A stretch of DNA of 64,000 nt from Variovorax paradoxus (lineage in GTDB: Bacteria; Pseudomonadota; Gammaproteobacteria; Burkholderiales; Burkholderiaceae_C): assembly GCF_000834655.1 (NCBI RefSeq), contig NZ_JXQQ01000008.1, forward strand, positions 124,001-188,000, written 5' to 3'. Of this stretch, positions 1 through 64,000 are shown piece after piece (position 1 is the stretch's first letter; every line of letters begins with the position of its first letter). Position numbers and translations under genes: made by a program. The notes below the pieces were generated by a model. The model saw only the letters and a program-made list of their open reading frames with translations, had not been told where the DNA came from and did not search any database.

Positions 1-58
1 GGCTGAGAAAAAAGACGAGAAAAAGAAGTCCAAGAAGGACAAGTCCGGCAAGGATTGA
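1..58 (+). CDS. C-terminal tail of an unidentified gene (partial)
   Basis: The window opens inside a reading frame that ends with TGA at 56-58. The visible last 18 codons are dominated by Lys, Asp, Glu and Ser, a highly charged and probably disordered tail. The stop lies 2 nt before the birA ATG, so the two genes are probably co-transcribed. The tail is too short to assign a family. Confidence 0.6.
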   Translation, partial: AEKKDEKKKSKKDKSGKD

Positions 59-60
59 GC

Positions 61-873
61 ATGGGCAACACCACGGCCGCCTGGCACGAAGACCGGATCG
101 CCGCTGCGGTGGCGCCGCTGCTGCCCGGTTTCGCGGTCGAGGCGGTGGCCGAGATCGATTCCACCAACACCGAACTCATGCGCCGCGCGCGCGCCGGCCG
201 CATCGAGCCGGTGCTGCTGGTGGCCGAGCACCAGACCGCGGGCCGCGGCCGCCTTGGCCGCGCGTGGCAGAGCGCGCAACCAGGGCAGGAGCCGACGTCG
301 CTGCTGTTCTCGCTCGGCCTGCCGCTCGCGCCGGCCGACTGGTCGGGCCTGTCGCTCGCGGTCGGTGTCACCGTGGCCGAGAGCCTCGACCCATCGGGCG
401 TGCTCAAGATCGGCCTCAAGTGGCCCAACGACATCTGGGTGAACGACCGCAAGCTGGTCGGCATCCTCATCGAGACCGCCTTGCCGCACGCGGGCGGACC
501 CGGTGCGCAGCGCTACGTGGTGATCGGCATCGGCATCAACATCGGCGCGCGCGAAGCCGACGGCATGCGCACACCGCCGGCCTGGCTGAATCAGTGGCGC
601 CCCGATGCGACCGCGCCCGAGGTGCTGCGCGAGCTGGCCGAGCCGCTGGTGCGCAGCGTGCTCGCCTTCGAGGCGCAAGGCTTCGCGCAATTTGCCGAAC
701 GCTTTGCCGCGCGCGACGTGCTGCGCGGCCGCGAGGTGGTGCTCAGCGACGGCACCGCGGGACTCTGCGAAGGCGTGGCCTGGAGCGGCGAACTGCAGGT
801 GCGCACGGCCGAGGGCCTGCAGATCATTACGAGCGACGAAGTGAGCGTGCGCCCTCGCGGCATGGCTTTCTGA
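61..873 (+). CDS. birA: Biotin--[acetyl-CoA-carboxylase] ligase
   Basis: Attaches biotin to the biotin carboxyl carrier protein of acetyl-CoA carboxylase through biotinyl-5'-AMP, in the cytoplasm. The 270-aa product carries the biotin-binding loop AGRGRLGRAW near residues 60-69 and the KWPNDI motif near residue 121, both hallmarks of BirA/LplA-type ligases. Length and the direct start in the catalytic domain indicate a monofunctional ligase without the N-terminal winged helix of E. coli BirA, so it should not act as a biotin repressor. An in-frame TTG lies 6 nt upstream, but ATG at 61 is the simpler start. It follows the truncated gene by 2 nt, and a small membrane protein gene follows by 9 nt. 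Confidence 0.93.
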   Translation: MGNTTAAWHEDRIAAAVAPLLPGFAVEAVAEIDSTNTELMRRARAGRIEPVLLVAEHQTAGRGRLGRAWQSAQPGQEPTSLLFSLGLPLAPADWSGLSLAVGVTVAESLDPSGVLKIGLKWPNDIWVNDRKLVGILIETALPHAGGPGAQRYVVIGIGINIGAREADGMRTPPAWLNQWRPDATAPEVLRELAEPLVRSVLAFEAQGFAQFAERFAARDVLRGREVVLSDGTAGLCEGVAWSGELQVRTAEGLQIITSDEVSVRPRGMAF

Positions 874-882
874 ACAACACCC

Positions 883-1080
883 ATGAAATTGCGCCTGGCA
901 TTGATCGTCCTGCTGCTGGCCAACGCCGGCTACTTCCTGTGGGCACGCGGCGACCTGGTGGGCTTCGGCCTCGCGCCGGCGAGCCTCAGCGAGCGCGAGC
1001 CGCAGCGCATGGCGCGGCAGATCAAGCCCGAGTGGGTGCAGGTGCGCAAGGACGCGAAGGCGGGGGCGCCGGCGCCTTGA
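883..1080 (+). CDS. Small single-pass membrane protein
   Basis: A 65-aa protein with one N-terminal membrane segment (residues 4-20, Leu/Ala rich) followed by a short polar tail containing an EPQRMARQIKPE stretch. In many Burkholderiales the gene after birA or coaX encodes a SPOR-domain protein that begins this way. Here no SPOR domain follows, so this may be a shortened relative; that is inference. It starts 9 nt after birA, probably the same operon, and converges on the histidine kinase gene 18 bp away. Confidence 0.6.
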   Translation: MKLRLALIVLLLANAGYFLWARGDLVGFGLAPASLSEREPQRMARQIKPEWVQVRKDAKAGAPAP

Positions 1081-1098
1081 TCGCTTCGTCCGTTGCGC

Positions 1099-2541
1099 TC
1101 ACGAGAGCGCCCCGCTCTCGAAGCGCACCGTGAAGCGCGCCCCCGGCGGATGCTTGCCGGGGTGTGCATCCTCCAGCTTCACCTGCGCGTGGTGCTGGTT
1201 CGCGATCTCCCGCACGATCGGCAGGCCCAGCCCCGAGCCGTCGGCGTCGTTGCCGAGCACGCGGTAGAAGGGCTCGAACACCAGTTCGCGATCGGACTCG
1301 GCGATGCCCGGGCCGTTGTCTTCCACCTGCAGCAGCAGCACATGGCCGAAGGGGTCGGCCAGCACGCGCGCGGTGATCACGCCGGGGTGATCGGGCGTGG
1401 AGGGCGTGTAGTTGAGCGCGTTGTCCACGAGGTTGCGCACCAGCTCCTTCAGCAGCGTCGGATTGCCGTCGAACATCACGCCGGGCGCGCCGGCCTCCGC
1501 GCCGTCGTAGCCCAGGTCGATGCGCTTCTCGATCGCACGCGGCACCGCTTCGCGCACCACCTCGATGGTGAGACGCGCGAGGTCGCAGGGCTGGCGGTGC
1601 GAGTTGGCGCTGTTGCCTTCGGCGCGCGCGAGCGACAGCAGCTGGTTCACCGTGTGCGTGGCGCGCACGCTGGCGCGGCCGATCTGCTTGAGCGACTGCT
1701 TCAGTTCGTCGGCGTTGGCGCCCTCGCGCTGCGCGAGGTCGGCCTGCATGCGCAGCCCCGCGAGCGGCGTCTTCAGCTGGTGGGCCGCGTCGGCGAGAAA
1801 GCGCTTTTGCGTGTCGATGGAGTCGTTGAGCTTGTTCAGCAGTTCGTTGACCGACGACACCAGCGGCACCACTTCGAGCGGCACCGACGACTCGTCGAGC
1901 GGGCTCAGGTCGCCGGGGCGTCGTTCGCGGATGCGCGCCTCCACCACCGACAGCGGCTTGATGCCGCGCACCAGCGCGAGCCAGATCAGGAGCACCGCGA
2001 GCGGCAGGATCGCGAACTGCGGCAGCAGCACGCCCTTGATGATCTCGATGGCGAGCACCGACTGCTTCTCGCGCGTCTCGGCCAGCTGCAGCAGCGTGGG
2101 CGGCACGTCGTCGACGCCGCTCGCGATCCACAGCGAAGCCACGCGCACCTCCTTGCCGTGCAGGGCGCTGTTGTGCAGGAACACCTGGCCGGGCGGCAGC
2201 GGCTCGTCGAGGCCGGGCATCGGAAGTTCGCGATCGCCGCTGAGCAGCGTGTCGTGCCCATCGAGCAGTTGGTAGTACACGTGGCCGGCGTTGTCGGCGC
2301 GAAGGATCTCGCGCGCCGGTTGCGAGAGCACGAACTGCGTCTGTCCATCCTTCACCGTCACCAGTTCGGCCAGCGCCTTGACGTTGTGCTCGAGCGCGCG
2401 GTCGAACGGTGCGTTGGCGATGCCCTGTGCCACCAGCCAGGTGACGCCGATGCTCACCGGCACCAGCAGCAGGAGCGGCGTGAGCATCCAGTCCAGGATC
2501 TCGCCGAAGAGTGAGCGCTGGGCACGCTGGAAAAGCTTCAA
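1099..2541 (-). CDS. Sensor histidine kinase, TctE/QseC type
   Basis: Membrane histidine kinase of about 480 aa. Visible in order: a transmembrane segment near residues 19-40, a periplasmic sensor region of about 120 aa, a second membrane segment near 175-195, a HAMP-like linker, the phosphoacceptor motif AAHQLKTPL (His near residue 253), an N-box LVRNLVDNALNY, G1 DNGPGIAES and G2 GSGLGLPIV. The HQLKTPL form is typical of TctE-like kinases. The frame is open further upstream to 2622, but a TTG at 2541 has an AGGA ribosome-binding site about 9 nt before it and gives a normal N-terminus. Its probable partner is the OmpR-family regulator at 3659-4333, separated by a lipoprotein gene on the other strand. 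Confidence 0.88.
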   Translation of the reverse strand: MKLFQRAQRSLFGEILDWMLTPLLLLVPVSIGVTWLVAQGIANAPFDRALEHNVKALAELVTVKDGQTQFVLSQPAREILRADNAGHVYYQLLDGHDTLLSGDRELPMPGLDEPLPPGQVFLHNSALHGKEVRVASLWIASGVDDVPPTLLQLAETREKQSVLAIEIIKGVLLPQFAILPLAVLLIWLALVRGIKPLSVVEARIRERRPGDLSPLDESSVPLEVVPLVSSVNELLNKLNDSIDTQKRFLADAAHQLKTPLAGLRMQADLAQREGANADELKQSLKQIGRASVRATHTVNQLLSLARAEGNSANSHRQPCDLARLTIEVVREAVPRAIEKRIDLGYDGAEAGAPGVMFDGNPTLLKELVRNLVDNALNYTPSTPDHPGVITARVLADPFGHVLLLQVEDNGPGIAESDRELVFEPFYRVLGNDADGSGLGLPIVREIANQHHAQVKLEDAHPGKHPPGARFTVRFESGALS

Positions 2542-2596
2542 GGGGCAGGTTCCTGAGGGGCGAGAAATTACTTGCGGGCGTGACTTAGTGCGTCCG

Positions 2597-2622
2597 ATGC
2601 AAGTGCACCGTGGTGGTTGCAT
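2597..2622. promoter_or_regulatory. Inverted repeat between kinase and lipoprotein genes
   Basis: ATGCAA (2597-2602) and TTGCAT (2617-2622) form a perfect 6-bp inverted repeat with centres 20 bp apart, in the 143-bp divergent gap between the kinase and lipoprotein starts. The size and place suit an operator, but no regulator can be assigned and the arms are short. Confidence 0.3.
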
Positions 2623-2684
2623 GGGTGCCCGGTTGTAGTCTCTGCGCGCAGTTTCTGCAATTCCAAAAAATCTCAGGGAGAGTC

Positions 2685-3635
2685 ATGAAGAACAAGTCAT
2701 TGAGTGGCTGCGCGCAGCCATGGAGGATCGCCGCGACGGCGCTGGCCGCGGGCGTCGCGATCACCGGATGTGGTGGAGGTGGTGGCGGTGGCGGCGGTGT
2801 CGCGTTTCCCGTGCCACCCGTCGCATCGGTGGCAACGGCGCCAGAACCCGCGCGACCCGCTGCGCCATCGACGCCGCCGAATCGCGACCCGGTGCCAGGC
2901 AGCGAGCCGCTCCCGTCCTTGAGCGCGCCACAGGCCGGCTCGACCGCCGCCGTGGGCAACGACAGCGAAGGTATCTACGCCTCGCTGTTCGATCTCGCCC
3001 TCGTTGGGGCGGACGGTGCGATCGCCAGCAAGGACCACATCGGCACGTTGTGGGGATCGATCAAGGTCGCAGGCCTGGACTGGTCCTTCAACCCGGACAC
3101 GGCTTACTACTTCATCGACGCCTCGCCCGTGACGGGGTCGGGCACCTTCGCCGCGAAGAAGACGATGAGCGGCACCTATGCCTACGGCAAGCGCGAGCCT
3201 TCGGCATTCGGCCCCCTGAGCTATGCGACCGAGAACGCGCTGGCGGTTTCGCAGGACAGCGTGGTCGGAAAGTGGGCCAACCCGGACAGCAACTTCGGCG
3301 TGCGCCTGTCGATCGAAGTGGACGCCGCCGGGAAGTTCACGGGCAAGACCGCCGGGGTGCAAGTCGGCAATTGCGCGATCTCGGGCACCATCGCGCACGC
3401 CGAACCCAGCACCTCCAAGAACATGTTCGGCTTCAAGCTGAGCGCTGTCGATGACAGCGTCGACGGCAAGGATGCCTGCAAGCTCAAGACGGATCGGCCT
3501 TACCTGGGGCCGGCGGCCATCCTCCTGGTGCCTGCGGGTTCCTTCGACAGCAATGGCTTCTTCCGAAGCATCTTCTTCCTGGTCCGGACGACCAACGGCG
3601 CCACCTTGACGGCCAACTTGCGCAAGCAGCCGTAA
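2685..3635 (+). CDS. Hypothetical lipoprotein with poly-glycine linker
   Basis: A 316-aa protein with a lipoprotein signal peptide: basic n-region, hydrophobic core, lipobox ITGC with Cys near residue 32. Nine glycines follow the Cys directly, then a Pro/Ala-rich linker to about residue 85, then a probable globular beta-rich domain with two cysteines in the second half. The tether suggests anchoring at a membrane with a flexible stalk. Family not recognised. ATG at 2685 has an AGGGAG ribosome-binding site (2675-2680). It lies between the response regulator and the histidine kinase of what looks like one two-component system, on the opposite strand, and converges on the regulator with 23 bp between stops. 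It could be a target or accessory sensor of that system (inference). Confidence 0.7.
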   Translation: MKNKSLSGCAQPWRIAATALAAGVAITGCGGGGGGGGGVAFPVPPVASVATAPEPARPAAPSTPPNRDPVPGSEPLPSLSAPQAGSTAAVGNDSEGIYASLFDLALVGADGAIASKDHIGTLWGSIKVAGLDWSFNPDTAYYFIDASPVTGSGTFAAKKTMSGTYAYGKREPSAFGPLSYATENALAVSQDSVVGKWANPDSNFGVRLSIEVDAAGKFTGKTAGVQVGNCAISGTIAHAEPSTSKNMFGFKLSAVDDSVDGKDACKLKTDRPYLGPAAILLVPAGSFDSNGFFRSIFFLVRTTNGATLTANLRKQP

Positions 3636-3658
3636 CGCGGAAGCCGCAGGACTGGGCT

Positions 3659-4333
3659 TCAGCCCGGGATTTTCTCGAGGCAGTAGCCCAGTCCGCGAAC
3701 CGTTGCGATGCGCACCGGGCCCTTCTCGATCTTCTTGCGCAAGCGGTGGATGTAGACCTCGATCGCGTTGAGGCTCACCTCCTCGCCCCATTCGCACAGG
3801 CGGTCGACCAGCTGGTCCTTGCTCACGAGCCGTCCGGCGCGCTGCAGCAGCACTTCGAGCAGGCCGAGCTCGCGCGCCGAGAGTTCGATCATCTTGCCGT
3901 CGATCGTGGCCACGCGGCCGGCCTGGTCGTAGACCAGCGGGCCGTGGCGGATCGCGTTGCTGGTGGCGCCCATGCCGCGGCGGGTGAGGGCGCGCACGCG
4001 CGCCTCGAGTTCCTGCAGGCTGAAGGGCTTGGCCATGTAGTCGTCGGCGCCGTGGTCCAGGCCCTTGACGCGTTCTTCCACGCTGTCGGCTGCGGTGAGC
4101 ACCAGCACCGGCAGCTGCGAGCCGCGCGCGCGCAGGCGCTTGAGGATCTCGATGCCGTGCAGGCTGGGCAGGCCCAGGTCGAGGATCAGCAAATCGAACT
4201 CGCTGTGGGTCATGAGCGCGGTGTCGGCCTGCGAGCCGTTGGCCACATGATCGACCGCCGCGCCCGAGGTGCGCAGGCTCCGCAGCAGGGCATCGGCGAG
4301 CACCTGGTCGTCTTCGGCAATCAGAATCCGCAT
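3659..4333 (-). CDS. OmpR/TctD-family response regulator
   Basis: A 224-aa two-domain regulator. The receiver domain (about residues 1-115) has the acidic pair EDD near 7-9, the phosphoacceptor Asp in LILDLGLP near 51, Thr in VLTAAD near 80 and Lys in MAKPF near 102. The C-terminal winged helix (about 125-220) contains the OmpR-family element LNAIEVYIHRLRKKIE. It should bind tandem direct repeats at target promoters when phosphorylated. The presumed kinase gene is 1.1 kb further along the same strand, with a lipoprotein gene between. A GGAGG ribosome-binding site precedes the start. The marR gene lies 64 bp upstream on the same strand and may be co-transcribed. Confidence 0.92.
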   Translation of the reverse strand: MRILIAEDDQVLADALLRSLRTSGAAVDHVANGSQADTALMTHSEFDLLILDLGLPSLHGIEILKRLRARGSQLPVLVLTAADSVEERVKGLDHGADDYMAKPFSLQELEARVRALTRRGMGATSNAIRHGPLVYDQAGRVATIDGKMIELSARELGLLEVLLQRAGRLVSKDQLVDRLCEWGEEVSLNAIEVYIHRLRKKIEKGPVRIATVRGLGYCLEKIPG

Positions 4334-4397
4334 GAGCCACCTCCGGCCGGTTCAGGCGCCGTGCGGGCGCCATTCACATTTGTCTCTGCGAGGGAGT

Positions 4398-4883
4398 CTA
4401 CGCGGCCGTATAGGCTTCCAGACCGATGGTTACCACGGTGGCGATCTCGTCGCCGACACTGCTGCGGAACTCGCGCTCGGCCTGCGTCACCGCGCTGCGG
4501 AAGGCGTCCAGCCAGGCGAGGCCGTCGGAGGTGAAGTGCACGCGGCGCGCGCGCGCATCGAGCGGATCGGGGCCGCGCGTGACCAGGCCCCACGCCTCGC
4601 ACTGGTCCACCAGCGCACCCATGGCCTGCTTGGTCATGCCGGCGCGCTCGGCCATCTCGGTCAGGCGCGAGCCCTCGCGCGCGAGATGCCGGGTGATGTG
4701 GATGTGCGCGGCGCTCACCTGGGCGCGCGCGGCGAGGTTCGAGAGGGCGAGCGGCACGTCGATGTCATGCGCCATCAGCTCCAGCACGCGCTCGTCGAAA
4801 CGGCGCATCGCGTGGCCCAGCAGGCGGCCCAGGTGTGTCTGGCGCCAGGCGTCGGGATCGGTTGGGAAAGCGGCTTCGGCCAT
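4398..4883 (-). CDS. MarR-family transcriptional regulator
   Basis: A 161-aa protein with a winged-helix core around residues 50-120, including MTKQAMGALVDQCEAWGL as recognition helix and a DPLDARAR wing typical of MarR proteins. It is expected to act as a dimer on palindromic operators. It is transcribed divergently from recA, and a perfect 20-bp palindrome sits in the shared promoter region, a likely autoregulatory site. Ligand unknown. Confidence 0.88.
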   Translation of the reverse strand: MAEAAFPTDPDAWRQTHLGRLLGHAMRRFDERVLELMAHDIDVPLALSNLAARAQVSAAHIHITRHLAREGSRLTEMAERAGMTKQAMGALVDQCEAWGLVTRGPDPLDARARRVHFTSDGLAWLDAFRSAVTQAEREFRSSVGDEIATVVTIGLEAYTAA

Positions 4884-4915
4884 GGCCTCAGATGGTAAAG
4901 CAAACTGACCAAAAA

Positions 4916-4935
4916 ATGGGTTTACGCCAACCCAT
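4916..4935. promoter_or_regulatory. Palindromic operator, probably for the MarR protein
   Basis: ATGGGTT (4916-4922), a 6-bp spacer, and AACCCAT (4929-4935) form a perfect inverted repeat. Length and symmetry suit a MarR-family dimer. It lies 32 bp upstream of the marR start and overlaps the proposed -35 hexamer of recA. Binding by this MarR is inferred from position. Confidence 0.6.
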
Positions 4936-4965
4936 GAACCCCTACACTACTGTTCAAGCATCCAG
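4921..4965 (+). promoter_or_regulatory. recA promoter with LexA (SOS) box
   Basis: A -35-like TTTACG (4921-4926) and -10-like TACACT (4943-4948) are 16 bp apart. Directly after the -10 lies CTGT-N8-CCAG (4950-4965), one mismatch from the proteobacterial LexA consensus CTGT-N8-ACAG. LexA there would block promoter escape, as expected for recA. The predicted leader is about 75 nt. Confidence 0.6.
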
Positions 4966-5030
4966 CCTGTGATTAAAAGCAGATGGATTGAAACCAGACA
5001 CAACCCGTTGATTTTCAAGGAGATTTCCAC

Positions 5031-6140
<1,110 letters not shown>

Positions 6141-6147
6141 GTTCGAA

Positions 6148-6181
6148 CGCGCGGCCCTTCGCGAATTTCGCGGGCTGCGCG
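6148..6181 (+). terminator. recA-recX intergenic hairpin
   Basis: A 10-bp stem with one G-U pair (6148-6157 with 6172-6181) is extended by an inner 3-bp stem and a 5-nt loop. No U-tract follows. It sits 8 nt after the recA stop, where partial terminators are known to lower recX expression in other bacteria. It probably allows read-through into recX. Confidence 0.5.
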
Positions 6182-6197
6182 AGCGACCCCTGCACGA

Positions 6198-6659
6198 ATG
6201 GCTTTCGGTGCTCCTTCTCTCAAAGGCCGTGCGCTGCGGCTTCTGAGCCAGCGCGAGCACTCGCGCGCGGAACTGGAGCGCAAGCTTGCCAGGCACGAAG
6301 AAGAACCCGGCACGCTCGCCAAGGCGCTCGACGAGCTCGTCGACAAGGACTTCATCAGCGAGCCGCGCGTGGTGGCCTCGGTGCTGAACCAGCGCGCCGC
6401 CCGATCGGGCGCGTTGAGGGTACGGCAGGAGTTGCAGGCCAAGGGCATCGCGCCCGAGGCCATCGCCGAGGCGGTGGCTGGACTGCAGGAGACAGAAGTC
6501 GAGCGCGCCACGGCCCTGTGGCGCCGCCGCTTCGACGCGCCGCCGGCCGATGCGAAGGAGCGGGCGAAGCAGATGCGATTCCTGATGGCGCGCGGTTTCT
6601 CGGGCGCCGTCGTGTCCAAGGTGCTCAGGAGCGATTTCGATGAAACAGCAGACGAATGA
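6198..6659 (+). CDS. recX: Regulatory protein RecX
   Basis: A 153-aa modulator that binds RecA filaments and limits their activity. Visible features are the N-terminal SxREHSRAELERKL element, repeated three-helix RecX units (LVDKDFISEPRVVASVL; RVRQELQAKGI) and the C-terminal LMARGFSGAVVSKVL. Length is normal for the family. Position 57 bp after recA is conserved in many proteobacteria. Its end overlaps the next gene by 20 bp, indicating translational coupling. Confidence 0.95.
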   Translation: MAFGAPSLKGRALRLLSQREHSRAELERKLARHEEEPGTLAKALDELVDKDFISEPRVVASVLNQRAARSGALRVRQELQAKGIAPEAIAEAVAGLQETEVERATALWRRRFDAPPADAKERAKQMRFLMARGFSGAVVSKVLRSDFDETADE

Positions 6660-7071
6660 AGATCAAGGCGCGCAGTCGCGCGTCGTCGTGCAGCGCGTGG
6701 CCTGCGAATGGCGCCGTGCGTACAAGGTCGCCGCCGATCCCGCGCGACTGCCCGACTGGGCCAGCGGCCTCGCCAAGAGCGCGTTGTTGCCGCAGGGCGA
6801 CCACTGGATCGTGCGCACGCCCGAAAGCGGCGATGCCCGCATGCGCTTTGCGCCCGCCAACGAGCTCGGCGTGCTCGACCACTGGGTCGCGCCCGAGGGC
6901 GTGCCGGAGGTCTACCTGCCGTTCCGCGTGATCGGCGTTGCGCCGGATGTCTGCGAGCTGCAGTTCACGCTTCTGCGCCAGCCGCACATGGACGACGCGG
7001 CCTTCGAGCGCGATGCCGCCTGGATCGCGCGCGACCTGCAGTCGCTCAAGCAACTGCTCGAAGCGGGCTGA
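6640..7071 (+). CDS. SRPBCC-like hypothetical protein
   Basis: A 143-aa cytoplasmic protein with spaced aromatic residues and alternating beta pattern (VACEWRRAYKVAADPARLPDWASG; DHWVAPEGVPEVYLPFRVI). This suggests the START/polyketide-cyclase-like SRPBCC ligand-binding fold. No catalytic motif is seen. It starts inside the recX end, so it is part of the recA-recX transcription unit by position, but no role in recombination can be claimed. Confidence 0.65.
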   Translation: MKQQTNEDQGAQSRVVVQRVACEWRRAYKVAADPARLPDWASGLAKSALLPQGDHWIVRTPESGDARMRFAPANELGVLDHWVAPEGVPEVYLPFRVIGVAPDVCELQFTLLRQPHMDDAAFERDAAWIARDLQSLKQLLEAG

Positions 7072-7185
7072 GCCGGTCGCGCCTGCGGCCCGGCGCGTTG
7101 CAGCGGGGGAGGGCGGCGATGGCATGATCTGCGGCGACCGGCGTTGCATGCGCCGGTTTCTCAAAAAAATCCTGGAGGAGCCCTC

Positions 7186-7914
7186 ATGCCATCTGAACCC
7201 GTCAGCCAACCGTCTCTCGTCCGCACCGGCGCCAAGGCCGGACTCAGCTTTGCCGGCTCGGTCATCAAGGGCGTGCTGCTCGGCGTGGTGCTCGGTGGCG
7301 GTGTCTTCTTTTTCTACCTGAGCCAGCTGAACGGGCCGGGCAATACGGCGGCGCGGGCCGGCGGTGCCGGCGCCATCGTGGCGCTGATCACTACGCCGGC
7401 TGTGCTGGTCGCTGTGCTGCTGCTGCTGTTCGTTGTCGTCTACGCGATGCTGGGCGTACACCAGGGACGCGCGAAGGCGATGCAGCACGTTGTCGCGGCG
7501 CGCGGCGAGGCCGTGTCGCAGCGGCTGGCCGGTGCGGTCGCGGGCCGCATCGAGGCCATGCCGCGCACGCACGGCGCGCTTCAGCGAACAGCCGACTGGC
7601 TGTCGGTCGATGCATTGACCAAGCAACTCGCGCCGGTGCTGGGAGAGGGCAGGGCGGTGCGATCGGTGGTGGCTTTCGTGCTCAACCGCCTGCCGCTCAG
7701 CGACATGCTGGCCGAGTGGCAGCAAGGCCGCATTGCGCAGGGCGAGCCGGTGGCGGGGGAGGGCGCGGCGCAGGATCCGGCGCTCCGCGCGCTGCTCACG
7801 CGCCGCATCAACGAGACGCTGCAGGAGATGGCGACGCCTTCGCGCACGCCGCTCTACATCGCGCTGGGCGCGCACGCCGTCCTGCTCGGCATCGGCCTCT
7901 GGCTCGTCAGGTAG
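7186..7914 (+). CDS. Hypothetical inner-membrane protein
   Basis: A 243-aa protein with three predicted membrane segments: about residues 24-46, 62-86 and a C-terminal one near 223-242. The central part (90-215) is soluble and Ala/Arg rich. The frame extends 42 nt upstream, but ATG 7186 has a good GGAGGAG ribosome-binding site (7174-7180). Family not recognised. It converges on argC with 21 bp between stops. Confidence 0.65.
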   Translation: MPSEPVSQPSLVRTGAKAGLSFAGSVIKGVLLGVVLGGGVFFFYLSQLNGPGNTAARAGGAGAIVALITTPAVLVAVLLLLFVVVYAMLGVHQGRAKAMQHVVAARGEAVSQRLAGAVAGRIEAMPRTHGALQRTADWLSVDALTKQLAPVLGEGRAVRSVVAFVLNRLPLSDMLAEWQQGRIAQGEPVAGEGAAQDPALRALLTRRINETLQEMATPSRTPLYIALGAHAVLLGIGLWLVR

Positions 7915-7935
7915 GAAGGAAAAGGTGCGTGGCGC

Positions 7936-8859
7936 TCAGAGCGCCAGCATCAGCTTCAGGTTCTGCACCGCGGCGCCGCTGGCGCCCTTGCCGAGGTTGT
8001 CCAGGCGCGCGATCACCACGGCATGGCGGTGGTCCTCGTTCGGGAACACGCGGATCTCGAGCTGGTTGGTGTCGTTGAGCGCCAGCGCGTCGAGCTTGCC
8101 GTTCTCGGTGGGCGGCAACACCTTCACGAATTGATCAGGCGTGTTGCTGCGCGCGTAGTGCGCGGCGAGCGCGTCCTGCAGGTCGCCGGACTTCGGCTTG
8201 CCGGGCAGCAGGTCCAGGTGCAGCGGCAACTGCACCAGCATGCCCTGCTTGAAATTGCCCACCGACGGAATGAAGACCGGCCGGCGCGTGAGGCCGGTGT
8301 AGGCCATGATTTCGGGAATGTGCTTGTGCTTCAGGCCGAGGGCGTAGGTCTCGAACAGCGGCGCCTTGCCGCCCTCGTACTCCTCGATCATGGCCCGGCC
8401 GCCGCCCGAATAGCCGCTCACCGAGGGCAGCGACACCGGAAAGTCGACCGGCAGGATGCCCGCATCGACCAGCGGGCGCACCATGGCGATGGCGCCGGTG
8501 GCATAGCAGCCGGGATTGCCGACGCGGTCGGCATTCGCCACGGCCTGCCAGTGGCCTTCGACGAGTTCGGGGAAGCCGAACACCCAGCCGGGCGCCACGC
8601 GGTGCGCGGTGGAGGCGTCGATGATCTTGGGTTTCTTGCCAGGGAGCTGGTCGATCAGCGCGACAGATTCGCGGGCCGCATCGTCGTGCAGGCAGAGCAC
8701 CACGAGGTCGACGCCGGCCATCAGCTCGCGCTTGGCGTTCACGTCTTTGCGAAGCTCGGGCGCGATGCTCACGAGTTCGATTTGCGGCATCGTCTGCAGC
8801 CGCTCGCGAATCTGAAGGCCGGTGGTGCCGGCTTCGCCGTCGATGAAAACCTTGGCCAT
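7936..8859 (-). CDS. argC: N-acetyl-gamma-glutamyl-phosphate reductase (type 2)
   Basis: NADPH-dependent reduction of N-acetylglutamyl-phosphate to the semialdehyde, third step of arginine synthesis. The 307-aa length and the start [17 protein letters not shown] match the short, type 2 ArgC. The catalytic Cys lies in [11 protein letters not shown] near residue 117. It is a single gene, divergent from sucC over a 206-bp gap; no other arg gene is nearby. Confidence 0.96.
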
Positions 8860-9065
8860 ATCGGAGTGTGCGTAGAGTGACTAGAAGAAAGTACGTATTG
8901 ACCGCAACCGCACGTCGAGTATTGGTGCGGCGCACCATGATACAGTCCGCGGTTGTTCGCCGCCCCCAGCCGTCAGGCTGCCGTCGCCCGCGAGCAACAG
9001 AGCCAAAGAAGCCTCAGACCCCAGATCTCCCGTTCTCAACCTCCTCCTTCCGAGAGACATCCCTC
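8860..9065. promoter_or_regulatory. argC/sucC divergent intergenic region
   Basis: This gap holds promoters for argC (minus) and sucCD (plus). A TTGACC hexamer at about 8907 is a candidate -35 for sucC, but no good -10 at proper distance stands out. No operator or riboswitch was recognised. The frame upstream of sucC is open to 8868 but has no coding character. Confidence 0.4.
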
Positions 9066-10232
<1,167 letters not shown>

Positions 10233-10242
10233 GGAACAAGTC

Positions 10243-11136
10243 ATGTCGATCTACATCAACAAAGACACCAAAGTCATCACGCAAGGCATCACCGGCAAGA
10301 CCGGCCAGTTCCACACCGAGAAGTGCCAGGAATACGCGAACGGCAAGAACGCCTTCGTGGCGGGCGTGAACCCGAAGAAGGCCGGCGAGTCGATCTTCAA
10401 CATCCCGATCTTCGGCTCGGTCAAGGAAGCGGCTTCGCAAACCGGCGCCACCGTGTCGGTGATCTACGTGCCGCCGGCAGGCGCCGCGGCCGCCATCTGG
10501 GAAGCCGTCGAGGCCGACCTGGACCTGGCGATCTGCATCACCGAAGGCATCCCGGTTCGCGACATGCTCGAAGTGCGCAACAAGATGAAGGCCAAGGAAG
10601 CGGCCGGCGGCAAGAAGACCTTGCTGCTGGGCCCGAACTGCCCCGGCCTCATCACGCCCGACGAAATCAAGATCGGCATCATGCCCGGCCACATCCACCG
10701 CAAGGGCCGCATCGGCGTGGTCTCGCGCTCGGGCACGCTGACGTATGAAGCTGTGGCTCAACTGACGGAAATCGGCCTGGGCCAATCGTCGGCAGTGGGC
10801 ATCGGCGGCGACCCGATCAATGGCCTCAAGCACATCGACGTGATGAAGGCCTTCAACGACGATCCGGACACCGATGCCGTGATCATGATCGGCGAAATCG
10901 GCGGCCCCGACGAAGCCGATGCAGCCCGCTGGTGCAAGGAACACATGAAGAAGCCGGTCGTCGGCTTCATCGCCGGTGTCACCGCCCCTCCCGGCAAGCG
11001 CATGGGCCACGCCGGCGCGCTGATCTCGGGCGGTGCCGACACGGCCGATGCCAAGCTCGCCATCATGGAAGAGTGCGGCTTCACCGTGACGCGCAACTTC
11101 TCCGAGTTGGCCAAGCTGCTCAAGGCGCAGCTCTAA
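10243..11136 (+). CDS. sucD: Succinyl-CoA ligase (ADP-forming), alpha subunit
   Basis: Alpha subunit, carrying the CoA-binding Rossmann domain and the phosphohistidine. The 297-aa sequence has the ITGKTGQFH start motif, the CoA-binding GVNPKKAG near 44 and the active-site signature [10 protein letters not shown] with His near residue 256. It forms an operon with sucC and is followed by a strong bidirectional terminator. Confidence 0.98.
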
Positions 11137-11171
11137 AAACGCCGCGGCTTGCCGCAGGACCACGCAGAAAC

Positions 11172-11207
11172 AAAAAAGCGCCCGCACTGGATTGCGGGCG
11201 CTTTTTT
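11172..11207. terminator. Bidirectional rho-independent terminator after sucD
   Basis: Stem GCGCCCGCA (11178-11186) pairs perfectly with TGCGGGCGC (11193-11201) across a 6-nt loop. Six A precede and six T follow, so it can work in both directions. It separates sucCD from terC. Confidence 0.95.
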
Positions 11208-11234
11208 CAAATAAAACACAGTGGGATCAGAGAC

Positions 11235-11918
11235 ATGGAACTCCTTCAAAGCACAGATTTCTGGATCGGTCTGGTCAAGATCATCTGGATCAACATCATT
11301 CTTTCGGGCGACAACGCCGTGGTGATCGCCATGGCGGCGCGCTCGTTGCCGCCGGCGCAGCAGAAAAAGGCCGTGCTGTTCGGCTCGGGCGCGGCCGTCG
11401 TGCTGCGGATTGTGCTGACGGTGGTGGCGGCCAAGCTCCTGGCGCTGCCTTACCTGCAGATCATCGGCGGCCTGCTGCTGCTGTGGATCGGCCTGCAGCT
11501 CCTGGGCGAAGAAGACGACGGCGACGGCGAATCCAAGGAATACGGCAGCATGATGGCCGCGGTGCGCACCATCCTGCTGGCCGACCTGGTGATGAGCCTG
11601 GACAACGTGATCGCTGTTGCGGCAGCCGCACAGGGCAGCATGGTTCTGCTGATCCTGGGCCTGGCGATCAGCATTCCCTTGGTCATTTTCGGAAGCACCC
11701 TCATGATCAAGCTCATGGAACGCTTCCCGATCATCGTCATGCTGGGCGCCGCGCTGATCGGCTGGGTCGGCGGCGAAACCATCGTGAGCGACGTCGCGCT
11801 GCGCGGCGTGCTGGTGGCCAACCCGTGGTTGCACTATGCAGCGGCTGCGGCCGGCGCGGTGTTCGTCGTGGCCGTGGGCCGCCTGCTGCAACGGCGCTCT
11901 CACGCCGCTGCCCACTGA
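11235..11918 (+). CDS. TerC/YjbE-family integral membrane protein
   Basis: A 227-aa polytopic protein with about seven hydrophobic segments and the two family motifs of TerC proteins, SGDNAVVIAM near residue 23 and DLVMSLDNVIAV near 117, whose acidic residues lie within the membrane. TerC proteins are linked to manganese export and metal homeostasis. No riboswitch precedes it, unlike the paralogue at 31092-31838; the sucD terminator is only 28 bp upstream. The PP2C gene follows by 28 bp. Confidence 0.9.
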   Translation: MELLQSTDFWIGLVKIIWINIILSGDNAVVIAMAARSLPPAQQKKAVLFGSGAAVVLRIVLTVVAAKLLALPYLQIIGGLLLLWIGLQLLGEEDDGDGESKEYGSMMAAVRTILLADLVMSLDNVIAVAAAAQGSMVLLILGLAISIPLVIFGSTLMIKLMERFPIIVMLGAALIGWVGGETIVSDVALRGVLVANPWLHYAAAAAGAVFVVAVGRLLQRRSHAAAH

Positions 11919-11946
11919 GCGTTCGCTCGGCCGACACCTGCAGACC

Positions 11947-12756
11947 ATGGCGAGCGTCGGCGCTTCACTTTTCTCGAGCCGACCGGCGCTGTGCTGGGAG
12001 TTCGCGGCGCTGACCGACGTCGGGCGCGTGCGCGCCCACAACGAAGACGCCGTTCATGTCGATCCCGAGCTCGGGCTGACCGTGCTGGCCGACGGCATGG
12101 GCGGCTACAAGGGCGGTGAGGTGGCCAGCGCCATGGCCGTCTCGCTGCTGCACGCGAGCTTCGCCCGCTGGTTCGCCCAGGCCGGGCTCCAGGCGCCGGC
12201 GCGGGTGGTGCGCCGGGCGCTGCAGGCCGCCACGGACGAGGCCAATGCGTCCATCCTGCATGCCGGCACGACCAACGCGGAGCTGCAGGGCATGGGAACG
12301 ACGCTGGTGCTGGCGGCTTTCCGGCCCCAGCGCGTGCTGGTCGGTCACATCGGCGACTCGCGCTGCTATCGCCTGCGCAACAACAAGCTGGAATTGCTCA
12401 CGCGCGACCATTCGCTGCGGCAGCAACAGCTCGATGCCGGCGCCATCACCCCCGAGGAAGCCCTGAGTTCGCCCACCCGCAACCTGGTGACCCGGGCGGT
12501 AGGGGTGGAGGCCCAAGTCTTGCTGGAGATGCATGAACACAGCGCAAGACCCGGCGATCTCTATATGCTTTGCTCCGACGGACTGAGCGAGATGATCACG
12601 GATGCGCAGCTTTTCACGCTTTTAGAACACGATGTCGGCCTTCAGAAAAAAGCACAACTTTTGGTTGCAATTGCAAACGACAATGGCGGCCGGGACAACA
12701 TTTCGGTTGTTCTGGCAAGGGCGGACGTTGGCGACACGTCCCGGATGGCCAGGTAG
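11947..12756 (+). CDS. PP2C-type serine/threonine phosphatase
   Basis: A 269-aa Mn2+/Mg2+-dependent protein phosphatase. Motifs in order: DVGRVRAHNEDAV, LADGMGGYKGGEVAS (metal-binding Asp), GDSRCYRL, CSDGLSEMI and GRDNISVVL. All are intact, so activity is expected. The frame is open from 11836 inside terC, but ATG 11947 suits the family N-terminus. It precedes an FHA-domain gene by 66 bp. PP2C and FHA proteins usually work with a Ser/Thr kinase, yet none is present in the window. Confidence 0.93.
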   Translation: MASVGASLFSSRPALCWEFAALTDVGRVRAHNEDAVHVDPELGLTVLADGMGGYKGGEVASAMAVSLLHASFARWFAQAGLQAPARVVRRALQAATDEANASILHAGTTNAELQGMGTTLVLAAFRPQRVLVGHIGDSRCYRLRNNKLELLTRDHSLRQQQLDAGAITPEEALSSPTRNLVTRAVGVEAQVLLEMHEHSARPGDLYMLCSDGLSEMITDAQLFTLLEHDVGLQKKAQLLVAIANDNGGRDNISVVLARADVGDTSRMAR

Positions 12757-12822
12757 CAGGCCCTGGCGGCAAACAGCCGTCCCGCTTGCGCTCGTTACAG
12801 TTTTGCACTTGGGGAGCCGGCA

Positions 12823-13491
12823 ATGCCGAAGATGATCATTTCGGTCGATGGCGTGGTCATCGGGCAAGTGGCGCTTGCCAAGGACCGCACGACGCTGGGC
12901 CGACGCGCCTACAACGACATCGTGATCGACAATCTGGCGGTCAGCGGCGAGCATGCCGTGCTGCACATGAGCGATGGCGAAGTCCAAATTGAAGATCTCA
13001 ACAGCACCAACGGCACCTACGTCAACGCGCTGGCCATCCAGAAGCAGACGCTCAAGGACAACGACGTTGTCGAAGTCGGTGGCTGCCGCATCCACTTTCG
13101 TGCCCGCAGCAACCTGGCCATCGGCCCAGGCTCGGCACGCAGTGCGCCTGGCGAGTTCTCCACTTCCATTCCGCTTTCGTCGGCGCCCACGGAATCCGGC
13201 GCGCTCATCGAGCTGGGCATCCCAATGCTTCGCGTACTCTCCGGTAGCAACAACAGCCCCGATGGCCAGGAGGGCCAGGACGTGCCGCTGCAGAAGGTGG
13301 TCACCACCATCGGCAAGCCCGGCGTGGCCGTTGCGGTCGTCACGCGCCGCCGGCAGGGCTACGTGGCAGCCAGCGTCATGGGCAACGTCACCCTCAACGG
13401 CGCGGTGCTCGGCACAGAGGCCGTCGCATTGCAGGAGCGCGACGTGCTCGAACTCGGCGGCGCCACCCGCATGCAGTTCGTCCGGGTCTGA
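12823..13491 (+). CDS. FHA-domain protein
   Basis: A 222-aa cytoplasmic protein. The N-terminal FHA domain (about residues 5-95) has the phosphothreonine-binding signature TTLGRRAYNDIVID, SGEH and LNSTNGTYVN. A Ser/Pro-rich linker follows (110-135), and residues 140-222 look like a second, divergent FHA-like beta domain (GKPGVAVAV; LNGAVLGTEAVALQERDVLELGG). It probably recognises a phosphorylated partner dephosphorylated by the PP2C. A GGGGAG ribosome-binding site precedes ATG 12823. Confidence 0.9.
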   Translation: MPKMIISVDGVVIGQVALAKDRTTLGRRAYNDIVIDNLAVSGEHAVLHMSDGEVQIEDLNSTNGTYVNALAIQKQTLKDNDVVEVGGCRIHFRARSNLAIGPGSARSAPGEFSTSIPLSSAPTESGALIELGIPMLRVLSGSNNSPDGQEGQDVPLQKVVTTIGKPGVAVAVVTRRRQGYVAASVMGNVTLNGAVLGTEAVALQERDVLELGGATRMQFVRV

Positions 13492-13539
13492 GCCTTTTCC
13501 TTTTCCCCGGCGCAGCGCGGGCCGCCTGAGCGAGACCTC

Positions 13540-15789
13540 ATGAATGCGCTGCGGCGGCACTGGCCGCGCATTGCCATCACGCTGCTGCCGGTTCTGCTGG
13601 CGCTGGCGCACGCCACGGGCATCTGGCAACTGACGGCGTTCGACCGCCTGGACAACCTGATCTACGACATCCGCCTGCGCGCCACCATGCCGCGGACGCT
13701 CGACACGCGCGTCGTGATCGTCGACGTCGACGACGCGAGCCTCGCGCGCCAGGGTCAGTGGCCCTGGGCGCGCGACACGATGGCCCGCCTCACGACCGAA
13801 CTCCTGGTCCGCCAGCAGGTGGCCGTGCTCGGATTCGACGTCATGTTCCTGGAGCCCGACCGCAGCTCCAGCACCGAGAGGCTGCGCGAGATCGCGAACG
13901 GGCCCCTGCGCCACATGCCGGGGCTCGCCGCCGAAATCGAACGCCTCGCACCCACGCTTGACCACGACATCACCTTCGCCGGGGCGCTACGCAATCGACG
14001 TATCGCGCTCGGCTACTACTTCACCAGGACGCCGGTGCCGAGCGCGAAAGGGCAATTGCCGGCTGCGCCGCTGTTTTCGCCCGACATCTTTCCCGCTGGC
14101 GGAGCCTACGCCACGCGCTGGAACGGTTTCGGCGCCAGCCTGCCGATGCTGGCCCAGGCCGCGCCCGCCGCGGGTTTCCTGAACACGCTGGTCGGAGAGA
14201 CCGGCGACGGCGCCATTCGCAGTGTGCCGCTCATCGCCCGCTACGAAGGCGATCACGCGCAGCCGGGCTTCTACGAATCGCTGGGCCTTGCCGTCTACAG
14301 GCTCGCGAACGGATCGCCGCCGGTTCGTCCGCTCCTTGCACCGGGCCCCGCCACGCCTCGGCTCGACTCGTTGACGATCGGGCGCTTGCGCATTCCCGTC
14401 GACGGGACCGCCAGCATGCAGGTGCCGTTTCGCGGACTCGGAGGGCCAAACGGCGGCTCGTTTCGCTACGTGGCGGCCGCCGATATCGTCGAAGGCCGGC
14501 TCGCGCCCGGCGAGTTGAAGGACAAGATCGTGCTCATGGGCGCGACGGCACCGGGCCTGCAGGACTTGCGCGCGACGCCCGTCGGCGCGGCGTTTCCGGG
14601 TGTGGAAGTGCACGCCAACATCGTCTCGGGCCTGCTCGATCAGCGCTTGCTCGCCATACCGGACTACGCGCCCGGCTACGAGGTGCTGACCGTGCTCATC
14701 GCGGGGCTCGTGCTGGCGTTCGGACTGTCGCTGCTGCCGGCGGCGCGGGCCGTGCTGCTGGGTGCGGGAGCGGCCGCGGTGCTGGTCGCGCTCAACACCT
14801 GGCTTTATGCGAGCCACAGCCTTGTCTTGCCACTCGCGTCGGCGCTCGTGATGGTCGCGCTGGCCTTCGCGCTCAACATGAGCTGGGGCTACTTCGTCGA
14901 GTCGCGCACGCGGCGCGGGCTGGTGCGGCTTTTCGGCACTTACGTGCCGCCGCAACTGGTCAATGAAATGCTCAAGCGCCCGGGCCGCTACAGCATGCGC
15001 GCCGAGAGCAAGGAAATGACCGTGCTGTTTTGCGACATGCGCGACTTCACTCGCCTGTCGGAACAGATGGCGCCGGCCGAGCTGCAGGCCTTTTTGAACA
15101 CCGTCTTCAGCCGGCTCACCAACGTCATCAGCGCGCACCGCGGCACTGTCGACAAGTACATGGGCGATTGCGTCATGGCCTTCTGGGGCGCGCCGATCGA
15201 CACGCCCGACCACGCCGCGCTGGCCGTGCACGCGGCGCTCGAGATGGCCGATGCGGTGCGCGACATGAACCGCATGCATCGCGCCGGCGGACGCCCCGAG
15301 ATCAGCGTGGGCATCGGCATCAACAGCGGCGTGATGAGCGTCGGCGACATGGGCTCGACCGCGCGCCGCAGCTACACCGTGGTCGGCGACGCGGTCAATC
15401 TCGCGTCGCGCCTGGAGGGCCTGAGCGGTCACTACGGCGTGGAGATCGTGGCCAGCGCAACCACGCGCGACCTCACCCCCGACTACACTTGGCAGGAGCT
15501 GGACAGCGTGCTCGTCAAAGGCAAGGCACAGGCGGTTGCGGTTTTCACGCCGCTCACCACCGAAGCCGCCATTGCGGCGCAGCGCACGGGGCAGCTCCAG
15601 CGGTGGGCACAGGTGCTGGCGGCCTACCGGCAGCAGGATTGGGCCGTGGGGCGGAACCTGCTCGCCCCCCTGCTAGCGGCGGATGCCAAAAAAGTCCTTT
15701 ACCAGCTCTACGCCCAGCGTTTAGCCTCGATGGCGTTGCGTCCGCAAGACCCGAGCTGGGACGGCGCAACCCGGTTCGAAACCAAATGA
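13540..15789 (+). CDS. CHASE2-domain adenylate/guanylate cyclase
   Basis: A 749-aa class III cyclase. An N-terminal membrane segment (about residues 10-27) leads into a periplasmic CHASE2 sensor (30-380, with VVIVDVDDASLARQGQWPW and KIVLMGATAPGL). Three membrane helices (about 383-460) and a cytosolic catalytic domain follow (490-670, with TVLFCDMRDFTRLSEQM and DKYMGDCVMAFWGAP carrying the metal-binding Asp residues). About 75 extra residues follow. The product is most likely cAMP. It is followed 29 bp later by a phosphodiesterase, so synthesis and breakdown are encoded together. Confidence 0.92.
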   Translation: MNALRRHWPRIAITLLPVLLALAHATGIWQLTAFDRLDNLIYDIRLRATMPRTLDTRVVIVDVDDASLARQGQWPWARDTMARLTTELLVRQQVAVLGFDVMFLEPDRSSSTERLREIANGPLRHMPGLAAEIERLAPTLDHDITFAGALRNRRIALGYYFTRTPVPSAKGQLPAAPLFSPDIFPAGGAYATRWNGFGASLPMLAQAAPAAGFLNTLVGETGDGAIRSVPLIARYEGDHAQPGFYESLGLAVYRLANGSPPVRPLLAPGPATPRLDSLTIGRLRIPVDGTASMQVPFRGLGGPNGGSFRYVAAADIVEGRLAPGELKDKIVLMGATAPGLQDLRATPVGAAFPGVEVHANIVSGLLDQRLLAIPDYAPGYEVLTVLIAGLVLAFGLSLLPAARAVLLGAGAAAVLVALNTWLYASHSLVLPLASALVMVALAFALNMSWGYFVESRTRRGLVRLFGTYVPPQLVNEMLKRPGRYSMRAESKEMTVLFCDMRDFTRLSEQMAPAELQAFLNTVFSRLTNVISAHRGTVDKYMGDCVMAFWGAPIDTPDHAALAVHAALEMADAVRDMNRMHRAGGRPEISVGIGINSGVMSVGDMGSTARRSYTVVGDAVNLASRLEGLSGHYGVEIVASATTRDLTPDYTWQELDSVLVKGKAQAVAVFTPLTTEAAIAAQRTGQLQRWAQVLAAYRQQDWAVGRNLLAPLLAADAKKVLYQLYAQRLASMALRPQDPSWDGATRFETK

Positions 15790-15818
15790 CGACAGACACA
15801 GACAAGGGGTCTCTCACA

Positions 15819-16622
15819 ATGCAGGTTCGTGTGCTGGGTTGCTCAGGCGCCATCGCCAAAGACTGCCGCACGACCTCGTTCCTGGTCGACTCGGACCTGC
15901 TCGTCGATGCGGGCACCGGCGTCGGCGATCTCACCCTCGACGAGATGGCGTTTATCGACGATGTCGTGCTCACGCACAGCCACCTGGACCACATCGCCGC
16001 ACTGCCCCTGATGCTCGACGCCGTGGGCAGCCGTCGCACCCAGCCGCTGCGCGTGCATGCGCTGCGCGCCACCATCGAAGCGCTGCGCGCGCACGTGTTC
16101 AACAACGTCATCTGGCCCGATTTCGAAAGCATTCCCAGCCCCGAGGCGCCGTTCGTGAGCTTTCACGACATCTCGGTCGGGCAGATGCTTCAACTGGGCA
16201 CCGTCGCGCCCAAGCTGATCGAGGTGCTGCCTGCAGTCCACACTGTCCCGGCCTGCGGTTTCGCGGTGCGCCGGGCGACAGGCGGCGCCCATTGGGTCTT
16301 CAGCGGAGATACCGAGCGCAACGCGCCCTTCTGGGACCGCGTCAACGCGCTCGACGTGGCGATGCTGGTCATCGAAACGGCCTTCAGCAGCCGCGAGCAC
16401 GCGCTGGCGGAACGCAGCCTGCACCTGTCGCCTGCAGTGCTGGCCGATGAGCTCTCGCACATCGAGCCGGGTAAGGAATACCCGATCTACATAACCCACA
16501 CCAAGCCAGCGGAAACCGAAGAAATCATGAGCCAGATTGAAGTGCTGGCCGGGCGGCAGGTGGCGGGGTTGGCGCAGCGAGATATTCGCTGGTTGAAGGC
16601 GGATGGGATCTTGACGTTCTGA
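15819..16622 (+). CDS. Metallo-beta-lactamase-fold 3',5'-cyclic-nucleotide phosphodiesterase (class II-like)
   Basis: A 267-aa metallohydrolase. THSHLDHIAALPLMLD near residues 50-65 matches the class II cyclic-nucleotide phosphodiesterase form of the HxHxDH zinc motif. Further ligands are seen in AVHTVPA near 137, FSGDTERN near 162 and ITHTKPAE near 227. It is expected to hydrolyse cAMP made by the upstream cyclase. ATG 15786 overlaps the cyclase stop, but ATG 15819 has an AAGGGG ribosome-binding site and begins the conserved MQVRVLGCSG strand, so it is preferred. Confidence 0.85.
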   Translation: MQVRVLGCSGAIAKDCRTTSFLVDSDLLVDAGTGVGDLTLDEMAFIDDVVLTHSHLDHIAALPLMLDAVGSRRTQPLRVHALRATIEALRAHVFNNVIWPDFESIPSPEAPFVSFHDISVGQMLQLGTVAPKLIEVLPAVHTVPACGFAVRRATGGAHWVFSGDTERNAPFWDRVNALDVAMLVIETAFSSREHALAERSLHLSPAVLADELSHIEPGKEYPIYITHTKPAETEEIMSQIEVLAGRQVAGLAQRDIRWLKADGILTF

Positions 16623-16642
16623 TCCTTGATGGCACCTCAGCA

Positions 16643-16735
16643 TGACAAATTTGTCACTGCTTGTAGCATCTTGAAGCAAGTTGTGTCACTTGCTGTAACG
16701 CCAATGTGAACAAAGGTGACGCATTCGGTCACTGC
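16643..16735 (+). promoter_or_regulatory. Palindrome and repeated GTCACTGC sites upstream of pilA
   Basis: TGACAAATTTGTCA (16643-16656) is a perfect 14-bp palindrome. GTCACTGC occurs at 16653-16660 and 16728-16735, with the near copy GTCACTTGC at 16685-16693. The starts are 32 and 43 bp apart, about three and four helical turns. They lie 18-110 bp upstream of the sigma-54 promoter, where enhancer sites for an NtrC-type activator such as PilR belong. Assignment to PilR is inference. Confidence 0.5.
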
Positions 16736-16752
16736 AGGGGTAGGAAAGCGGG

Positions 16753-16767
16753 TGGCACGGATGCTGC
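16753..16767 (+). promoter_or_regulatory. Sigma-54 promoter of pilA
   Basis: TGGCACGGATGCTGC has the invariant -24 GG and -12 GC exactly 10 bp apart. Transcription should start near 16779, giving a leader of about 48 nt. Sigma-54 dependence with PilS/PilR is known for pilA in Pseudomonas and other bacteria; pilSR are not in this window. Confidence 0.85.
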
Positions 16768-16826
16768 GGAAGGTACTCCGCTCCGGGCTGGTTCCCGGGC
16801 TTTACAACCAACCTGGAGTTTTTCTC

Positions 16827-17294
16827 ATGAACGTTCGCAAGATCGCCCGCCGCGCACAGGCCGGCTTTACCCTTATCGAATTGATGATCGTTGTGGCGAT
16901 CATTGGTATCTTGGCTGCTGTGGCTCTGCCCGCGTACCAAGATTACACGATCCGCGCCAAGGTCACGGAAGCGCTGGGCCAAGCGGCAGCTGCCAAGTTG
17001 GCTGTCGCTGAAACCGCCCAAGCTCTGGGCGGTCTGGACAAGGTTACGGCTGACTCTTCGGGCTATGCTTTTACTGCGTCCAGTGCGGCTAACGCATATG
17101 TTGCCAGCGTCGCTATCGCCGCCGGTGGTGAAATCACCGTCGTTACGAAGAACACTGGTGCGGCAACCCAGCCTTCCTTCAAGATGAGCCCGGTCCAGGC
17201 TACTGTTAACGACCAAATCACCTGGACCTGCACCAAGGCCGCCGGTGAATCCAAGCATCTGCCGGCGAGCTGCCGCGGTGCAGCGGCAGAGTAA
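16827..17294 (+). CDS. pilA: Type IV major pilin
   Basis: A 155-aa type IVa prepilin. After a 13-residue basic leader, cleavage by PilD would fall at [12 protein letters not shown], giving an N-methylated Phe and the usual hydrophobic helix with Glu5. The C-terminal region has a two-cysteine pair (TWTC and PASC), the likely disulfide-bonded D-loop. Codon use and GC content are lower than in neighbours, as often seen for surface-exposed, highly expressed pilins. It has its own sigma-54 promoter and strong terminator, so it is probably monocistronic. Upstream in-frame codons to 16716 are rejected: they precede the ribosome-binding region. Confidence 0.95.
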
Positions 17295-17318
17295 CCAATC
17301 TCTAATAGTAGAAAACAG

Positions 17319-17341
17319 GCCGCCTACGGGCGGCTTTTTTT
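17319..17341 (+). terminator. Rho-independent terminator of pilA
   Basis: GCCGCC (17319-17324), loop TACG, and GGCGGC (17329-17334) are followed by seven T. It is 25 bp after the pilA stop. Confidence 0.93.
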
Positions 17342-18177
17342 CGTCTGGCAATAGGAGCAAGCAGTGCCTAGAAAATTTAATGTCCGGCAGCATGAGGTGC
17401 CTGTCCCCATATTCCGTCACCCTCTGGTGCCGAGCCCGCGGATAGCGTTTGCGCTGAGACTGCCGGATGAGTTAACGAACAATCGGTTGCCAATCTTGTG
17501 CTTATCCGGTCTGAGCGGACGCGTCAAAAGCCAGCAAGGCTGCGCTCAAGCCTTCATTCGCACCCGACCGAGCCGCAGCTGCATCAGGGCCACGCCTTAG
17601 TTCCGCAGCTTCAGAATTTTCGAGTCGAGACAATTTATTCATCATTGATAGTTTCAGCTGTTCTAGGCCTCAACCAAGAAAGCTAGTGGTGCGGCATAGC
17701 TCCCCTGCCATTGCCGCGCATTTGCCAAATAGGGAGATCGACGCCATTTGTCGCCAAAGCCCCACGCGATAGTCAAGCTGATCGAGAGTGCCCAACTGCC
17801 GGGTCATTCTGACGAAGCCCAAGTCCATATCGAGCAGTTCCGCATTGCGTTCTCGGCTGAATACGAGCTATGGCTCAAGGGCGGCCGTTGACCTTGCTAC
17901 CACTTAAGGCTTCGCAACGGTTGATCGTGGTGGCGACACGCCATCTTCTCGACGCCAAAAACGCAAGCGGCCTTTGAGGCCAGCAACTTGACTGCTGGAT
18001 CCCGGCGCACGCGCTCATCGGTGAAACCGCGGGTAGATGAGCCAGGATTTCAGACGAACGGTCAATTCAAGCGGGCGAGCGGGCTCCCGTCAAAGTAACA
18101 ATTGCATGTAAAAACGTTACTGTTGGAAACGTTCTTCACTTGGACTCGTCATTAAAGCCCGATAGCTCCGGCACGCA
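17342..18177. other. Gene-poor region between pilA and fimT
   Basis: About 0.83 kb without an intact gene and with lower GC than its surroundings. It holds a decayed glycosylase remnant (17655-17891). AGGTGCCTGTCCCC at 17395-17408 resembles a motif seen near some transposase-derived elements (weak). AACGTT is repeated near 18112 and 18128. Short frames at 17364-17600 and 17498-17686 show no domain and no convincing ribosome-binding site. The promoter of the fimT operon should lie at the right end, but no clear -35/-10 pair was found. Confidence 0.6.
17655..17891 (+). pseudogene. Remnant of a pilin O-oligosaccharyltransferase gene (C-terminal end)
   Basis: Codons 17751-17891 translate to 46 residues ending at a TGA. 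24 of these residues are identical, without gaps, to the C-terminal part of the intact O-oligosaccharyltransferase at 26192-27880. Shared runs include IVKLIESA and FRIAF. Upstream in the same frame the resemblance continues weakly (RAFAK against HALAE) but is broken by three in-frame TAG codons. The rest of the gene is missing. In relatives this gene family often sits directly after pilA, so this is probably the decayed original copy or a lost paralogue. Confidence 0.8.
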
Positions 18178-18657
18178 ATGCATAAATCAACTTTCCTACC
18201 GCAGCGGCAGAAAGGCTTCACCCTGATCGAGATGATGGTCGTTGTCGTTCTGGTCGCCATCTTGACCGTCCTGGCGCTGCCCTCGTTCACGACCATGATG
18301 GCCAATCAACGGGTGACATCGGCCGCGCAAGAGTTGCTGACCTTGCTCCAGTTCGCCCGTGCCGAGGGTGTCTATAAGCGCTCGCAGACCACCGTGACCG
18401 CGACAGGGCAGACGTGGCAAGCCAAGCTCGGGACCGAAGTGCTGCGCGAAGCCGCGCTGTCCGACGCGGTCACCATCGAGCCGGGTTCGACCGGCGGTGT
18501 GGTCTTCGAGTCCTCGGGCCAGGCGCGGACTGCCGGAGGAGGCACCTCCTATGTGGTTACGTTTTCGGCAACCAATGCAACGCGCATCCAGTGCCTCAGC
18601 GTGTCCGGCGCGGGTCTGGTGCGGCTGAAAAGCGCCGCTTCCGGCCAGGCTTGCTGA
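18178..18657 (+). CDS. fimT: Type IV pilus minor pilin FimT/GspH-like
   Basis: A 159-aa pseudopilin. The leader ends in QKG/FTLIEMMVVVVLVAILTVLALPSF, a class III prepilin cleavage site with Glu5, followed by a GspH/FimT-type beta domain. Minor pilins of this kind prime pilus assembly at the inner membrane. It is the first gene of a six-gene cluster in the Burkholderiales order fimT-pilV-pilW-pilX-pilY1-pilE. The next start overlaps its stop. Confidence 0.88.
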   Translation: MHKSTFLPQRQKGFTLIEMMVVVVLVAILTVLALPSFTTMMANQRVTSAAQELLTLLQFARAEGVYKRSQTTVTATGQTWQAKLGTEVLREAALSDAVTIEPGSTGGVVFESSGQARTAGGGTSYVVTFSATNATRIQCLSVSGAGLVRLKSAASGQAC

Positions 18658-19229
18658 TGAAGTCCGGCATTTTTGTCGCTGCCAATCACATGAAAAATCC
18701 GCGCTCTCCATCGTCGTCCCGCCAGGCGGGCATGAGCCTTATCGAGGTCCTCATGGCCGTGCTCCTGGTCAGCATCGGCCTGCTTGGCGCAGCCGGCATG
18801 CATGTACGCGCCATCGGATTCACCACGGATACCGAGCGGCGCCAGATGGCGTCGATGGTCGCTTCCGAATTGATGGAGACGATGCGGGGCGACACGCTCA
18901 CCGTGCTGCAAGCCGACGGCGCACCGAAGGCCGATCTGGGCGGCTATGCGAAAGCCGCCGGGACCGCGGTCGCGACGGTTGCCGATGCAGATTGCAAGCC
19001 GTTGGCGGAAGCGCCCGCCAAGCGGCTGGGCTGCTGGGGCGCACGCGCTCGGCAACTCATGCCCGAACTGGAGAACAGCCTGATCACGAGCAACTTCGTC
19101 GTTGCGGTGGATGCGGGCACCGGCGTGATTTCCGTGACCGTCGCCTGGCCGGTCAAGAAGGGCCAATGCTTGCTCAAGGATGGAAGCGATGACCTTTTCT
19201 GCACGTATGAGTTGCGATCGAAGCTCTGA
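18657..19229 (+). CDS. pilV: Type IV pilus minor pilin PilV
   Basis: A 190-aa prepilin with cleavage site QAG/MSLIEVLMAVLLVSIGLLG and the PilV-type continuation. ATG 18657 shares a base with the fimT stop (TGATG-type overlap), giving a 25-residue leader; ATG 18690 would give a 14-residue leader and cannot be excluded. Four Cys in the distal part suggest disulfides. It forms the tip/priming complex with PilW, PilX, PilE and PilY1. Confidence 0.87.
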   Translation: MKSGIFVAANHMKNPRSPSSSRQAGMSLIEVLMAVLLVSIGLLGAAGMHVRAIGFTTDTERRQMASMVASELMETMRGDTLTVLQADGAPKADLGGYAKAAGTAVATVADADCKPLAEAPAKRLGCWGARARQLMPELENSLITSNFVVAVDAGTGVISVTVAWPVKKGQCLLKDGSDDLFCTYELRSKL

Positions 19230-19233
19230 ACCC

Positions 19234-20094
19234 ATGATGCACACTTTTTCGTCGACGCTCGGCAGCGTCATCCGCCGTCCCCGCACGGTCCAGCGAGGTA
19301 TCTCGCTGGTGGAACTCATGGTGGCCATTGCCGTGGGGCTCGTCGTCGTGCTGATCGCAACCACCATCTACATGGAAGGGCTGCGCAACTTCGGTTTCCG
19401 CACCAGCCAGAGCGAAAACCTGGGCAACAGCCGCTATGCGATCGGTGCCCTGGACAACGACTTCACGAAGGCTGGCTACAGGCGCGACCCGACGCAGTCG
19501 ATGGACGAGGCTTTTCCGGCCAATGACGCGGCATATCCCAACGGCTGCAAATTCGCCGTAGGCCAGGCGATGTACGCCATCGACGCCAGCACCCTCTGTC
19601 TGCGCTACCAGGCCCGCGACAACAACGAGAAAGACTGCGCCGGATCAGCGGCAGGCATTGCTGCCCTGAAGGCTTACGAAGCCCCGCCGGCGCCGGAACT
19701 GGGCGCGGGCATGTTCGTCGAAAAGTACTTTCTGAGCCAGGGCGCACTGGCCTGCCAGGCCGGCAACCAGGCCGACGCCGAGAAGCAGGAGGTGGCGGCT
19801 GGCGTGCGCGACGTGCACTTCGAGTTCGGCGTCGGCAAAGGCAGCGACTCGTTTGCCGAGCGGCGCGTCGAGCAATTCAAGACTGGCACCCTTGCGGCTG
19901 ACGATGTCATCCGTTCGTTGCGCTACGCCGTGCTGCTGTCCAGCACGGCCGAACGCGTGACGGGCGGCATTGATTCGAGCGCATGTGCCAGCTGGACAGC
20001 TGCGGGCGGCGCCAGCGCCAGTTGCGACGTCAGCAAAGGCCAGCTCTACCAGCTTGCCAGCGGCTCCCTAACGTTGAGAAATCTGATGCCATGA
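19234..20094 (+). CDS. pilW: Type IV pilus minor pilin PilW
   Basis: A 286-aa prepilin. The leader is followed by QRG/ISLVELMVAIAVGLVVVLIATTIY and then a large beta-rich domain of about 240 aa, the usual size for PilW. The frame is open from 19180 inside pilV, but the ATG pair at 19234/19237 just after the pilV stop is the natural start. Its stop overlaps the pilX start by 4 bp. Confidence 0.88.
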   Translation: MMHTFSSTLGSVIRRPRTVQRGISLVELMVAIAVGLVVVLIATTIYMEGLRNFGFRTSQSENLGNSRYAIGALDNDFTKAGYRRDPTQSMDEAFPANDAAYPNGCKFAVGQAMYAIDASTLCLRYQARDNNEKDCAGSAAGIAALKAYEAPPAPELGAGMFVEKYFLSQGALACQAGNQADAEKQEVAAGVRDVHFEFGVGKGSDSFAERRVEQFKTGTLAADDVIRSLRYAVLLSSTAERVTGGIDSSACASWTAAGGASASCDVSKGQLYQLASGSLTLRNLMP

Positions 20095-20663
20095 GCGCAC
20101 CACGTCCTTTCCTGACCTCTTCCGCAAGGGCACGCCAGCGCGGTGCCGCGCTGTTCGTCGCAATGATCATGATGCTGCTTGTGCTCGTGCTCGCAGTGGT
20201 GGGTATGCGCACCATCACGCTGGAGTCGCGCATCGCCGGCAACATGCTCCAGAGCCAACGGCTCCAGGAAACAGCAGACGGCGCGCTGCGCGACGGCGAA
20301 CGCGCCATCCAGAAATACGGTCTGGCGCTGTCGAAGTGCGCGGATGGCGCCACCACTCCCTACGACGGCGTCAAACCCTGCTTCATCTCGGAAGCTCGCA
20401 CCGATGCACTCGGGTTGCAGACCTCGTTTGGCTCCATTGCCTCGGCCAGCGGCTTCACGGGGCCTTATGCCTCCTGGTACCCGCGATACATCTCCACCGT
20501 GTGTCCGAAGGGCTCGAGCGCTACCTCGGCGCTCGACGCGGCGACGGGCGGTTGCATGGAGTTCTACGAGCTCAACGCCCAAGCCACGTCCACCGACGCC
20601 GTTCAAAATTGCGGACCCCTGGCTTTTTGCCTGCGGTCCGCAATCAATCTGTTCATCAAATAG
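20091..20663 (+). CDS. pilX: Type IV pilus assembly protein PilX
   Basis: A 190-aa protein with an N-terminal segment RGAALFVAMIMMLLVLVLAVVGMRT in place of a canonical FTLIE motif, as is normal for PilX. It lacks Glu5 but keeps Glu further on (LESRIAGNML). ATG 20091 overlaps the pilW stop, showing translational coupling. It is followed by pilY1 after 15 bp. Confidence 0.86.
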   Translation: MSAPRPFLTSSARARQRGAALFVAMIMMLLVLVLAVVGMRTITLESRIAGNMLQSQRLQETADGALRDGERAIQKYGLALSKCADGATTPYDGVKPCFISEARTDALGLQTSFGSIASASGFTGPYASWYPRYISTVCPKGSSATSALDAATGGCMEFYELNAQATSTDAVQNCGPLAFCLRSAINLFIK

Positions 20664-20678
20664 TCGAGGAGGGCTGAA

Positions 20679-23600
20679 ATGGCTCGTTCCACAACTTCAA
20701 ATCGCTCGCCCTTTCGCATCTTCCACACGGTCGGACTCCTCACGGCCGCAGCAGCCATGCTGTTCGGCCAGCACCTGGCGACCGCACAGGACAGCGGAGA
20801 CACCGGCCTGGCGCAGACGCCGCTTTTCGTGAGCGAGAGCAACCCTCCGCTGAACATGCTGGTGATGGGGCGCGACCACAAGCTGTACTACGAGGCCTAC
20901 AACGATGCCTCCGACCTGAACGGCGACGGCGTGATCGACGTGGGCTACAAGCCCGACCAGATCGACTACTACGGCTACTTCAACAACAACGCGTGCTACG
21001 ACTACAGCAACGACAAGTTCACGCCGGCGGCAGCAGCCACGGGCGCCAAGAACAAGATCTGCGCGGGCGGAACGCGTTGGAGCGGCGACTTCCTGAACTA
21101 TCTCGCGACCTCGCGCATGGATGCCATCCGGCGCGTGCTCTACGGCGGCATGCGCGTGACCGACACCACCACCAGCACCGTCCTGCAGGCCGCCTACGTG
21201 CCGCGCGACGCGCACGCCTGGGGCAAGGCGTACGACCCCGTTCGCGACGGCGCCGTCTACGACATCAGCAACTACGCGCCGCTCGCCCAGCCGGTGAGCG
21301 GCACCCGGCATCTGTTTGCCGTGACCACGCTGGGCGAGACGGGCGACGATGCGATCCCGCGCCTGCGGGTTCTCAACGACTCGAAGTTCCAGATCTGGGA
21401 CTGGGTGTCCAAGGAAGGAACCGCCGGACAAGACAAGTGCCTGGGCAATGTGGACTGCGCGACGGCCGCCGGCTCGAACTTCGAGGTATTGCCCAGCAGC
21501 GCCTACCGGAATCTGACCATCATGACGTGGAAGAAGTCCACCACTGCTGCGATGCCCGCGAACAAGGCGCAGATGGATGCGTACTTCGCCACCACCTCGA
21601 CCGGCAACGCGCGCGCCGTCAACCTGTGCGGCACAAGCGCGATCACCACGATCGAAACCACCGGCGGAGGCAACAACCCGTTCAGCGGCGTGAACGGTTG
21701 TACCCAGGATAACTACCTGACCCAGATCGAGGGCGAGGTCTACATTCCGGCGGCAGGGACCTACACCTTCAGTGTGGATGGTGACGACGCGGTCGATGTG
21801 ACCATCGGCAATCAGACGCCCGGCTGGTACGGCGGCCACGGCTCGAACCGGACGCAGGACAATTTCGCGCTGTACGCCAAGAACGTCAGCTTCACGACGG
21901 CCGGCTGGAAGGCTGTGAAGTTCCGCCACGTCGAAGGCACCGGCGACGATAACTGGGCCTTGGCCATGAAGATCTCGCGGCCCGCGAGCACCATCGCGAC
22001 CCGCAAGATCCGTGTGGAAGCCTGCTCGAGCACCAACGCAGCGTTGCGTGAGGCCAGCTGCAAGTCCTACCCGAACAGCGGCGGCACGGCCATCAACAAG
22101 CCGACCGGGCTGCTGCACGATTTCGGCGAGAACAACAAGATGTACTTCGGCCTGCTGTCGGGCTCCTATCAGAAGAACATCGCAGGGGGCATCCTGCGGC
22201 GCAACATCAGCAGCTTCGCCGACGAGCTGGATCCGCAAACCGGCGTGTACAAGACCACTGTCGCCGGCGTCGTTGCAAACATGGACCGCCTGCGCCTGAT
22301 CGGTTTCAACGGCAGCCAGTACAACGACTGCGGCTGGATCGTCGACGGCCCGATCAGCGGCAAGGCAGACCCGTCGATGTGCTCGATGTGGGGCAACCCC
22401 GTGGGCGAGATGATGTTCGAGACGATGCGCTACTTCGGCGGCGCATCCGCCGCGCACAGCCAGTACGACTACGGCAGCGGGGCCAAGGACAGCGCGGATC
22501 CCCTGAACCTGTCCAAGCCCGCTTGGCTTCCCCCCTATGCGGCCAAGCCTGCCGGCGGCGGCTACCAATACTGCGCGCGCCCTGTCATGACGGTGGTGAG
22601 CGACATCAATCCCTCGTACGACACGAAGATGCCGGGGAGCCGCTTCACGTCCATCACGCCCGATGCCACTGCCCTCACCGGATTCAATGCCGCCAACGAG
22701 GTGCAGGCCATCGGCACGGCCGAGGGCATCAATGGGAAGAGCTTCTTCATCGGCCAGTCGAGCGCGACCAATGCGAACGGCGCCCCGTCGGTGAAAACGG
22801 TGAACGATCTCTCCTGGGTGCGTGGTCTGTCACCCCAGGAGCCCAGCAAGGAAGGCAGCTACTACGCCGCAGGCGTTTCGCGCTTCGGGGCGAACAATGT
22901 GGCGTTCGGCAATGCCAAGGGCAAGAACCGGTTGATGACCTATTCGGTGGCCATCGCCTCGCCGCTGCCGGAAATCCGTTTTCCTGTGGGCGGTGAGCGA
23001 TACGTGACGATCTCCCCGTTTGCCAAATCGGTGAGCGGATCGGTGAGCAACCAGAACATCAATGCGGCGGTCTTCGCACCGACCGATCAGATCGTCGACT
23101 ACTACGTCGACCGCATTGCCAACACCGGCACGGCCGACCAGAACCCCGACATCAACGGGGGACGGCCCTATGCGGAGTTCCGCATCAACTACGAAGACGT
23201 CGAGCAGGGCGCCGACCACGACATGGATGCGATCTCGCGCTACATCGTCTCGCTGCAGCAGGACGGCAGCGTCAAGGTGGACATGCTTTCCGAGTACGCG
23301 GCGGGCAGTATCGGCCAGCACATGGGCTATGTGATCTCGGGCACCACGCAGGACGGCATGTACCTGGAGGTGCGCGACAAGGACACCGCTTCCGCGTACT
23401 ACGCGCTGAACACGCCACCTTCCCGCGCGCCGGGCTATTGCTCGACGCGGCCCAACGACACCGAGTGCGCCAACCTTCCGCTCACGGCCACCCGCACCTT
23501 CACGCCCAGCACCACCAGCACGTCGGGAACCTTCCTCAAGGGGCCGCTGTGGTACGCCGCCAAGTACGGCATGCCCGGGCGCGATCCGGCCACGGTCGTG

Positions 23601-25676
23601 GGCGATCCGGACAACTATTTCCTGGTCACCAACGCCACCACGCTGAAGGCGCAGATGACCAAGGCCTTCAACGACATCCTGCAGAACACCAATTCGGTGA
23701 CGGCGGTGTCAGTGGACGTTCCCAACGGCACCATCGCCGCGGGTGCAGACATCTACCGCACCCGCTTCGAGGCCGATGGATGGGTTGGCGACGTCATTCG
23801 CGAGCGGCTCACGGACAACGCCACCACGGGCCTGAACTACGTGAAGCAGTGGAGTGCGGCGGAGAAGCTGGCTGCGCGCGGTGGCACGCCCCGCAAGATC
23901 TTGTATGCGGGTGCCGGCACCACCGTGCCGACGCTGAGGCCTTTCACCTTCGCGGGTATCACCGCGCAAACGGCCGATGCGGCCTGGCTCACCGCGCTCA
24001 ACAAGAACCCTGCCAACAACTTGCCTGACGCCAAGGCCGAACAGCGCATCAGTTTCCTGCGCGGCGACAGCAATACGCTGCGCGTTCGCAAGAACCTCGC
24101 CAATGGCAGCGTCAACCTGCTGGGCGACATCGTCAATTCGTCGCCCCTGCGTGTGAAGGGTGCGCTCTATCGGGCGGCCGCCGCGGATGTGCTGGAAGGC
24201 ACCGGAAGCAACTACGCGGACTTCGTGACCGGCCAGAACGGCCAGCCCGAGATGATTTATGTGGGCGCCAACGACGGCATGTTCCACGCCTTCCGGGCTG
24301 AGAACGGGGTCGAGGAATTCGCGTTCATTCCCACGGCGCTGCGCGGCAGCCTCAACACGCTGACCGCTCCCGACTACGGCAAGAAGGACGGCACGCCCCA
24401 CCGCTACTACGTCGATGGCTCGCCCATTGCCTCGGACGTGTTTTTCGGCGGGGCATGGCACAAGGTCCTGATCGGCAGCCTGGGTGCAGGGGGCCGGCAA
24501 GTGTTCGCACTCGATGTCACCAATCCCACTTCGCCGCAGCTGCTGTGGGAGTTCGGTTCCGAGCAGAAGGCCAACATGGGCAGTTCGCTGGCGCAGCCAA
24601 CCATCGCCCGCCTCAACGACCCTGCAACTGGCAAAGGCAAGTGGGTCGCGTTGGTGCCCGGTGGCTACCAGGGCGCCAACAGCACCGCGGGCGGTGGCGG
24701 TGCCAGTCTGTTCGTCCTGGACATCTCCAACGGCAGCGTGCTGCGCGAATTTGCTCTCGACGGCGGTATGACGTCCGACGAGATGACGGCGGCGATGCCC
24801 CTGGGCAACGGCCTGTCGCGCATGCTCGCCGTGGACAACACCCGCGATGGCAAGGTGGACCTGGGCTATGCAGGCGACCTCGCGGGCAATGTGTGGCGCT
24901 TCGACATGAGCAGTGGCGACGTCTCGGCCTGGACGGTGCAGAAGTTCTACACAGCGAAGGACGCTGACGGCAAGCGGCAGCCCATCACTGCGGCACCCTA
25001 CGTGACGCCCCACCCCTCGGGCAAGGGCGATCTGGTGATCTTCGGCACCGGCCGCCTGCTGACGGCCAGCGACAAGAGCAACCCGCAGAAGCAGACCATG
25101 TATGGTATTTGGGAGCGCTACAACGTCAGGAATACGGCAGCGCCCTCGCCATTGCCCACGGCGGCCAAGGCGCGCGCCGATCTGCAGGGCCAGACCTTCG
25201 CCGACCTGGACGGCACAGGCAACTTTTCGCTGACCAACAACATCGTGCAGTGGTACAAGACCAACGCCACGGGCAGGACCGACGCCGATGTCCAGAAGTG
25301 GGGATGGGTCGTGGACTTGCCGCGCAACGGCGAGAAGATGGTCTACGACATGACGCTGTACGGCCGTGGGCTTTTCTTCTCGTCTGTACGGACCTCGGAA
25401 GATCCTTGCGCGGCGGGGATGAGCGGCACGATCTACGGTATCGATCCCAATGGCGGCGGCCGCACCGACTACGTCGTGTTCGACATGAACGGCGATGGGA
25501 TCTTCAACTCGGCCGACGCGATTGGCGGTGGCCAGGTCAGTGGCACCGAAACCGGCGCAGGCAGGCAGACCATTCGCGGGGAACGGGTGTTCGATCCCAG
25601 CGGAAATGCGCAGCGTCGGGTCAACCACGGCTTGCAGTTCGGCCGTCAGAGCTGGCGCAAGCAGCCCCCGAACTGA
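20679..25676 (+). CDS. pilY1: Type IV pilus tip adhesin/assembly protein PilY1 with PA14-like insertion
   Basis: A 1665-aa exported protein. A signal peptide of about 35 residues is followed by the Burkholderiales-type PilY1 N-terminal region ([22 protein letters not shown]). Around residues 345-440 there is a PA14-like beta module ([20 protein letters not shown] and following). The C-terminal PilY1 beta-propeller (about 1150-1620) contains [11 protein letters not shown] and [12 protein letters not shown], which fit EF-hand-like Ca2+ loops controlling pilus extension and retraction. No von Willebrand A/MIDAS motif was found at the N-terminus. It is expected at the pilus tip and outer surface. 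The PA14-like module may bind carbohydrate (inference). pilE follows directly. Confidence 0.92.
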
Positions 25677-25702
25677 TGTGGCAAGCATTCAAGGAGAAAC
25701 CA

Positions 25703-26125
25703 GTGCGCAATGCTGAAAAGGGCTTTACCCTGATCGAGCTGATGATCACAGTGGCCATCGTCGGCATTCTGGCGGCGGTTGCCTATCCGTCGTACACCGA
25801 GTACGTGTTCCGGTCGCGGCGCGTGGAAGGGCAGAACCTGCTCAACGACGCTGCGGCGCGCCAGGAGCGCTACAGGGCGCAGAACGGCAGCTACGCCACC
25901 GATGTGGACAAGCTGAAGTTACCTTCAGGCGCTGCATCGCAGAACGGCTACTACACGCTGACAATAATTGCCGGCGATGCCGGCAACGGTGGCTATGGAT
26001 TGCTGGCATCGCGCGCCGGGGCCCAGGGTGCCGACAGTAAGTGCGGCAATTTCACGCTGGACGCCAAGGGAATCAAGGGCATGGCCGCCGGGACGCCGGG
26101 AACTGTGGCGACTTGCTGGCGCTAG
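25703..26125 (+). CDS. pilE: Type IV pilus minor pilin PilE
   Basis: A 140-aa prepilin with a six-residue leader and cleavage site [26 protein letters not shown]. The region [12 protein letters not shown] and a C-terminal Cys pair are typical of PilE. An ATG at 25676 overlaps the pilY1 stop, but GTG 25703 has a strong AAGGAGA ribosome-binding site (25691-25697) and gives the normal short leader, so GTG is preferred. It is the last gene of the minor pilin operon. Confidence 0.9.
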
Positions 26126-26191
26126 GACCGCGCTTACAACTCGGCGCGCGTGCAAGAGGCCGGCCCGGGAGCGGTTGGCACAATCGAGCGG

Positions 26192-27880
26192 ATGATGCTT
26201 CGTGCTGCGCCTTCCGAGGCGCCTGCCTCTTTCTCGAAGATCGGCCCTGCGGCGCGTGCAGGCCTCGTCGCGTTTCCATTTCTCTGTCCGTTCGTCGGCG
26301 GGCCCTCGGTCAATGTCTGGCAGTTGCTGGCGACATGGGCTTGCCTCGGCGGGCTGCTTGCTGTGGGGCCAGTGGCACGTTCCACGCGCGCGTTGCGGGT
26401 GTGGCTTGCCGGGTGCGCAGTTGCCGTGGTGTTGTCGCGGCATGGTGGGCCGATCTCATCTTGGCTGCCGGTTTGCGCGGCGTTGGCGGGCATCGCCGCA
26501 GCGGCCTGCGTGGGTGCGGGCATGGCGCGAGACAGATCGCCATTCATCTCGATGTTTGCGAACGGCGTTCTCGTAGCCGGCTTGGTCAGTGCCGTTGTGG
26601 GATTGCTTCAGTACTTCGGCCTGGCGGACCCACTGGTTCCCTGGACCACAGCGCCTCCGTTGGGGCAAGCCTACGGCAATCTGCGCCAGCGAAATCAGTT
26701 CGCCACGCTGATAAGCATGACCATCGTCGCGGCATTGTGGCGCTACGCCACGCGCGAAACACCGCGCGGACGCTGTGCGCTCATTGCGGCCGGATTGATT
26801 CTTGTGGCCGCTGCGGCAGCATCCACATCGAGGACGGGCATGTTGCAGTTGCTGTCCATCATCGGCATCGCGAGCATCATTGGCTGGAGAGAGCGCCGAA
26901 ATTCGCGTGCGTCTCGCGGATTGCATTTCAGCTTGCCGCCGCCTGCAGCGTTGCTGGCTGCAATCCCCCTTTACTTCGCCATCGGCTGGCTCCTGCCGCA
27001 TCTGGCTGGCGGCGGCGTGGAAGGAATGCTGCAGCGCCTCGAGAACGGCGCACCCGATGACCACAGCCGCCTGGTTCTCTGGCACAACGTGCTTTCGCTG
27101 ATTGCCGAGCGGCCGTGGACCGGCTGGGGTTGGGGCGAACTGAGCTTTGCCCACTACACCACCTTGTACCCGGGCCCGCGATTCGCCGAGATACTGGACA
27201 ACGCCCACAGCCTGCCTCTGCACCTGAGCGTCGAACTCGGAATTCCTGCGGCAGCGCTCATTTGCGGCGGCTTCATCTGGCCGGTGACAACTGCAAAACC
27301 GTGGCGCGAACGCGATCCGGCGCGCCTGATGGCGTGGGGCTTGCTGGCCATGATCGTCCTGCACAGCTTGCTCGAGTACCCACTCTGGTATGGGCCTTTC
27401 CAGCTGGTGTTCGGTCTATGCCTGGGGTTGCTATGGCCTGGACGGACGTCTGCCCACCTGAAGCCGCCGGCGCTGTCCGCTTTCGCTGCGTCTGCACTGG
27501 TCGCTGCCGTCGCGTACACCGGCTGGGACTACATCCGAATCAGCCAGATCTACCTGCCCCGAGAAGAGCGCCTGCAAGCCTACGAGGTCGACACGCTGGC
27601 GAAAATCAAGGGCTCGTGGCTGTTCTCGCGACAGGTGGATTTCGCCGAGCTGACGCTGACCACGGTGAGGGCGGACAATGCCGCCCGGATGCACGCACTT
27701 GCCGAGCGAACATTGCATTTCTCACCCGAGCCGCGCGTCATCGTCAAACTGATCGAAAGCGCCGAGTTGCTGGGACTACACGAAGAGGCTCGTGCGCAGG
27801 CCGAGCGCTTCAGGATTGCATTTCCCGCAGATTTCGCCCAATGGCTTGACGACAAGCAAGACGAGTCTCCTGCGCTGTAG
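26192..27880 (+). CDS. Pilin O-oligosaccharyltransferase, PglL/TfpW/Wzy_C family
   Basis: A 562-aa polytopic inner-membrane enzyme with about 11-12 hydrophobic segments. The Wzy_C-type periplasmic region holds LGQAYGNLRQRNQFATL near residue 160 and GWGWGELSFAHY near 310. After the last membrane helix (about 427-443) comes a soluble C-terminal part of about 115 residues. Such enzymes transfer a lipid-linked oligosaccharide to Ser/Thr of pilin in the periplasm. The location 67 bp after pilE supports pilins as substrates. The alternative is O-antigen ligase, less likely in this context. A broken relative of its C-terminus lies behind pilA. Confidence 0.85.
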   Translation: MMLRAAPSEAPASFSKIGPAARAGLVAFPFLCPFVGGPSVNVWQLLATWACLGGLLAVGPVARSTRALRVWLAGCAVAVVLSRHGGPISSWLPVCAALAGIAAAACVGAGMARDRSPFISMFANGVLVAGLVSAVVGLLQYFGLADPLVPWTTAPPLGQAYGNLRQRNQFATLISMTIVAALWRYATRETPRGRCALIAAGLILVAAAAASTSRTGMLQLLSIIGIASIIGWRERRNSRASRGLHFSLPPPAALLAAIPLYFAIGWLLPHLAGGGVEGMLQRLENGAPDDHSRLVLWHNVLSLIAERPWTGWGWGELSFAHYTTLYPGPRFAEILDNAHSLPLHLSVELGIPAAALICGGFIWPVTTAKPWRERDPARLMAWGLLAMIVLHSLLEYPLWYGPFQLVFGLCLGLLWPGRTSAHLKPPALSAFAASALVAAVAYTGWDYIRISQIYLPREERLQAYEVDTLAKIKGSWLFSRQVDFAELTLTTVRADNAARMHALAERTLHFSPEPRVIVKLIESAELLGLHEEARAQAERFRIAFPADFAQWLDDKQDESPAL

Positions 27881-27901
27881 CTGTTGCGTGGCGACGCGGA
27901 G

Positions 27902-28384
27902 TCACCCCGCCACCCAACTCCCCGACTTCCCCCCATGCTTCTCCAACACATGCACATCCGTGATCCGCATCCCCCGGTCCACCGCCTTGCACATGTCGTA
28001 GATCGTCAATAGCGCCACCTGCACGGCAGTCAACGCCTCCATCTCCACACCGGTAGGCCCCACCGTCTCCACAGTCGCCGTACAAGCCACCTGCGGCGCG
28101 CTTCCCCCTTCAGCCAGCGCAAACCCGATCGCCACCCGCGTCAACGCCAGCGGATGGCACAGCGGAATCAGATCGCTCGTCTTCTTCGCGGCCTGGATGC
28201 CGGCAATCCGCGCAACCCCCAGCACATCGCCCTTCTTCGCCGTCCCCGATTCGATCAGCGCCAGCGTCGCCGCCTGCATCTCGATGCGCCCGGTGGCGAC
28301 TGCCACGCGGTGGGTTGCCGGCTTGGCGGCCACGTCGACCATGTGGGCCTGGCCCTGGGCGTCAAAATGGGTGAGTTTGCTCAT
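27902..28384 (-). CDS. moaC: Cyclic pyranopterin monophosphate synthase
   Basis: Second step of molybdenum cofactor synthesis, forming cyclic pyranopterin monophosphate. The 160-aa protein has the family signature [13 protein letters not shown] near residue 67 and [27 protein letters not shown] near 107. Length is normal. It is convergent with the glycosyltransferase gene and divergent from the M48 protease gene over 88 bp. No other mo-genes are nearby and no Moco riboswitch was seen. Confidence 0.97.
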
Positions 28385-28472
28385 TGGAATACCTTGGTGC
28401 TTCGCACTGCGGTGCGCGCTTGCTTGGGGGCGGCGCCGGCGCGGCGCTCAGGGGTGAACGTTCGTTTTGAAG

Positions 28473-30074
28473 ATGCATCATACGAGCCCGAGCCATGGAC
28501 GAGGAATGCTGCGCTTGACTCCCTCCGCAAAGCCAAAGACCACCGCAACGCCCGCCCTGCGAGCGATATGTGCTTCTGTTTTGATAGCGGCCCAGGCCTT
28601 GTTGCCGATACCCGCCAGCGCGCAGATGCAGCAGATCCTGCCCGGCCTGGGCGACGGCGGCGAAATGACCGCCAGCGCCGAGCGCAGCCTGGGCGACCAG
28701 ATCGCTCGCGAGCTCTACCGCGACACCGACTACATCGACGATCCGGTGATCTCGGCCTACGTGCAGGACATCTGGCAGCGCCTGCTCGCCGCTGCGCGCG
28801 CCCGCGGCGAACTCACGCCCGAGCTGGACGAACGCTTCGCCTGGACCATCCTGCTGGGCCGCGACCGCAACATCAACGCCTTCGCGCTGCCGGGCGGCTA
28901 CCTGGGGCTGAACCTGGGCCTCGTGGCCGCAGTGGGCAGCCGCGACGAGCTGGCGACGGTGCTCGGGCACGAGCTCTCTCACGTCACGCAGCGCCACATC
29001 TCACGGATCATGAACAAGCAGGGCAAGCAGATGCCGCTCATGATCGCCGGCCTGATCCTCGGGATGATCGCGGCCAGCAAGAGCCGCAGTTCCGACGCCG
29101 GCCAGGCCGTGATCATGGGGAGCCAGGCGCTGTTCATGCAGAACCAGTTGAGCTTCTCGCGCGACATGGAGCGCGAGGCCGACCGCATCGGCTTCGGCGT
29201 GATGACGCAGGCGGGATTTGCGCCCCAGGGCGCTGCGGCGATGTTCGAGAAGCTGCAGTACGCCTCGCGCCTGAACGACAACGGCTCGTACCCGTACCTG
29301 CGCAGCCACCCGCTCACGACCGAGCGCATCTCCGACATGCAGGGCCGGTTCCAGTTCCGCATGGACACGGCGCCTGCGCTGCCGCTGGCCATGGACCACG
29401 CAATGATTGCCTCGCGTGCCCGCGTGCTGACGCGGCCGGGCGTCGACGTGCTGCGGCTCTGGGTCGATGCGGCCGGCAGCGGCGAGTTCGCCCGAAGCAC
29501 GCCCGCCCAGCAGGCCGGAACGCTCTATGCGGCGGCGCTGGCGGCCAAGGAGTTGCGCGACTACAAGGCCGCGCGCACGCTGGCCGAGCGGCTCGTGACC
29601 CGCACCGCGGACGACCCGGCCGCGGCGAAGCAGGCGCGATGGCTCAATGCCGAGATCGAACTGGCGGCCGGCGCGCCGGCCAAGGCGGCCGCGCTGCTCG
29701 ATGCCAGGTCGAAGGAGCGACCCGAGATGATCCTCGCGGCCGAGGCCGCAAGCGCCACGCGCCAGCCCGCGCCGATGATTCCCGTGCTGCGCGACTGGGT
29801 CGCGGCCAACCCTCGCGATGCCACGGCGTGGCGCGTGCTCGGCAACCTGTATGGCGCGCAGAACGACACGCTGCGCGCGGTGCGCGCCGACGCCGAAGCC
29901 AATGTGGCGATCCTCGATTACCCCGCGGCGCGCGATCGCTTCAAGGCGGCGCAGGAGCTGGTGCGCAAGTCGGGCGCGCCCATCGACCACTACGAAGCGT
30001 CGATCATCGACACCCGCGCACGGGCCGTCGATGTGCTGGTGAAGCAGCAGGCGGAAGAGCCGCCGCTGAAGTAG
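28473..30074 (+). CDS. Exported M48 metalloprotease with TPR-like C-terminus (BepA-like)
   Basis: A 533-aa protein with a signal peptide cleaved near ASAQ (about residue 49), an M48 peptidase domain with zinc motif HELSH near residue 168 and third ligand Glu in EREADRIGF near 236, then an Ala/Arg-rich helical C-terminus of TPR type. This is the arrangement of BepA, which in E. coli degrades or assembles outer-membrane proteins such as LptD. Start uncertain: ATG 28473 is used; a TTG at 28467 and an ATG at 28506 are in frame, and the last gives a shorter n-region. Confidence 0.88.
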   Translation: MHHTSPSHGRGMLRLTPSAKPKTTATPALRAICASVLIAAQALLPIPASAQMQQILPGLGDGGEMTASAERSLGDQIARELYRDTDYIDDPVISAYVQDIWQRLLAAARARGELTPELDERFAWTILLGRDRNINAFALPGGYLGLNLGLVAAVGSRDELATVLGHELSHVTQRHISRIMNKQGKQMPLMIAGLILGMIAASKSRSSDAGQAVIMGSQALFMQNQLSFSRDMEREADRIGFGVMTQAGFAPQGAAAMFEKLQYASRLNDNGSYPYLRSHPLTTERISDMQGRFQFRMDTAPALPLAMDHAMIASRARVLTRPGVDVLRLWVDAAGSGEFARSTPAQQAGTLYAAALAAKELRDYKAARTLAERLVTRTADDPAAAKQARWLNAEIELAAGAPAKAAALLDARSKERPEMILAAEAASATRQPAPMIPVLRDWVAANPRDATAWRVLGNLYGAQNDTLRAVRADAEANVAILDYPAARDRFKAAQELVRKSGAPIDHYEASIIDTRARAVDVLVKQQAEEPPLK

Positions 30075-30093
30075 CGCCAGCGGCGCGCGATGC

Positions 30094-30447
30094 TCAGCGC
30101 TTGGAGAGCAGCCCGCCGAGCGCGGTTTCGATGAGAAGGCCCAGCAGCGAATAGATCAGCGAGCCGATCAGCGCCGCCACGAAGCCGTTGACATGAAAGC
30201 CGGCGAGGAGCCCCGACGCTGCCCAGAACAGCAGCGCGTTGATCACGAACAGGAACAGCCCGAGCGTGACGATCGTGACCGGCAGCGTCAGCACCACCAG
30301 CACCGGCCGCACGATCATGTTGAGGAGGCCGATCACCGCGGCCGCAATGAGCGCGGAGCCGAAGCTGTTGACCTGGACACCGCTGTAGAGATAAGCCACC
30401 GCCAGCAGCGCGACAGCGCTGAGCAGCCATTTGATGATGATGCGCAT
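30094..30447 (-). CDS. Phage-holin-like / YvlD-family membrane protein
   Basis: A 117-aa protein made of four hydrophobic helices with the family element IGLLNMIVRPVLVVLTLPVTIVTLGLF in the middle. This matches the small four-helix YvlD (phage holin superfamily IV-like) proteins of unknown function; it is not evidence of a prophage. It is a single gene on the minus strand, downstream of a terminator. Confidence 0.85.
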   Translation of the reverse strand: MRIIIKWLLSAVALLAVAYLYSGVQVNSFGSALIAAAVIGLLNMIVRPVLVVLTLPVTIVTLGLFLFVINALLFWAASGLLAGFHVNGFVAALIGSLIYSLLGLLIETALGGLLSKR

Positions 30448-30480
30448 GCGGCGCAGGATACCCCAGAGCCCTCAAAACAA

Positions 30481-30512
30481 CGAGCCCCGGAGCGTTGCCG
30501 CGCCGGGGCTCG
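30481..30512 (-). terminator. Hairpin terminator after the 30533-30997 gene
   Basis: CGAGCCCCGG (30481-30490) and CCGGGGCTCG (30503-30512) form a perfect 10-bp stem. On the minus strand it is followed by a T-rich stretch. It lies 20 bp after the stop of the minus-strand gene. Confidence 0.8.
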
Positions 30513-30532
30513 TCGAGGAGTGTCTGCCTTGC

Positions 30533-30997
30533 CTATTCAGCCAGTTCGTTCGCCAGTACCAGCAATGCACCCATGCCCATCACCGCGCCGGGAAAGGCCC
30601 AGCCCGACTGGTGAGCCGGCGTTTGCTCCGGAGTGACAGGTTCCAAGTCGACGCCGATCTTCGGGCGGCGCGCATCGACCACGTGGGTGGCCGAATGCTC
30701 GCGCTTGAGTTGCTGCGTGAGCTCCGCGAGCGGGCCCTTGGCCAGCACCGCCGTCACCTGTCCGCCGTTGCGCTCCAGCAGGGGCAGCAGCTGCGCCTGC
30801 ACCTTGCTGAACCACTTGGCACGCCAGTTCTCGCGCGCGCTGTGGCTCACCCACTTGCTGATGCGATGCGTCATGCGCGGCGCGCAGGCCACGAGCACCC
30901 AATGGCGCGCCACGACGCTGTTGGCGTCCGGCGCGAGTTCGGCGAACTGCTCGCTGGCATACACGGCGTCGTCGACATAAAGAATGATCTTTTCCAT
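30533..30997 (-). CDS. Conserved hypothetical protein
   Basis: A 154-aa protein starting MEKIILYVDDAVYASEQFAEL, with alternating beta-alpha pattern in residues 1-105 and a C-terminal hydrophobic patch (WAFPGAVMGMGALLVLANEL) that may be a membrane-associated helix. The first part resembles universal-stress-type alpha/beta folds, but no ATP-binding motif is seen. An AAGGAG ribosome-binding site precedes the ATG. Function unknown. Confidence 0.65.
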   Translation of the reverse strand: MEKIILYVDDAVYASEQFAELAPDANSVVARHWVLVACAPRMTHRISKWVSHSARENWRAKWFSKVQAQLLPLLERNGGQVTAVLAKGPLAELTQQLKREHSATHVVDARRPKIGVDLEPVTPEQTPAHQSGWAFPGAVMGMGALLVLANELAE

Positions 30998-31091
30998 GAG
31001 TGCTCCTTCGGATAGTTAGAGTGGCAGAGACTGGTTTGGACAGGAAAGTTTCTCAGCGAAGTTTCTGGCGATCAATGGGGTAAGCCAGTGC

Positions 31092-31838
31092 TCAGCCGGT
31101 CGTCACGGCCGCGGCCGGCTTGTTGCGCGCCTGGCGCATGGCCACCCATTTGCCGATCGCGAGCACCAGCAGCGCACCGCCGATGCCGGCTGCGTACTTG
31201 ATCGTGTCGGTCTGCGGCACCTTGGGCACCCAGGTCCAGTTGGCGGGGTTCGCCAGGGCCGGGTCGGACACAGCCATCGTGCCGGCGATCCAGCCGAGCA
31301 GCATGCCGCCCAGCGTGATGATCAGCGGGAAGCGGTCCATCAGCTTGATGACCAGCTGGCTGCCCCAGACGATGATCGGAATGCTCACCAGCAGGCCGAA
31401 GATCACGAGCGGCATCTGGTGCCCTTCGCCCGCACCCTGTGCGGCGCCGGCGATGGCGATCACGTTGTCCACGCTCATCACCAGGTCGGCAATGATCACG
31501 GTCTTGACGGCGCCCCAGAGCTTGTCGCTGCCGGCGATGTTGCCGTGCGCGTCGTCATGCTCGGGAGCCAGGAGCTTGATGCCGATCCACAGCAGCAGGA
31601 TGGCACCCACCAGCTTCAGGAACGGAATGGCCAGCAGCGTGAGCGCGAAGAAGATCAGGATCACGCGCAGGATGATGGCGCCGGCGGTGCCCCAAAGAAT
31701 GCCCTTGGTGCGTTGGGCCGGCGGGAGTTTGCGGCATGCCAGCGCGATGACGACGGCGTTGTCGCCACCGAGCAGGATGTCGATCATGATGATCTGACCG
31801 ACAGCGACCCAGAACTCCGGGGTCATGAACAGTTCCAT
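31092..31838 (-). CDS. TerC-family membrane protein under riboswitch control
   Basis: A 248-aa polytopic protein with TerC motifs LGGDNAVVIALACRKLPPAQR near residue 23 and DLVMSVDNVIAIAG near 119. It is a paralogue of the 227-aa protein at 11235-11918, longer by a cytoplasmic or periplasmic insert near residue 205 (ANPANWTWVPKVPQTD). A yybP-ykoY aptamer lies upstream, which in other bacteria senses Mn2+ and turns on exporters. The likely role is Mn2+ export or metal supply to exported enzymes. An AGAGGA ribosome-binding site precedes ATG 31838. Confidence 0.93.
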   Translation of the reverse strand: MELFMTPEFWVAVGQIIMIDILLGGDNAVVIALACRKLPPAQRTKGILWGTAGAIILRVILIFFALTLLAIPFLKLVGAILLLWIGIKLLAPEHDDAHGNIAGSDKLWGAVKTVIIADLVMSVDNVIAIAGAAQGAGEGHQMPLVIFGLLVSIPIIVWGSQLVIKLMDRFPLIITLGGMLLGWIAGTMAVSDPALANPANWTWVPKVPQTDTIKYAAGIGGALLVLAIGKWVAMRQARNKPAAAVTTG

Positions 31839-32016
31839 AGATTCCTCTTTGTCTTCGCGCCGTTCCTGCCGTTCCTTGATTGGATCTCGACGGGCAGGCG
31901 CATACCGATGCGTTTCGATTCATCCCGCGCGGGGCTGATCGAAAGCGAGGAAATGGAGGCACCAGGTGACACCGGGGACTCGCGAACGCTTCGACCAAAC
32001 CTGCACAGGTTCAAAT
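31839..32016 (-). promoter_or_regulatory. Expression platform and leader of terC
   Basis: 178 nt between the aptamer and the terC start. No uridine-tract terminator was found, so control may be on translation, by pairing with the AGAGGA site. This stretch together with the aptamer and the region to 32332 forms a 494-bp gap without a gene. Confidence 0.5.
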
Positions 32017-32145
32017 CGAAGGTCTTGCTCGACAGCGCCTGCGCCGGTGCGCATGCGTTGCCCGAAAGGCCGGAAGTGTTGTGCTTCGTATTGACGACCT
32101 GTCGATTTCCGCCGTTGTGCAGCGGGCGGGAGCTACTCCCCTTCG
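32017..32145 (-). ncRNA. yybP-ykoY (Mn2+-sensing) riboswitch aptamer
   Basis: On the minus strand, P1 is closed by CGAAGG (32145-32140) pairing with CCTTCG (32022-32017). Directly after the 5' strand comes the invariant loop segment GGGGAGTAGC (complement at 32132-32141). It is followed by the second conserved loop GTCGTCAATACG, a CCGGCC segment, and the 3' junction GAGCAAGACC. Order and sequence match the known aptamer of Lactococcus. The class binds Mn2+ at the two loops and typically controls Mn2+ exporters and TerC genes. Confidence 0.93.
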
Positions 32146-32332
32146 TGGGCGGGATTAAAGCATCGAAGGTCGCGGCGTGGCAACCGAAAGTTTTCAGGCA
32201 TTTAAAAAGAACCGCCCGGAAAGGCTCATGAACAGGGGATTTGGTGCTATCTGATTTGTAGCGTTCATGTCCCTTCGAGGCTGCGGGACATTGGCGGACT
32301 ATGATCGCCGCTCGCTGCTTTTTCACTCCCCC

Positions 32333-32797
32333 ATGGCCGCCATCCACATCACCGACATCGAGGCCGCCATCAACCACTGGCGCGCCAAGAGTCCCTCGCC
32401 CGACGGCGTCACGCTGGCGCCGCAATTGCGGGCGCTCGCCGAGGTCTACGCGCTCATGGTGTTCCACCACGAGGACGAGGTCGACGAAGTCGGCTTCCCG
32501 CCCAAGGCCTGGGCCGCCTGGCTCGATTGGTACCACAGCACCCCCGACACCCCCTGCATCGCGATCTGCTCCACCAGCCAGGGCGACGACGAATGCAAGG
32601 GCTGCGGACGCACCTTCGACGAAGTGCAGCACTGGCCCGCCATGACCCCGGTCGAGAAGCGCGTGACCTGGCGCCGCATCACGATGGAAGACTCGGCCTG
32701 GCGCTTCAACAAATACGCCGAGCGGGCGCGCGAAGCCGAGCCGCCGCAGTGGCCCGACGATCCCGCCGAGCCCCTCGGCCCCGACGACACGCCCTGA
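32333..32797 (+). CDS. DUF3717-DUF1289 two-domain protein
   Basis: A 154-aa cytoplasmic protein. Residues 1-60 (AIHITDIEAAINHWRAK and following) match DUF3717. Residues 72-105 contain the cysteine pattern CIAICSTSQGDDECKGCGRTFDEV of DUF1289, a small Fe-S- or zinc-like motif. ATG 32333 is preferred over an in-frame ATG at 32267, since it starts exactly at DUF3717. A DUF2007-like gene follows by 10 bp. Function unknown. Confidence 0.82.
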   Translation: MAAIHITDIEAAINHWRAKSPSPDGVTLAPQLRALAEVYALMVFHHEDEVDEVGFPPKAWAAWLDWYHSTPDTPCIAICSTSQGDDECKGCGRTFDEVQHWPAMTPVEKRVTWRRITMEDSAWRFNKYAERAREAEPPQWPDDPAEPLGPDDTP

Positions 32798-32807
32798 GAG
32801 GCAGCCC

Positions 32808-33113
32808 ATGCGTCGCCTCGCCCAAGCGCCCAATCTCGCGATCGCGACCCTCTGGGTTCACGCGCTGCGGGAAGACGGCGTCGAAGCCACGGTGCAGCGC
32901 GAATTCCTCGGCGCCGTGATGGGCCAGTTGCCGCCCGACCAGTGCCTGCCCGAAATCTGGATCGACGACGACGCCCAGTTCGAGCGCGCCAAGGAGTTGC
33001 TGCATGCGGTACAGCACCGCCCGCAGCGCAACTGGCAATGCGTCTGCGGCGAGCGGATCGAAGGCGGTTTCGAGCAGTGCTGGCAGTGCGGCGAGATGAT
33101 GCCGGCGGCATAG
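32808..33113 (+). CDS. DUF2007-like protein with C-terminal zinc ribbon
   Basis: A 101-aa protein. Residues 8-70 follow the DUF2007 signal-transduction-like pattern (NLAIATLWVHALREDGVEATVQREFLGA). Residues 77-96 carry CVCGERIEGGFEQCWQCG, a four-cysteine zinc ribbon with CxC and CxxC knuckles. It is probably co-transcribed with the preceding gene (10-bp gap). Confidence 0.75.
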   Translation: MRRLAQAPNLAIATLWVHALREDGVEATVQREFLGAVMGQLPPDQCLPEIWIDDDAQFERAKELLHAVQHRPQRNWQCVCGERIEGGFEQCWQCGEMMPAA

Positions 33114-33146
33114 ATCCCTGCCTTTTCGCGCACACCGCGGAACACC

Positions 33147-33228
33147 GCGGAACCGGCGTCGCCGGGCCGCAGGTGTTGCCCCCGGCAGGGGGCGGGCGAA
33201 GCGACACGAAGTGCGCGGAGCCTGGGGG
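33147..33228 (-). repeat. 84-bp-type dispersed repeat, copy A (reverse orientation)
   Basis: The reverse complement matches copies B (39501-39584) and C (59435-59518), sharing GGCTTCGCGCACTTCGTG-like, CCGGGGGC-like and GGCCCGGCGA segments. It begins 6 nt after the YaeQ stop on the YaeQ strand. A tandem pair of CACCGCGGAA (33133-33152) abuts its far end. Confidence 0.85.
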
Positions 33229-33234
33229 CGAGCC

Positions 33235-33795
33235 CTACTTCCAGCGCAGCAGTTCGACGTCGATGCTGTTCGTGCCGTCGCCCAGCGTGAGCGTGTTTTC
33301 CTGGATCGTCGCCTGCAGCTGCATGCTGCGTTGCGCCAGCGCGGCCAGCGCCTGCGAGGCCTCGGTCGGCACGCGGTAGACCTTCAGGTTCTGCGGCCGC
33401 GTGAGCTTGTTCTCGATGCCGCGCCACCAGATCTCGGCGGCATGGTTGAAGCAATAGACGACCACCTCGTCCGCCTTGCCGCACGCCTTGATGATGGGCT
33501 TGTCCTCGGGCTGGCCGACTTCGATCCAGATCTTGGTCTCGCCCGTGAAGTCGCGCAGCCAGACGTCGGGCTCCTCGACGTTCGAGAGGCCCGCGCCGAA
33601 CGCCAGCGTGCCGTCGCCCTGGCAGATGTCCTGCAGCTGGTGGGCGTTGAGCGCGAGCGCGACGAGCCGGATCATCATCCGTTCGTCGGTCTCGCTCGGG
33701 TGGCGCGCCAGGGTCAGCGCATGGTCGGCGTAATAGCCGTGGTCGATGTCGGCCACCGCGAGGGTGGCCTTGAAGATGGTGGATTTGAGGGCCAT
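33235..33795 (-). CDS. yaeQ: YaeQ-family protein
   Basis: A 186-aa protein with the YaeQ features ALKSTIFKATLAVADIDHGYY at the start, HPSETDERMMIRLVALAL near 31 and EPDVWLRDFTGETKIWIEVGQP near 74. The fold is a PD-(D/E)xK nuclease-like core, but biochemical function is not established. Length is normal. It stands alone, followed by repeat copy A. Confidence 0.95.
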   Translation of the reverse strand: MALKSTIFKATLAVADIDHGYYADHALTLARHPSETDERMMIRLVALALNAHQLQDICQGDGTLAFGAGLSNVEEPDVWLRDFTGETKIWIEVGQPEDKPIIKACGKADEVVVYCFNHAAEIWWRGIENKLTRPQNLKVYRVPTEASQALAALAQRSMQLQATIQENTLTLGDGTNSIDVELLRWK

Positions 33796-33840
33796 GGGTG
33801 CGCGAGTATGCCTGCCGTGGACGCCCGCGCCGGGCAGTCC

Positions 33841-36006
33841 TCAGAACGCCACAGATGCCTGCAGGTACACCGTGCGCGGCTGCCCCACGTACTTGCCGCC
33901 GTTGTTGTCCACCGAACGGTTGTAGTAGCGGCGGTCGAACAGGTTCTTCACGCCGACGGCCAGCTTCAGGTGGCTCATCGACGGGCCGAAGTCGTAGGCG
34001 GCGCGCAGGTTCATCGTGGTGTAGCCCGGGATGTTGCCGAGCCGGCCGGTCGAATCTTCCAGCGTCACGTACTGCGCGCCGTCGTCCGGCGAGCCGGGCG
34101 AACGTTGCTTCGATTGCGCGTACACGTCGGCATTGAGCGTCCACGGACCGCGCTCGTAGCGCGCACCCAGCGTGAGGATCTGGCGCGAATAGAACGGCAG
34201 GTCGCGCCCGGCGAAGTTGCCGGCTTTCGACGTGGCCTGCGTGTACGTGTAGGTGCCCGACACCGTCAGGCCCTTGAGCGATGCGCTCAGGTCGCCCAGC
34301 TCGTAGCGCAGCGCCGATTCGACGCCGCGGTGCCGCGTGGCGCCCAGGTCGGTCCACTGGCCGACGTCGCCGGTAATGGAGCGCGCGAGCAGCAGCTCCT
34401 TGTCGAAGTTGATGTTGAACAGCGTCAGCTCGCCGCTCCAGGCTTCGCCTTTGTAATGCGTGCCGATTTCGTAGGTCTTGGCCTTCTCGGGGTGCAAGCT
34501 GGTGGTCGACTGCGCGAGCTGGGCGTATTGCTGTGGGCCGAACGACACCCCAGCATTCGCGAACAGCGACCAGCGCTCGTTCATGCGGTAGAGCACCGAG
34601 AGCGTCGGCAGCACTTCGTTGGAATCGATCTTCGGGTAGATCGCGTTCGTGATGCGGTTGTTCGCCACGGTGAACACGTCGTTGTGCGAGCGGAAGGATT
34701 CATAGCGCACGCCGGGCGTGATCGTCCAGTTGCCGATGTCGATGCGGTCGTCGATGTAGAACGCGTGCGCGACCGTGCCGCCCTTGCTGGTCTGGTAAGC
34801 GGGGTTGGCCAGGCTGTAGGCGTCGAAGCCCGGGCGCGGCGTGTAGTAGGCGCTGCGCGTTGCGACCTCTGAGGCTTCTTCGCGCAGGTAGCGGAAACCG
34901 ACGCTGACTTCCTGCACCACGTCGCCCGAATCGATCAGGCGCGAATAGCGCGGCTCGATCGCGAAGGTCTTGTAGTTGCGCGGCGCGCTGGTCAGGCGTC
35001 GCTTGCCGGCGTTGGCGCCGGTGCCTTCCTGCTCCAGGTGGCTGCCGCGGAACGAGTCGGTGTAGTAGCTCAGCATCTCGAACTTGTTCACGCCGTCGTT
35101 GTGCGTGTACTTGATCGAGCCGTCGGTGCGCCGGCCGGTGAATTCGTCGAAGGGGCGGTCCGACTGGAACGGGTTGGCCGCGAACTGCGCCGTTGTCAGG
35201 CCGCCGGGCATGCGGCCGCTGCCTTCGAAGTGATGCAGCGACACCGCGATGTCGTCGGTGCTGGAGATGCGGTAGGCGCCCTTGAGCATCAGGTCGTCGA
35301 TGCTGGTGTGGTCGTTGCTCTGGCGAAAGCCGTTGCCGTGCGTGCCCGAATACAAGAGCGCCAGGCCCAGGCCCTTGTCGTTGGTGCCGCCGACGAACAG
35401 CGTGGGCGTCGTCTTGGTGCCGCCGCCGTGGCCGGCGCTCTCGATGCCCACGCCTACCTCGCCCGAGAACTGCTTGGGGATCGCACGCGTCACGAAGTTG
35501 ATGATGCCGCCCACGTTCTGGGGACCGTAGCGCACCGAACCGGCACCGCGCACCACATCGACCGTCTCGATGCTGCCGAGCGAAAGCGGCGCCAGCGACA
35601 GCTGCGGCTGGCCGTAAGGTGCGTAGGCCAGCGGCACGCCGTCCAGCAGGATGGTCGAGCGCGGCGACAGCCGCGAGGTGAGGCCCCGCACGCCCACGTT
35701 GAGAGAAATATCGCTGCCGCCCGTGCCGTTGCTCTCCTGCACCTGCACGCCCGGGATCTGGCGCAGCACGTCGCGCACGCTGGAGGCGCCGCTTTCCTCG
35801 ATCTGCTTGCGCTCGACGATGCTGCGCGCGCCGGCATGCTCGAGCACCTTCTTCTCGTTGGGGTTGGCGAGCCAGTCGCCGGTGACGGTGATGGTTTCCA
35901 GCGACGCCTTGGACGGGTCGGCCGCGGGCTCGGCGTCGGCGGCGAAGCTCTGCAGGCTCAGGGGTAACAGCGCCATCGCAATGGCTGTGCGTTTGTGCGG
36001 GAACAA
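33841..36006 (-). CDS. FecA-like TonB-dependent receptor
   Basis: A 721-aa outer-membrane transporter. A signal peptide ends near SFAADA. A TonB box-like stretch (LETITVTG) follows, then the plug domain (about 45-165) with GVRGLTSRLSPRSTILLDGVPLAYAPYGQPQ and RYGPQNVGGIINFVTRAIP, both close to E. coli FecA, then a 22-strand barrel ending in Phe. The N-terminal signalling domain of FecA is absent, so it should transport without FecR/FecI control. Substrate is probably ferric citrate or a similar siderophore. Start is TTG 36006 with a GGAGGAG ribosome-binding site; the upstream open frame runs through PepSY antisense and is ignored. Confidence 0.9.
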   Translation of the reverse strand: MFPHKRTAIAMALLPLSLQSFAADAEPAADPSKASLETITVTGDWLANPNEKKVLEHAGARSIVERKQIEESGASSVRDVLRQIPGVQVQESNGTGGSDISLNVGVRGLTSRLSPRSTILLDGVPLAYAPYGQPQLSLAPLSLGSIETVDVVRGAGSVRYGPQNVGGIINFVTRAIPKQFSGEVGVGIESAGHGGGTKTTPTLFVGGTNDKGLGLALLYSGTHGNGFRQSNDHTSIDDLMLKGAYRISSTDDIAVSLHHFEGSGRMPGGLTTAQFAANPFQSDRPFDEFTGRRTDGSIKYTHNDGVNKFEMLSYYTDSFRGSHLEQEGTGANAGKRRLTSAPRNYKTFAIEPRYSRLIDSGDVVQEVSVGFRYLREEASEVATRSAYYTPRPGFDAYSLANPAYQTSKGGTVAHAFYIDDRIDIGNWTITPGVRYESFRSHNDVFTVANNRITNAIYPKIDSNEVLPTLSVLYRMNERWSLFANAGVSFGPQQYAQLAQSTTSLHPEKAKTYEIGTHYKGEAWSGELTLFNINFDKELLLARSITGDVGQWTDLGATRHRGVESALRYELGDLSASLKGLTVSGTYTYTQATSKAGNFAGRDLPFYSRQILTLGARYERGPWTLNADVYAQSKQRSPGSPDDGAQYVTLEDSTGRLGNIPGYTTMNLRAAYDFGPSMSHLKLAVGVKNLFDRRYYNRSVDNNGGKYVGQPRTVYLQASVAF

Positions 36007-36057
36007 GGGGACTCCTCCGGGAATGGGAAAAAGCAGAAAAACCGTGTGCGCAGGACG

Positions 36058-36089
36058 TGAGGCGTCTTCTTCGGGGGCGGGACGCCTCA
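36058..36089 (-). terminator. Hairpin between the PepSY gene and the receptor gene
   Basis: TGAGGCGTC (36058-36066) and GACGCCTCA (36081-36089) form a perfect 9-bp stem that includes the PepSY stop codon. On the minus strand a T-rich stretch follows about 15 nt later. It may be a partial terminator or an RNA-stability element. Confidence 0.5.
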
Positions 36090-37226
36090 GGACGTTGTTC
36101 GGCTGGAAAGCGCGTTGTTGTTGCGGGCTGCGGCGGCTAGCGTGCGGCGGCGCCACCAGAGCCAGATGCCGCTGAAACCCAGGCCGCCGAGCGCAAGACC
36201 CAGCAGCGCGGTGACGACCTGGTGGGCCACGCCGCCCAGTTCGCCCGTGTGCAGCGGGAAGATCACCGCCACCGCGCCGTTGCCGGCGTCCAGGTCCTGC
36301 CACTTGCGCGCGGCCATCACCTGGCCGCTCACCGGGTTCATCCACACCGAGCTGATGCCGTTGGGATGCGGGTCGTCCGGCAGCCGGAAGCGCACGCGCA
36401 CGGGCCGGTCGTCCTTGCCGGGCACGAGCACATAGCCGATCGGCTGGCCCGGGTACACCTGCTGCGCGCGGGCGACGATGTCGTCCAGCGGCGCGCGCGG
36501 GCCGCTTGCGCCGCCCTTCGGGATCGTCGGCGCCTTGACCGGCTGCTGCCCCATGGCGGCGGAGATGAAGCCGCCCAGCGGCCGCCACGCCATGTAGGCG
36601 CCCGTGGCCACCGACACCGCGATCAGGAGGCCCAGCACCGCGCCGCCCGTGCGGTGCAGGTCGAACAGGCCGCGCAGGAGTCCGCGGTTCAGCACGATGC
36701 GCAGCGACGGCGGCCAGCGTGCGGGCCACCAGAGCACCAGGCCTGTCACCAGCAGGAACAGGTACGAGAGCGCCACGAACGCCAGGATGCCCTTGCCGGT
36801 GCTGCCCAGCAGCAGGCTGTTGTGGACCTTGTAGGCCAGGTTGTAGAAGCCCTCTTCGGTGCCGCGCCGCCCCTGCTCGGCGCCGGTGGCGGGGTCCAGG
36901 TATAGCGTGCCGTCCCACTTGCCGCGCACCAGGACCCAGAGCGTTTCGTCGGGGTGGTGGGGCGGGCGCAGCGTGAAGCTGGTGTCGGGGCCGAACTCGG
37001 CCAGGATGCGCTGGCGCAGCGGCTCGAGCGGCAACGCGGCCGTGGCCGCGATGGCATCACCCGCGCTGCGCGCGACGAACAAGTCGGAATGGATCTCGCG
37101 GTCGATCGGCCGGGACACCACCAGCACCGCGCCGAGCAGCGCGGTGAGGGCCAGGATCGGGCCGAGGGTGAGCCCGGTCCAGCGGTGGATCTTCAGCCAG
37201 AGACGTCGCAGCGGAGCGCGCAGCAT
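36087..37226 (-). CDS. PepSY-domain membrane protein (siderophore-uptake associated)
   Basis: A 379-aa inner-membrane protein with four main membrane segments: near residues 15-37, 140-165, 185-210 and 340-360. It starts LKIHRWTGLTLGPILALTALLGAVLV, the standard beginning of PepSY-associated TM proteins that act as ferric-siderophore reductases or accessory factors beside TonB receptors. It is upstream of the FecA-like gene on the same strand with an 80-bp gap, so a shared iron-uptake role is likely. No Fur box was recognised upstream. Confidence 0.87.
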   Translation of the reverse strand: MLRAPLRRLWLKIHRWTGLTLGPILALTALLGAVLVVSRPIDREIHSDLFVARSAGDAIAATAALPLEPLRQRILAEFGPDTSFTLRPPHHPDETLWVLVRGKWDGTLYLDPATGAEQGRRGTEEGFYNLAYKVHNSLLLGSTGKGILAFVALSYLFLLVTGLVLWWPARWPPSLRIVLNRGLLRGLFDLHRTGGAVLGLLIAVSVATGAYMAWRPLGGFISAAMGQQPVKAPTIPKGGASGPRAPLDDIVARAQQVYPGQPIGYVLVPGKDDRPVRVRFRLPDDPHPNGISSVWMNPVSGQVMAARKWQDLDAGNGAVAVIFPLHTGELGGVAHQVVTALLGLALGGLGFSGIWLWWRRRTLAAAARNNNALSSRTTS

Positions 37227-37366
37227 GAATCACGGGGACCTCGGAGAGTCCCGTCATGGTTGTTGGCTGGCGTGCCCGTGAAAGGGCGCGTTGGCTGGGA
37301 AATCGGGGTCTGTGTGCGGACCGCACCAACCGTTTGCCGCGGTTGGTAGATCGATGCACAAGCGCG

Positions 37367-38755
<1,389 letters not shown>

Positions 38756-38883
38756 TTAGGCGGCCGGCGGTCCGTGGGGTCGTACCGACACATTGGGGTG
38801 GATCCGGGCCTGCGGCTTTCCCGTTCACCTAAAATGATTATGAACAAGTGTCATCAAGCCAAGAGCAACGGGAGAGAGCCTTC

Positions 38884-39495
38884 ATGAAACTGATCGGATC
38901 CGCAGCCAGCCCTTATGTGCGCAAGGTGCGCGTGGTGCTGGCCGAGAAGCGGCTCGATTACCAGTTCGTGATCGAGGACGTCTGGTCCGCCGACACCACC
39001 ATCTCCAACTCCAATCCGCTGGGCAAGGTGCCCTGCCTGATCATGGAAGGCGGGGAGGCGATGTTCGATTCGCGCGTGATCGTCGAATACCTGGACACGC
39101 TGTCGCCGGTGGGCAAGCTCATTCCGCAGCAGGGCCGCGAGCGCGCCGAGGTCAAGACCTGGGAAGCGCTGGCCGATGGCGTCATGGACGCCGGCGTGCT
39201 CTGGCGCCTGGAAGCCACCTGGTCCGGCCGCAACGACCACGAGCGCAGCACCACCTGGATCGAGCGCCAGCGCACCAAGGTCGTGGACGGCGTGGCCGCC
39301 ATGTCCAAGGGCCTGGGCGACAAGCCCTTCTGCAGCGGCATCCACCTGAGCCTGTCGGACATCGCGGTGGGCTGCACGCTGGGCTGGCTGGACCTGCGCT
39401 TTCCCGACATCGACTGGCGTGGCGACCACGGCAACCTGGCAAAGCTGTACGACAAGCTGATGCTCCGCCCGAGCTTCATCGACACCAAACCCTGA
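38884..39495 (+). CDS. Glutathione S-transferase family protein
   Basis: A 203-aa cytosolic protein. The N-terminal thioredoxin-like domain begins MKLIGSAASPYVRKVRVVLAEK, with the glutathione-contact segments NPLGKVPCLI and DSRVIVEYLD. The helical C-terminal domain has LSLSDIAVGCTLGWLDLR. A short open extension to 38848 is rejected in favour of ATG 38884, preceded by GGGAGAGA. TAAAAT near 38831 is a candidate -10. Substrate unknown. Followed 5 nt later by repeat copy B. Confidence 0.92.
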   Translation: MKLIGSAASPYVRKVRVVLAEKRLDYQFVIEDVWSADTTISNSNPLGKVPCLIMEGGEAMFDSRVIVEYLDTLSPVGKLIPQQGRERAEVKTWEALADGVMDAGVLWRLEATWSGRNDHERSTTWIERQRTKVVDGVAAMSKGLGDKPFCSGIHLSLSDIAVGCTLGWLDLRFPDIDWRGDHGNLAKLYDKLMLRPSFIDTKP

Positions 39496-39500
39496 CTCTT

Positions 39501-39584
39501 CCCCAGGCTTCGCGCACTTCGTGTCGCGTCGCCTTCCCCCTCACCGGGGGCGACACCGGTGGCCCGGCGAAGCCGGTTCCACGG
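39501..39584 (+). repeat. 84-bp dispersed repeat, copy B
   Basis: Same element as copies A and C. It begins 5 nt after the glutathione S-transferase stop in sense orientation. It contains CACTTCGTG and a short perfect hairpin CCGGC-GAA-GCCGG. Confidence 0.9.
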
Positions 39585-39612
39585 CGTCCCGCGAACAAGC
39601 CGCCGCTTTGTT

Positions 39613-40407
39613 TCAAAGCCCGGTGAACCTGGCGACCGCCGGAAAGTAGAGCCGGTACGGCAGCAGCCGCATCAGCTTCATCCAGAACGTGAAGCGCCGC
39701 GGAAAGTGGATCTCGAACGCGCCACGGCGCCATCCCTCGAGCATCGCCTCTGCGGCCTGCGCGGGCGTGATGAGTGCGGGCATCGCGAAATCATTTTTCG
39801 CCGTGAGCGCCGTCGTCACGAAGCCCGGCTGGATCACGCTCACGCCGATGCCGCGGGTATGCAGATCGATGTAGAGCACCTCGGCCAGATGGGTCAGTGC
39901 GGCCTTGGTCGGGCCGTAGGCCAGGCTCTTGGGCAGCCCCCGAAAGCCGGCGACGCTCGCCGTGAGCGACACGTGCCCTGCGCCGCGCGCCACGAAGCCG
40001 GGCAGCACCGCGGCAAGCACGTTCAGCGCACCGACGTAGTTGACCTGCTGATGCGCCAGCATTTCGTCGAGCGCGAAGGCGTCGGCGCGCAGCACGCCGT
40101 AGGTGGCCGCATTGAAGAGCACGAGGTCGACGGTGCCAGCCATCGCCTGCAGCTGCGCATACGCGGCGGCGACCTCGGCGGCATCGCGCACGTCGAGCGG
40201 CAGCACGATCACGCGGGGCGGCTGCGCGGCGTCGTTGTGCAGCGCCGCGAGTTCATCGAGCGCTTCGCCGTTGCGGGCCGACACCGCGACGCGCGCGCCG
40301 CCTTCGAGCAGCGCCAGCGCCGTCGCGCGGCCGATGCCCGAGGAGGCGCCGACGATCCACGCCGTCTTGCCGTGCCAGTCGGCGAGCGGTGGATTGAAGG
40401 GCTTCAC
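39613..40407 (-). CDS. Short-chain dehydrogenase/reductase
   Basis: A 264-aa NAD(P)-dependent enzyme. The cofactor motif is GASSGIGRATA near residue 20, NAATYG near 96, catalytic Ser in SLTASVAG near 146 and YGPTK near 158. The tail has a hydrophobic FWMKLMRLLPYRLYF segment suggesting membrane contact. It starts with GTG 40407, overlapping the transporter stop by 4 bp, and is the last of five coupled genes for fatty-acid or lipid modification. Confidence 0.9.
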   Translation of the reverse strand: MKPFNPPLADWHGKTAWIVGASSGIGRATALALLEGGARVAVSARNGEALDELAALHNDAAQPPRVIVLPLDVRDAAEVAAAYAQLQAMAGTVDLVLFNAATYGVLRADAFALDEMLAHQQVNYVGALNVLAAVLPGFVARGAGHVSLTASVAGFRGLPKSLAYGPTKAALTHLAEVLYIDLHTRGIGVSVIQPGFVTTALTAKNDFAMPALITPAQAAEAMLEGWRRGAFEIHFPRRFTFWMKLMRLLPYRLYFPAVARFTGL

Positions 40408-41699
40408 CGCGACGCCTTCACCGGAAGCTGCCGAGGCGGTGCGGACGCGGCCGGTCGGATCACCAGCACCCACAGCGCCGCCCCCGCGATCACCTTCAGC
40501 ACGCAGGGAAGGAGACAGTAGGCGAGCGACAGCGCCTGCAGCGCCGACGCATCGCGCGCGCCCGGCACGTAGCCGGCCAGCCCGAGCAGCGGCAAGGCGA
40601 GCCCGGCGGCCAGCGCAAGGTTGAGCTTGGTCGCGAAGTTCCACCAGCCGAAGTAGGCGCCGGCATGCGGCTGGTCGCCGGCCTCGGCAATGATTCCGGC
40701 CAAGAGCGCGCTCGGCAGCACGAGGTCCGAGCCGATCGCGAAACCCGACAGCGCGCAGACGACGAGAAACGGCACCGCGTCGCCCGCACCCATCGCCCCG
40801 GCCCATGCGAACACCGCCACCGACATGCACATGCCGCCGAGCCAGCTGCGCGCGAGCCCCCAGCGGCGCACGATGCGCAGCCACGCCGGGATCGACGCGG
40901 CGGCCACCACGAAGTAGAGGCCGAGGAACGCGGGCTCCATGGCGGCCGGCGCGCGCAGCCGGTCCTGCACGAAGAACAGCACCAGCGTGGCCGGCACCGC
41001 GCTCGCGATGCCGTTGAGCACGAACACCGCGAGCAGGCGGCGAAACGGCGCGCGGCGCAGCGGCAGCCGCAGGTCGATCGATGCATGCGGCGCGGCGGTG
41101 CGCACCGGCCGCGGCGCCTGCGTCCAGAAGACCCATCCCACCACCAGCAGCACGCCGAACAGCGCGACCATCGCGGGCAGGCCCGCCAGCGTCGGGACGA
41201 CCGACGCGAGCACCACGCCGACGAGCCCCATGCCTTCGCGCCAGCCCACGATGCGGCTGCGCTGCGAGGCGTCGCCGCCCAGCATCGCGCCCCAGGACTG
41301 GTGCGCGATGCTCAGCATGCTGTAGCCCGCGTAGGTCAGCGCCAGCAGCACGGCGGCAACCACGAGCAGCGCGCCATGGCGCGCCGGGTCGATGAGCAAT
41401 TGCGGAAAAAAGAGGAGCCCGAAGCCCAGCAGCAACACGCCCGCGGCGACCGCGCCGAAGCCCAGCACGGCCTGAGCCGATCGCGCATGCAGCCGGTCGC
41501 TGAGCCGCCCGAGCAGCGGATCGATCACCGCATCGAGCAGCCGCGCGCCCAGCAGCACCGCGCCCAGCGTGGCGAGCGGCACACCGAAGGCGCGCGCGTA
41601 ATGGTTCGGCAGCAGCACATAGAGCGGCAGCGCGACGAAGGCGAGCGGCAGGCCGAGCAGCCCGTAGCGCACGCCGGCCAGGAGTCCGAAGGAGGCCAC
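40404..41699 (-). CDS. MFS transporter, GPH/MelB-like
   Basis: A 431-aa protein with 12 hydrophobic segments. GARLLDAVIDPLLGRLSDR near residue 50 is the typical loop of the glycoside-pentoside-hexuronide cation symporter group. In related clusters this gene accompanies cyclopropane-fatty-acid-synthase-like genes rather than sugar genes, so the substrate may be a lipid or a small membrane-active compound. The start is 6 bp after the methyltransferase stop, and the end overlaps the SDR gene. Confidence 0.87.
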   Translation of the reverse strand: MASFGLLAGVRYGLLGLPLAFVALPLYVLLPNHYARAFGVPLATLGAVLLGARLLDAVIDPLLGRLSDRLHARSAQAVLGFGAVAAGVLLLGFGLLFFPQLLIDPARHGALLVVAAVLLALTYAGYSMLSIAHQSWGAMLGGDASQRSRIVGWREGMGLVGVVLASVVPTLAGLPAMVALFGVLLVVGWVFWTQAPRPVRTAAPHASIDLRLPLRRAPFRRLLAVFVLNGIASAVPATLVLFFVQDRLRAPAAMEPAFLGLYFVVAAASIPAWLRIVRRWGLARSWLGGMCMSVAVFAWAGAMGAGDAVPFLVVCALSGFAIGSDLVLPSALLAGIIAEAGDQPHAGAYFGWWNFATKLNLALAAGLALPLLGLAGYVPGARDASALQALSLAYCLLPCVLKVIAGAALWVLVIRPAASAPPRQLPVKASR

Positions 41700-41705
41700 G
41701 AAGGG

Positions 41706-42932
41706 CTAGCGCTTTTGCAGCGTGTACTGCACCACGTCGATGTTGGCCTGCGAGAACGCCGCCTCGCAGTAGGCCAGGTAGAACTCCCAGATGCGCATGA
41801 AGCGCTCGTCGAAGCCCAGCTGCAGGATCTGCCCGCGCTGCGCGAGAAAGTGCTCGCGCCAGCGGCGCAGCGTCTCGGCGTAGTCGGCGCCGAAGGCGAA
41901 CTCGTCCACTACCGCGAGCCCCGCCGCCTCGGCCTCGCGGCGGAATTCGCGCGGGCAGGGCAGGCAGCCGCCCGGGAAGATGTACTGCTGGATGAAGTCG
42001 GTCGAGTCGATGTAGCGGTCGAAGAGCTGGTCGTCGATCACGATGCTCTGCACGCACGCGCGGCCGCCGGGCTTCAGGAGCCGGCTCACGCTCTTGAAAT
42101 ACGTCGGCCAGTATTCGCGGCCCACGGCCTCGACCATCTCGATGGAGCAGACCGCATCGAACGGTGCGTCGTCGATGTCGCGGTAGTCCTGCAGGCGCAG
42201 GTCGGCCGAGAGGCCGGCGGTGCGCTGGCGCGCGAAGGCGAGCTGCTCGGTGGAGAGCGTCACGCCCGTCACCGAGGCGCCGAAGTCGAAGGCGGCCATC
42301 TCGGCCAGCGCGCCCCAGCCGCAGCCGATCTCCAGCACGCGGTCGCCGGCCTTCACGCCCGCCATGTCGAGCGCGCGGCGCACCTTGGCGCGCTGGGCGT
42401 CGGGCATCGGCCTGCCCAGGTCGCCCTCGAACCAGGCCGACGAATAGTTCATCGTCTCGTCGAGCCAGAGCTTGTAGAAGGCATTGCCCAGGTCGTAGTG
42501 CGCGTGGATGTTGCGCGAACTCCCGGCCTTGCTGTTGCGGTGCATCAGGTGCCGCACGCGGTAGACGAGGCGGCCGAACCAGCTGCCGTAGACCACGTCC
42601 TCGATCGCGCGGCGATTGGCGATGAAGACCTTGATGAGTTCGACCAGGTTCGGCGTGGTCCAGTCGCCCGCGATGTAGCTCTCGGCGAAGCCGATGTCGC
42701 CCGACTTGAGCGCGGCCTTGCAGACCTCCCAGTTGCGCAGCGTGAGCGAGGCCGTGAGGTTGCTGCTGCCGGGCGCGGCACCGAAGTGCTGCACCGAGTC
42801 GTCGGGCAGGCGCACCGTCAGCGAGCCGTGGGCGAGACGCTGCAACAGGCCCAGCACCGTGCGCGCGGCGCCGGGGGCATCCTGCGGCAGCGAAAAGCGC
42901 GAAACCTGGGGGGCGGTGGTGGTCGGAGTCAT
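41706..42932 (-). CDS. Cyclopropane-fatty-acyl-phospholipid synthase family methyltransferase
   Basis: A 408-aa S-adenosylmethionine-dependent enzyme acting on unsaturated acyl chains of phospholipids. Seen are the N-terminal lipid-binding region, DLGNAFYKLWLDETMNYSSAWF, SAM motif VLEIGCGWGALAEMA near residue 195, EMVEAVGREYWPTYF near 270 and the FPGGCLPC segment. It may form cyclopropane rings or, like the UfaA/UfaM relatives in Rhodobacter, methylate other fatty acids. Its ATG overlaps the DUF1365 stop. Confidence 0.9.
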   Translation of the reverse strand: MTPTTTAPQVSRFSLPQDAPGAARTVLGLLQRLAHGSLTVRLPDDSVQHFGAAPGSSNLTASLTLRNWEVCKAALKSGDIGFAESYIAGDWTTPNLVELIKVFIANRRAIEDVVYGSWFGRLVYRVRHLMHRNSKAGSSRNIHAHYDLGNAFYKLWLDETMNYSSAWFEGDLGRPMPDAQRAKVRRALDMAGVKAGDRVLEIGCGWGALAEMAAFDFGASVTGVTLSTEQLAFARQRTAGLSADLRLQDYRDIDDAPFDAVCSIEMVEAVGREYWPTYFKSVSRLLKPGGRACVQSIVIDDQLFDRYIDSTDFIQQYIFPGGCLPCPREFRREAEAAGLAVVDEFAFGADYAETLRRWREHFLAQRGQILQLGFDERFMRIWEFYLAYCEAAFSQANIDVVQYTLQKR

Positions 42933-43732
42933 GGGTTCGCCTGCTGCTGGTGCGGATGGTCGCTGGACACGAAATGGCGGGGCGGCGCGGGCTTGGCGAC
43001 GAAGGGAACGCGCTTGAGCCAGAGCCTGGCGGCCTGCCAGTGGATGCGCGCAATGAGCCCGAAGGTCATCGCGGGGTAGCGCCAGAGCGCGCGCCGTGTG
43101 CTGGCCGCCGAGAGCGGGCCGAGTTCGCCGCTCACGCTGGTCTGCAGCAGGGGGCCGTCGGCGTCGTCGTGGTCGATGCGCACCACCGTGTGGGCGAATT
43201 CGGCATCGACGAAGAAGCGGAAGCGGTAGTCGCCGCTGACCTGGCAGAACGGCGAGACGTGGAAGGCCTTGGTGGCCTTGAGTTCCTGGCCGTAGACCGG
43301 GCGGTCCAGCAGGTAGCAGTGGCGCTCGCCGAAGGTGTTGTTCACCTCGACCACGATGGCGCGGAGCGCGCCTTCGGCCGTGTGGCAGTACCAGAAGCTC
43401 ACCGGCTTGAAGGTGTAGCCGAACACGCGCGGATAGCAGTGCAGCCAGGCTTCGCCGGTCGCGTCGTGGATCTGGTGGGCGGCCAGCAGGTCGTCGAGCC
43501 AGGAGAGGGCGCCGCCTTGCGCGGGCGTGCGGCCGTCGCCGTGGTCGACGTCGTGAAAGGAGAGGGCAGCCCGCCGGTTGAGCGCCAGCGACTTGCTGCC
43601 GTTCGCGCGCAGGGTGCGCATCGGCAGCATCAGGAAATAGGTCGGGTAGACGAAGGCGTTGCGCGCCGGACGCAGGCGCGCGTGGCGCACTTCGCCGAAG
43701 CCCATCAGCGGGAACGGCAAGGCCTGGCTCAT
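42929..43732 (-). CDS. DUF1365 protein
   Basis: A 267-aa protein matching the DUF1365 pattern: GEVRHARLRPARNAFVYPTYFLMLPM at the start, FGYTFKPVSFWYC near 107, NNTFGERH near 132 and KAFHVSPFCQVSGDYRFRF near 154. Function unestablished, but it is repeatedly found between an FAD oxidoreductase and a cyclopropane-synthase-like gene. ATG 43732 overlaps the oxidoreductase stop (ATGA). Confidence 0.92.
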   Translation of the reverse strand: MSQALPFPLMGFGEVRHARLRPARNAFVYPTYFLMLPMRTLRANGSKSLALNRRAALSFHDVDHGDGRTPAQGGALSWLDDLLAAHQIHDATGEAWLHCYPRVFGYTFKPVSFWYCHTAEGALRAIVVEVNNTFGERHCYLLDRPVYGQELKATKAFHVSPFCQVSGDYRFRFFVDAEFAHTVVRIDHDDADGPLLQTSVSGELGPLSAASTRRALWRYPAMTFGLIARIHWQAARLWLKRVPFVAKPAPPRHFVSSDHPHQQQANP

Positions 43733-45072
43733 GCCAGTGCCCTCGCCAGCGCGTCGAACGGTGCGCCGGGTGCCGCCACATGGGCCCGCAGGCCTTCGGC
43801 GGCCACGATGCCTGCCTTGAGGCCGTCTTCGTGAAAGCCGTAGCCCATCCATGCGCCTGCGAACCAGGTGTTGCGCTGGCCCTGCAAGGTGGGCACCGCG
43901 GCCTGCGCGCGGATCGCGGCAAGGTCGAGCACCGGGTGGTCGTAGTCGTATTCGGCCATGACCTGACTACGCTGGATTTCACGCACCGGATTCAACGAAA
44001 CGATCACCGGCTGCTCCCAGGGCAGCGGCTGCAGCTTGTTCAGCAGGTAGTGCAGGCAGACCCGGCCCGATTCGCGCTCGCTGGCGGCCGCGCGCTCGTA
44101 GTTCCAGGCGGCCCAGGCCGACTGGCGTTGCGGCAGCGCCGAGGCGTCGGTGTGGAGCACGGCGTGGTTCGCCTGGTAGCGGATCGCGCCGAGCACGGCC
44201 GCTTCGGCAGGGCTCGCGTCGCCGAGCATGGCGAGCGACTGGTCGGAGTGGGTGGCCAGGATCGCGTGGTCGAAGCGCTCGGTGCCGGCATCGGTGGCGA
44301 CGAGCACGCTGTCGCCCGTGCGGGTGATGCGGCGTACGGGGGTGCGCAGGCGCTTGTCCTGCAGGCCCGCGACGATCTTCTCGACGTAGTGGCGGGAGCC
44401 GCCGCGCACGGTGCGCCATTGCGGCCGGTTGGCGATCTGGATCAGCCCGTGGTTGTGGCAGAAGCGGATCATTGTCGCGACCGGGAACGCCAGCATCTGC
44501 GCGGTCGAGCAGCTCCAGATGCAGCCCATCATCGGCAGGAAGTACCAGTCTCGGAAGGCGGTGCCGAAGCGGTGGGCGTCCAGGAACTGGCCGAGCGGCT
44601 GGGCCAGTTCGCCCTCGGTGCCGGCCTGGGCGATGCGCGTGGTCAGGCGGTTGAAGCGCAGGAGGTCGGCCAGCATGCCGAGGAAGCGCGGATCGGCCAG
44701 GTTGCGCCGCTGGGCAAACACGGTGGCGAGGTTGTTGCCGCTCCATTCGAGACGGCTGCCGTTGTCGCGGGGGGCCTGGACCGAGAACGACATCTCCGAC
44801 AGCGCCGTCTCGACGCCCAGTTCGGCGAACAGGCGGATCAGGTTCGGGTAGGTGCGGTCGTTGTAGACCAGGAAGCCGGTGTCGACGCCGTGAGCAACCG
44901 GGGTGGCATCTCTGGCCGAGCGCGGCAACGAGATCGTTGTGGTGTGCGCGTGACCACCGAAGTAGTCGCTGGCTTCGACGAGGGTGATGCGGGCCGCGTC
45001 GCGCAGGGCGTGCGCCGCGGCAAGTCCGGAAATGCCGGCGCCGATGATGGCGACGCGAGGGGGCTGCGTCAT
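43729..45072 (-). CDS. FAD-dependent amine-oxidase-like oxidoreductase
   Basis: A 447-aa flavoprotein. The N-terminal dinucleotide-binding motif is VAIIGAGISGLAAAHALR at residues 7-24, followed by EASDYFGGHAHT. The C-terminal FAD contact is NTWFAGAWMGYGFHEDGLKAG. It resembles phytoene-desaturase or amine-oxidase-type proteins that precede DUF1365 genes. It likely oxidises an acyl chain or related lipid in the same pathway (inference). It is first in a five-gene minus-strand operon. The open frame upstream to 45237 lacks coding character. Confidence 0.88.
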   Translation of the reverse strand: MTQPPRVAIIGAGISGLAAAHALRDAARITLVEASDYFGGHAHTTTISLPRSARDATPVAHGVDTGFLVYNDRTYPNLIRLFAELGVETALSEMSFSVQAPRDNGSRLEWSGNNLATVFAQRRNLADPRFLGMLADLLRFNRLTTRIAQAGTEGELAQPLGQFLDAHRFGTAFRDWYFLPMMGCIWSCSTAQMLAFPVATMIRFCHNHGLIQIANRPQWRTVRGGSRHYVEKIVAGLQDKRLRTPVRRITRTGDSVLVATDAGTERFDHAILATHSDQSLAMLGDASPAEAAVLGAIRYQANHAVLHTDASALPQRQSAWAAWNYERAAASERESGRVCLHYLLNKLQPLPWEQPVIVSLNPVREIQRSQVMAEYDYDHPVLDLAAIRAQAAVPTLQGQRNTWFAGAWMGYGFHEDGLKAGIVAAEGLRAHVAAPGAPFDALARALA

Positions 45073-45365
45073 CGCGAGCCCCCGTTCCGGCGGGAATACA
45101 AAAATGCTGCGAGGCGCCCCGACGCGAAGGAGGGAGGGAGGGAGGAGGAGAAGAATCGCCTCGGGATTTCGACCAGACGACAAGCGCCTGGAAGACCTCG
45201 CAACATGAAAACCGGTGGGCTCTTGTCGCCCACGCAAATTATGAGCACGCCCTCGGCGGCACGGTTCCCTGTGCGGTGGTAAGCGTTTGTGACGTTCAGT
45301 TCACGAAGTGGCGGACTCATCGGTAAATAATATTACCGATTCGTATTTTTGTGAACTGGTCAGTC
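45073..45365 (-). promoter_or_regulatory. Regulatory region of the lipid-modification operon
   Basis: 293 bp between the peroxidase stop and the oxidoreductase start. It holds a G-rich tract GGAGGGAGGGAGGGAGG (45129-45145), able to form a G-quadruplex on the plus strand. It also holds a perfect inverted repeat ATCGGTAA-N6-TTACCGAT (45319-45340), nested within a second pair CAGTTCAC (45297-45304) and GTGAACTG (45351-45358). No standard promoter was recognised with confidence. Confidence 0.6.
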
Positions 45366-45980
45366 TTAATTTGTCCCGAGCTGCTTCTCGATGACGTTGA
45401 CGAAGCCGTTCTCGTCCGGTGCCGTCATGCTCGACCAGGCCTGCACGACCTTGCCGTCGCGCCCGATCAGGTACTTGTAGAAATTCCATTTCGGCGTGGT
45501 GCCGGAGGCTTGGGCAAGCTGTTTGAACAGCGGATTGGCGTCCGTTCCGCGCACCGACGACTTGGCGAACATCGGAAACTTCACCCCGAACGTGCTTTCG
45601 CAGAAGTCGGCGATTTCCTTGTTCGAGCCCGATTCCTGGGAGAAATCGTTCGATGGGAAGCCCAGCACCACGAGCCCGCGGTTGCGGTATTTCAGGTCCA
45701 GCGCTTCGAGGCCCTTGTACTGGGGCGTGAACCCGCAGAAGCTCGCCGTATTCACCACCAGGACCACCTTGCCCGAGTACTGGCACAAAGTCTGGGGCTT
45801 TTCATCCTGCAGGCGCGGGAAGGTGTGTTGAAGGATCGCAGGGCATCCGGCAGCTTCCGCCGCAGCGGGCGCGGCAGGGGCGGTCTGGGCGCTCGCCGGC
45901 AGTGCGGTAAACAGTCCCGCCACGAGGGAAACAGCTGGTGCGCAGCGCCAGAGCGTCGACAATAAGAAAAGGGTTCGCAT
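45366..45980 (-). CDS. Exported glutathione peroxidase family protein
   Basis: A 204-aa thiol peroxidase. A signal peptide (about residues 1-31) predicts periplasmic location. The catalytic motif NTASFCGFTPQY carries Cys instead of selenocysteine. GFPSNDFSQESGSNKEI holds the active-site Gln position as an SQE variant. KWNFYKYLI carries the active-site Trp. It should reduce peroxides, probably with thioredoxin-like donors. ATG 45980 has a GGAG site. Confidence 0.9.
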   Translation of the reverse strand: MRTLFLLSTLWRCAPAVSLVAGLFTALPASAQTAPAAPAAAEAAGCPAILQHTFPRLQDEKPQTLCQYSGKVVLVVNTASFCGFTPQYKGLEALDLKYRNRGLVVLGFPSNDFSQESGSNKEIADFCESTFGVKFPMFAKSSVRGTDANPLFKQLAQASGTTPKWNFYKYLIGRDGKVVQAWSSMTAPDENGFVNVIEKQLGTN

Positions 45981-46110
45981 GGCGGGCTCCTGGTTCAAAA
46001 AAGGGGGGTGTGCATCCGTGCCGCCACGGCGCACGTATCCGCATCATCGCGCGTCTGTCATGGGCGCGCCAAACGGGCCGACTAAAATCGGCGGCCATAG
46101 AAAGACTTTG

Positions 46111-46968
46111 ATGCTCTATCCGGAACTCTTCAGACAACTCGAATCCGTCCGCTGGGACATGGACAAGGACATTCCCTGGCAGTCGTTCGATGCTTCCTTG
46201 CTGACGGAAGAGCAGGCCCAGACCATCAAGATGAATGCCATCACCGAGTGGGCGGCGCTGCCGGCGACCGAGATGTTCCTGCGCGACAACCGGCACGATA
46301 GCGATTTTTCCGCTTTCATGTCGATCTGGTTCTTCGAGGAGCAGAAGCACTCGCTGGTGCTGATGGAATACCTCAAGCGCTTCAGCCCCAAGCACGCGCC
46401 CACCGAAGCCGAACTGCACGAAGTGCGCTTCGATTTCGACCCCGCCCCCCCGCTCGAGACCCTCATGCTGCATTTCTGCGGCGAGATCCGCCTGAACCAC
46501 TGGTACCGCCGCGCGGCCCAGTGGCACACCGAGCCGGTCATCAAGCACATCTACACCACGCTGAGCCAGGACGAAGCCCGCCACGGCGGCGCCTACCTGC
46601 GCTACATGAAGCGTGCGCTCGAGAAGTTCGGCGACGAAGCCCGTGCCGCGTTCACCAAGGTCGGCGTCCTGATGGCCAGTGCCCGCCGCACCGCCCAGGC
46701 CCTGCACCCGACCAACCTGCACGTGAACAAGGCGCTGTTCCCCAACGACACCATCCAGAGCCGCATGCCCGATCCGGACTGGCTGGAGCACTGGCTCGAC
46801 AAGCAGATCAAGTTCGATGCCGTCTGGGAAACCAAGGTCGGCGAGCGCATCCTGCACAACCTGAGCCTCTTGATGAACCGCAGCTTCAAGACCGTGCAGG
46901 AGCTCAACCGCTACCGCAAGGAAGTCGCCGCGACCCTGGGCCCCAGGCCCGAGTACCAAGGCGCATAA
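46111..46968 (+). CDS. Ferritin-like diiron protein, acyl-ACP-desaturase type
   Basis: A 285-aa cytoplasmic protein. A di-iron four-helix core is visible: Glu in ITEWAALPATEMF, EEQKH near residue 84, GEIRLNHW near 129 and DEARHGG near 154. The two ExxH pairs are those of ferritin-like oxygenases and type 2 acyl-ACP desaturases. Substrate unknown. It lies near a lipid-modification cluster and a peroxidase gene. ATG 46111 is preferred; the frame upstream to 45979 is antisense to the peroxidase start. A strong terminator follows. Confidence 0.8.
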   Translation: MLYPELFRQLESVRWDMDKDIPWQSFDASLLTEEQAQTIKMNAITEWAALPATEMFLRDNRHDSDFSAFMSIWFFEEQKHSLVLMEYLKRFSPKHAPTEAELHEVRFDFDPAPPLETLMLHFCGEIRLNHWYRRAAQWHTEPVIKHIYTTLSQDEARHGGAYLRYMKRALEKFGDEARAAFTKVGVLMASARRTAQALHPTNLHVNKALFPNDTIQSRMPDPDWLEHWLDKQIKFDAVWETKVGERILHNLSLLMNRSFKTVQELNRYRKEVAATLGPRPEYQGA

Positions 46969-46976
46969 GCAGAAAC

Positions 46977-47005
46977 ATCGCCCCGCAATCCGGGGCGATT
47001 TTTTT
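46977..47005 (+). terminator. Rho-independent terminator
   Basis: ATCGCCCCG (46977-46985) and CGGGGCGAT (46991-46999) pair perfectly over a 5-nt loop and are followed by a seven-T run. It isolates the desaturase-like gene from the sigma factor promoter. Confidence 0.93.
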
Positions 47006-47015
47006 GGGCGTGCGG

Positions 47016-47042
47016 TGTCACAACCCGCAGTCGCCGAACGTC
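47016..47042 (+). promoter_or_regulatory. ECF41-type promoter of the sigma factor gene
   Basis: TGTCACA (47016-47022), a 16-bp spacer and CGTC (47039-47042) match the known ECF41 consensus exactly. The start codon at 47052 is only 9 nt past the -10, so the transcript is predicted to be leaderless or nearly so. The site implies autoregulation. Confidence 0.88.
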
Positions 47043-47051
47043 TAATCGGGC

Positions 47052-47933
47052 ATGGACGACCCGACCCTCACCTTCGACAGCCACCGTCGCCGCCTCCAGG
47101 GCATCGCCTACCGCATGCTCGGCTCCGTTGCCGAGGCCGAAGAGGTGGTTCAGGACGCCTGGTTGCGCTGGCACGAGGCCGACAAGGCCAGTTTCGACAG
47201 CGCCGAAGCCTGGCTCGTGACCGTCGTCACGCGCCTGTCGATCGACCGGCTGCGCGCTGCCAAGGTCCAGCGCGAGCACTACATCGGCGCCTGGATGCCC
47301 GAGCCGACGCTGACCGAGTCGCCCGATACGCCCGAGGAATCGCTCGAGCGCGCCGACAACATCTCCGTCGCCTTCCTCGCCGTGCTCGAGCGCCTCGCTC
47401 CCGAGGCGCGCGCCGCCTTCCTGATGCGCGAGGTGTTCGATGCCGACTACGACGAAGTGGCGCTCACGCTCGGCAAGAGCGAAGCCGCCTGCCGCCAACT
47501 GGTGCACCGCGCCAAGGCGCAGGTGCAGGACGCCCGCCCGCGCTACCAGGTCTCGCGCGAAACCCACCAGCGCCTCTTGCGCGCCTTCGCAGACGCCGCC
47601 GCGCGCGGCAGCATGCAGGACCTGAAGGCGCTGATGACCGAGGAGGTCGAGCTCATTGGCGACGGCGGCGGCAAGGTGCAGACCTTCAGCAAGGTCCTCA
47701 CCGGCAACCAGCGCCTGGCGCAGCTCTACTTCTCGCTCTGGCGCCGCATGGGCCCGGCGGTGCGCATGGAGATGGTGGAAATCAACGGCGAACCCGGTCT
47801 CCTGCGCTTCATCGACGGCGAACTCGAATCGGCGCAGACCTTCGAGATCGAGGACGACCGCATCGCGCGCATCCGCGTGCAGCGCAACCCGGACAAGCTC
47901 GCGCGCATTGCACAGATCGTTGCCTCGAAATAG
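47052..47933 (+). CDS. ECF41-family sigma factor with SnoaL-like C-terminal domain
   Basis: A 293-aa sigma factor. Region 2 (about residues 5-75) has YRMLGSVAEAEEVVQDAWLRW. The linker has GAWMPEP, matching the conserved WLPEP-type motif of ECF41. Region 4 (about 110-165) recognises the -35. A SnoaL_2-like domain (about 175-290) contains DGGGK near residue 204, the conserved ECF41 motif. In this group the C-terminal extension replaces a separate anti-sigma factor and tunes activity. The target gene follows, with the same promoter type. Confidence 0.95.
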   Translation: MDDPTLTFDSHRRRLQGIAYRMLGSVAEAEEVVQDAWLRWHEADKASFDSAEAWLVTVVTRLSIDRLRAAKVQREHYIGAWMPEPTLTESPDTPEESLERADNISVAFLAVLERLAPEARAAFLMREVFDADYDEVALTLGKSEAACRQLVHRAKAQVQDARPRYQVSRETHQRLLRAFADAAARGSMQDLKALMTEEVELIGDGGGKVQTFSKVLTGNQRLAQLYFSLWRRMGPAVRMEMVEINGEPGLLRFIDGELESAQTFEIEDDRIARIRVQRNPDKLARIAQIVASK

Positions 47934-47944
47934 TTCGCGCGGCG

Positions 47945-47971
47945 TGTCACAGGGCCGATGGCTGGCCCGTC
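47945..47971 (+). promoter_or_regulatory. ECF41-type promoter of the AhpD-like gene
   Basis: TGTCACA (47945-47951), 16-bp spacer, CGTC (47968-47971), identical in architecture to the site upstream of the sigma factor gene. The leader to ATG 48021 is about 40 nt. Confidence 0.9.
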
Positions 47972-48020
47972 TTCAGTGGGTAGGAAGCAGATTTTTCAAC
48001 CACCCAACCGGAGCCTTCTC

Positions 48021-48482
48021 ATGAACACGACCCCTCGCCTGAACTGGTTCAAGACCATCCCCAAGACCTTCCAGGCCATCCTGGGCGTCAACGAGAGCAT
48101 CGACGCCAGCACCGTCGGCAAGACGGTGCTCGATTTCGTCTTCGCCCGCGTCTCGCAGATCAACGGCTGTGCCTATTGCCTCGACATGCACGTGCGCGAC
48201 CTGCGCAAGCAGGGCGAAGGATGGCAGCGCATCAACAGCCTGGCCACTTGGCGCGAAGTGAGCTTCTTCAACGAGCGCGAGCGCGCGGCGCTGGCCTGGG
48301 CCGAATCGCTCACGCGCCTGGCCGATCACCACGACGAGCGCGAGGCCGAGTTCGAAGCCCTGAAGGCACAGTTCAGCGACGTCGAGATCGCCGAGCTCAC
48401 CGTGGCTATTGCGCAGATCAACACCTGGAACCGGATCAACGTCGGCATGCGCGTGCCGGTCGCCGTGAAGACGCTGGACTGA
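48021..48482 (+). CDS. Carboxymuconolactone decarboxylase / AhpD-family protein
   Basis: A 153-aa protein with the AhpD-type redox motif NGCAYCLDMH near residues 52-61 (CxxC plus His), so a peroxidase- or disulfide-reductase-like role is more likely than true decarboxylation. Genes of this family are the classic partners of ECF41 sigma factors. It has its own ECF41 promoter, so it is a predicted target of the upstream sigma factor. Confidence 0.92.
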   Translation: MNTTPRLNWFKTIPKTFQAILGVNESIDASTVGKTVLDFVFARVSQINGCAYCLDMHVRDLRKQGEGWQRINSLATWREVSFFNERERAALAWAESLTRLADHHDEREAEFEALKAQFSDVEIAELTVAIAQINTWNRINVGMRVPVAVKTLD

Positions 48483-48492
48483 GACCGGCCCT

Positions 48493-49551
48493 TCAGCGGC
48501 GCTCGACCACCATCGGCGCGATCCGCAGGCTCTCGCGCAATTGCGCGACGGCTTCGCTGGCGGCATTGCGCGAGGCGAAAGGCCCGGCCTGCAGCCGGTG
48601 CGTGCCCGCCTCGCTGAACACGCGCAGCTGCGGCGCCAGCGAAGGCAGTCCGCGTGCGGCCTGGCTCAGCATGGTCTCTGCGCCGTCGCGTTCGCGGAAA
48701 GCGCCCAGTTGCACCCAGAAGCCCGCCACCGGGGCGGAGGATGGCGCAGCGCCCGACTCGGTGGCCGGCGGCGCTGCCTGTGCAGCGGGCAACTCCGCAG
48801 GTGCGATCGGCGCCACGGGCGACTGGGGCACGACCGGCATCGCCGAAGCCACCGGCGCACTCATCGCCACCGGCGCGACCCATGCCGAGGGCACGGGCAC
48901 CGACACCGCCACGGCGCCTTGCGGCTCCGACGGGGCCGCGGCGGCATACGCCGTCCCCGAATCCCTGCGCCACGCGCCGGTGCGGATGTCCTCGTTCGTG
49001 ATCCGCTCGATTTCCACCGGCGCCACGCCGCGCAGCAGGTCCAGCTTGAGCGCGGCCGTATAGCTCAGGTCGATGATCCGGCCGTCCACGAAGGGCCCGC
49101 GGTCGTTCACCCGCACGATCACCTCGCGCCCGTTGGCGGGGTTGCGCACCCGCACATAGCTGGGCAGCGGCAGTGTCTTGTGCGCGGCCGTCATCGCGTA
49201 CATGTCGTAGGGCTCGCCGCTCGCGGTCGATGCCGCATGGAACTTGCGGCCGTACCACGAGGCGATGCCGGACTCCTGGAACGGCCGGTCGTCGGTGATC
49301 GGCTGGTAGCCCCGGCCCAGCACCGTGTAGGGCTTGCTGGTGCCGCCGCTGCCGCGGATCGGCTCGATGCGGGGCTCGGCGTCGGGCACGCGATCGAGAT
49401 CCGGGGGAATGTTCGTCCCAGCGCCGTCGCGGCCGCTGGAGGCGCTGCCGCCGCTGCGTGTGCCGCTCGCACAACCGGCCAGGAGGACGGCGACGGCAAC
49501 CGCGCACGCAGCCAGCGCGGTCGTCGTGCGGGTGCGGGCTCCCTCAGCCAA
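48493..49551 (-). CDS. rlpA: Endolytic peptidoglycan transglycosylase RlpA (rare lipoprotein A)
   Basis: A 352-aa outer-membrane lipoprotein. The lipobox is LAGC near residue 26. The double-psi beta-barrel (about 90-185) has GIASWYGRKFH, ASGEPYDMYAMTAAHKTLPLPSYVRV and VNDRGPFVDGRIIDLS, keeping the catalytic Asp region. After an Ala/Pro/Val-rich linker, a SPOR domain (about 275-352, FWVQLGAFRERDGAE) directs it to septal glycan lacking stem peptides. It acts in daughter-cell separation. Its start overlaps the glnE stop by 8 bp. Confidence 0.94.
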   Translation of the reverse strand: MAEGARTRTTTALAACAVAVAVLLAGCASGTRSGGSASSGRDGAGTNIPPDLDRVPDAEPRIEPIRGSGGTSKPYTVLGRGYQPITDDRPFQESGIASWYGRKFHAASTASGEPYDMYAMTAAHKTLPLPSYVRVRNPANGREVIVRVNDRGPFVDGRIIDLSYTAALKLDLLRGVAPVEIERITNEDIRTGAWRRDSGTAYAAAAPSEPQGAVAVSVPVPSAWVAPVAMSAPVASAMPVVPQSPVAPIAPAELPAAQAAPPATESGAAPSSAPVAGFWVQLGAFRERDGAETMLSQAARGLPSLAPQLRVFSEAGTHRLQAGPFASRNAASEAVAQLRESLRIAPMVVERR

Positions 49552-52348
49552 ATACCGCCTTCCACAACGCGAGCATGGCTTCGCGTTCCGCGGCCAGTGC
49601 GGGCGGTGTGACCTGGGTCGGCTCCTCGTTCAGGCGCGCGCGATGCTGAACGCGGCGCAACTCGCGGTAGGCCCGTGCCGCGCTGCGGCCGATGCCTTCG
49701 GGCAGGAGCCCCGCCAGCTCGGCGCGCAACAGCAGCGCGATGTTGCCCACGTTGGGGATCAGTTCCGGGTGATCGCCAGAGGACGACAGCACCAGGAACT
49801 GCACCGCGAACTCGGCATCGACCATGCCGCCGGGGCTGTGCTTCACGTCGAAGCGGTCGGCTTTCACCGGCCGGGCGCTGCGCAGCTTGTTGCGCATCGC
49901 GATGATCTCGGCCTTGAGCGCCTCGCGGTCGCGCGGCGACACCAGCACGGCCTCGCGCACCTGGTCGAAACGCGCGCCCAGTTCGGCGCCGTGGTCCGCG
50001 CTGCCCAGCACGAAGCGCGCGCGCGTCATGGCCTGGTGCTCCCAGGTCCATGCGGTGTTGCTGCCGCGCCTGAGCTGGTACTTCTCGTAGGCCTCGAAGC
50101 TCGTGGTGAGGAGGCCCGAATTGCCGTTGGGCCTGAGCGCCGTGTCGATCTCGAACAGGTCGCCCTCGCGCGTCTTCACCGTGAGCCAGTTGATCAGCTT
50201 GCGCACATAGGCCGCATAGACCTCGCCGGCGCGCTCGTCGTCATCGTCGTAGACGAACACGATGTCCAGGTCGCTGCCGTAGCCCAGCTCTTTGCCGCCC
50301 AGCTTGCCGTAGCCGATGATCGCGAACTGCGCCACCTCGCGGTGGCGGTTGCGCACATGCGGCCAGCACCAGCGGGCAGTTATGCGCAGCGTGGTGTCGG
50401 CCAGCGCGCTCAGGTCGTCGGCCACCTGCTCGACGGTGATGCGGCCGTCCACGTCGCGCGCCAGGGTGCGGAACACCTCCGCATGGTGGGCATGGCGCAG
50501 CAGGTTCAAGAGGCGCTCTTCGTCGGCCTCGCCGGTGCGGGTGAGCGATGCGCGGCGCGCCTCGAGCTCGCGCTCGAACTCGTCGGCCACGAAGCGGCCG
50601 GACAGCATCTCGTCGCTTGCAAGCTCGTCGATCACGCCCGGGTGCTGCATCAGGTAGCGCGCGGGCCACTTCGCAGCGCCCAGCAGGCGCAAGAGGCGCT
50701 CCTGCACCGCGGGCCGCTCGACCAGCAACGCCAGGTAGCTCTCGCGGCGCATCAGCGGCTCGATCCAGTCGGCCCAGCGCATCGCGGCATCGACGTGGCG
50801 CGGCGTCTGCCCCGCGCCGTCGCCGTCGGGTTCCTTCAGCCACTGGCCGGTGCGCTGCACCAGTTGGCGCAGGCGCCCCCGGGTTTCCTCGCGCAGGGCG
50901 AGCACGCGCGGCGTCTCGCACCAGTCGCGGATGCGCTCGGCGAAGACGGGCGGCAGGTCGTCCAGCAGGTCCGCCAGGTCGGCAGGCGCCGCGGCCTTCT
51001 TGCCGCTGCACTTGCCGTTGCAGGGTTTCTCGCCGCCGAGCAGCTTGTCGAACTCCTGCGCGACGAACTCGCGATGCGTGTCCAGCTGCGCGAGGAAGGG
51101 GCAGCAGTCGGCGTAGCCCATCGACTGCGCGATCCAGCGCAGGTCGTCGTCGGCCACCGGCAGCACATGGGTCTGCTGGTCGTCCAGGTACTGGATGCGG
51201 TGCTCCACGCGGCGCAGGAACTCGTAGGCCAGGGCCAGCGCGTCGGCGGTTTCCTGCGGCATCAGGTTGGCGCGTGCGAGGCGTTGCAGCGCATCGAGCG
51301 TGGGCCGCGTGCGCAGTTCGGGGAATTGCCCGCCGCGCACCACCTGCAGGAGCTGCACGGTGAATTCGATCTCGCGGATGCCGCCGCGCGAGAGCTTGAC
51401 GTCGTTCGCGCGCTCGGGCCGGCCGGCGCTGCGGCGCGCCGACTGCTCGCGGATCTGCCGGTGCAGCGTGCGCAGCGAATCGAACACGCTGTAGTCGAGA
51501 TAGCGGCGGAACACGAAGGGCAGCACCGCGCCGCGCAGGCCCTGGGCATGGCCGCCCAGCACGACGTCGCGCGGCGCCACCACGCGGCTCTTCATCCAGG
51601 CGAAGCGCTCCCACTCGCGGCCCTGCACCTGGAAATACTCCTCGAGCGCGTCGAGCGAGACCACGCTCGGCCCCGAGTTGCCATTGGGCCGCAGCGCCAG
51701 GTCGACACGGAACACGAAGCCGTGCTCGGTGGTGTCGCCCACCAGCGCGTAGATGCGCTTGACGGCGCGCGAGAAGTACTCCTGGTTCGCCAGCCGCCCG
51801 CGCCCGTCGGCGTCGCCCTTGGTCTCGCCGTCCAAGTCGTACAGGTAGATGAGGTCGATGTCGCTCGACACGTTGAGCTCGCGCGCGCCGAGCTTGCCCA
51901 TGCCGATCACCCAGAGCTGCGCGCGCTGGCCTTCAGGGCCGAGCGGCGCGCCATGCACGGCATCGAGTTCGTGGCAGGCGTCGGCGCAGGCGATGTCCAG
52001 GGCGAACTCGGCCAGTTCGGTGACCGCGGTGGTCACCACGGCAAGAGGGGCCTGCCGGTCGCAGTCGAGCGTCACCAGCCGCTCCATCACCAGCTGCCGG
52101 ACAATGCGCAAGGCATCGCCCACCGCATCGCCGCGCTGGCGCAATGCCTCGAAGGCCACGGTCATCGACTCGCGCCGCGGCTCGCCGGGAGGAAGCAATG
52201 CAAGCTCGGCCGCATACCTGCGACGAAGGCGCTGGACGAAACGGGAGTAGGAAGAGAACGCGACCTGCGCGTCCGGCGTCGAAGTGGCTGGCAACTGGTT
52301 CACACTGCTATCGGTTTCCGTGGAACCCCTCTGAATGCTGGCGGTCAT
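49544..52348 (-). CDS. glnE: Glutamine synthetase adenylyltransferase/deadenylase
   Basis: A 934-aa bifunctional enzyme that adenylylates and deadenylylates glutamine synthetase in response to PII and glutamine. Two nucleotidyltransferase domains are visible: the N-terminal one with SSDIDLIYLYD near residue 170, and the C-terminal one with GYGSDLDIVFVYDDDDE near 690, each followed by a helical regulator-binding region. Length is normal for the family. ATG 52348 is chosen; longer frames upstream cross the divergent yhdP start. Only 25 bp separate the two divergent starts. Confidence 0.96.
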   Translation of the reverse strand: MTASIQRGSTETDSSVNQLPATSTPDAQVAFSSYSRFVQRLRRRYAAELALLPPGEPRRESMTVAFEALRQRGDAVGDALRIVRQLVMERLVTLDCDRQAPLAVVTTAVTELAEFALDIACADACHELDAVHGAPLGPEGQRAQLWVIGMGKLGARELNVSSDIDLIYLYDLDGETKGDADGRGRLANQEYFSRAVKRIYALVGDTTEHGFVFRVDLALRPNGNSGPSVVSLDALEEYFQVQGREWERFAWMKSRVVAPRDVVLGGHAQGLRGAVLPFVFRRYLDYSVFDSLRTLHRQIREQSARRSAGRPERANDVKLSRGGIREIEFTVQLLQVVRGGQFPELRTRPTLDALQRLARANLMPQETADALALAYEFLRRVEHRIQYLDDQQTHVLPVADDDLRWIAQSMGYADCCPFLAQLDTHREFVAQEFDKLLGGEKPCNGKCSGKKAAAPADLADLLDDLPPVFAERIRDWCETPRVLALREETRGRLRQLVQRTGQWLKEPDGDGAGQTPRHVDAAMRWADWIEPLMRRESYLALLVERPAVQERLLRLLGAAKWPARYLMQHPGVIDELASDEMLSGRFVADEFERELEARRASLTRTGEADEERLLNLLRHAHHAEVFRTLARDVDGRITVEQVADDLSALADTTLRITARWCWPHVRNRHREVAQFAIIGYGKLGGKELGYGSDLDIVFVYDDDDERAGEVYAAYVRKLINWLTVKTREGDLFEIDTALRPNGNSGLLTTSFEAYEKYQLRRGSNTAWTWEHQAMTRARFVLGSADHGAELGARFDQVREAVLVSPRDREALKAEIIAMRNKLRSARPVKADRFDVKHSPGGMVDAEFAVQFLVLSSSGDHPELIPNVGNIALLLRAELAGLLPEGIGRSAARAYRELRRVQHRARLNEEPTQVTPPALAAEREAMLALWKAVFG

Positions 52349-52373
52349 AATTCCCGACACAGCGCGATCCTCA

Positions 52374-56560
<4,187 letters not shown>

Positions 56561-56564
<4 letters not shown>

Positions 56565-57376
56565 AAGTCGCAGCCATCCAGATGGTGTCGGCCATCGCCC
56601 GCGAAGCCAACCTCGCACGCGCCCACGACCTGCTCGCAGAGGCCGCCGCGGCAGGCGCCGAGCTCGCGGTGCTGCCCGAGTATTTCTGCATGATGGGCGC
56701 GCGCGACACCGACAAGCTGGGCCTGCGCGAGACGGCCGGGGCGGGCATGGTGCAGGGGTTCCTGGCCGATGCGGCGCGCGAGTTCGGGCTGTGGATCGTG
56801 GGCGGCACGCTGCCCATCGAGAGCACCGATGCCGAGCACGTCTTCAACAGCTCCCTGGCCTTCTCGCCCGATGGAAAGTGCGTGGCGCGCTACGACAAGA
56901 TCCATCTCTTCTTCTTCGACAACGGCACCGAGCGCTACGACGAACGCCGCGTGATCGCCCCGGGCGCCAAGCCCGTCGTGTTCGACCTGCCTTCGCGCGA
57001 CGGCCACAGCTGGCGCATCGGCATGAGCGTCTGCTATGACCTGCGCTTTCCGGAGCTCTACCGCGCGCTCGCCAAGGAAGGCGCCGACCTGCTGCTGGTG
57101 CCCAGCGCCTTCACCCGCACGACCGGCGCCGCCCACTGGGAGGTGCTGCTGCGCGCGCGCGCCATCGAAAATCTCGCCTGGGTGGTGGCGCCCGCGCAGG
57201 GCGGCACGCATGAAAACGGCCGCCAGACCTGGGGCCAGTCGCTTGTCGTGGACCCGTGGGGCACGGTGGTGGCCCAGCAGGCGAGCGAAGAAGGCGTGGT
57301 GCTGTTCGACATCGATGCAAGGCAGATCGAGCGCACGCGCACGCAACTGCCCGTCCTGTCGCACTGCGTTCTCTAG
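56561..57376 (+). CDS. Carbon-nitrogen hydrolase (Nit/omega-amidase-like)
   Basis: A 271-aa nitrilase-superfamily amidase. The Glu-Lys-Cys triad is seen as PEYF near residue 42, YDKIHLF near 115 and VCYDLRFPE near 158. The start MKVAAIQMVS is typical. Members of the Nit1 branch hydrolyse deaminated glutathione or omega-amides. Translational coupling to yhdP (ATGA) suggests co-expression rather than a shared pathway. Confidence 0.93.
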
Positions 57377-57378
57377 CG

Positions 57379-59430
57379 ATGCCCGATGCGCTGTTGACCG
57401 TCGCACCGCAGCGGTGGGCGCGCTCCGCGTTCGCGCGCCTGCGTTCACTGTGGCAGCGCTGGTTCCTGTGGCTGCTGCTCGCGGTGCTGGTGTCGGTGCT
57501 GCTGGTCACGGTGGTGTGGCTCGCGGGGCGGCACGAGGTCGAGCAGGTGCAGGCGCAGCTCGACCGCGACACCGCCGATGCCGTGTCCGACCTGCGCAGC
57601 GGCTTCCAGCGCAACGCGCAGAGCCTGCGTGCCACGCAGACCCCGGGCACCGATCGCGCGCAATGGAACGATGCTGCGGCCGCCCTGCTGCGCGAGCATC
57701 GCGAGTGGCTGCGCATCGAATGGCGCGACGCGGCGCTGCGCCCGATCGAGGCGATCGACACGCCCTACCGCAAGCGCCTTCTCGACGAGGCCAGCCGCGG
57801 CCCCGAGCAGTCCGACGTGATGCTGGCGTGCGCGGCCGCCCGCAAGCTCGGCGCGGGCGCGTACTCGCCGAGCCACTATGTGCCGATTCCGGGCGGCGGC
57901 GGTGTCGAGGTGATGGAGTTCTGCGTGCCGATCGACGCCGGCGGGTTCCTCATTGCGAGCTATTCGCTGCGCGATGCGCTCATCGAGCTGGTCGGCCCCA
58001 CGCTCACGCGCGGACAGGAGGTGGCCTTCACCGAGGCCGACGGCACGCGGCTGGTGGCACTGGGCAGCTCGCGCCGCGTGGGCACGCGTGTCTTTACCTC
58101 GCAGCAGCTGATCGACCTGCCGGGCACCGCGCTGATGCTGCGCGTCGACGGCTGGCGCGCCGCGCCCGACCTGTTTCCGAACATGCTCACGGCGCTGGTC
58201 ACCGCGATCTCGATCGCGCTGGTGTCGGTGCTGGTGCTGCTCGCGCGAGACACGCGCAGGCGCCTGCGCGCCGAGCGCGACCTGGCCGATGCGCTCGCCT
58301 TTCGCAAGGCCATGGAAGACTCGGTCATCACGGGCCTGCGCGCACGCGACCTGCAGGGGCGCATCACCTACGTGAACCCGGCCTTCTGCGAGATGGTGGG
58401 CTTCACCCCCGAAGAACTGATGGCCGACAGCGCCGACGCCCCCGAGGCGCCCTATTGGCCCACCGAGCTGGCGCACGAATACCAGCAGCGCCAGGCACGG
58501 CGGCTGGCCGGCGGCATGCCGCCGCGCGAGGGCTTCGAATCGGTCTTCATGCGCAAGGACGGCACGCGCTTTCCGGTGCTGATCTTCGAGGCGCCGCTCA
58601 TCAACGCGCACCGCGTGCAGACCGGCTGGATGAGCGCGTTCATCGACGTGAGCGAGCAGCGCCGCATCGAGGAGCTCTCGCGCGCGAGCCAGGAGCGCCT
58701 GCAGGCCAGCGCGCGCCTGGCCACGGTCGGCGAGATGGCCTCGCTCCTGAGCCACGAACTCACGCAGCCGCTGGCCGCGATCGCGAGCTATGCGAGCGGC
58801 TCGCTCAACCTGCTCGGGCCGAATGCCAAGGGCGACCAGGGCGAAGTGGCCATGGCCGTCAGGCGCATCGCCGAGCAGGCCGACCGCGCGGGCCAGGTGA
58901 TCCGCAGCGTGCACGACTTCGTGCGCCGGCGCGACCGCACGCGAGAGGCCGTCGCGCCGCAGGCGCTGATCGATGCGGTGCTGCCGCTGGTGCGGCTGCA
59001 GGCGCGCAAGCTGGGCGTGATCATCGAGGTGGTGCTCGAAGACCGGCTGCCCGCGGCCATGTGCGACCGCACGCTGGTCGAGCAGGTGCTGCTCAACCTC
59101 GCGCGCAACGCGATGCAGGCGATGGACAGCCCCGACAACGTCGGCAGCCGCGTGCTGCGGCTGCGCGTGGCGCGCGCCGTGGCGGTGGGCGGCCCGGGCA
59201 CCGAGGACGCGCGGCGCTGGCTAGAGTTCTCGGTGGCCGATCTCGGCTGCGGCATCGGCGAGGACGTGGCCGAGCGGCTCTTCACGCCCTTCTTCACCAC
59301 GCGCGCCGACGGCATGGGGCTCGGCCTGAGCCTGTGCCGCACGGTGGTGGAGCAGCATGGCGGCGCCTTGATGCACGAACCCAACCGGCCGCGCGGCACG
59401 ATCTTCCGCTTTACCCTGCCCAGTACATGA
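57379..59430 (+). CDS. PAS-containing sensor histidine kinase (FixL/DctB-like)
   Basis: A 683-aa kinase. Membrane segments at about residues 32-54 and 270-292 enclose a periplasmic sensor of about 215 aa. A PAS domain follows (about 310-430, with GRITYVNPAFCEMVGFTPEEL). HisKA has SHELTQPLAAIASYASG with His near residue 459. HATPase motifs NLARNAMQAM, DLGCGIG and GMGLGLSLC follow. The SHELTQPL form is typical of FixL-like kinases. No haem-binding pattern was recognised. The partner regulator follows after repeat copy C. Confidence 0.92.
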   Translation: MPDALLTVAPQRWARSAFARLRSLWQRWFLWLLLAVLVSVLLVTVVWLAGRHEVEQVQAQLDRDTADAVSDLRSGFQRNAQSLRATQTPGTDRAQWNDAAAALLREHREWLRIEWRDAALRPIEAIDTPYRKRLLDEASRGPEQSDVMLACAAARKLGAGAYSPSHYVPIPGGGGVEVMEFCVPIDAGGFLIASYSLRDALIELVGPTLTRGQEVAFTEADGTRLVALGSSRRVGTRVFTSQQLIDLPGTALMLRVDGWRAAPDLFPNMLTALVTAISIALVSVLVLLARDTRRRLRAERDLADALAFRKAMEDSVITGLRARDLQGRITYVNPAFCEMVGFTPEELMADSADAPEAPYWPTELAHEYQQRQARRLAGGMPPREGFESVFMRKDGTRFPVLIFEAPLINAHRVQTGWMSAFIDVSEQRRIEELSRASQERLQASARLATVGEMASLLSHELTQPLAAIASYASGSLNLLGPNAKGDQGEVAMAVRRIAEQADRAGQVIRSVHDFVRRRDRTREAVAPQALIDAVLPLVRLQARKLGVIIEVVLEDRLPAAMCDRTLVEQVLLNLARNAMQAMDSPDNVGSRVLRLRVARAVAVGGPGTEDARRWLEFSVADLGCGIGEDVAERLFTPFFTTRADGMGLGLSLCRTVVEQHGGALMHEPNRPRGTIFRFTLPST

Positions 59431-59434
59431 TTCA

Positions 59435-59518
59435 CCCCCGGGCTTCGCGCACTTCGTGCCGCTTCTCCTTCGCCCTCGCCGGGAGCGGCACCTGCGGCCC
59501 GGCGAAGCCGGCTCCGCG
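59435..59518 (+). repeat. 84-bp dispersed repeat, copy C
   Basis: Same length and order of motifs as copy B. It begins 4 nt after the kinase stop in sense orientation and fills most of the 124-bp gap before the response regulator. Confidence 0.9.
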
Positions 59519-59554
59519 TTGTCCCTCCTTGAAGGGGACGCGCCTGTTTTTGGA

Positions 59555-60187
59555 ATGGATATGCAACCGCTGATCGATGGACTCATCTATATCGTCGACG
59601 ACGACGCCAGCGTGCGAGAGGCGCTGGCCTGGCTGCTGCGCTCGCGGCGCCTGGCCAGCGAGCATTTCGGCAGCGCCGAGGCGTTCGAGCAGTTGCTCGC
59701 GCAGGGCCCGCTGCCCGATCAGCCGCGCTGCCTGCTGCTCGACGTGCGCATGCCGGGCACCAGCGGGCTGGTGCTGTTCGACCGGTTGGCCGAGCGCGGC
59801 CTGCTGGACGCGATGCCGGTGATCTTCCTCACTGGCCATGCGGACGTGCCGACGGCGGTCGACGCCGTCAAGCGCGGTGCCTTCGATTTCTGCGAGAAGC
59901 CGTTCTCGGACAACGCGCTGGTCGACCGCATCGAGCAGGCGCTCGGAGCGTCGCTGCGGGCGCTCGAGGTGCAGCAAGCGCGCCGCAATCTTGCAGAGCG
60001 CGTTGCCGAACTGACGGACCGCGAGCGCGACGTGATGCGGCTCGTGGTCGAGGGACTGCCGAACAAGCTGATCGCCGATCAGCTGGCCATCAGCGTGCGC
60101 ACGGTGGAAGTCCACCGGGCGCGCGTGTTCGAGAAGATGGAAGTGAAGTCGGCCGTCGAATTGGCGAACCGACTTCGGGACCTTTAA
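59555..60187 (+). CDS. FixJ-like response regulator
   Basis: A 210-aa regulator. The receiver domain (about 8-120) has DDD near 14-16, phosphoacceptor Asp in LLLDVRMPG near 61, FLTGHADVPTAV and KPF with Lys near 112. The LuxR/FixJ helix-turn-helix (about 140-205) has LTDRERDVMRLVVEGLPNKLIADQLAISVRTVEVHRARVF. The spacing LTGHADVP is characteristic of FixJ/TtrR regulators. Two in-frame ATG codons (59555, 59561) are possible starts. It pairs with the kinase upstream. Confidence 0.95.
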   Translation: MDMQPLIDGLIYIVDDDASVREALAWLLRSRRLASEHFGSAEAFEQLLAQGPLPDQPRCLLLDVRMPGTSGLVLFDRLAERGLLDAMPVIFLTGHADVPTAVDAVKRGAFDFCEKPFSDNALVDRIEQALGASLRALEVQQARRNLAERVAELTDRERDVMRLVVEGLPNKLIADQLAISVRTVEVHRARVFEKMEVKSAVELANRLRDL

Positions 60188-60191
60188 AAGG

Positions 60192-60758
60192 TCAGGCCTT
60201 TTCCGCCACGAAGATCTCGACGCGGCGATTTTGCGCACGGCCGGCCGCCGTGCCGTTGTCGGCCAGCGGTTCGCGCGAGCCGCGGCCGTCGGTCGTGATC
60301 GCGGTCGTCGACACGCCACGGCCCACCAGGTGGTTGCGCACGCTGTCGGCGCGGCTCACCGAGAGGCGCTCGTTGCCTTCTTCGCTGCCCGTGTTGTCGG
60401 TGTGGCCGACCACGCGCACGCTGGCGGCGGTGGCGGTCTTCAGGCCTTCGGCGACCTTGTCGAGCACCTGTGCGAGGTTGCGCTTGACGTTGGAGCGGCC
60501 CGTGTCGAACGAGAGCTCATTCGGAATGACCACGTGCAGCTGGTTGTCGGCGGTCTGCTCGATCACCACGCCCGTGCCCTTGGTGGAGGCTTCCAGGTCG
60601 GTCTTCAGGGCTGCCAGGCGCGCTGTCCAGCTGTTGGCGGGCGGTGCCGGCTGTGCGGCCGGCGCGGCTGCCGGCGGCGGTGCGGACTGCGAAGCGCAAC
60701 CTGCAATGAACATCAACGCAGCCGCTGCTGCTGCACCCGAGACAAGAAGCTTCCTCAT
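60192..60758 (-). CDS. OmpA-family lipoprotein (1)
   Basis: A 188-aa outer-membrane lipoprotein. The lipobox is IAGC near residue 20, followed by an Ala/Pro linker and an OmpA C-terminal peptidoglycan-binding domain (about 75-188) with VVGHTDNTGSEEGNERLS, RADSVRNHL and NRRVEI. It anchors the outer membrane to peptidoglycan. ATG 60758 has a GAGGG ribosome-binding site. A paralogue lies 81 bp upstream on the same strand. Confidence 0.92.
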   Translation of the reverse strand: MRKLLVSGAAAAAALMFIAGCASQSAPPPAAAPAAQPAPPANSWTARLAALKTDLEASTKGTGVVIEQTADNQLHVVIPNELSFDTGRSNVKRNLAQVLDKVAEGLKTATAASVRVVGHTDNTGSEEGNERLSVSRADSVRNHLVGRGVSTTAITTDGRGSREPLADNGTAAGRAQNRRVEIFVAEKA

Positions 60759-60839
60759 GAGTTTTCCCTCTATATGGACCATTGAAAAGATGACGGGAAC
60801 CGGCCGTTCGATGCGGCCGGTTTCCCCTGTGGATGCGGC

Positions 60840-61499
60840 TTAGCCTCGCGGGCCGCGCTCACCCACGTAGATTTCGACGCGGCGATTCTGCGCACGGCCG
60901 GCGTCGGAGTTGTTGTCGGCCACCGGCTCGTGCGAGCCGCGGCCTTCGATGCGGAAGGCCGCTGCGTTCACGCCGCGGGCGACCAGGTAGTCGCGCGTGC
61001 TGGTGGCGCGGTCGACCGACAGCGGGTTGTTGATGGCGTCCGAACCGGTGCTGTCGGTGTGGCCGATGATGCGCACCTCGGCGTTCGGGTTGTTGCGCAG
61101 GCCACTGGCGAACTGGTCGAGCACCGGTGCGAAGTTCGGCTTGATGTTGGCGCGGCCCACGTCGAACGACACGTCGCTCGGAATGGCCAGCTTCAGCTCG
61201 TTGTTCTGCGTCTGGGTCACGGCCACGCCGGTGCCCTGCGTGGCGGCTTCCATCTGGCGCTTCTGGTTTTCCATGCGCTGCGACCACAGGTAGCCGCCGA
61301 GCGCGCCGGCTGCCGCGCCGACGACGGCGCCCGTGCCGATGGCACCGCGGTTGCCGCCGGTGGCCGAGCCGATCGCGGCGCCGCCCAGGGCTCCGATGCC
61401 CGCGCCGATGCCGGTGTTGCGTTGCGTGTCGGTCATGCCGCCGGCACAGCCGGACAGGACGATGGCGGTGGCGCAGGTGGCGAGTACGAACTTTTTCAT
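60840..61499 (-). CDS. OmpA-family lipoprotein with glycine-zipper segment (2)
   Basis: A 219-aa lipoprotein. The lipobox is LSGC near residue 18. A YMGG-type glycine zipper follows (about 28-70, IGAGIGALGGAAIGSATGG), likely membrane-inserting. The OmpA-like domain (about 100-215) has IIGHTDSTGSDAINNPLSVDRA and NRRVEIYV. It is a tandem paralogue of the 60192-60758 protein, which lacks the zipper. Confidence 0.93.
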   Translation of the reverse strand: MKKFVLATCATAIVLSGCAGGMTDTQRNTGIGAGIGALGGAAIGSATGGNRGAIGTGAVVGAAAGALGGYLWSQRMENQKRQMEAATQGTGVAVTQTQNNELKLAIPSDVSFDVGRANIKPNFAPVLDQFASGLRNNPNAEVRIIGHTDSTGSDAINNPLSVDRATSTRDYLVARGVNAAAFRIEGRGSHEPVADNNSDAGRAQNRRVEIYVGERGPRG

Positions 61500-61696
61500 G
61501 GGGATCCCTTTCGATGTTGAATCAAGCGGGCCAGAGCTTAGCCCCGGGAGCGTACGCGATGGTACGGGCTCAAGGCCCTACGGAAAATAAGAAAACCTTC
61601 GCCGTTGCCCGTGTTTGCTGCGATGATTGCTACTAAAGTAATAGCGAGCAGGTGCTTCTCCGACATGCGCGCGCGGCCCGCGGCTACGCAAGCAAT

Positions 61697-61858
61697 TCAC
61701 GGTTTGGGCGGCGGGTCGCGATCATCGGGAGCGCGGTCCGTTTCGGGCTCGGCGTCGTCGTGCAATTCACCCTTGCTGCGGCCGGAAAACATGGTCCACC
61801 AGATGATCAAAATGAACACGAGTCCCGCGGCGAGGGCTTCAAGCAGAATCAAACCCAT
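61697..61858 (-). CDS. Small single-pass membrane protein divergent from mltA
   Basis: A 53-aa protein: MGLILLEALAAGLVFILII forms a membrane helix, then WWTMFSGRSKGE and a Pro/Asp-rich tail. Similar short proteins occur in Comamonadaceae, so it looks real rather than a shadow. Its start codon overlaps the mltA start codon by two bases on the opposite strand. Function unknown. Confidence 0.6.
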   Translation of the reverse strand: MGLILLEALAAGLVFILIIWWTMFSGRSKGELHDDAEPETDRAPDDRDPPPKP

Positions 61859-63005
61859 GAGAAATGGACTCCAGTGGCTGGTCGGGCTTGCGATCGTAGC
61901 AACGCTCGCCGGCTGTTCCGTCGGCCCCCGCGTGCCCGACGCCCCCACCCGACCTTCCGCCACCCCGCCGCGCGACCTCGGGCCGCTGACCGGCTCGCTC
62001 ACGCACCCCAAGAGCCGCTGGGTGCCGGTCGGCTGGGCGGAGCTCCCGGGCTTCGGCGAAGACCCGCTGCACGAAGCCTGGATCGCGCTCTTGGCCAACT
62101 GCTCGCGCCCCAACGCCGCCTTCGCGCCGCTGTGCCGCGAGGTGCGCCAGCTGGCCATCGCCACGCCCGAAGAGCAGCGCCAGTGGATGACCGACCGGCT
62201 GCAGCCCTACCGCGTCGAGTCGCTCGCGGGCCAGAGCGAAGGCAAGCTCACCAGCTATTACGAGCCGGTGTACGAAGCCTCCCGCGTCCCCAACGCCACC
62301 TTCAGCGTGCCGCTCTATCAGGCGCCGGATGGCCTCGTGCCCAAGCGCCCCTGGTACACGCGCCAGGAAATCGAGACCCTGCCCGAAGCCCAGGCCGCCC
62401 TGCGCGGCCGCGAGATCGCGTGGATGGCCGACCCCATCGATGCGCTGATGCTGCACATCCAGGGCTCCGGGCGCCTGCGCATCACCGAGGCCAACGGTTA
62501 CCAGCACACGGTCCGCGTGGCCTTCTCGGCCACCAACGAGCAGCCCTACCGCAGCGTGCAGCAGTGGCTCATGAGCCAGGGCGTGAGCAAGGTGGGCAAG
62601 TGGCCCGACGACACCAAGGCCTGGGCCGTGCAGAACCCGCAGCGCGTGTCGCAGCTTCTGTGGAGCAATCCGCGCTACGTGTTCTTCCGCGAGGAAACGA
62701 TGAGCGAGGTCGATGCGGCCTTCGGTCCCCGCGGCGCACAGGGCGTGCCGCTCACGGCGGGTCGATCCATCGCGGTCGACCGCGAGAGCATTCCCTACGG
62801 CACGCCGGTGTGGCTCGCATCGAGCGGGCCGGCCGCGCAGTTGCAGAAGCTGGTGGTGGCGCAGGACACCGGCAGCGCGATCCTGGGCGCAGTGCGCGCC
62901 GATTACTTCGCAGGCACCGGTCCCGATGCGGGCCGGCTGGCCGCGAGCGTGAACCAGCCGCTGCGCCTCTGGGCGCTGTGGCCGAGGCAACTGCCCGCAC
63001 CTTGA
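61857..63005 (+). CDS. mltA: Membrane-bound lytic murein transglycosylase A
   Basis: A 382-aa outer-membrane lipoprotein that cleaves glycan strands to 1,6-anhydromuropeptides. The lipobox is LAGC near residue 20. The MltA domain has SYYEPVYEAS near 139 and MLHIQGSGRLRI near 200. The C-terminal 3D domain has AVDRESIPYGTPVWL near 305 and VVAQDTGSAI with the catalytic Asp near 339. ATG 61857 gives a normal lipoprotein signal; ATG 61812 would add 15 residues before it. Confidence 0.94.
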   Translation: MRNGLQWLVGLAIVATLAGCSVGPRVPDAPTRPSATPPRDLGPLTGSLTHPKSRWVPVGWAELPGFGEDPLHEAWIALLANCSRPNAAFAPLCREVRQLAIATPEEQRQWMTDRLQPYRVESLAGQSEGKLTSYYEPVYEASRVPNATFSVPLYQAPDGLVPKRPWYTRQEIETLPEAQAALRGREIAWMADPIDALMLHIQGSGRLRITEANGYQHTVRVAFSATNEQPYRSVQQWLMSQGVSKVGKWPDDTKAWAVQNPQRVSQLLWSNPRYVFFREETMSEVDAAFGPRGAQGVPLTAGRSIAVDRESIPYGTPVWLASSGPAAQLQKLVVAQDTGSAILGAVRADYFAGTGPDAGRLAASVNQPLRLWALWPRQLPAP

Positions 63006-63068
63006 ACGGTGCGTGGTGCTGGAACAAATGCACCTGACCAGAACCTGAGCGTTTCACGCGGGTGTCAT

Positions 63069-63109
63069 GCGAAGTGCCTAACTTCGCGGGTTGATTTCCT
63101 TTTCAACCC
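63069..63109. terminator. Two tandem stem-loops between mltA and phoX
   Basis: GCGAAGT/ACTTCGC (63069-63075 with 63081-63087) and GGGTTG/CAACCC (63088-63093 with 63104-63109) are adjacent perfect hairpins. The loop of the second is T-rich. They may end the mltA transcript or act in the phoX leader. Confidence 0.5.
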
Positions 63110-63125
63110 ACGAAAGAAATTGCGC

Positions 63126-64000
63126 ATGACCGCAAACACCCGTTCCGACGAATCCGGAATCGACCTCGACGATATCGGCACCAATCCCACCGCCAATCCC
63201 TCGTTCTCCGACCTGATCGCCTCGCGCCTGAGCCGCCGCAGCCTGTTCGGCCTGGGCGTGGGCACCGCCGGCACGGCGCTGCTGCAGGCTTGCGGCGGTG
63301 GTGGCGGCGGCGGGACCAACTTCCCCATCCTGCCGCCCGCACCCGCGCCGGCACCCGCCCCCGGACCCGCACCCGCGCCTGCCCCGGGTGCAGCGCCCCT
63401 CAAGCTGAACTTCAATGCCGTGGCCAAGAGCCTGGACGACGTGGTGAGCGTGCCCGCCGGCTACACCGCCAGCGTGCTCTATCGCCTGGGCGACCCGATC
63501 GCCGCCGGCGTGCCCGCCTATGCCAACGACGGCACCGACGCACCGGCCACGTACGACCGCCGCGCCGGCGACCACCACGACGGCATGACCTTCTTCGGCA
63601 TCAACGCGTCGAACAAGTGGGACCCCGTCAACGCATCGCGCGGCCTGCTGGTGATGAACCACGAAGCCATCACGCCGCTGTTCCTGCACCCCACCGGCCA
63701 GACGGTGGTGGGCGGCGTGCGCACCGTCGCGGACGAAGTGCTGCGCGAGTTCTACCTGCACGGCGTGAGCGTGATCGAGGTCAACAAGGTCGGCAACACC
63801 TGGACCTACAAGCAGGACGCGAGCCTGAACCGCCGCGTCCACACGCTCACCGAGATGACCTTCTCGGGCCCGGCCGCCAAGACCGACGCGCTGAAGACCA
63901 AGTACTCCACCGACGGCAGCAAGACCCGCGGCACGCTGAACAACTGCGCCAACGGCACCACGCCCTGGGGCACGTACCTCACCTGCGAAGAAAACTGGGC
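63126..64000 (+). CDS. PhoX-family (DUF839) exported phosphatase, N-terminal part
   Basis: The gene runs off the window; 291 codons are visible. It begins with a long polar region and a twin-arginine signal SRRSLFGLGVG near residues 36-46, then ACGGGGGGG, a Pro/Ala repeat linker (PAPAPAPGPAPAPAPG), and the start of the DUF839 domain (GDHHDGMTFFGIN; LLVMNHEAITP). PhoX enzymes are Ca2+/Fe-dependent alkaline phosphatases exported folded by Tat. TGTCAT at 63063-63068 is a possible Pho-box half site, but the second half is poor. Confidence 0.88.
   Translation, partial: MTANTRSDESGIDLDDIGTNPTANPSFSDLIASRLSRRSLFGLGVGTAGTALLQACGGGGGGGTNFPILPPAPAPAPAPGPAPAPAPGAAPLKLNFNAVAKSLDDVVSVPAGYTASVLYRLGDPIAAGVPAYANDGTDAPATYDRRAGDHHDGMTFFGINASNKWDPVNASRGLLVMNHEAITPLFLHPTGQTVVGGVRTVADEVLREFYLHGVSVIEVNKVGNTWTYKQDASLNRRVHTLTEMTFSGPAAKTDALKTKYSTDGSKTRGTLNNCANGTTPWGTYLTCEENW

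Follow-up and report, generated by a model that had tools for sequence, protein, structure and literature searches.

A structured repeat of about 110 bp lies mostly in sense directly behind stop codons in Variovorax paradoxus and related genomes

We analysed a 64,000-nucleotide stretch of Variovorax paradoxus DNA (the window; its coordinates are those of contig C117 minus 124000) that contains three copies of a repeat, each behind a gene on its own strand (Table 1). Inspection of the sequence and placement by a covariance model put the copies where a preliminary description, made from the sequence alone, had noted them, and domain matches agree with its names for the three upstream genes: YaeQ, a glutathione S-transferase (GST) and a histidine kinase. 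Copy 1 lies behind YaeQ and ahead of a convergent DUF2007 gene. The closest named relatives of the GST behind which copy 2 lies are Variovorax loci, with protein identity up to 98%. Copy 3 does separate a kinase from its neighbouring regulator, as first described: a Response_reg-GerE gene comes next downstream on the same strand. A 22-base piece of the core matched the window three times with up to three mismatches, versus 0.01 matches expected. For the window copies, the stop-to-repeat distance is counted between the stop codon and the opening CCCC of the 84-bp core. The spacing of 4-6 nt initially given is correct for the GST and the kinase, and YaeQ falls outside it.

Table 1. Repeat copies, stop codons and neighbouring genes in the window.
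Feature	Coordinates	Strand	Details
DUF2007 gene, convergent to YaeQ	32808..33113	+	PF09413
Repeat copy 1 (core 33147-33228)	33131..33235	-	101.4 bits to covariance model R1
YaeQ stop codon TAG	33235..33237	-	7 nt ahead of CCCC core
YaeQ gene, upstream of copy 1	33235..33795	-	PF07152, 229 bits
Glutathione S-transferase gene, upstream of copy 2	38884..39495	+	GST_N_3 and GST_C_2 domains
GST stop codon TGA	39493..39495	+	5 nt ahead of core
Repeat copy 2 (core 39501-39584)	39493..39598	+	118.3 bits to covariance model
PAS-HisKA-HATPase_c histidine kinase gene, upstream of copy 3	57379..59430	+	domain matches
Kinase stop codon TGA	59428..59430	+	5 nt ahead of core
Repeat copy 3 (core 59435-59518)	59428..59533	+	95.9 bits to covariance model
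Response_reg-GerE regulator gene, downstream of copy 3	59561..60187	+	domain matches

The 84 bp originally recognized form the core of a longer unit. Conservation starts at GGCTC, 7 nt ahead of the core, and runs past it to CGAAaagg, which gives a repeat of about 110 bp (edge consensus, by eye, GGCTC[G/A]CCCCC and GGTGTYCC.CGAA). Variovorax copies cover about 105 nt of the model and have a GC content of 0.62-0.79. A plain DNA search returned at least 41 matches (40 of 204 candidates scored), and a search of the genome with a covariance model built from 32 copies returned at least 150 copies, every listed one at 88 bits or more; these genome-wide numbers are lower bounds because they count only the matches listed. 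A scan of 1.18 Mb (five contigs, four of them whole or nearly whole and one partial) contained 41 copies scoring at least 58 bits, with no other match above 23.5 bits, which extrapolates to approximately 240 copies in 6.9 Mb. The copies are dispersed across many contigs. Tandem arrays occur in Variovorax-type genomes (L240, L241, L242, L243) and run head-to-tail: L240 has two units 132 bp apart, with a stop codon at each, and L243 of G009 has four units at 132 bp.

The position of the repeat relative to genes is far from random, as had been proposed. Within the 1.18 Mb, 38 of 41 copies have the same orientation as the gene before them, with 1-14 nt between its stop codon and the repeat in 37 and 28 nt in one; three are antisense to the upstream gene, and none lies inside a gene called by our self-trained, codon-based gene caller. 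Random intergenic placement would yield the sense, stop-adjacent position in 3.0% of cases, versus the 37/41 observed. The outcome that would have counted against the preliminary description, with orientation and distance at random or copies within genes, did not appear. With spacer length controlled for, every one of the 12 sense copies that had 60 or more free nt still sits at the stop, and the relative position within the spacer of the 37 sense copies with two neighbours is non-uniform (KS p 1.7e-9). Between same-strand gene pairs we counted 22 sense and 3 antisense copies. The genome-wide copy search suggested by the preliminary description, when run, gave mostly copies in sense directly behind stops: a codon-score scan of the 150 listed copies placed 126 in sense within 16 nt, one at 28 nt and 16 in antisense to the upstream gene, with 7 unclear. 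Hence its wording "always in sense" holds for all three window copies and not for the listed set. The unclear copies include the second unit of a tandem. Exceptions showed no trend with score (a proxy for age) across five bins of 30 among the 150 listed copies.

Copies outside this genome behave similarly. Thirty-six copies were taken from stretches of sister Variovorax, from other genera and from named loci of Acidovorax, Pseudacidovorax and Xenophilus: 28 are in sense at 0-17 nt behind a stop, 6 are antisense to the upstream gene, and in 2 the stop falls 13 nt within the start of the model. Nine plasmid records matched the repeat, six of which are annotated at the site, and all six copies start directly behind an annotated same-strand stop. 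These annotations are independent of our own gene caller; all other context counts come from this home-made caller or the related codon-score scan. At plasmid locus L353 the annotated next gene extends back across the repeat, and at L347 the full copy comes after a partial one. The share of sense copies with a convergent downstream gene was 15/37 by the gene caller and 32/127 by the codon-score scan; given this disagreement over downstream direction, we make no claim of enrichment at convergent gene ends.

Distances from the stop to the repeat junction vary (0-1, 5-7 and 9-15 nt). We rejected a bare TGA/TAG/TAA motif as a requirement for insertion, as it is missing at several antisense copies, and no tRNA or tmRNA gene adjoined the exceptional copies in the 12 loci scanned. 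One kind of exception, seen by eye, is a repeat on the other strand that has no stop codon and lies behind the T-tract of a putative small RNA gene (L144, L147, L155, L157, L163, L164 and L166, from at least three species). These copies break the stop rule and would fit a preference for transcript ends.

The repeat folds into three serial hairpins, the last of which is the longest (ACACC.GCGG.CCGGC...GCCGG..CCGCGGTGT). In an alignment of 84 distinct copies from one genome, fitted to the covariance model and hence biased toward structure, 97.8% of cells were paired and 11 of 26 pairs had changes on both sides. The check for covariation that had been recommended was thus positive: there were 79 double-change cells, versus 12.6 in shuffles and 7-22 with slid partners. 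RNAalifold applied to the first, unfitted alignment returned the same 26 pairs, 6 of them with a kept two-sided change. The paired structure of the repeat is genuine. Paired changes do not tell RNA folding from DNA folding, and in imperfect palindromes templated repair could also yield them. The ratio of G-U to A-C mismatches was 20:17 for the genome set and 18:7 for a second set. The RNA element acting in 3' untranslated regions that was suggested earlier is a candidate role: the mismatch types do not decide between RNA and DNA folding. Single-sequence folds of the window copies gave z scores of -2.08, -0.49 and -1.40. The window contains no match to an Rfam family at the gathering thresholds, and five element loci yielded none with E <= 0.1. 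No U-tract follows the last hairpin, where the consensus reads YCC.CGAAaagg.

Comparison with close sister genomes, another check that had been advised, revealed many sites that are filled here and empty there. We compared the 21 copies of contig C117 with sisters G033 (purB identity 95%) and G269 (94%), in which 15/19 and 12/16 comparable sites, respectively, are empty. The sites of window copies 1 and 3 are empty in both. Many empty sites are only about 10-40 nt long, and an apparent 5' relic of the copy at C117:208180 is kept in G033. No target duplication or exact junction was legible. The YaeQ-DUF2007 pair is filled from either side: the repeat follows YaeQ in the window and in L126, L131, L136 and L144, and on the other strand it lies behind the DUF2007-side gene in L145, L146 and L156. 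The copies on the two sides must have arisen independently, and each is in sense to its adjacent gene. Within one side of the pair, repeated loss or exchange between species may have occurred. The repeat is also present at a second gene end, in L144, L146 and (by eye) L136, where stops and linkers differ. Both the sister comparisons and the two strands struck at this one convergent gene pair favour the mobile element that the preliminary description offered as one of two options.

Insertion may also alter the end of the upstream protein. DUF2007-side proteins end in MMPG, MMP or MMPGI at filled sites and in MMPAA at the empty site of L151, so the stop codon can come from the incoming sequence. 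Among 66 repeat-bearing genes the stops are 38 TGA, 15 TAG and 13 TAA, a shift from TGA relative to the background of 646 TGA, 145 TAG and 87 TAA (p 0.010).

The repeat resembles intrinsic terminators in placing hairpins behind genes, and it can replace one. Behind the GST (C117:163493) it occupies the place of the intrinsic terminator found in L122, L123, L125, G033 and others, and at C117:245388 it lies where both G033 and G269 have an intrinsic terminator. Unlike intrinsic terminators, it lacks a U-tract, sits nearer the stop and is conserved in primary sequence. Two copies, at C117:249227 and C117:338366, are still followed by a terminator, and 4 of the 41 copies have a separate terminator within about 110 nt. 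At convergent-scored sites, a separate terminator was present at 1/19 (of these 19, three are antisense copies and one has no neighbour downstream) versus 21/77 repeat-free gene ends (p 0.06), and at 1/15 once antisense and neighbourless copies were removed; this rarity is suggestive at most. Copies also lie between genes that are seemingly co-transcribed, at C117:266039 (the corresponding spacer of the sister measures 15 nt) and, on a plasmid, between two TRAP transporter genes.

The repeat was present in all 37 genomes of the genus searched, our own included, and the model search run alongside gave no match in 24 genomes that belong to other families of this order. Within the family it was found in 143/200 genomes and 112/141 genera. 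In an order-wide draw, 11/300 genomes matched at E <= 1e-6, including five that do not belong to the family; searches covering more than 40 genomes ran with stricter filters. The matches include named Comamonadaceae hosts and the further families f3, f4 and f30. Copies in other families have the same layout with a different first hairpin, and are mostly 88-94 nt long with a GC content of 0.72-0.80. Among 14 loci of family f4, a stop precedes the copy by 0-11 nt in 7 (judged by eye for L337) and by 63-77 nt in 4, in which the copy comes after an apparent partial one; 3 lack such a stop ahead of the copy. Genome G354 contains tandem arrays (L329, L330, L333, L334). We rejected carriage by phages, as no phage record matched a 111-base repeat query.

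We also looked for machinery that could move the repeat. The genome has one Y1_Tnp gene, RAYT-like and below the curated cut-off, and the 3.3-kb locus of this gene (L121) contains no match to the repeat model. RAYT matches occur in 177/200 family genomes, 57 of them above the cut-off, and the repeat is present in 9/20 listed RAYT-negative genomes. A RAYT mover is unsupported, given those 9 genomes and the lack of a copy beside the RAYT-like gene. The conserved repeat ends, judged from the edge consensus by eye, carry neither a GTAG nor a CGTC tag. Integron attC sites have RYYYAAC and GTTRRRY cores at their ends; we rejected this class as well, as the edge consensus (by eye) lacks these cores and the copies are scattered over many contigs.

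We propose that the repeat is a non-autonomous mobile element of the BRE/REP kind (BRE, Beta-proteobacterial repeat element), about 110 bp long, that forms a predicted structured 3'-end block in mRNA tails, a reading in which our confidence is about even. Machinery encoded elsewhere would likely move it. Copies would arrive near gene ends, and those that spare the protein would persist, with either the old stop kept or a new stop supplied by the 5' edge of the element. In the transcript, the first hairpin would start about 10-25 nt past the stop, directly in front of the terminating ribosome, where it could (i) protect the upstream message against 3' exonucleases, (ii) slow ribosomes or RNA polymerase, or (iii) weaken coupling with the next cistron. 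Targeting by the mover and selection after insertion are each compatible with the data. If targeting were the whole story, the mover would select a sense site behind the stop, for example through non-template DNA exposed where ribosome cover ends or through an RNA-level step at mRNA 3' ends, and the element would be functionless and merely tolerated. The tight distance even in roomy spacers, the single orientation, the lack of a score trend among exceptions and the recurrence at the same gene ends in several species would all follow. We nevertheless think this rather unlikely, since neither a targeting enzyme nor a fixed target motif was found, junctions vary, 16 of the 150 listed copies are antisense, and compensatory changes keep a structure that tolerance does not need, although it could be needed by a mover recognizing the fold. 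A further possibility, to which we assign a small chance, is a mobile element steered by expression: either by an RNA-level step or by using single-stranded DNA that lies open behind the last ribosome, it would land on the sense strand at the end of translation or of the transcript, giving the gene a new stop and mRNA tail.

A transcription terminator module, with or without Rho, that spreads by replacing other terminators would explain the two sites of replacement and the scarcity of separate terminators at convergent ends, which is weaker still after removal of antisense and neighbourless copies; the missing U-tract, the terminators retained behind two copies and the copies inside seemingly co-transcribed gene sets make it improbable. 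For some REPs, DNA-level roles have been proposed (protein-binding or nucleoid sites). Were the repeat such an element, acting as a cruciform or hairpin, as a protein-binding site or as a nucleoid site, its position behind stops would reflect harmless room only. G-U mismatches not clearly above A-C ones would suit this reading, but room alone would not be expected to produce the same-strand orientation bias or the hugging of stops in roomy spacers, and we consider it very improbable. Finally, spacers so short that any insertion lands by a stop could create the pattern by chance, and many empty sites are indeed short; we rejected this artefact on the placement expectation and the spacer-length control, and find it scarcely credible.

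Should the proposed mobile 3'-end block be real, it would be a common mobile route to rewritten mRNA tails, present in most of the family genomes sampled. The repeat also poses more sharply than E. coli REPs do the question of why extragenic palindromes cluster behind stops, by targeting or by selection. If it loosens coupling between cistrons, copies such as that between kinase and regulator would constitute natural differences in operon balance among sister species. In the portions available, the open-licence PMC literature consulted yielded BRE but no earlier report that this repeat follows a stop-codon rule.

According to the available parts of its description, BRE occurs in Bordetella and Comamonadaceae, measures approximately 90 bp (75-91) with a mean GC content of 69%, is mostly intergenic and forms tandems in Bordetella; it has 1-29 copies per genome, some within coding sequences, its function was left undeciphered, and Variovorax is absent from the table (Hot et al. 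2011, PMC3110155). Our repeat is GC-rich; like BRE, it is mostly intergenic, found in several Burkholderiales families including Comamonadaceae, and arranged in tandem at some loci. The diverged model matches in another Burkholderiales family come near BRE in size and build tandem arrays; the diverged copies of other families fit BRE as known from its description rather than its sequence. In contrast, the repeat here has at least 150 copies of about 110 bp, with 0/41 in called genes, and follows a stop-codon and an orientation rule, neither of which features in the parts of the BRE description available. REPs and REPINs are high-copy, short, extragenic palindromes; our repeat, with at least 150 copies and 0/41 in called genes, spans about 110 bp with three hairpins. 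From the excerpts available, GTAG/CGTC-tagged and RAYT-linked REPs and REPINs are non-autonomous stem-loop repeats as well, and GTAG REP ends often give the neighbouring ORF a TAG stop (PMC3733652, PMC2817692); our repeat differs from them in being untagged, in its head-to-tail rather than inverted tandems, and in having no copy by the RAYT-like gene. The nearest functional parallel is E. coli REPs, extragenic stem-loops of which some lie close behind stops: in the portion of the source at hand, one count places 446/4,072 within 15 nt of a stop, and REPs at that distance are reported to reduce translation of the upstream gene (PMC12306157, citing Liang 2015). The repeat described here is longer, has three hairpins and follows a stop within 16 nt in one orientation in 126 of 150 listed copies. 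Novel features would be how strictly the stop is followed, the restriction to one orientation, the spread across the family and the dynamics of the sites.

Diverged relatives of the repeat, a dispersed three-hairpin element of about 110 bp, were observed at three Acidovorax loci (L180, L186 and L196) and at the end of the glutathione S-transferase (GST) gene of a fourth (L193). Their first hairpin differs, reading CCCCCTGAG.CGC...GCGCCTTCCCCC. These relatives likewise sit close behind stop codons, suggesting that the repeat comprises several subfamilies, which our covariance model of the repeat (R1) would detect only in part.

Individual copies of the repeat also vary in form and context (see table). 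On plasmid 3 of Variovorax sp. PBL-E5, roughly the first 30 nt of the repeat are duplicated between the stop codon and a full copy; a related locus, L348, carries the repeat in simple form. In L353, the publicly annotated ABC permease gene overlaps a repeat; the annotated start is likely wrong, having been placed too early, which would account for the overlap. At two antisense copies in the Variovorax genome, the GC-rich 5' edge, reverse-complemented, (GGGGGTGAG, GGAGGAGAG) precedes a gene start by 8-11 nt and could serve as the ribosome-binding site of the adjoining gene.

Locations of individual features
Feature	Sequence	Position
Partial duplication (L347)	PBL-E5 plasmid 3	locus 1172-1210
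Permease gene overlap (L353)	CP099604.1	locus 1180-1300
Antisense copy (L015)	contig C73	31347
Antisense copy	contig C122	26469
RAYT-like gene (L121)	contig C59	71736

Immediately downstream of GST, on the opposite strand, we noted a conserved stretch of ~125 nt (L144, L146, L163 and further Variovorax and Xenophilus loci). A stem (TGTTGCGAGG...CCTCGCAACA) closes this stretch, which also contains a T-tract and is rich in CCTCC in its middle part. Rfam searches at gathering scores gave no match in L144, L146 or L122. The stretch resembles a small RNA gene not yet catalogued, whose loops would be of anti-Shine-Dalgarno type.

The Variovorax genome also holds one gene resembling RAYTs, the Y1-type transposases associated with REP repeats, upstream of a glutamate-synthase-like gene; single genes similar to it were matched in 177 of 200 genomes of the family.
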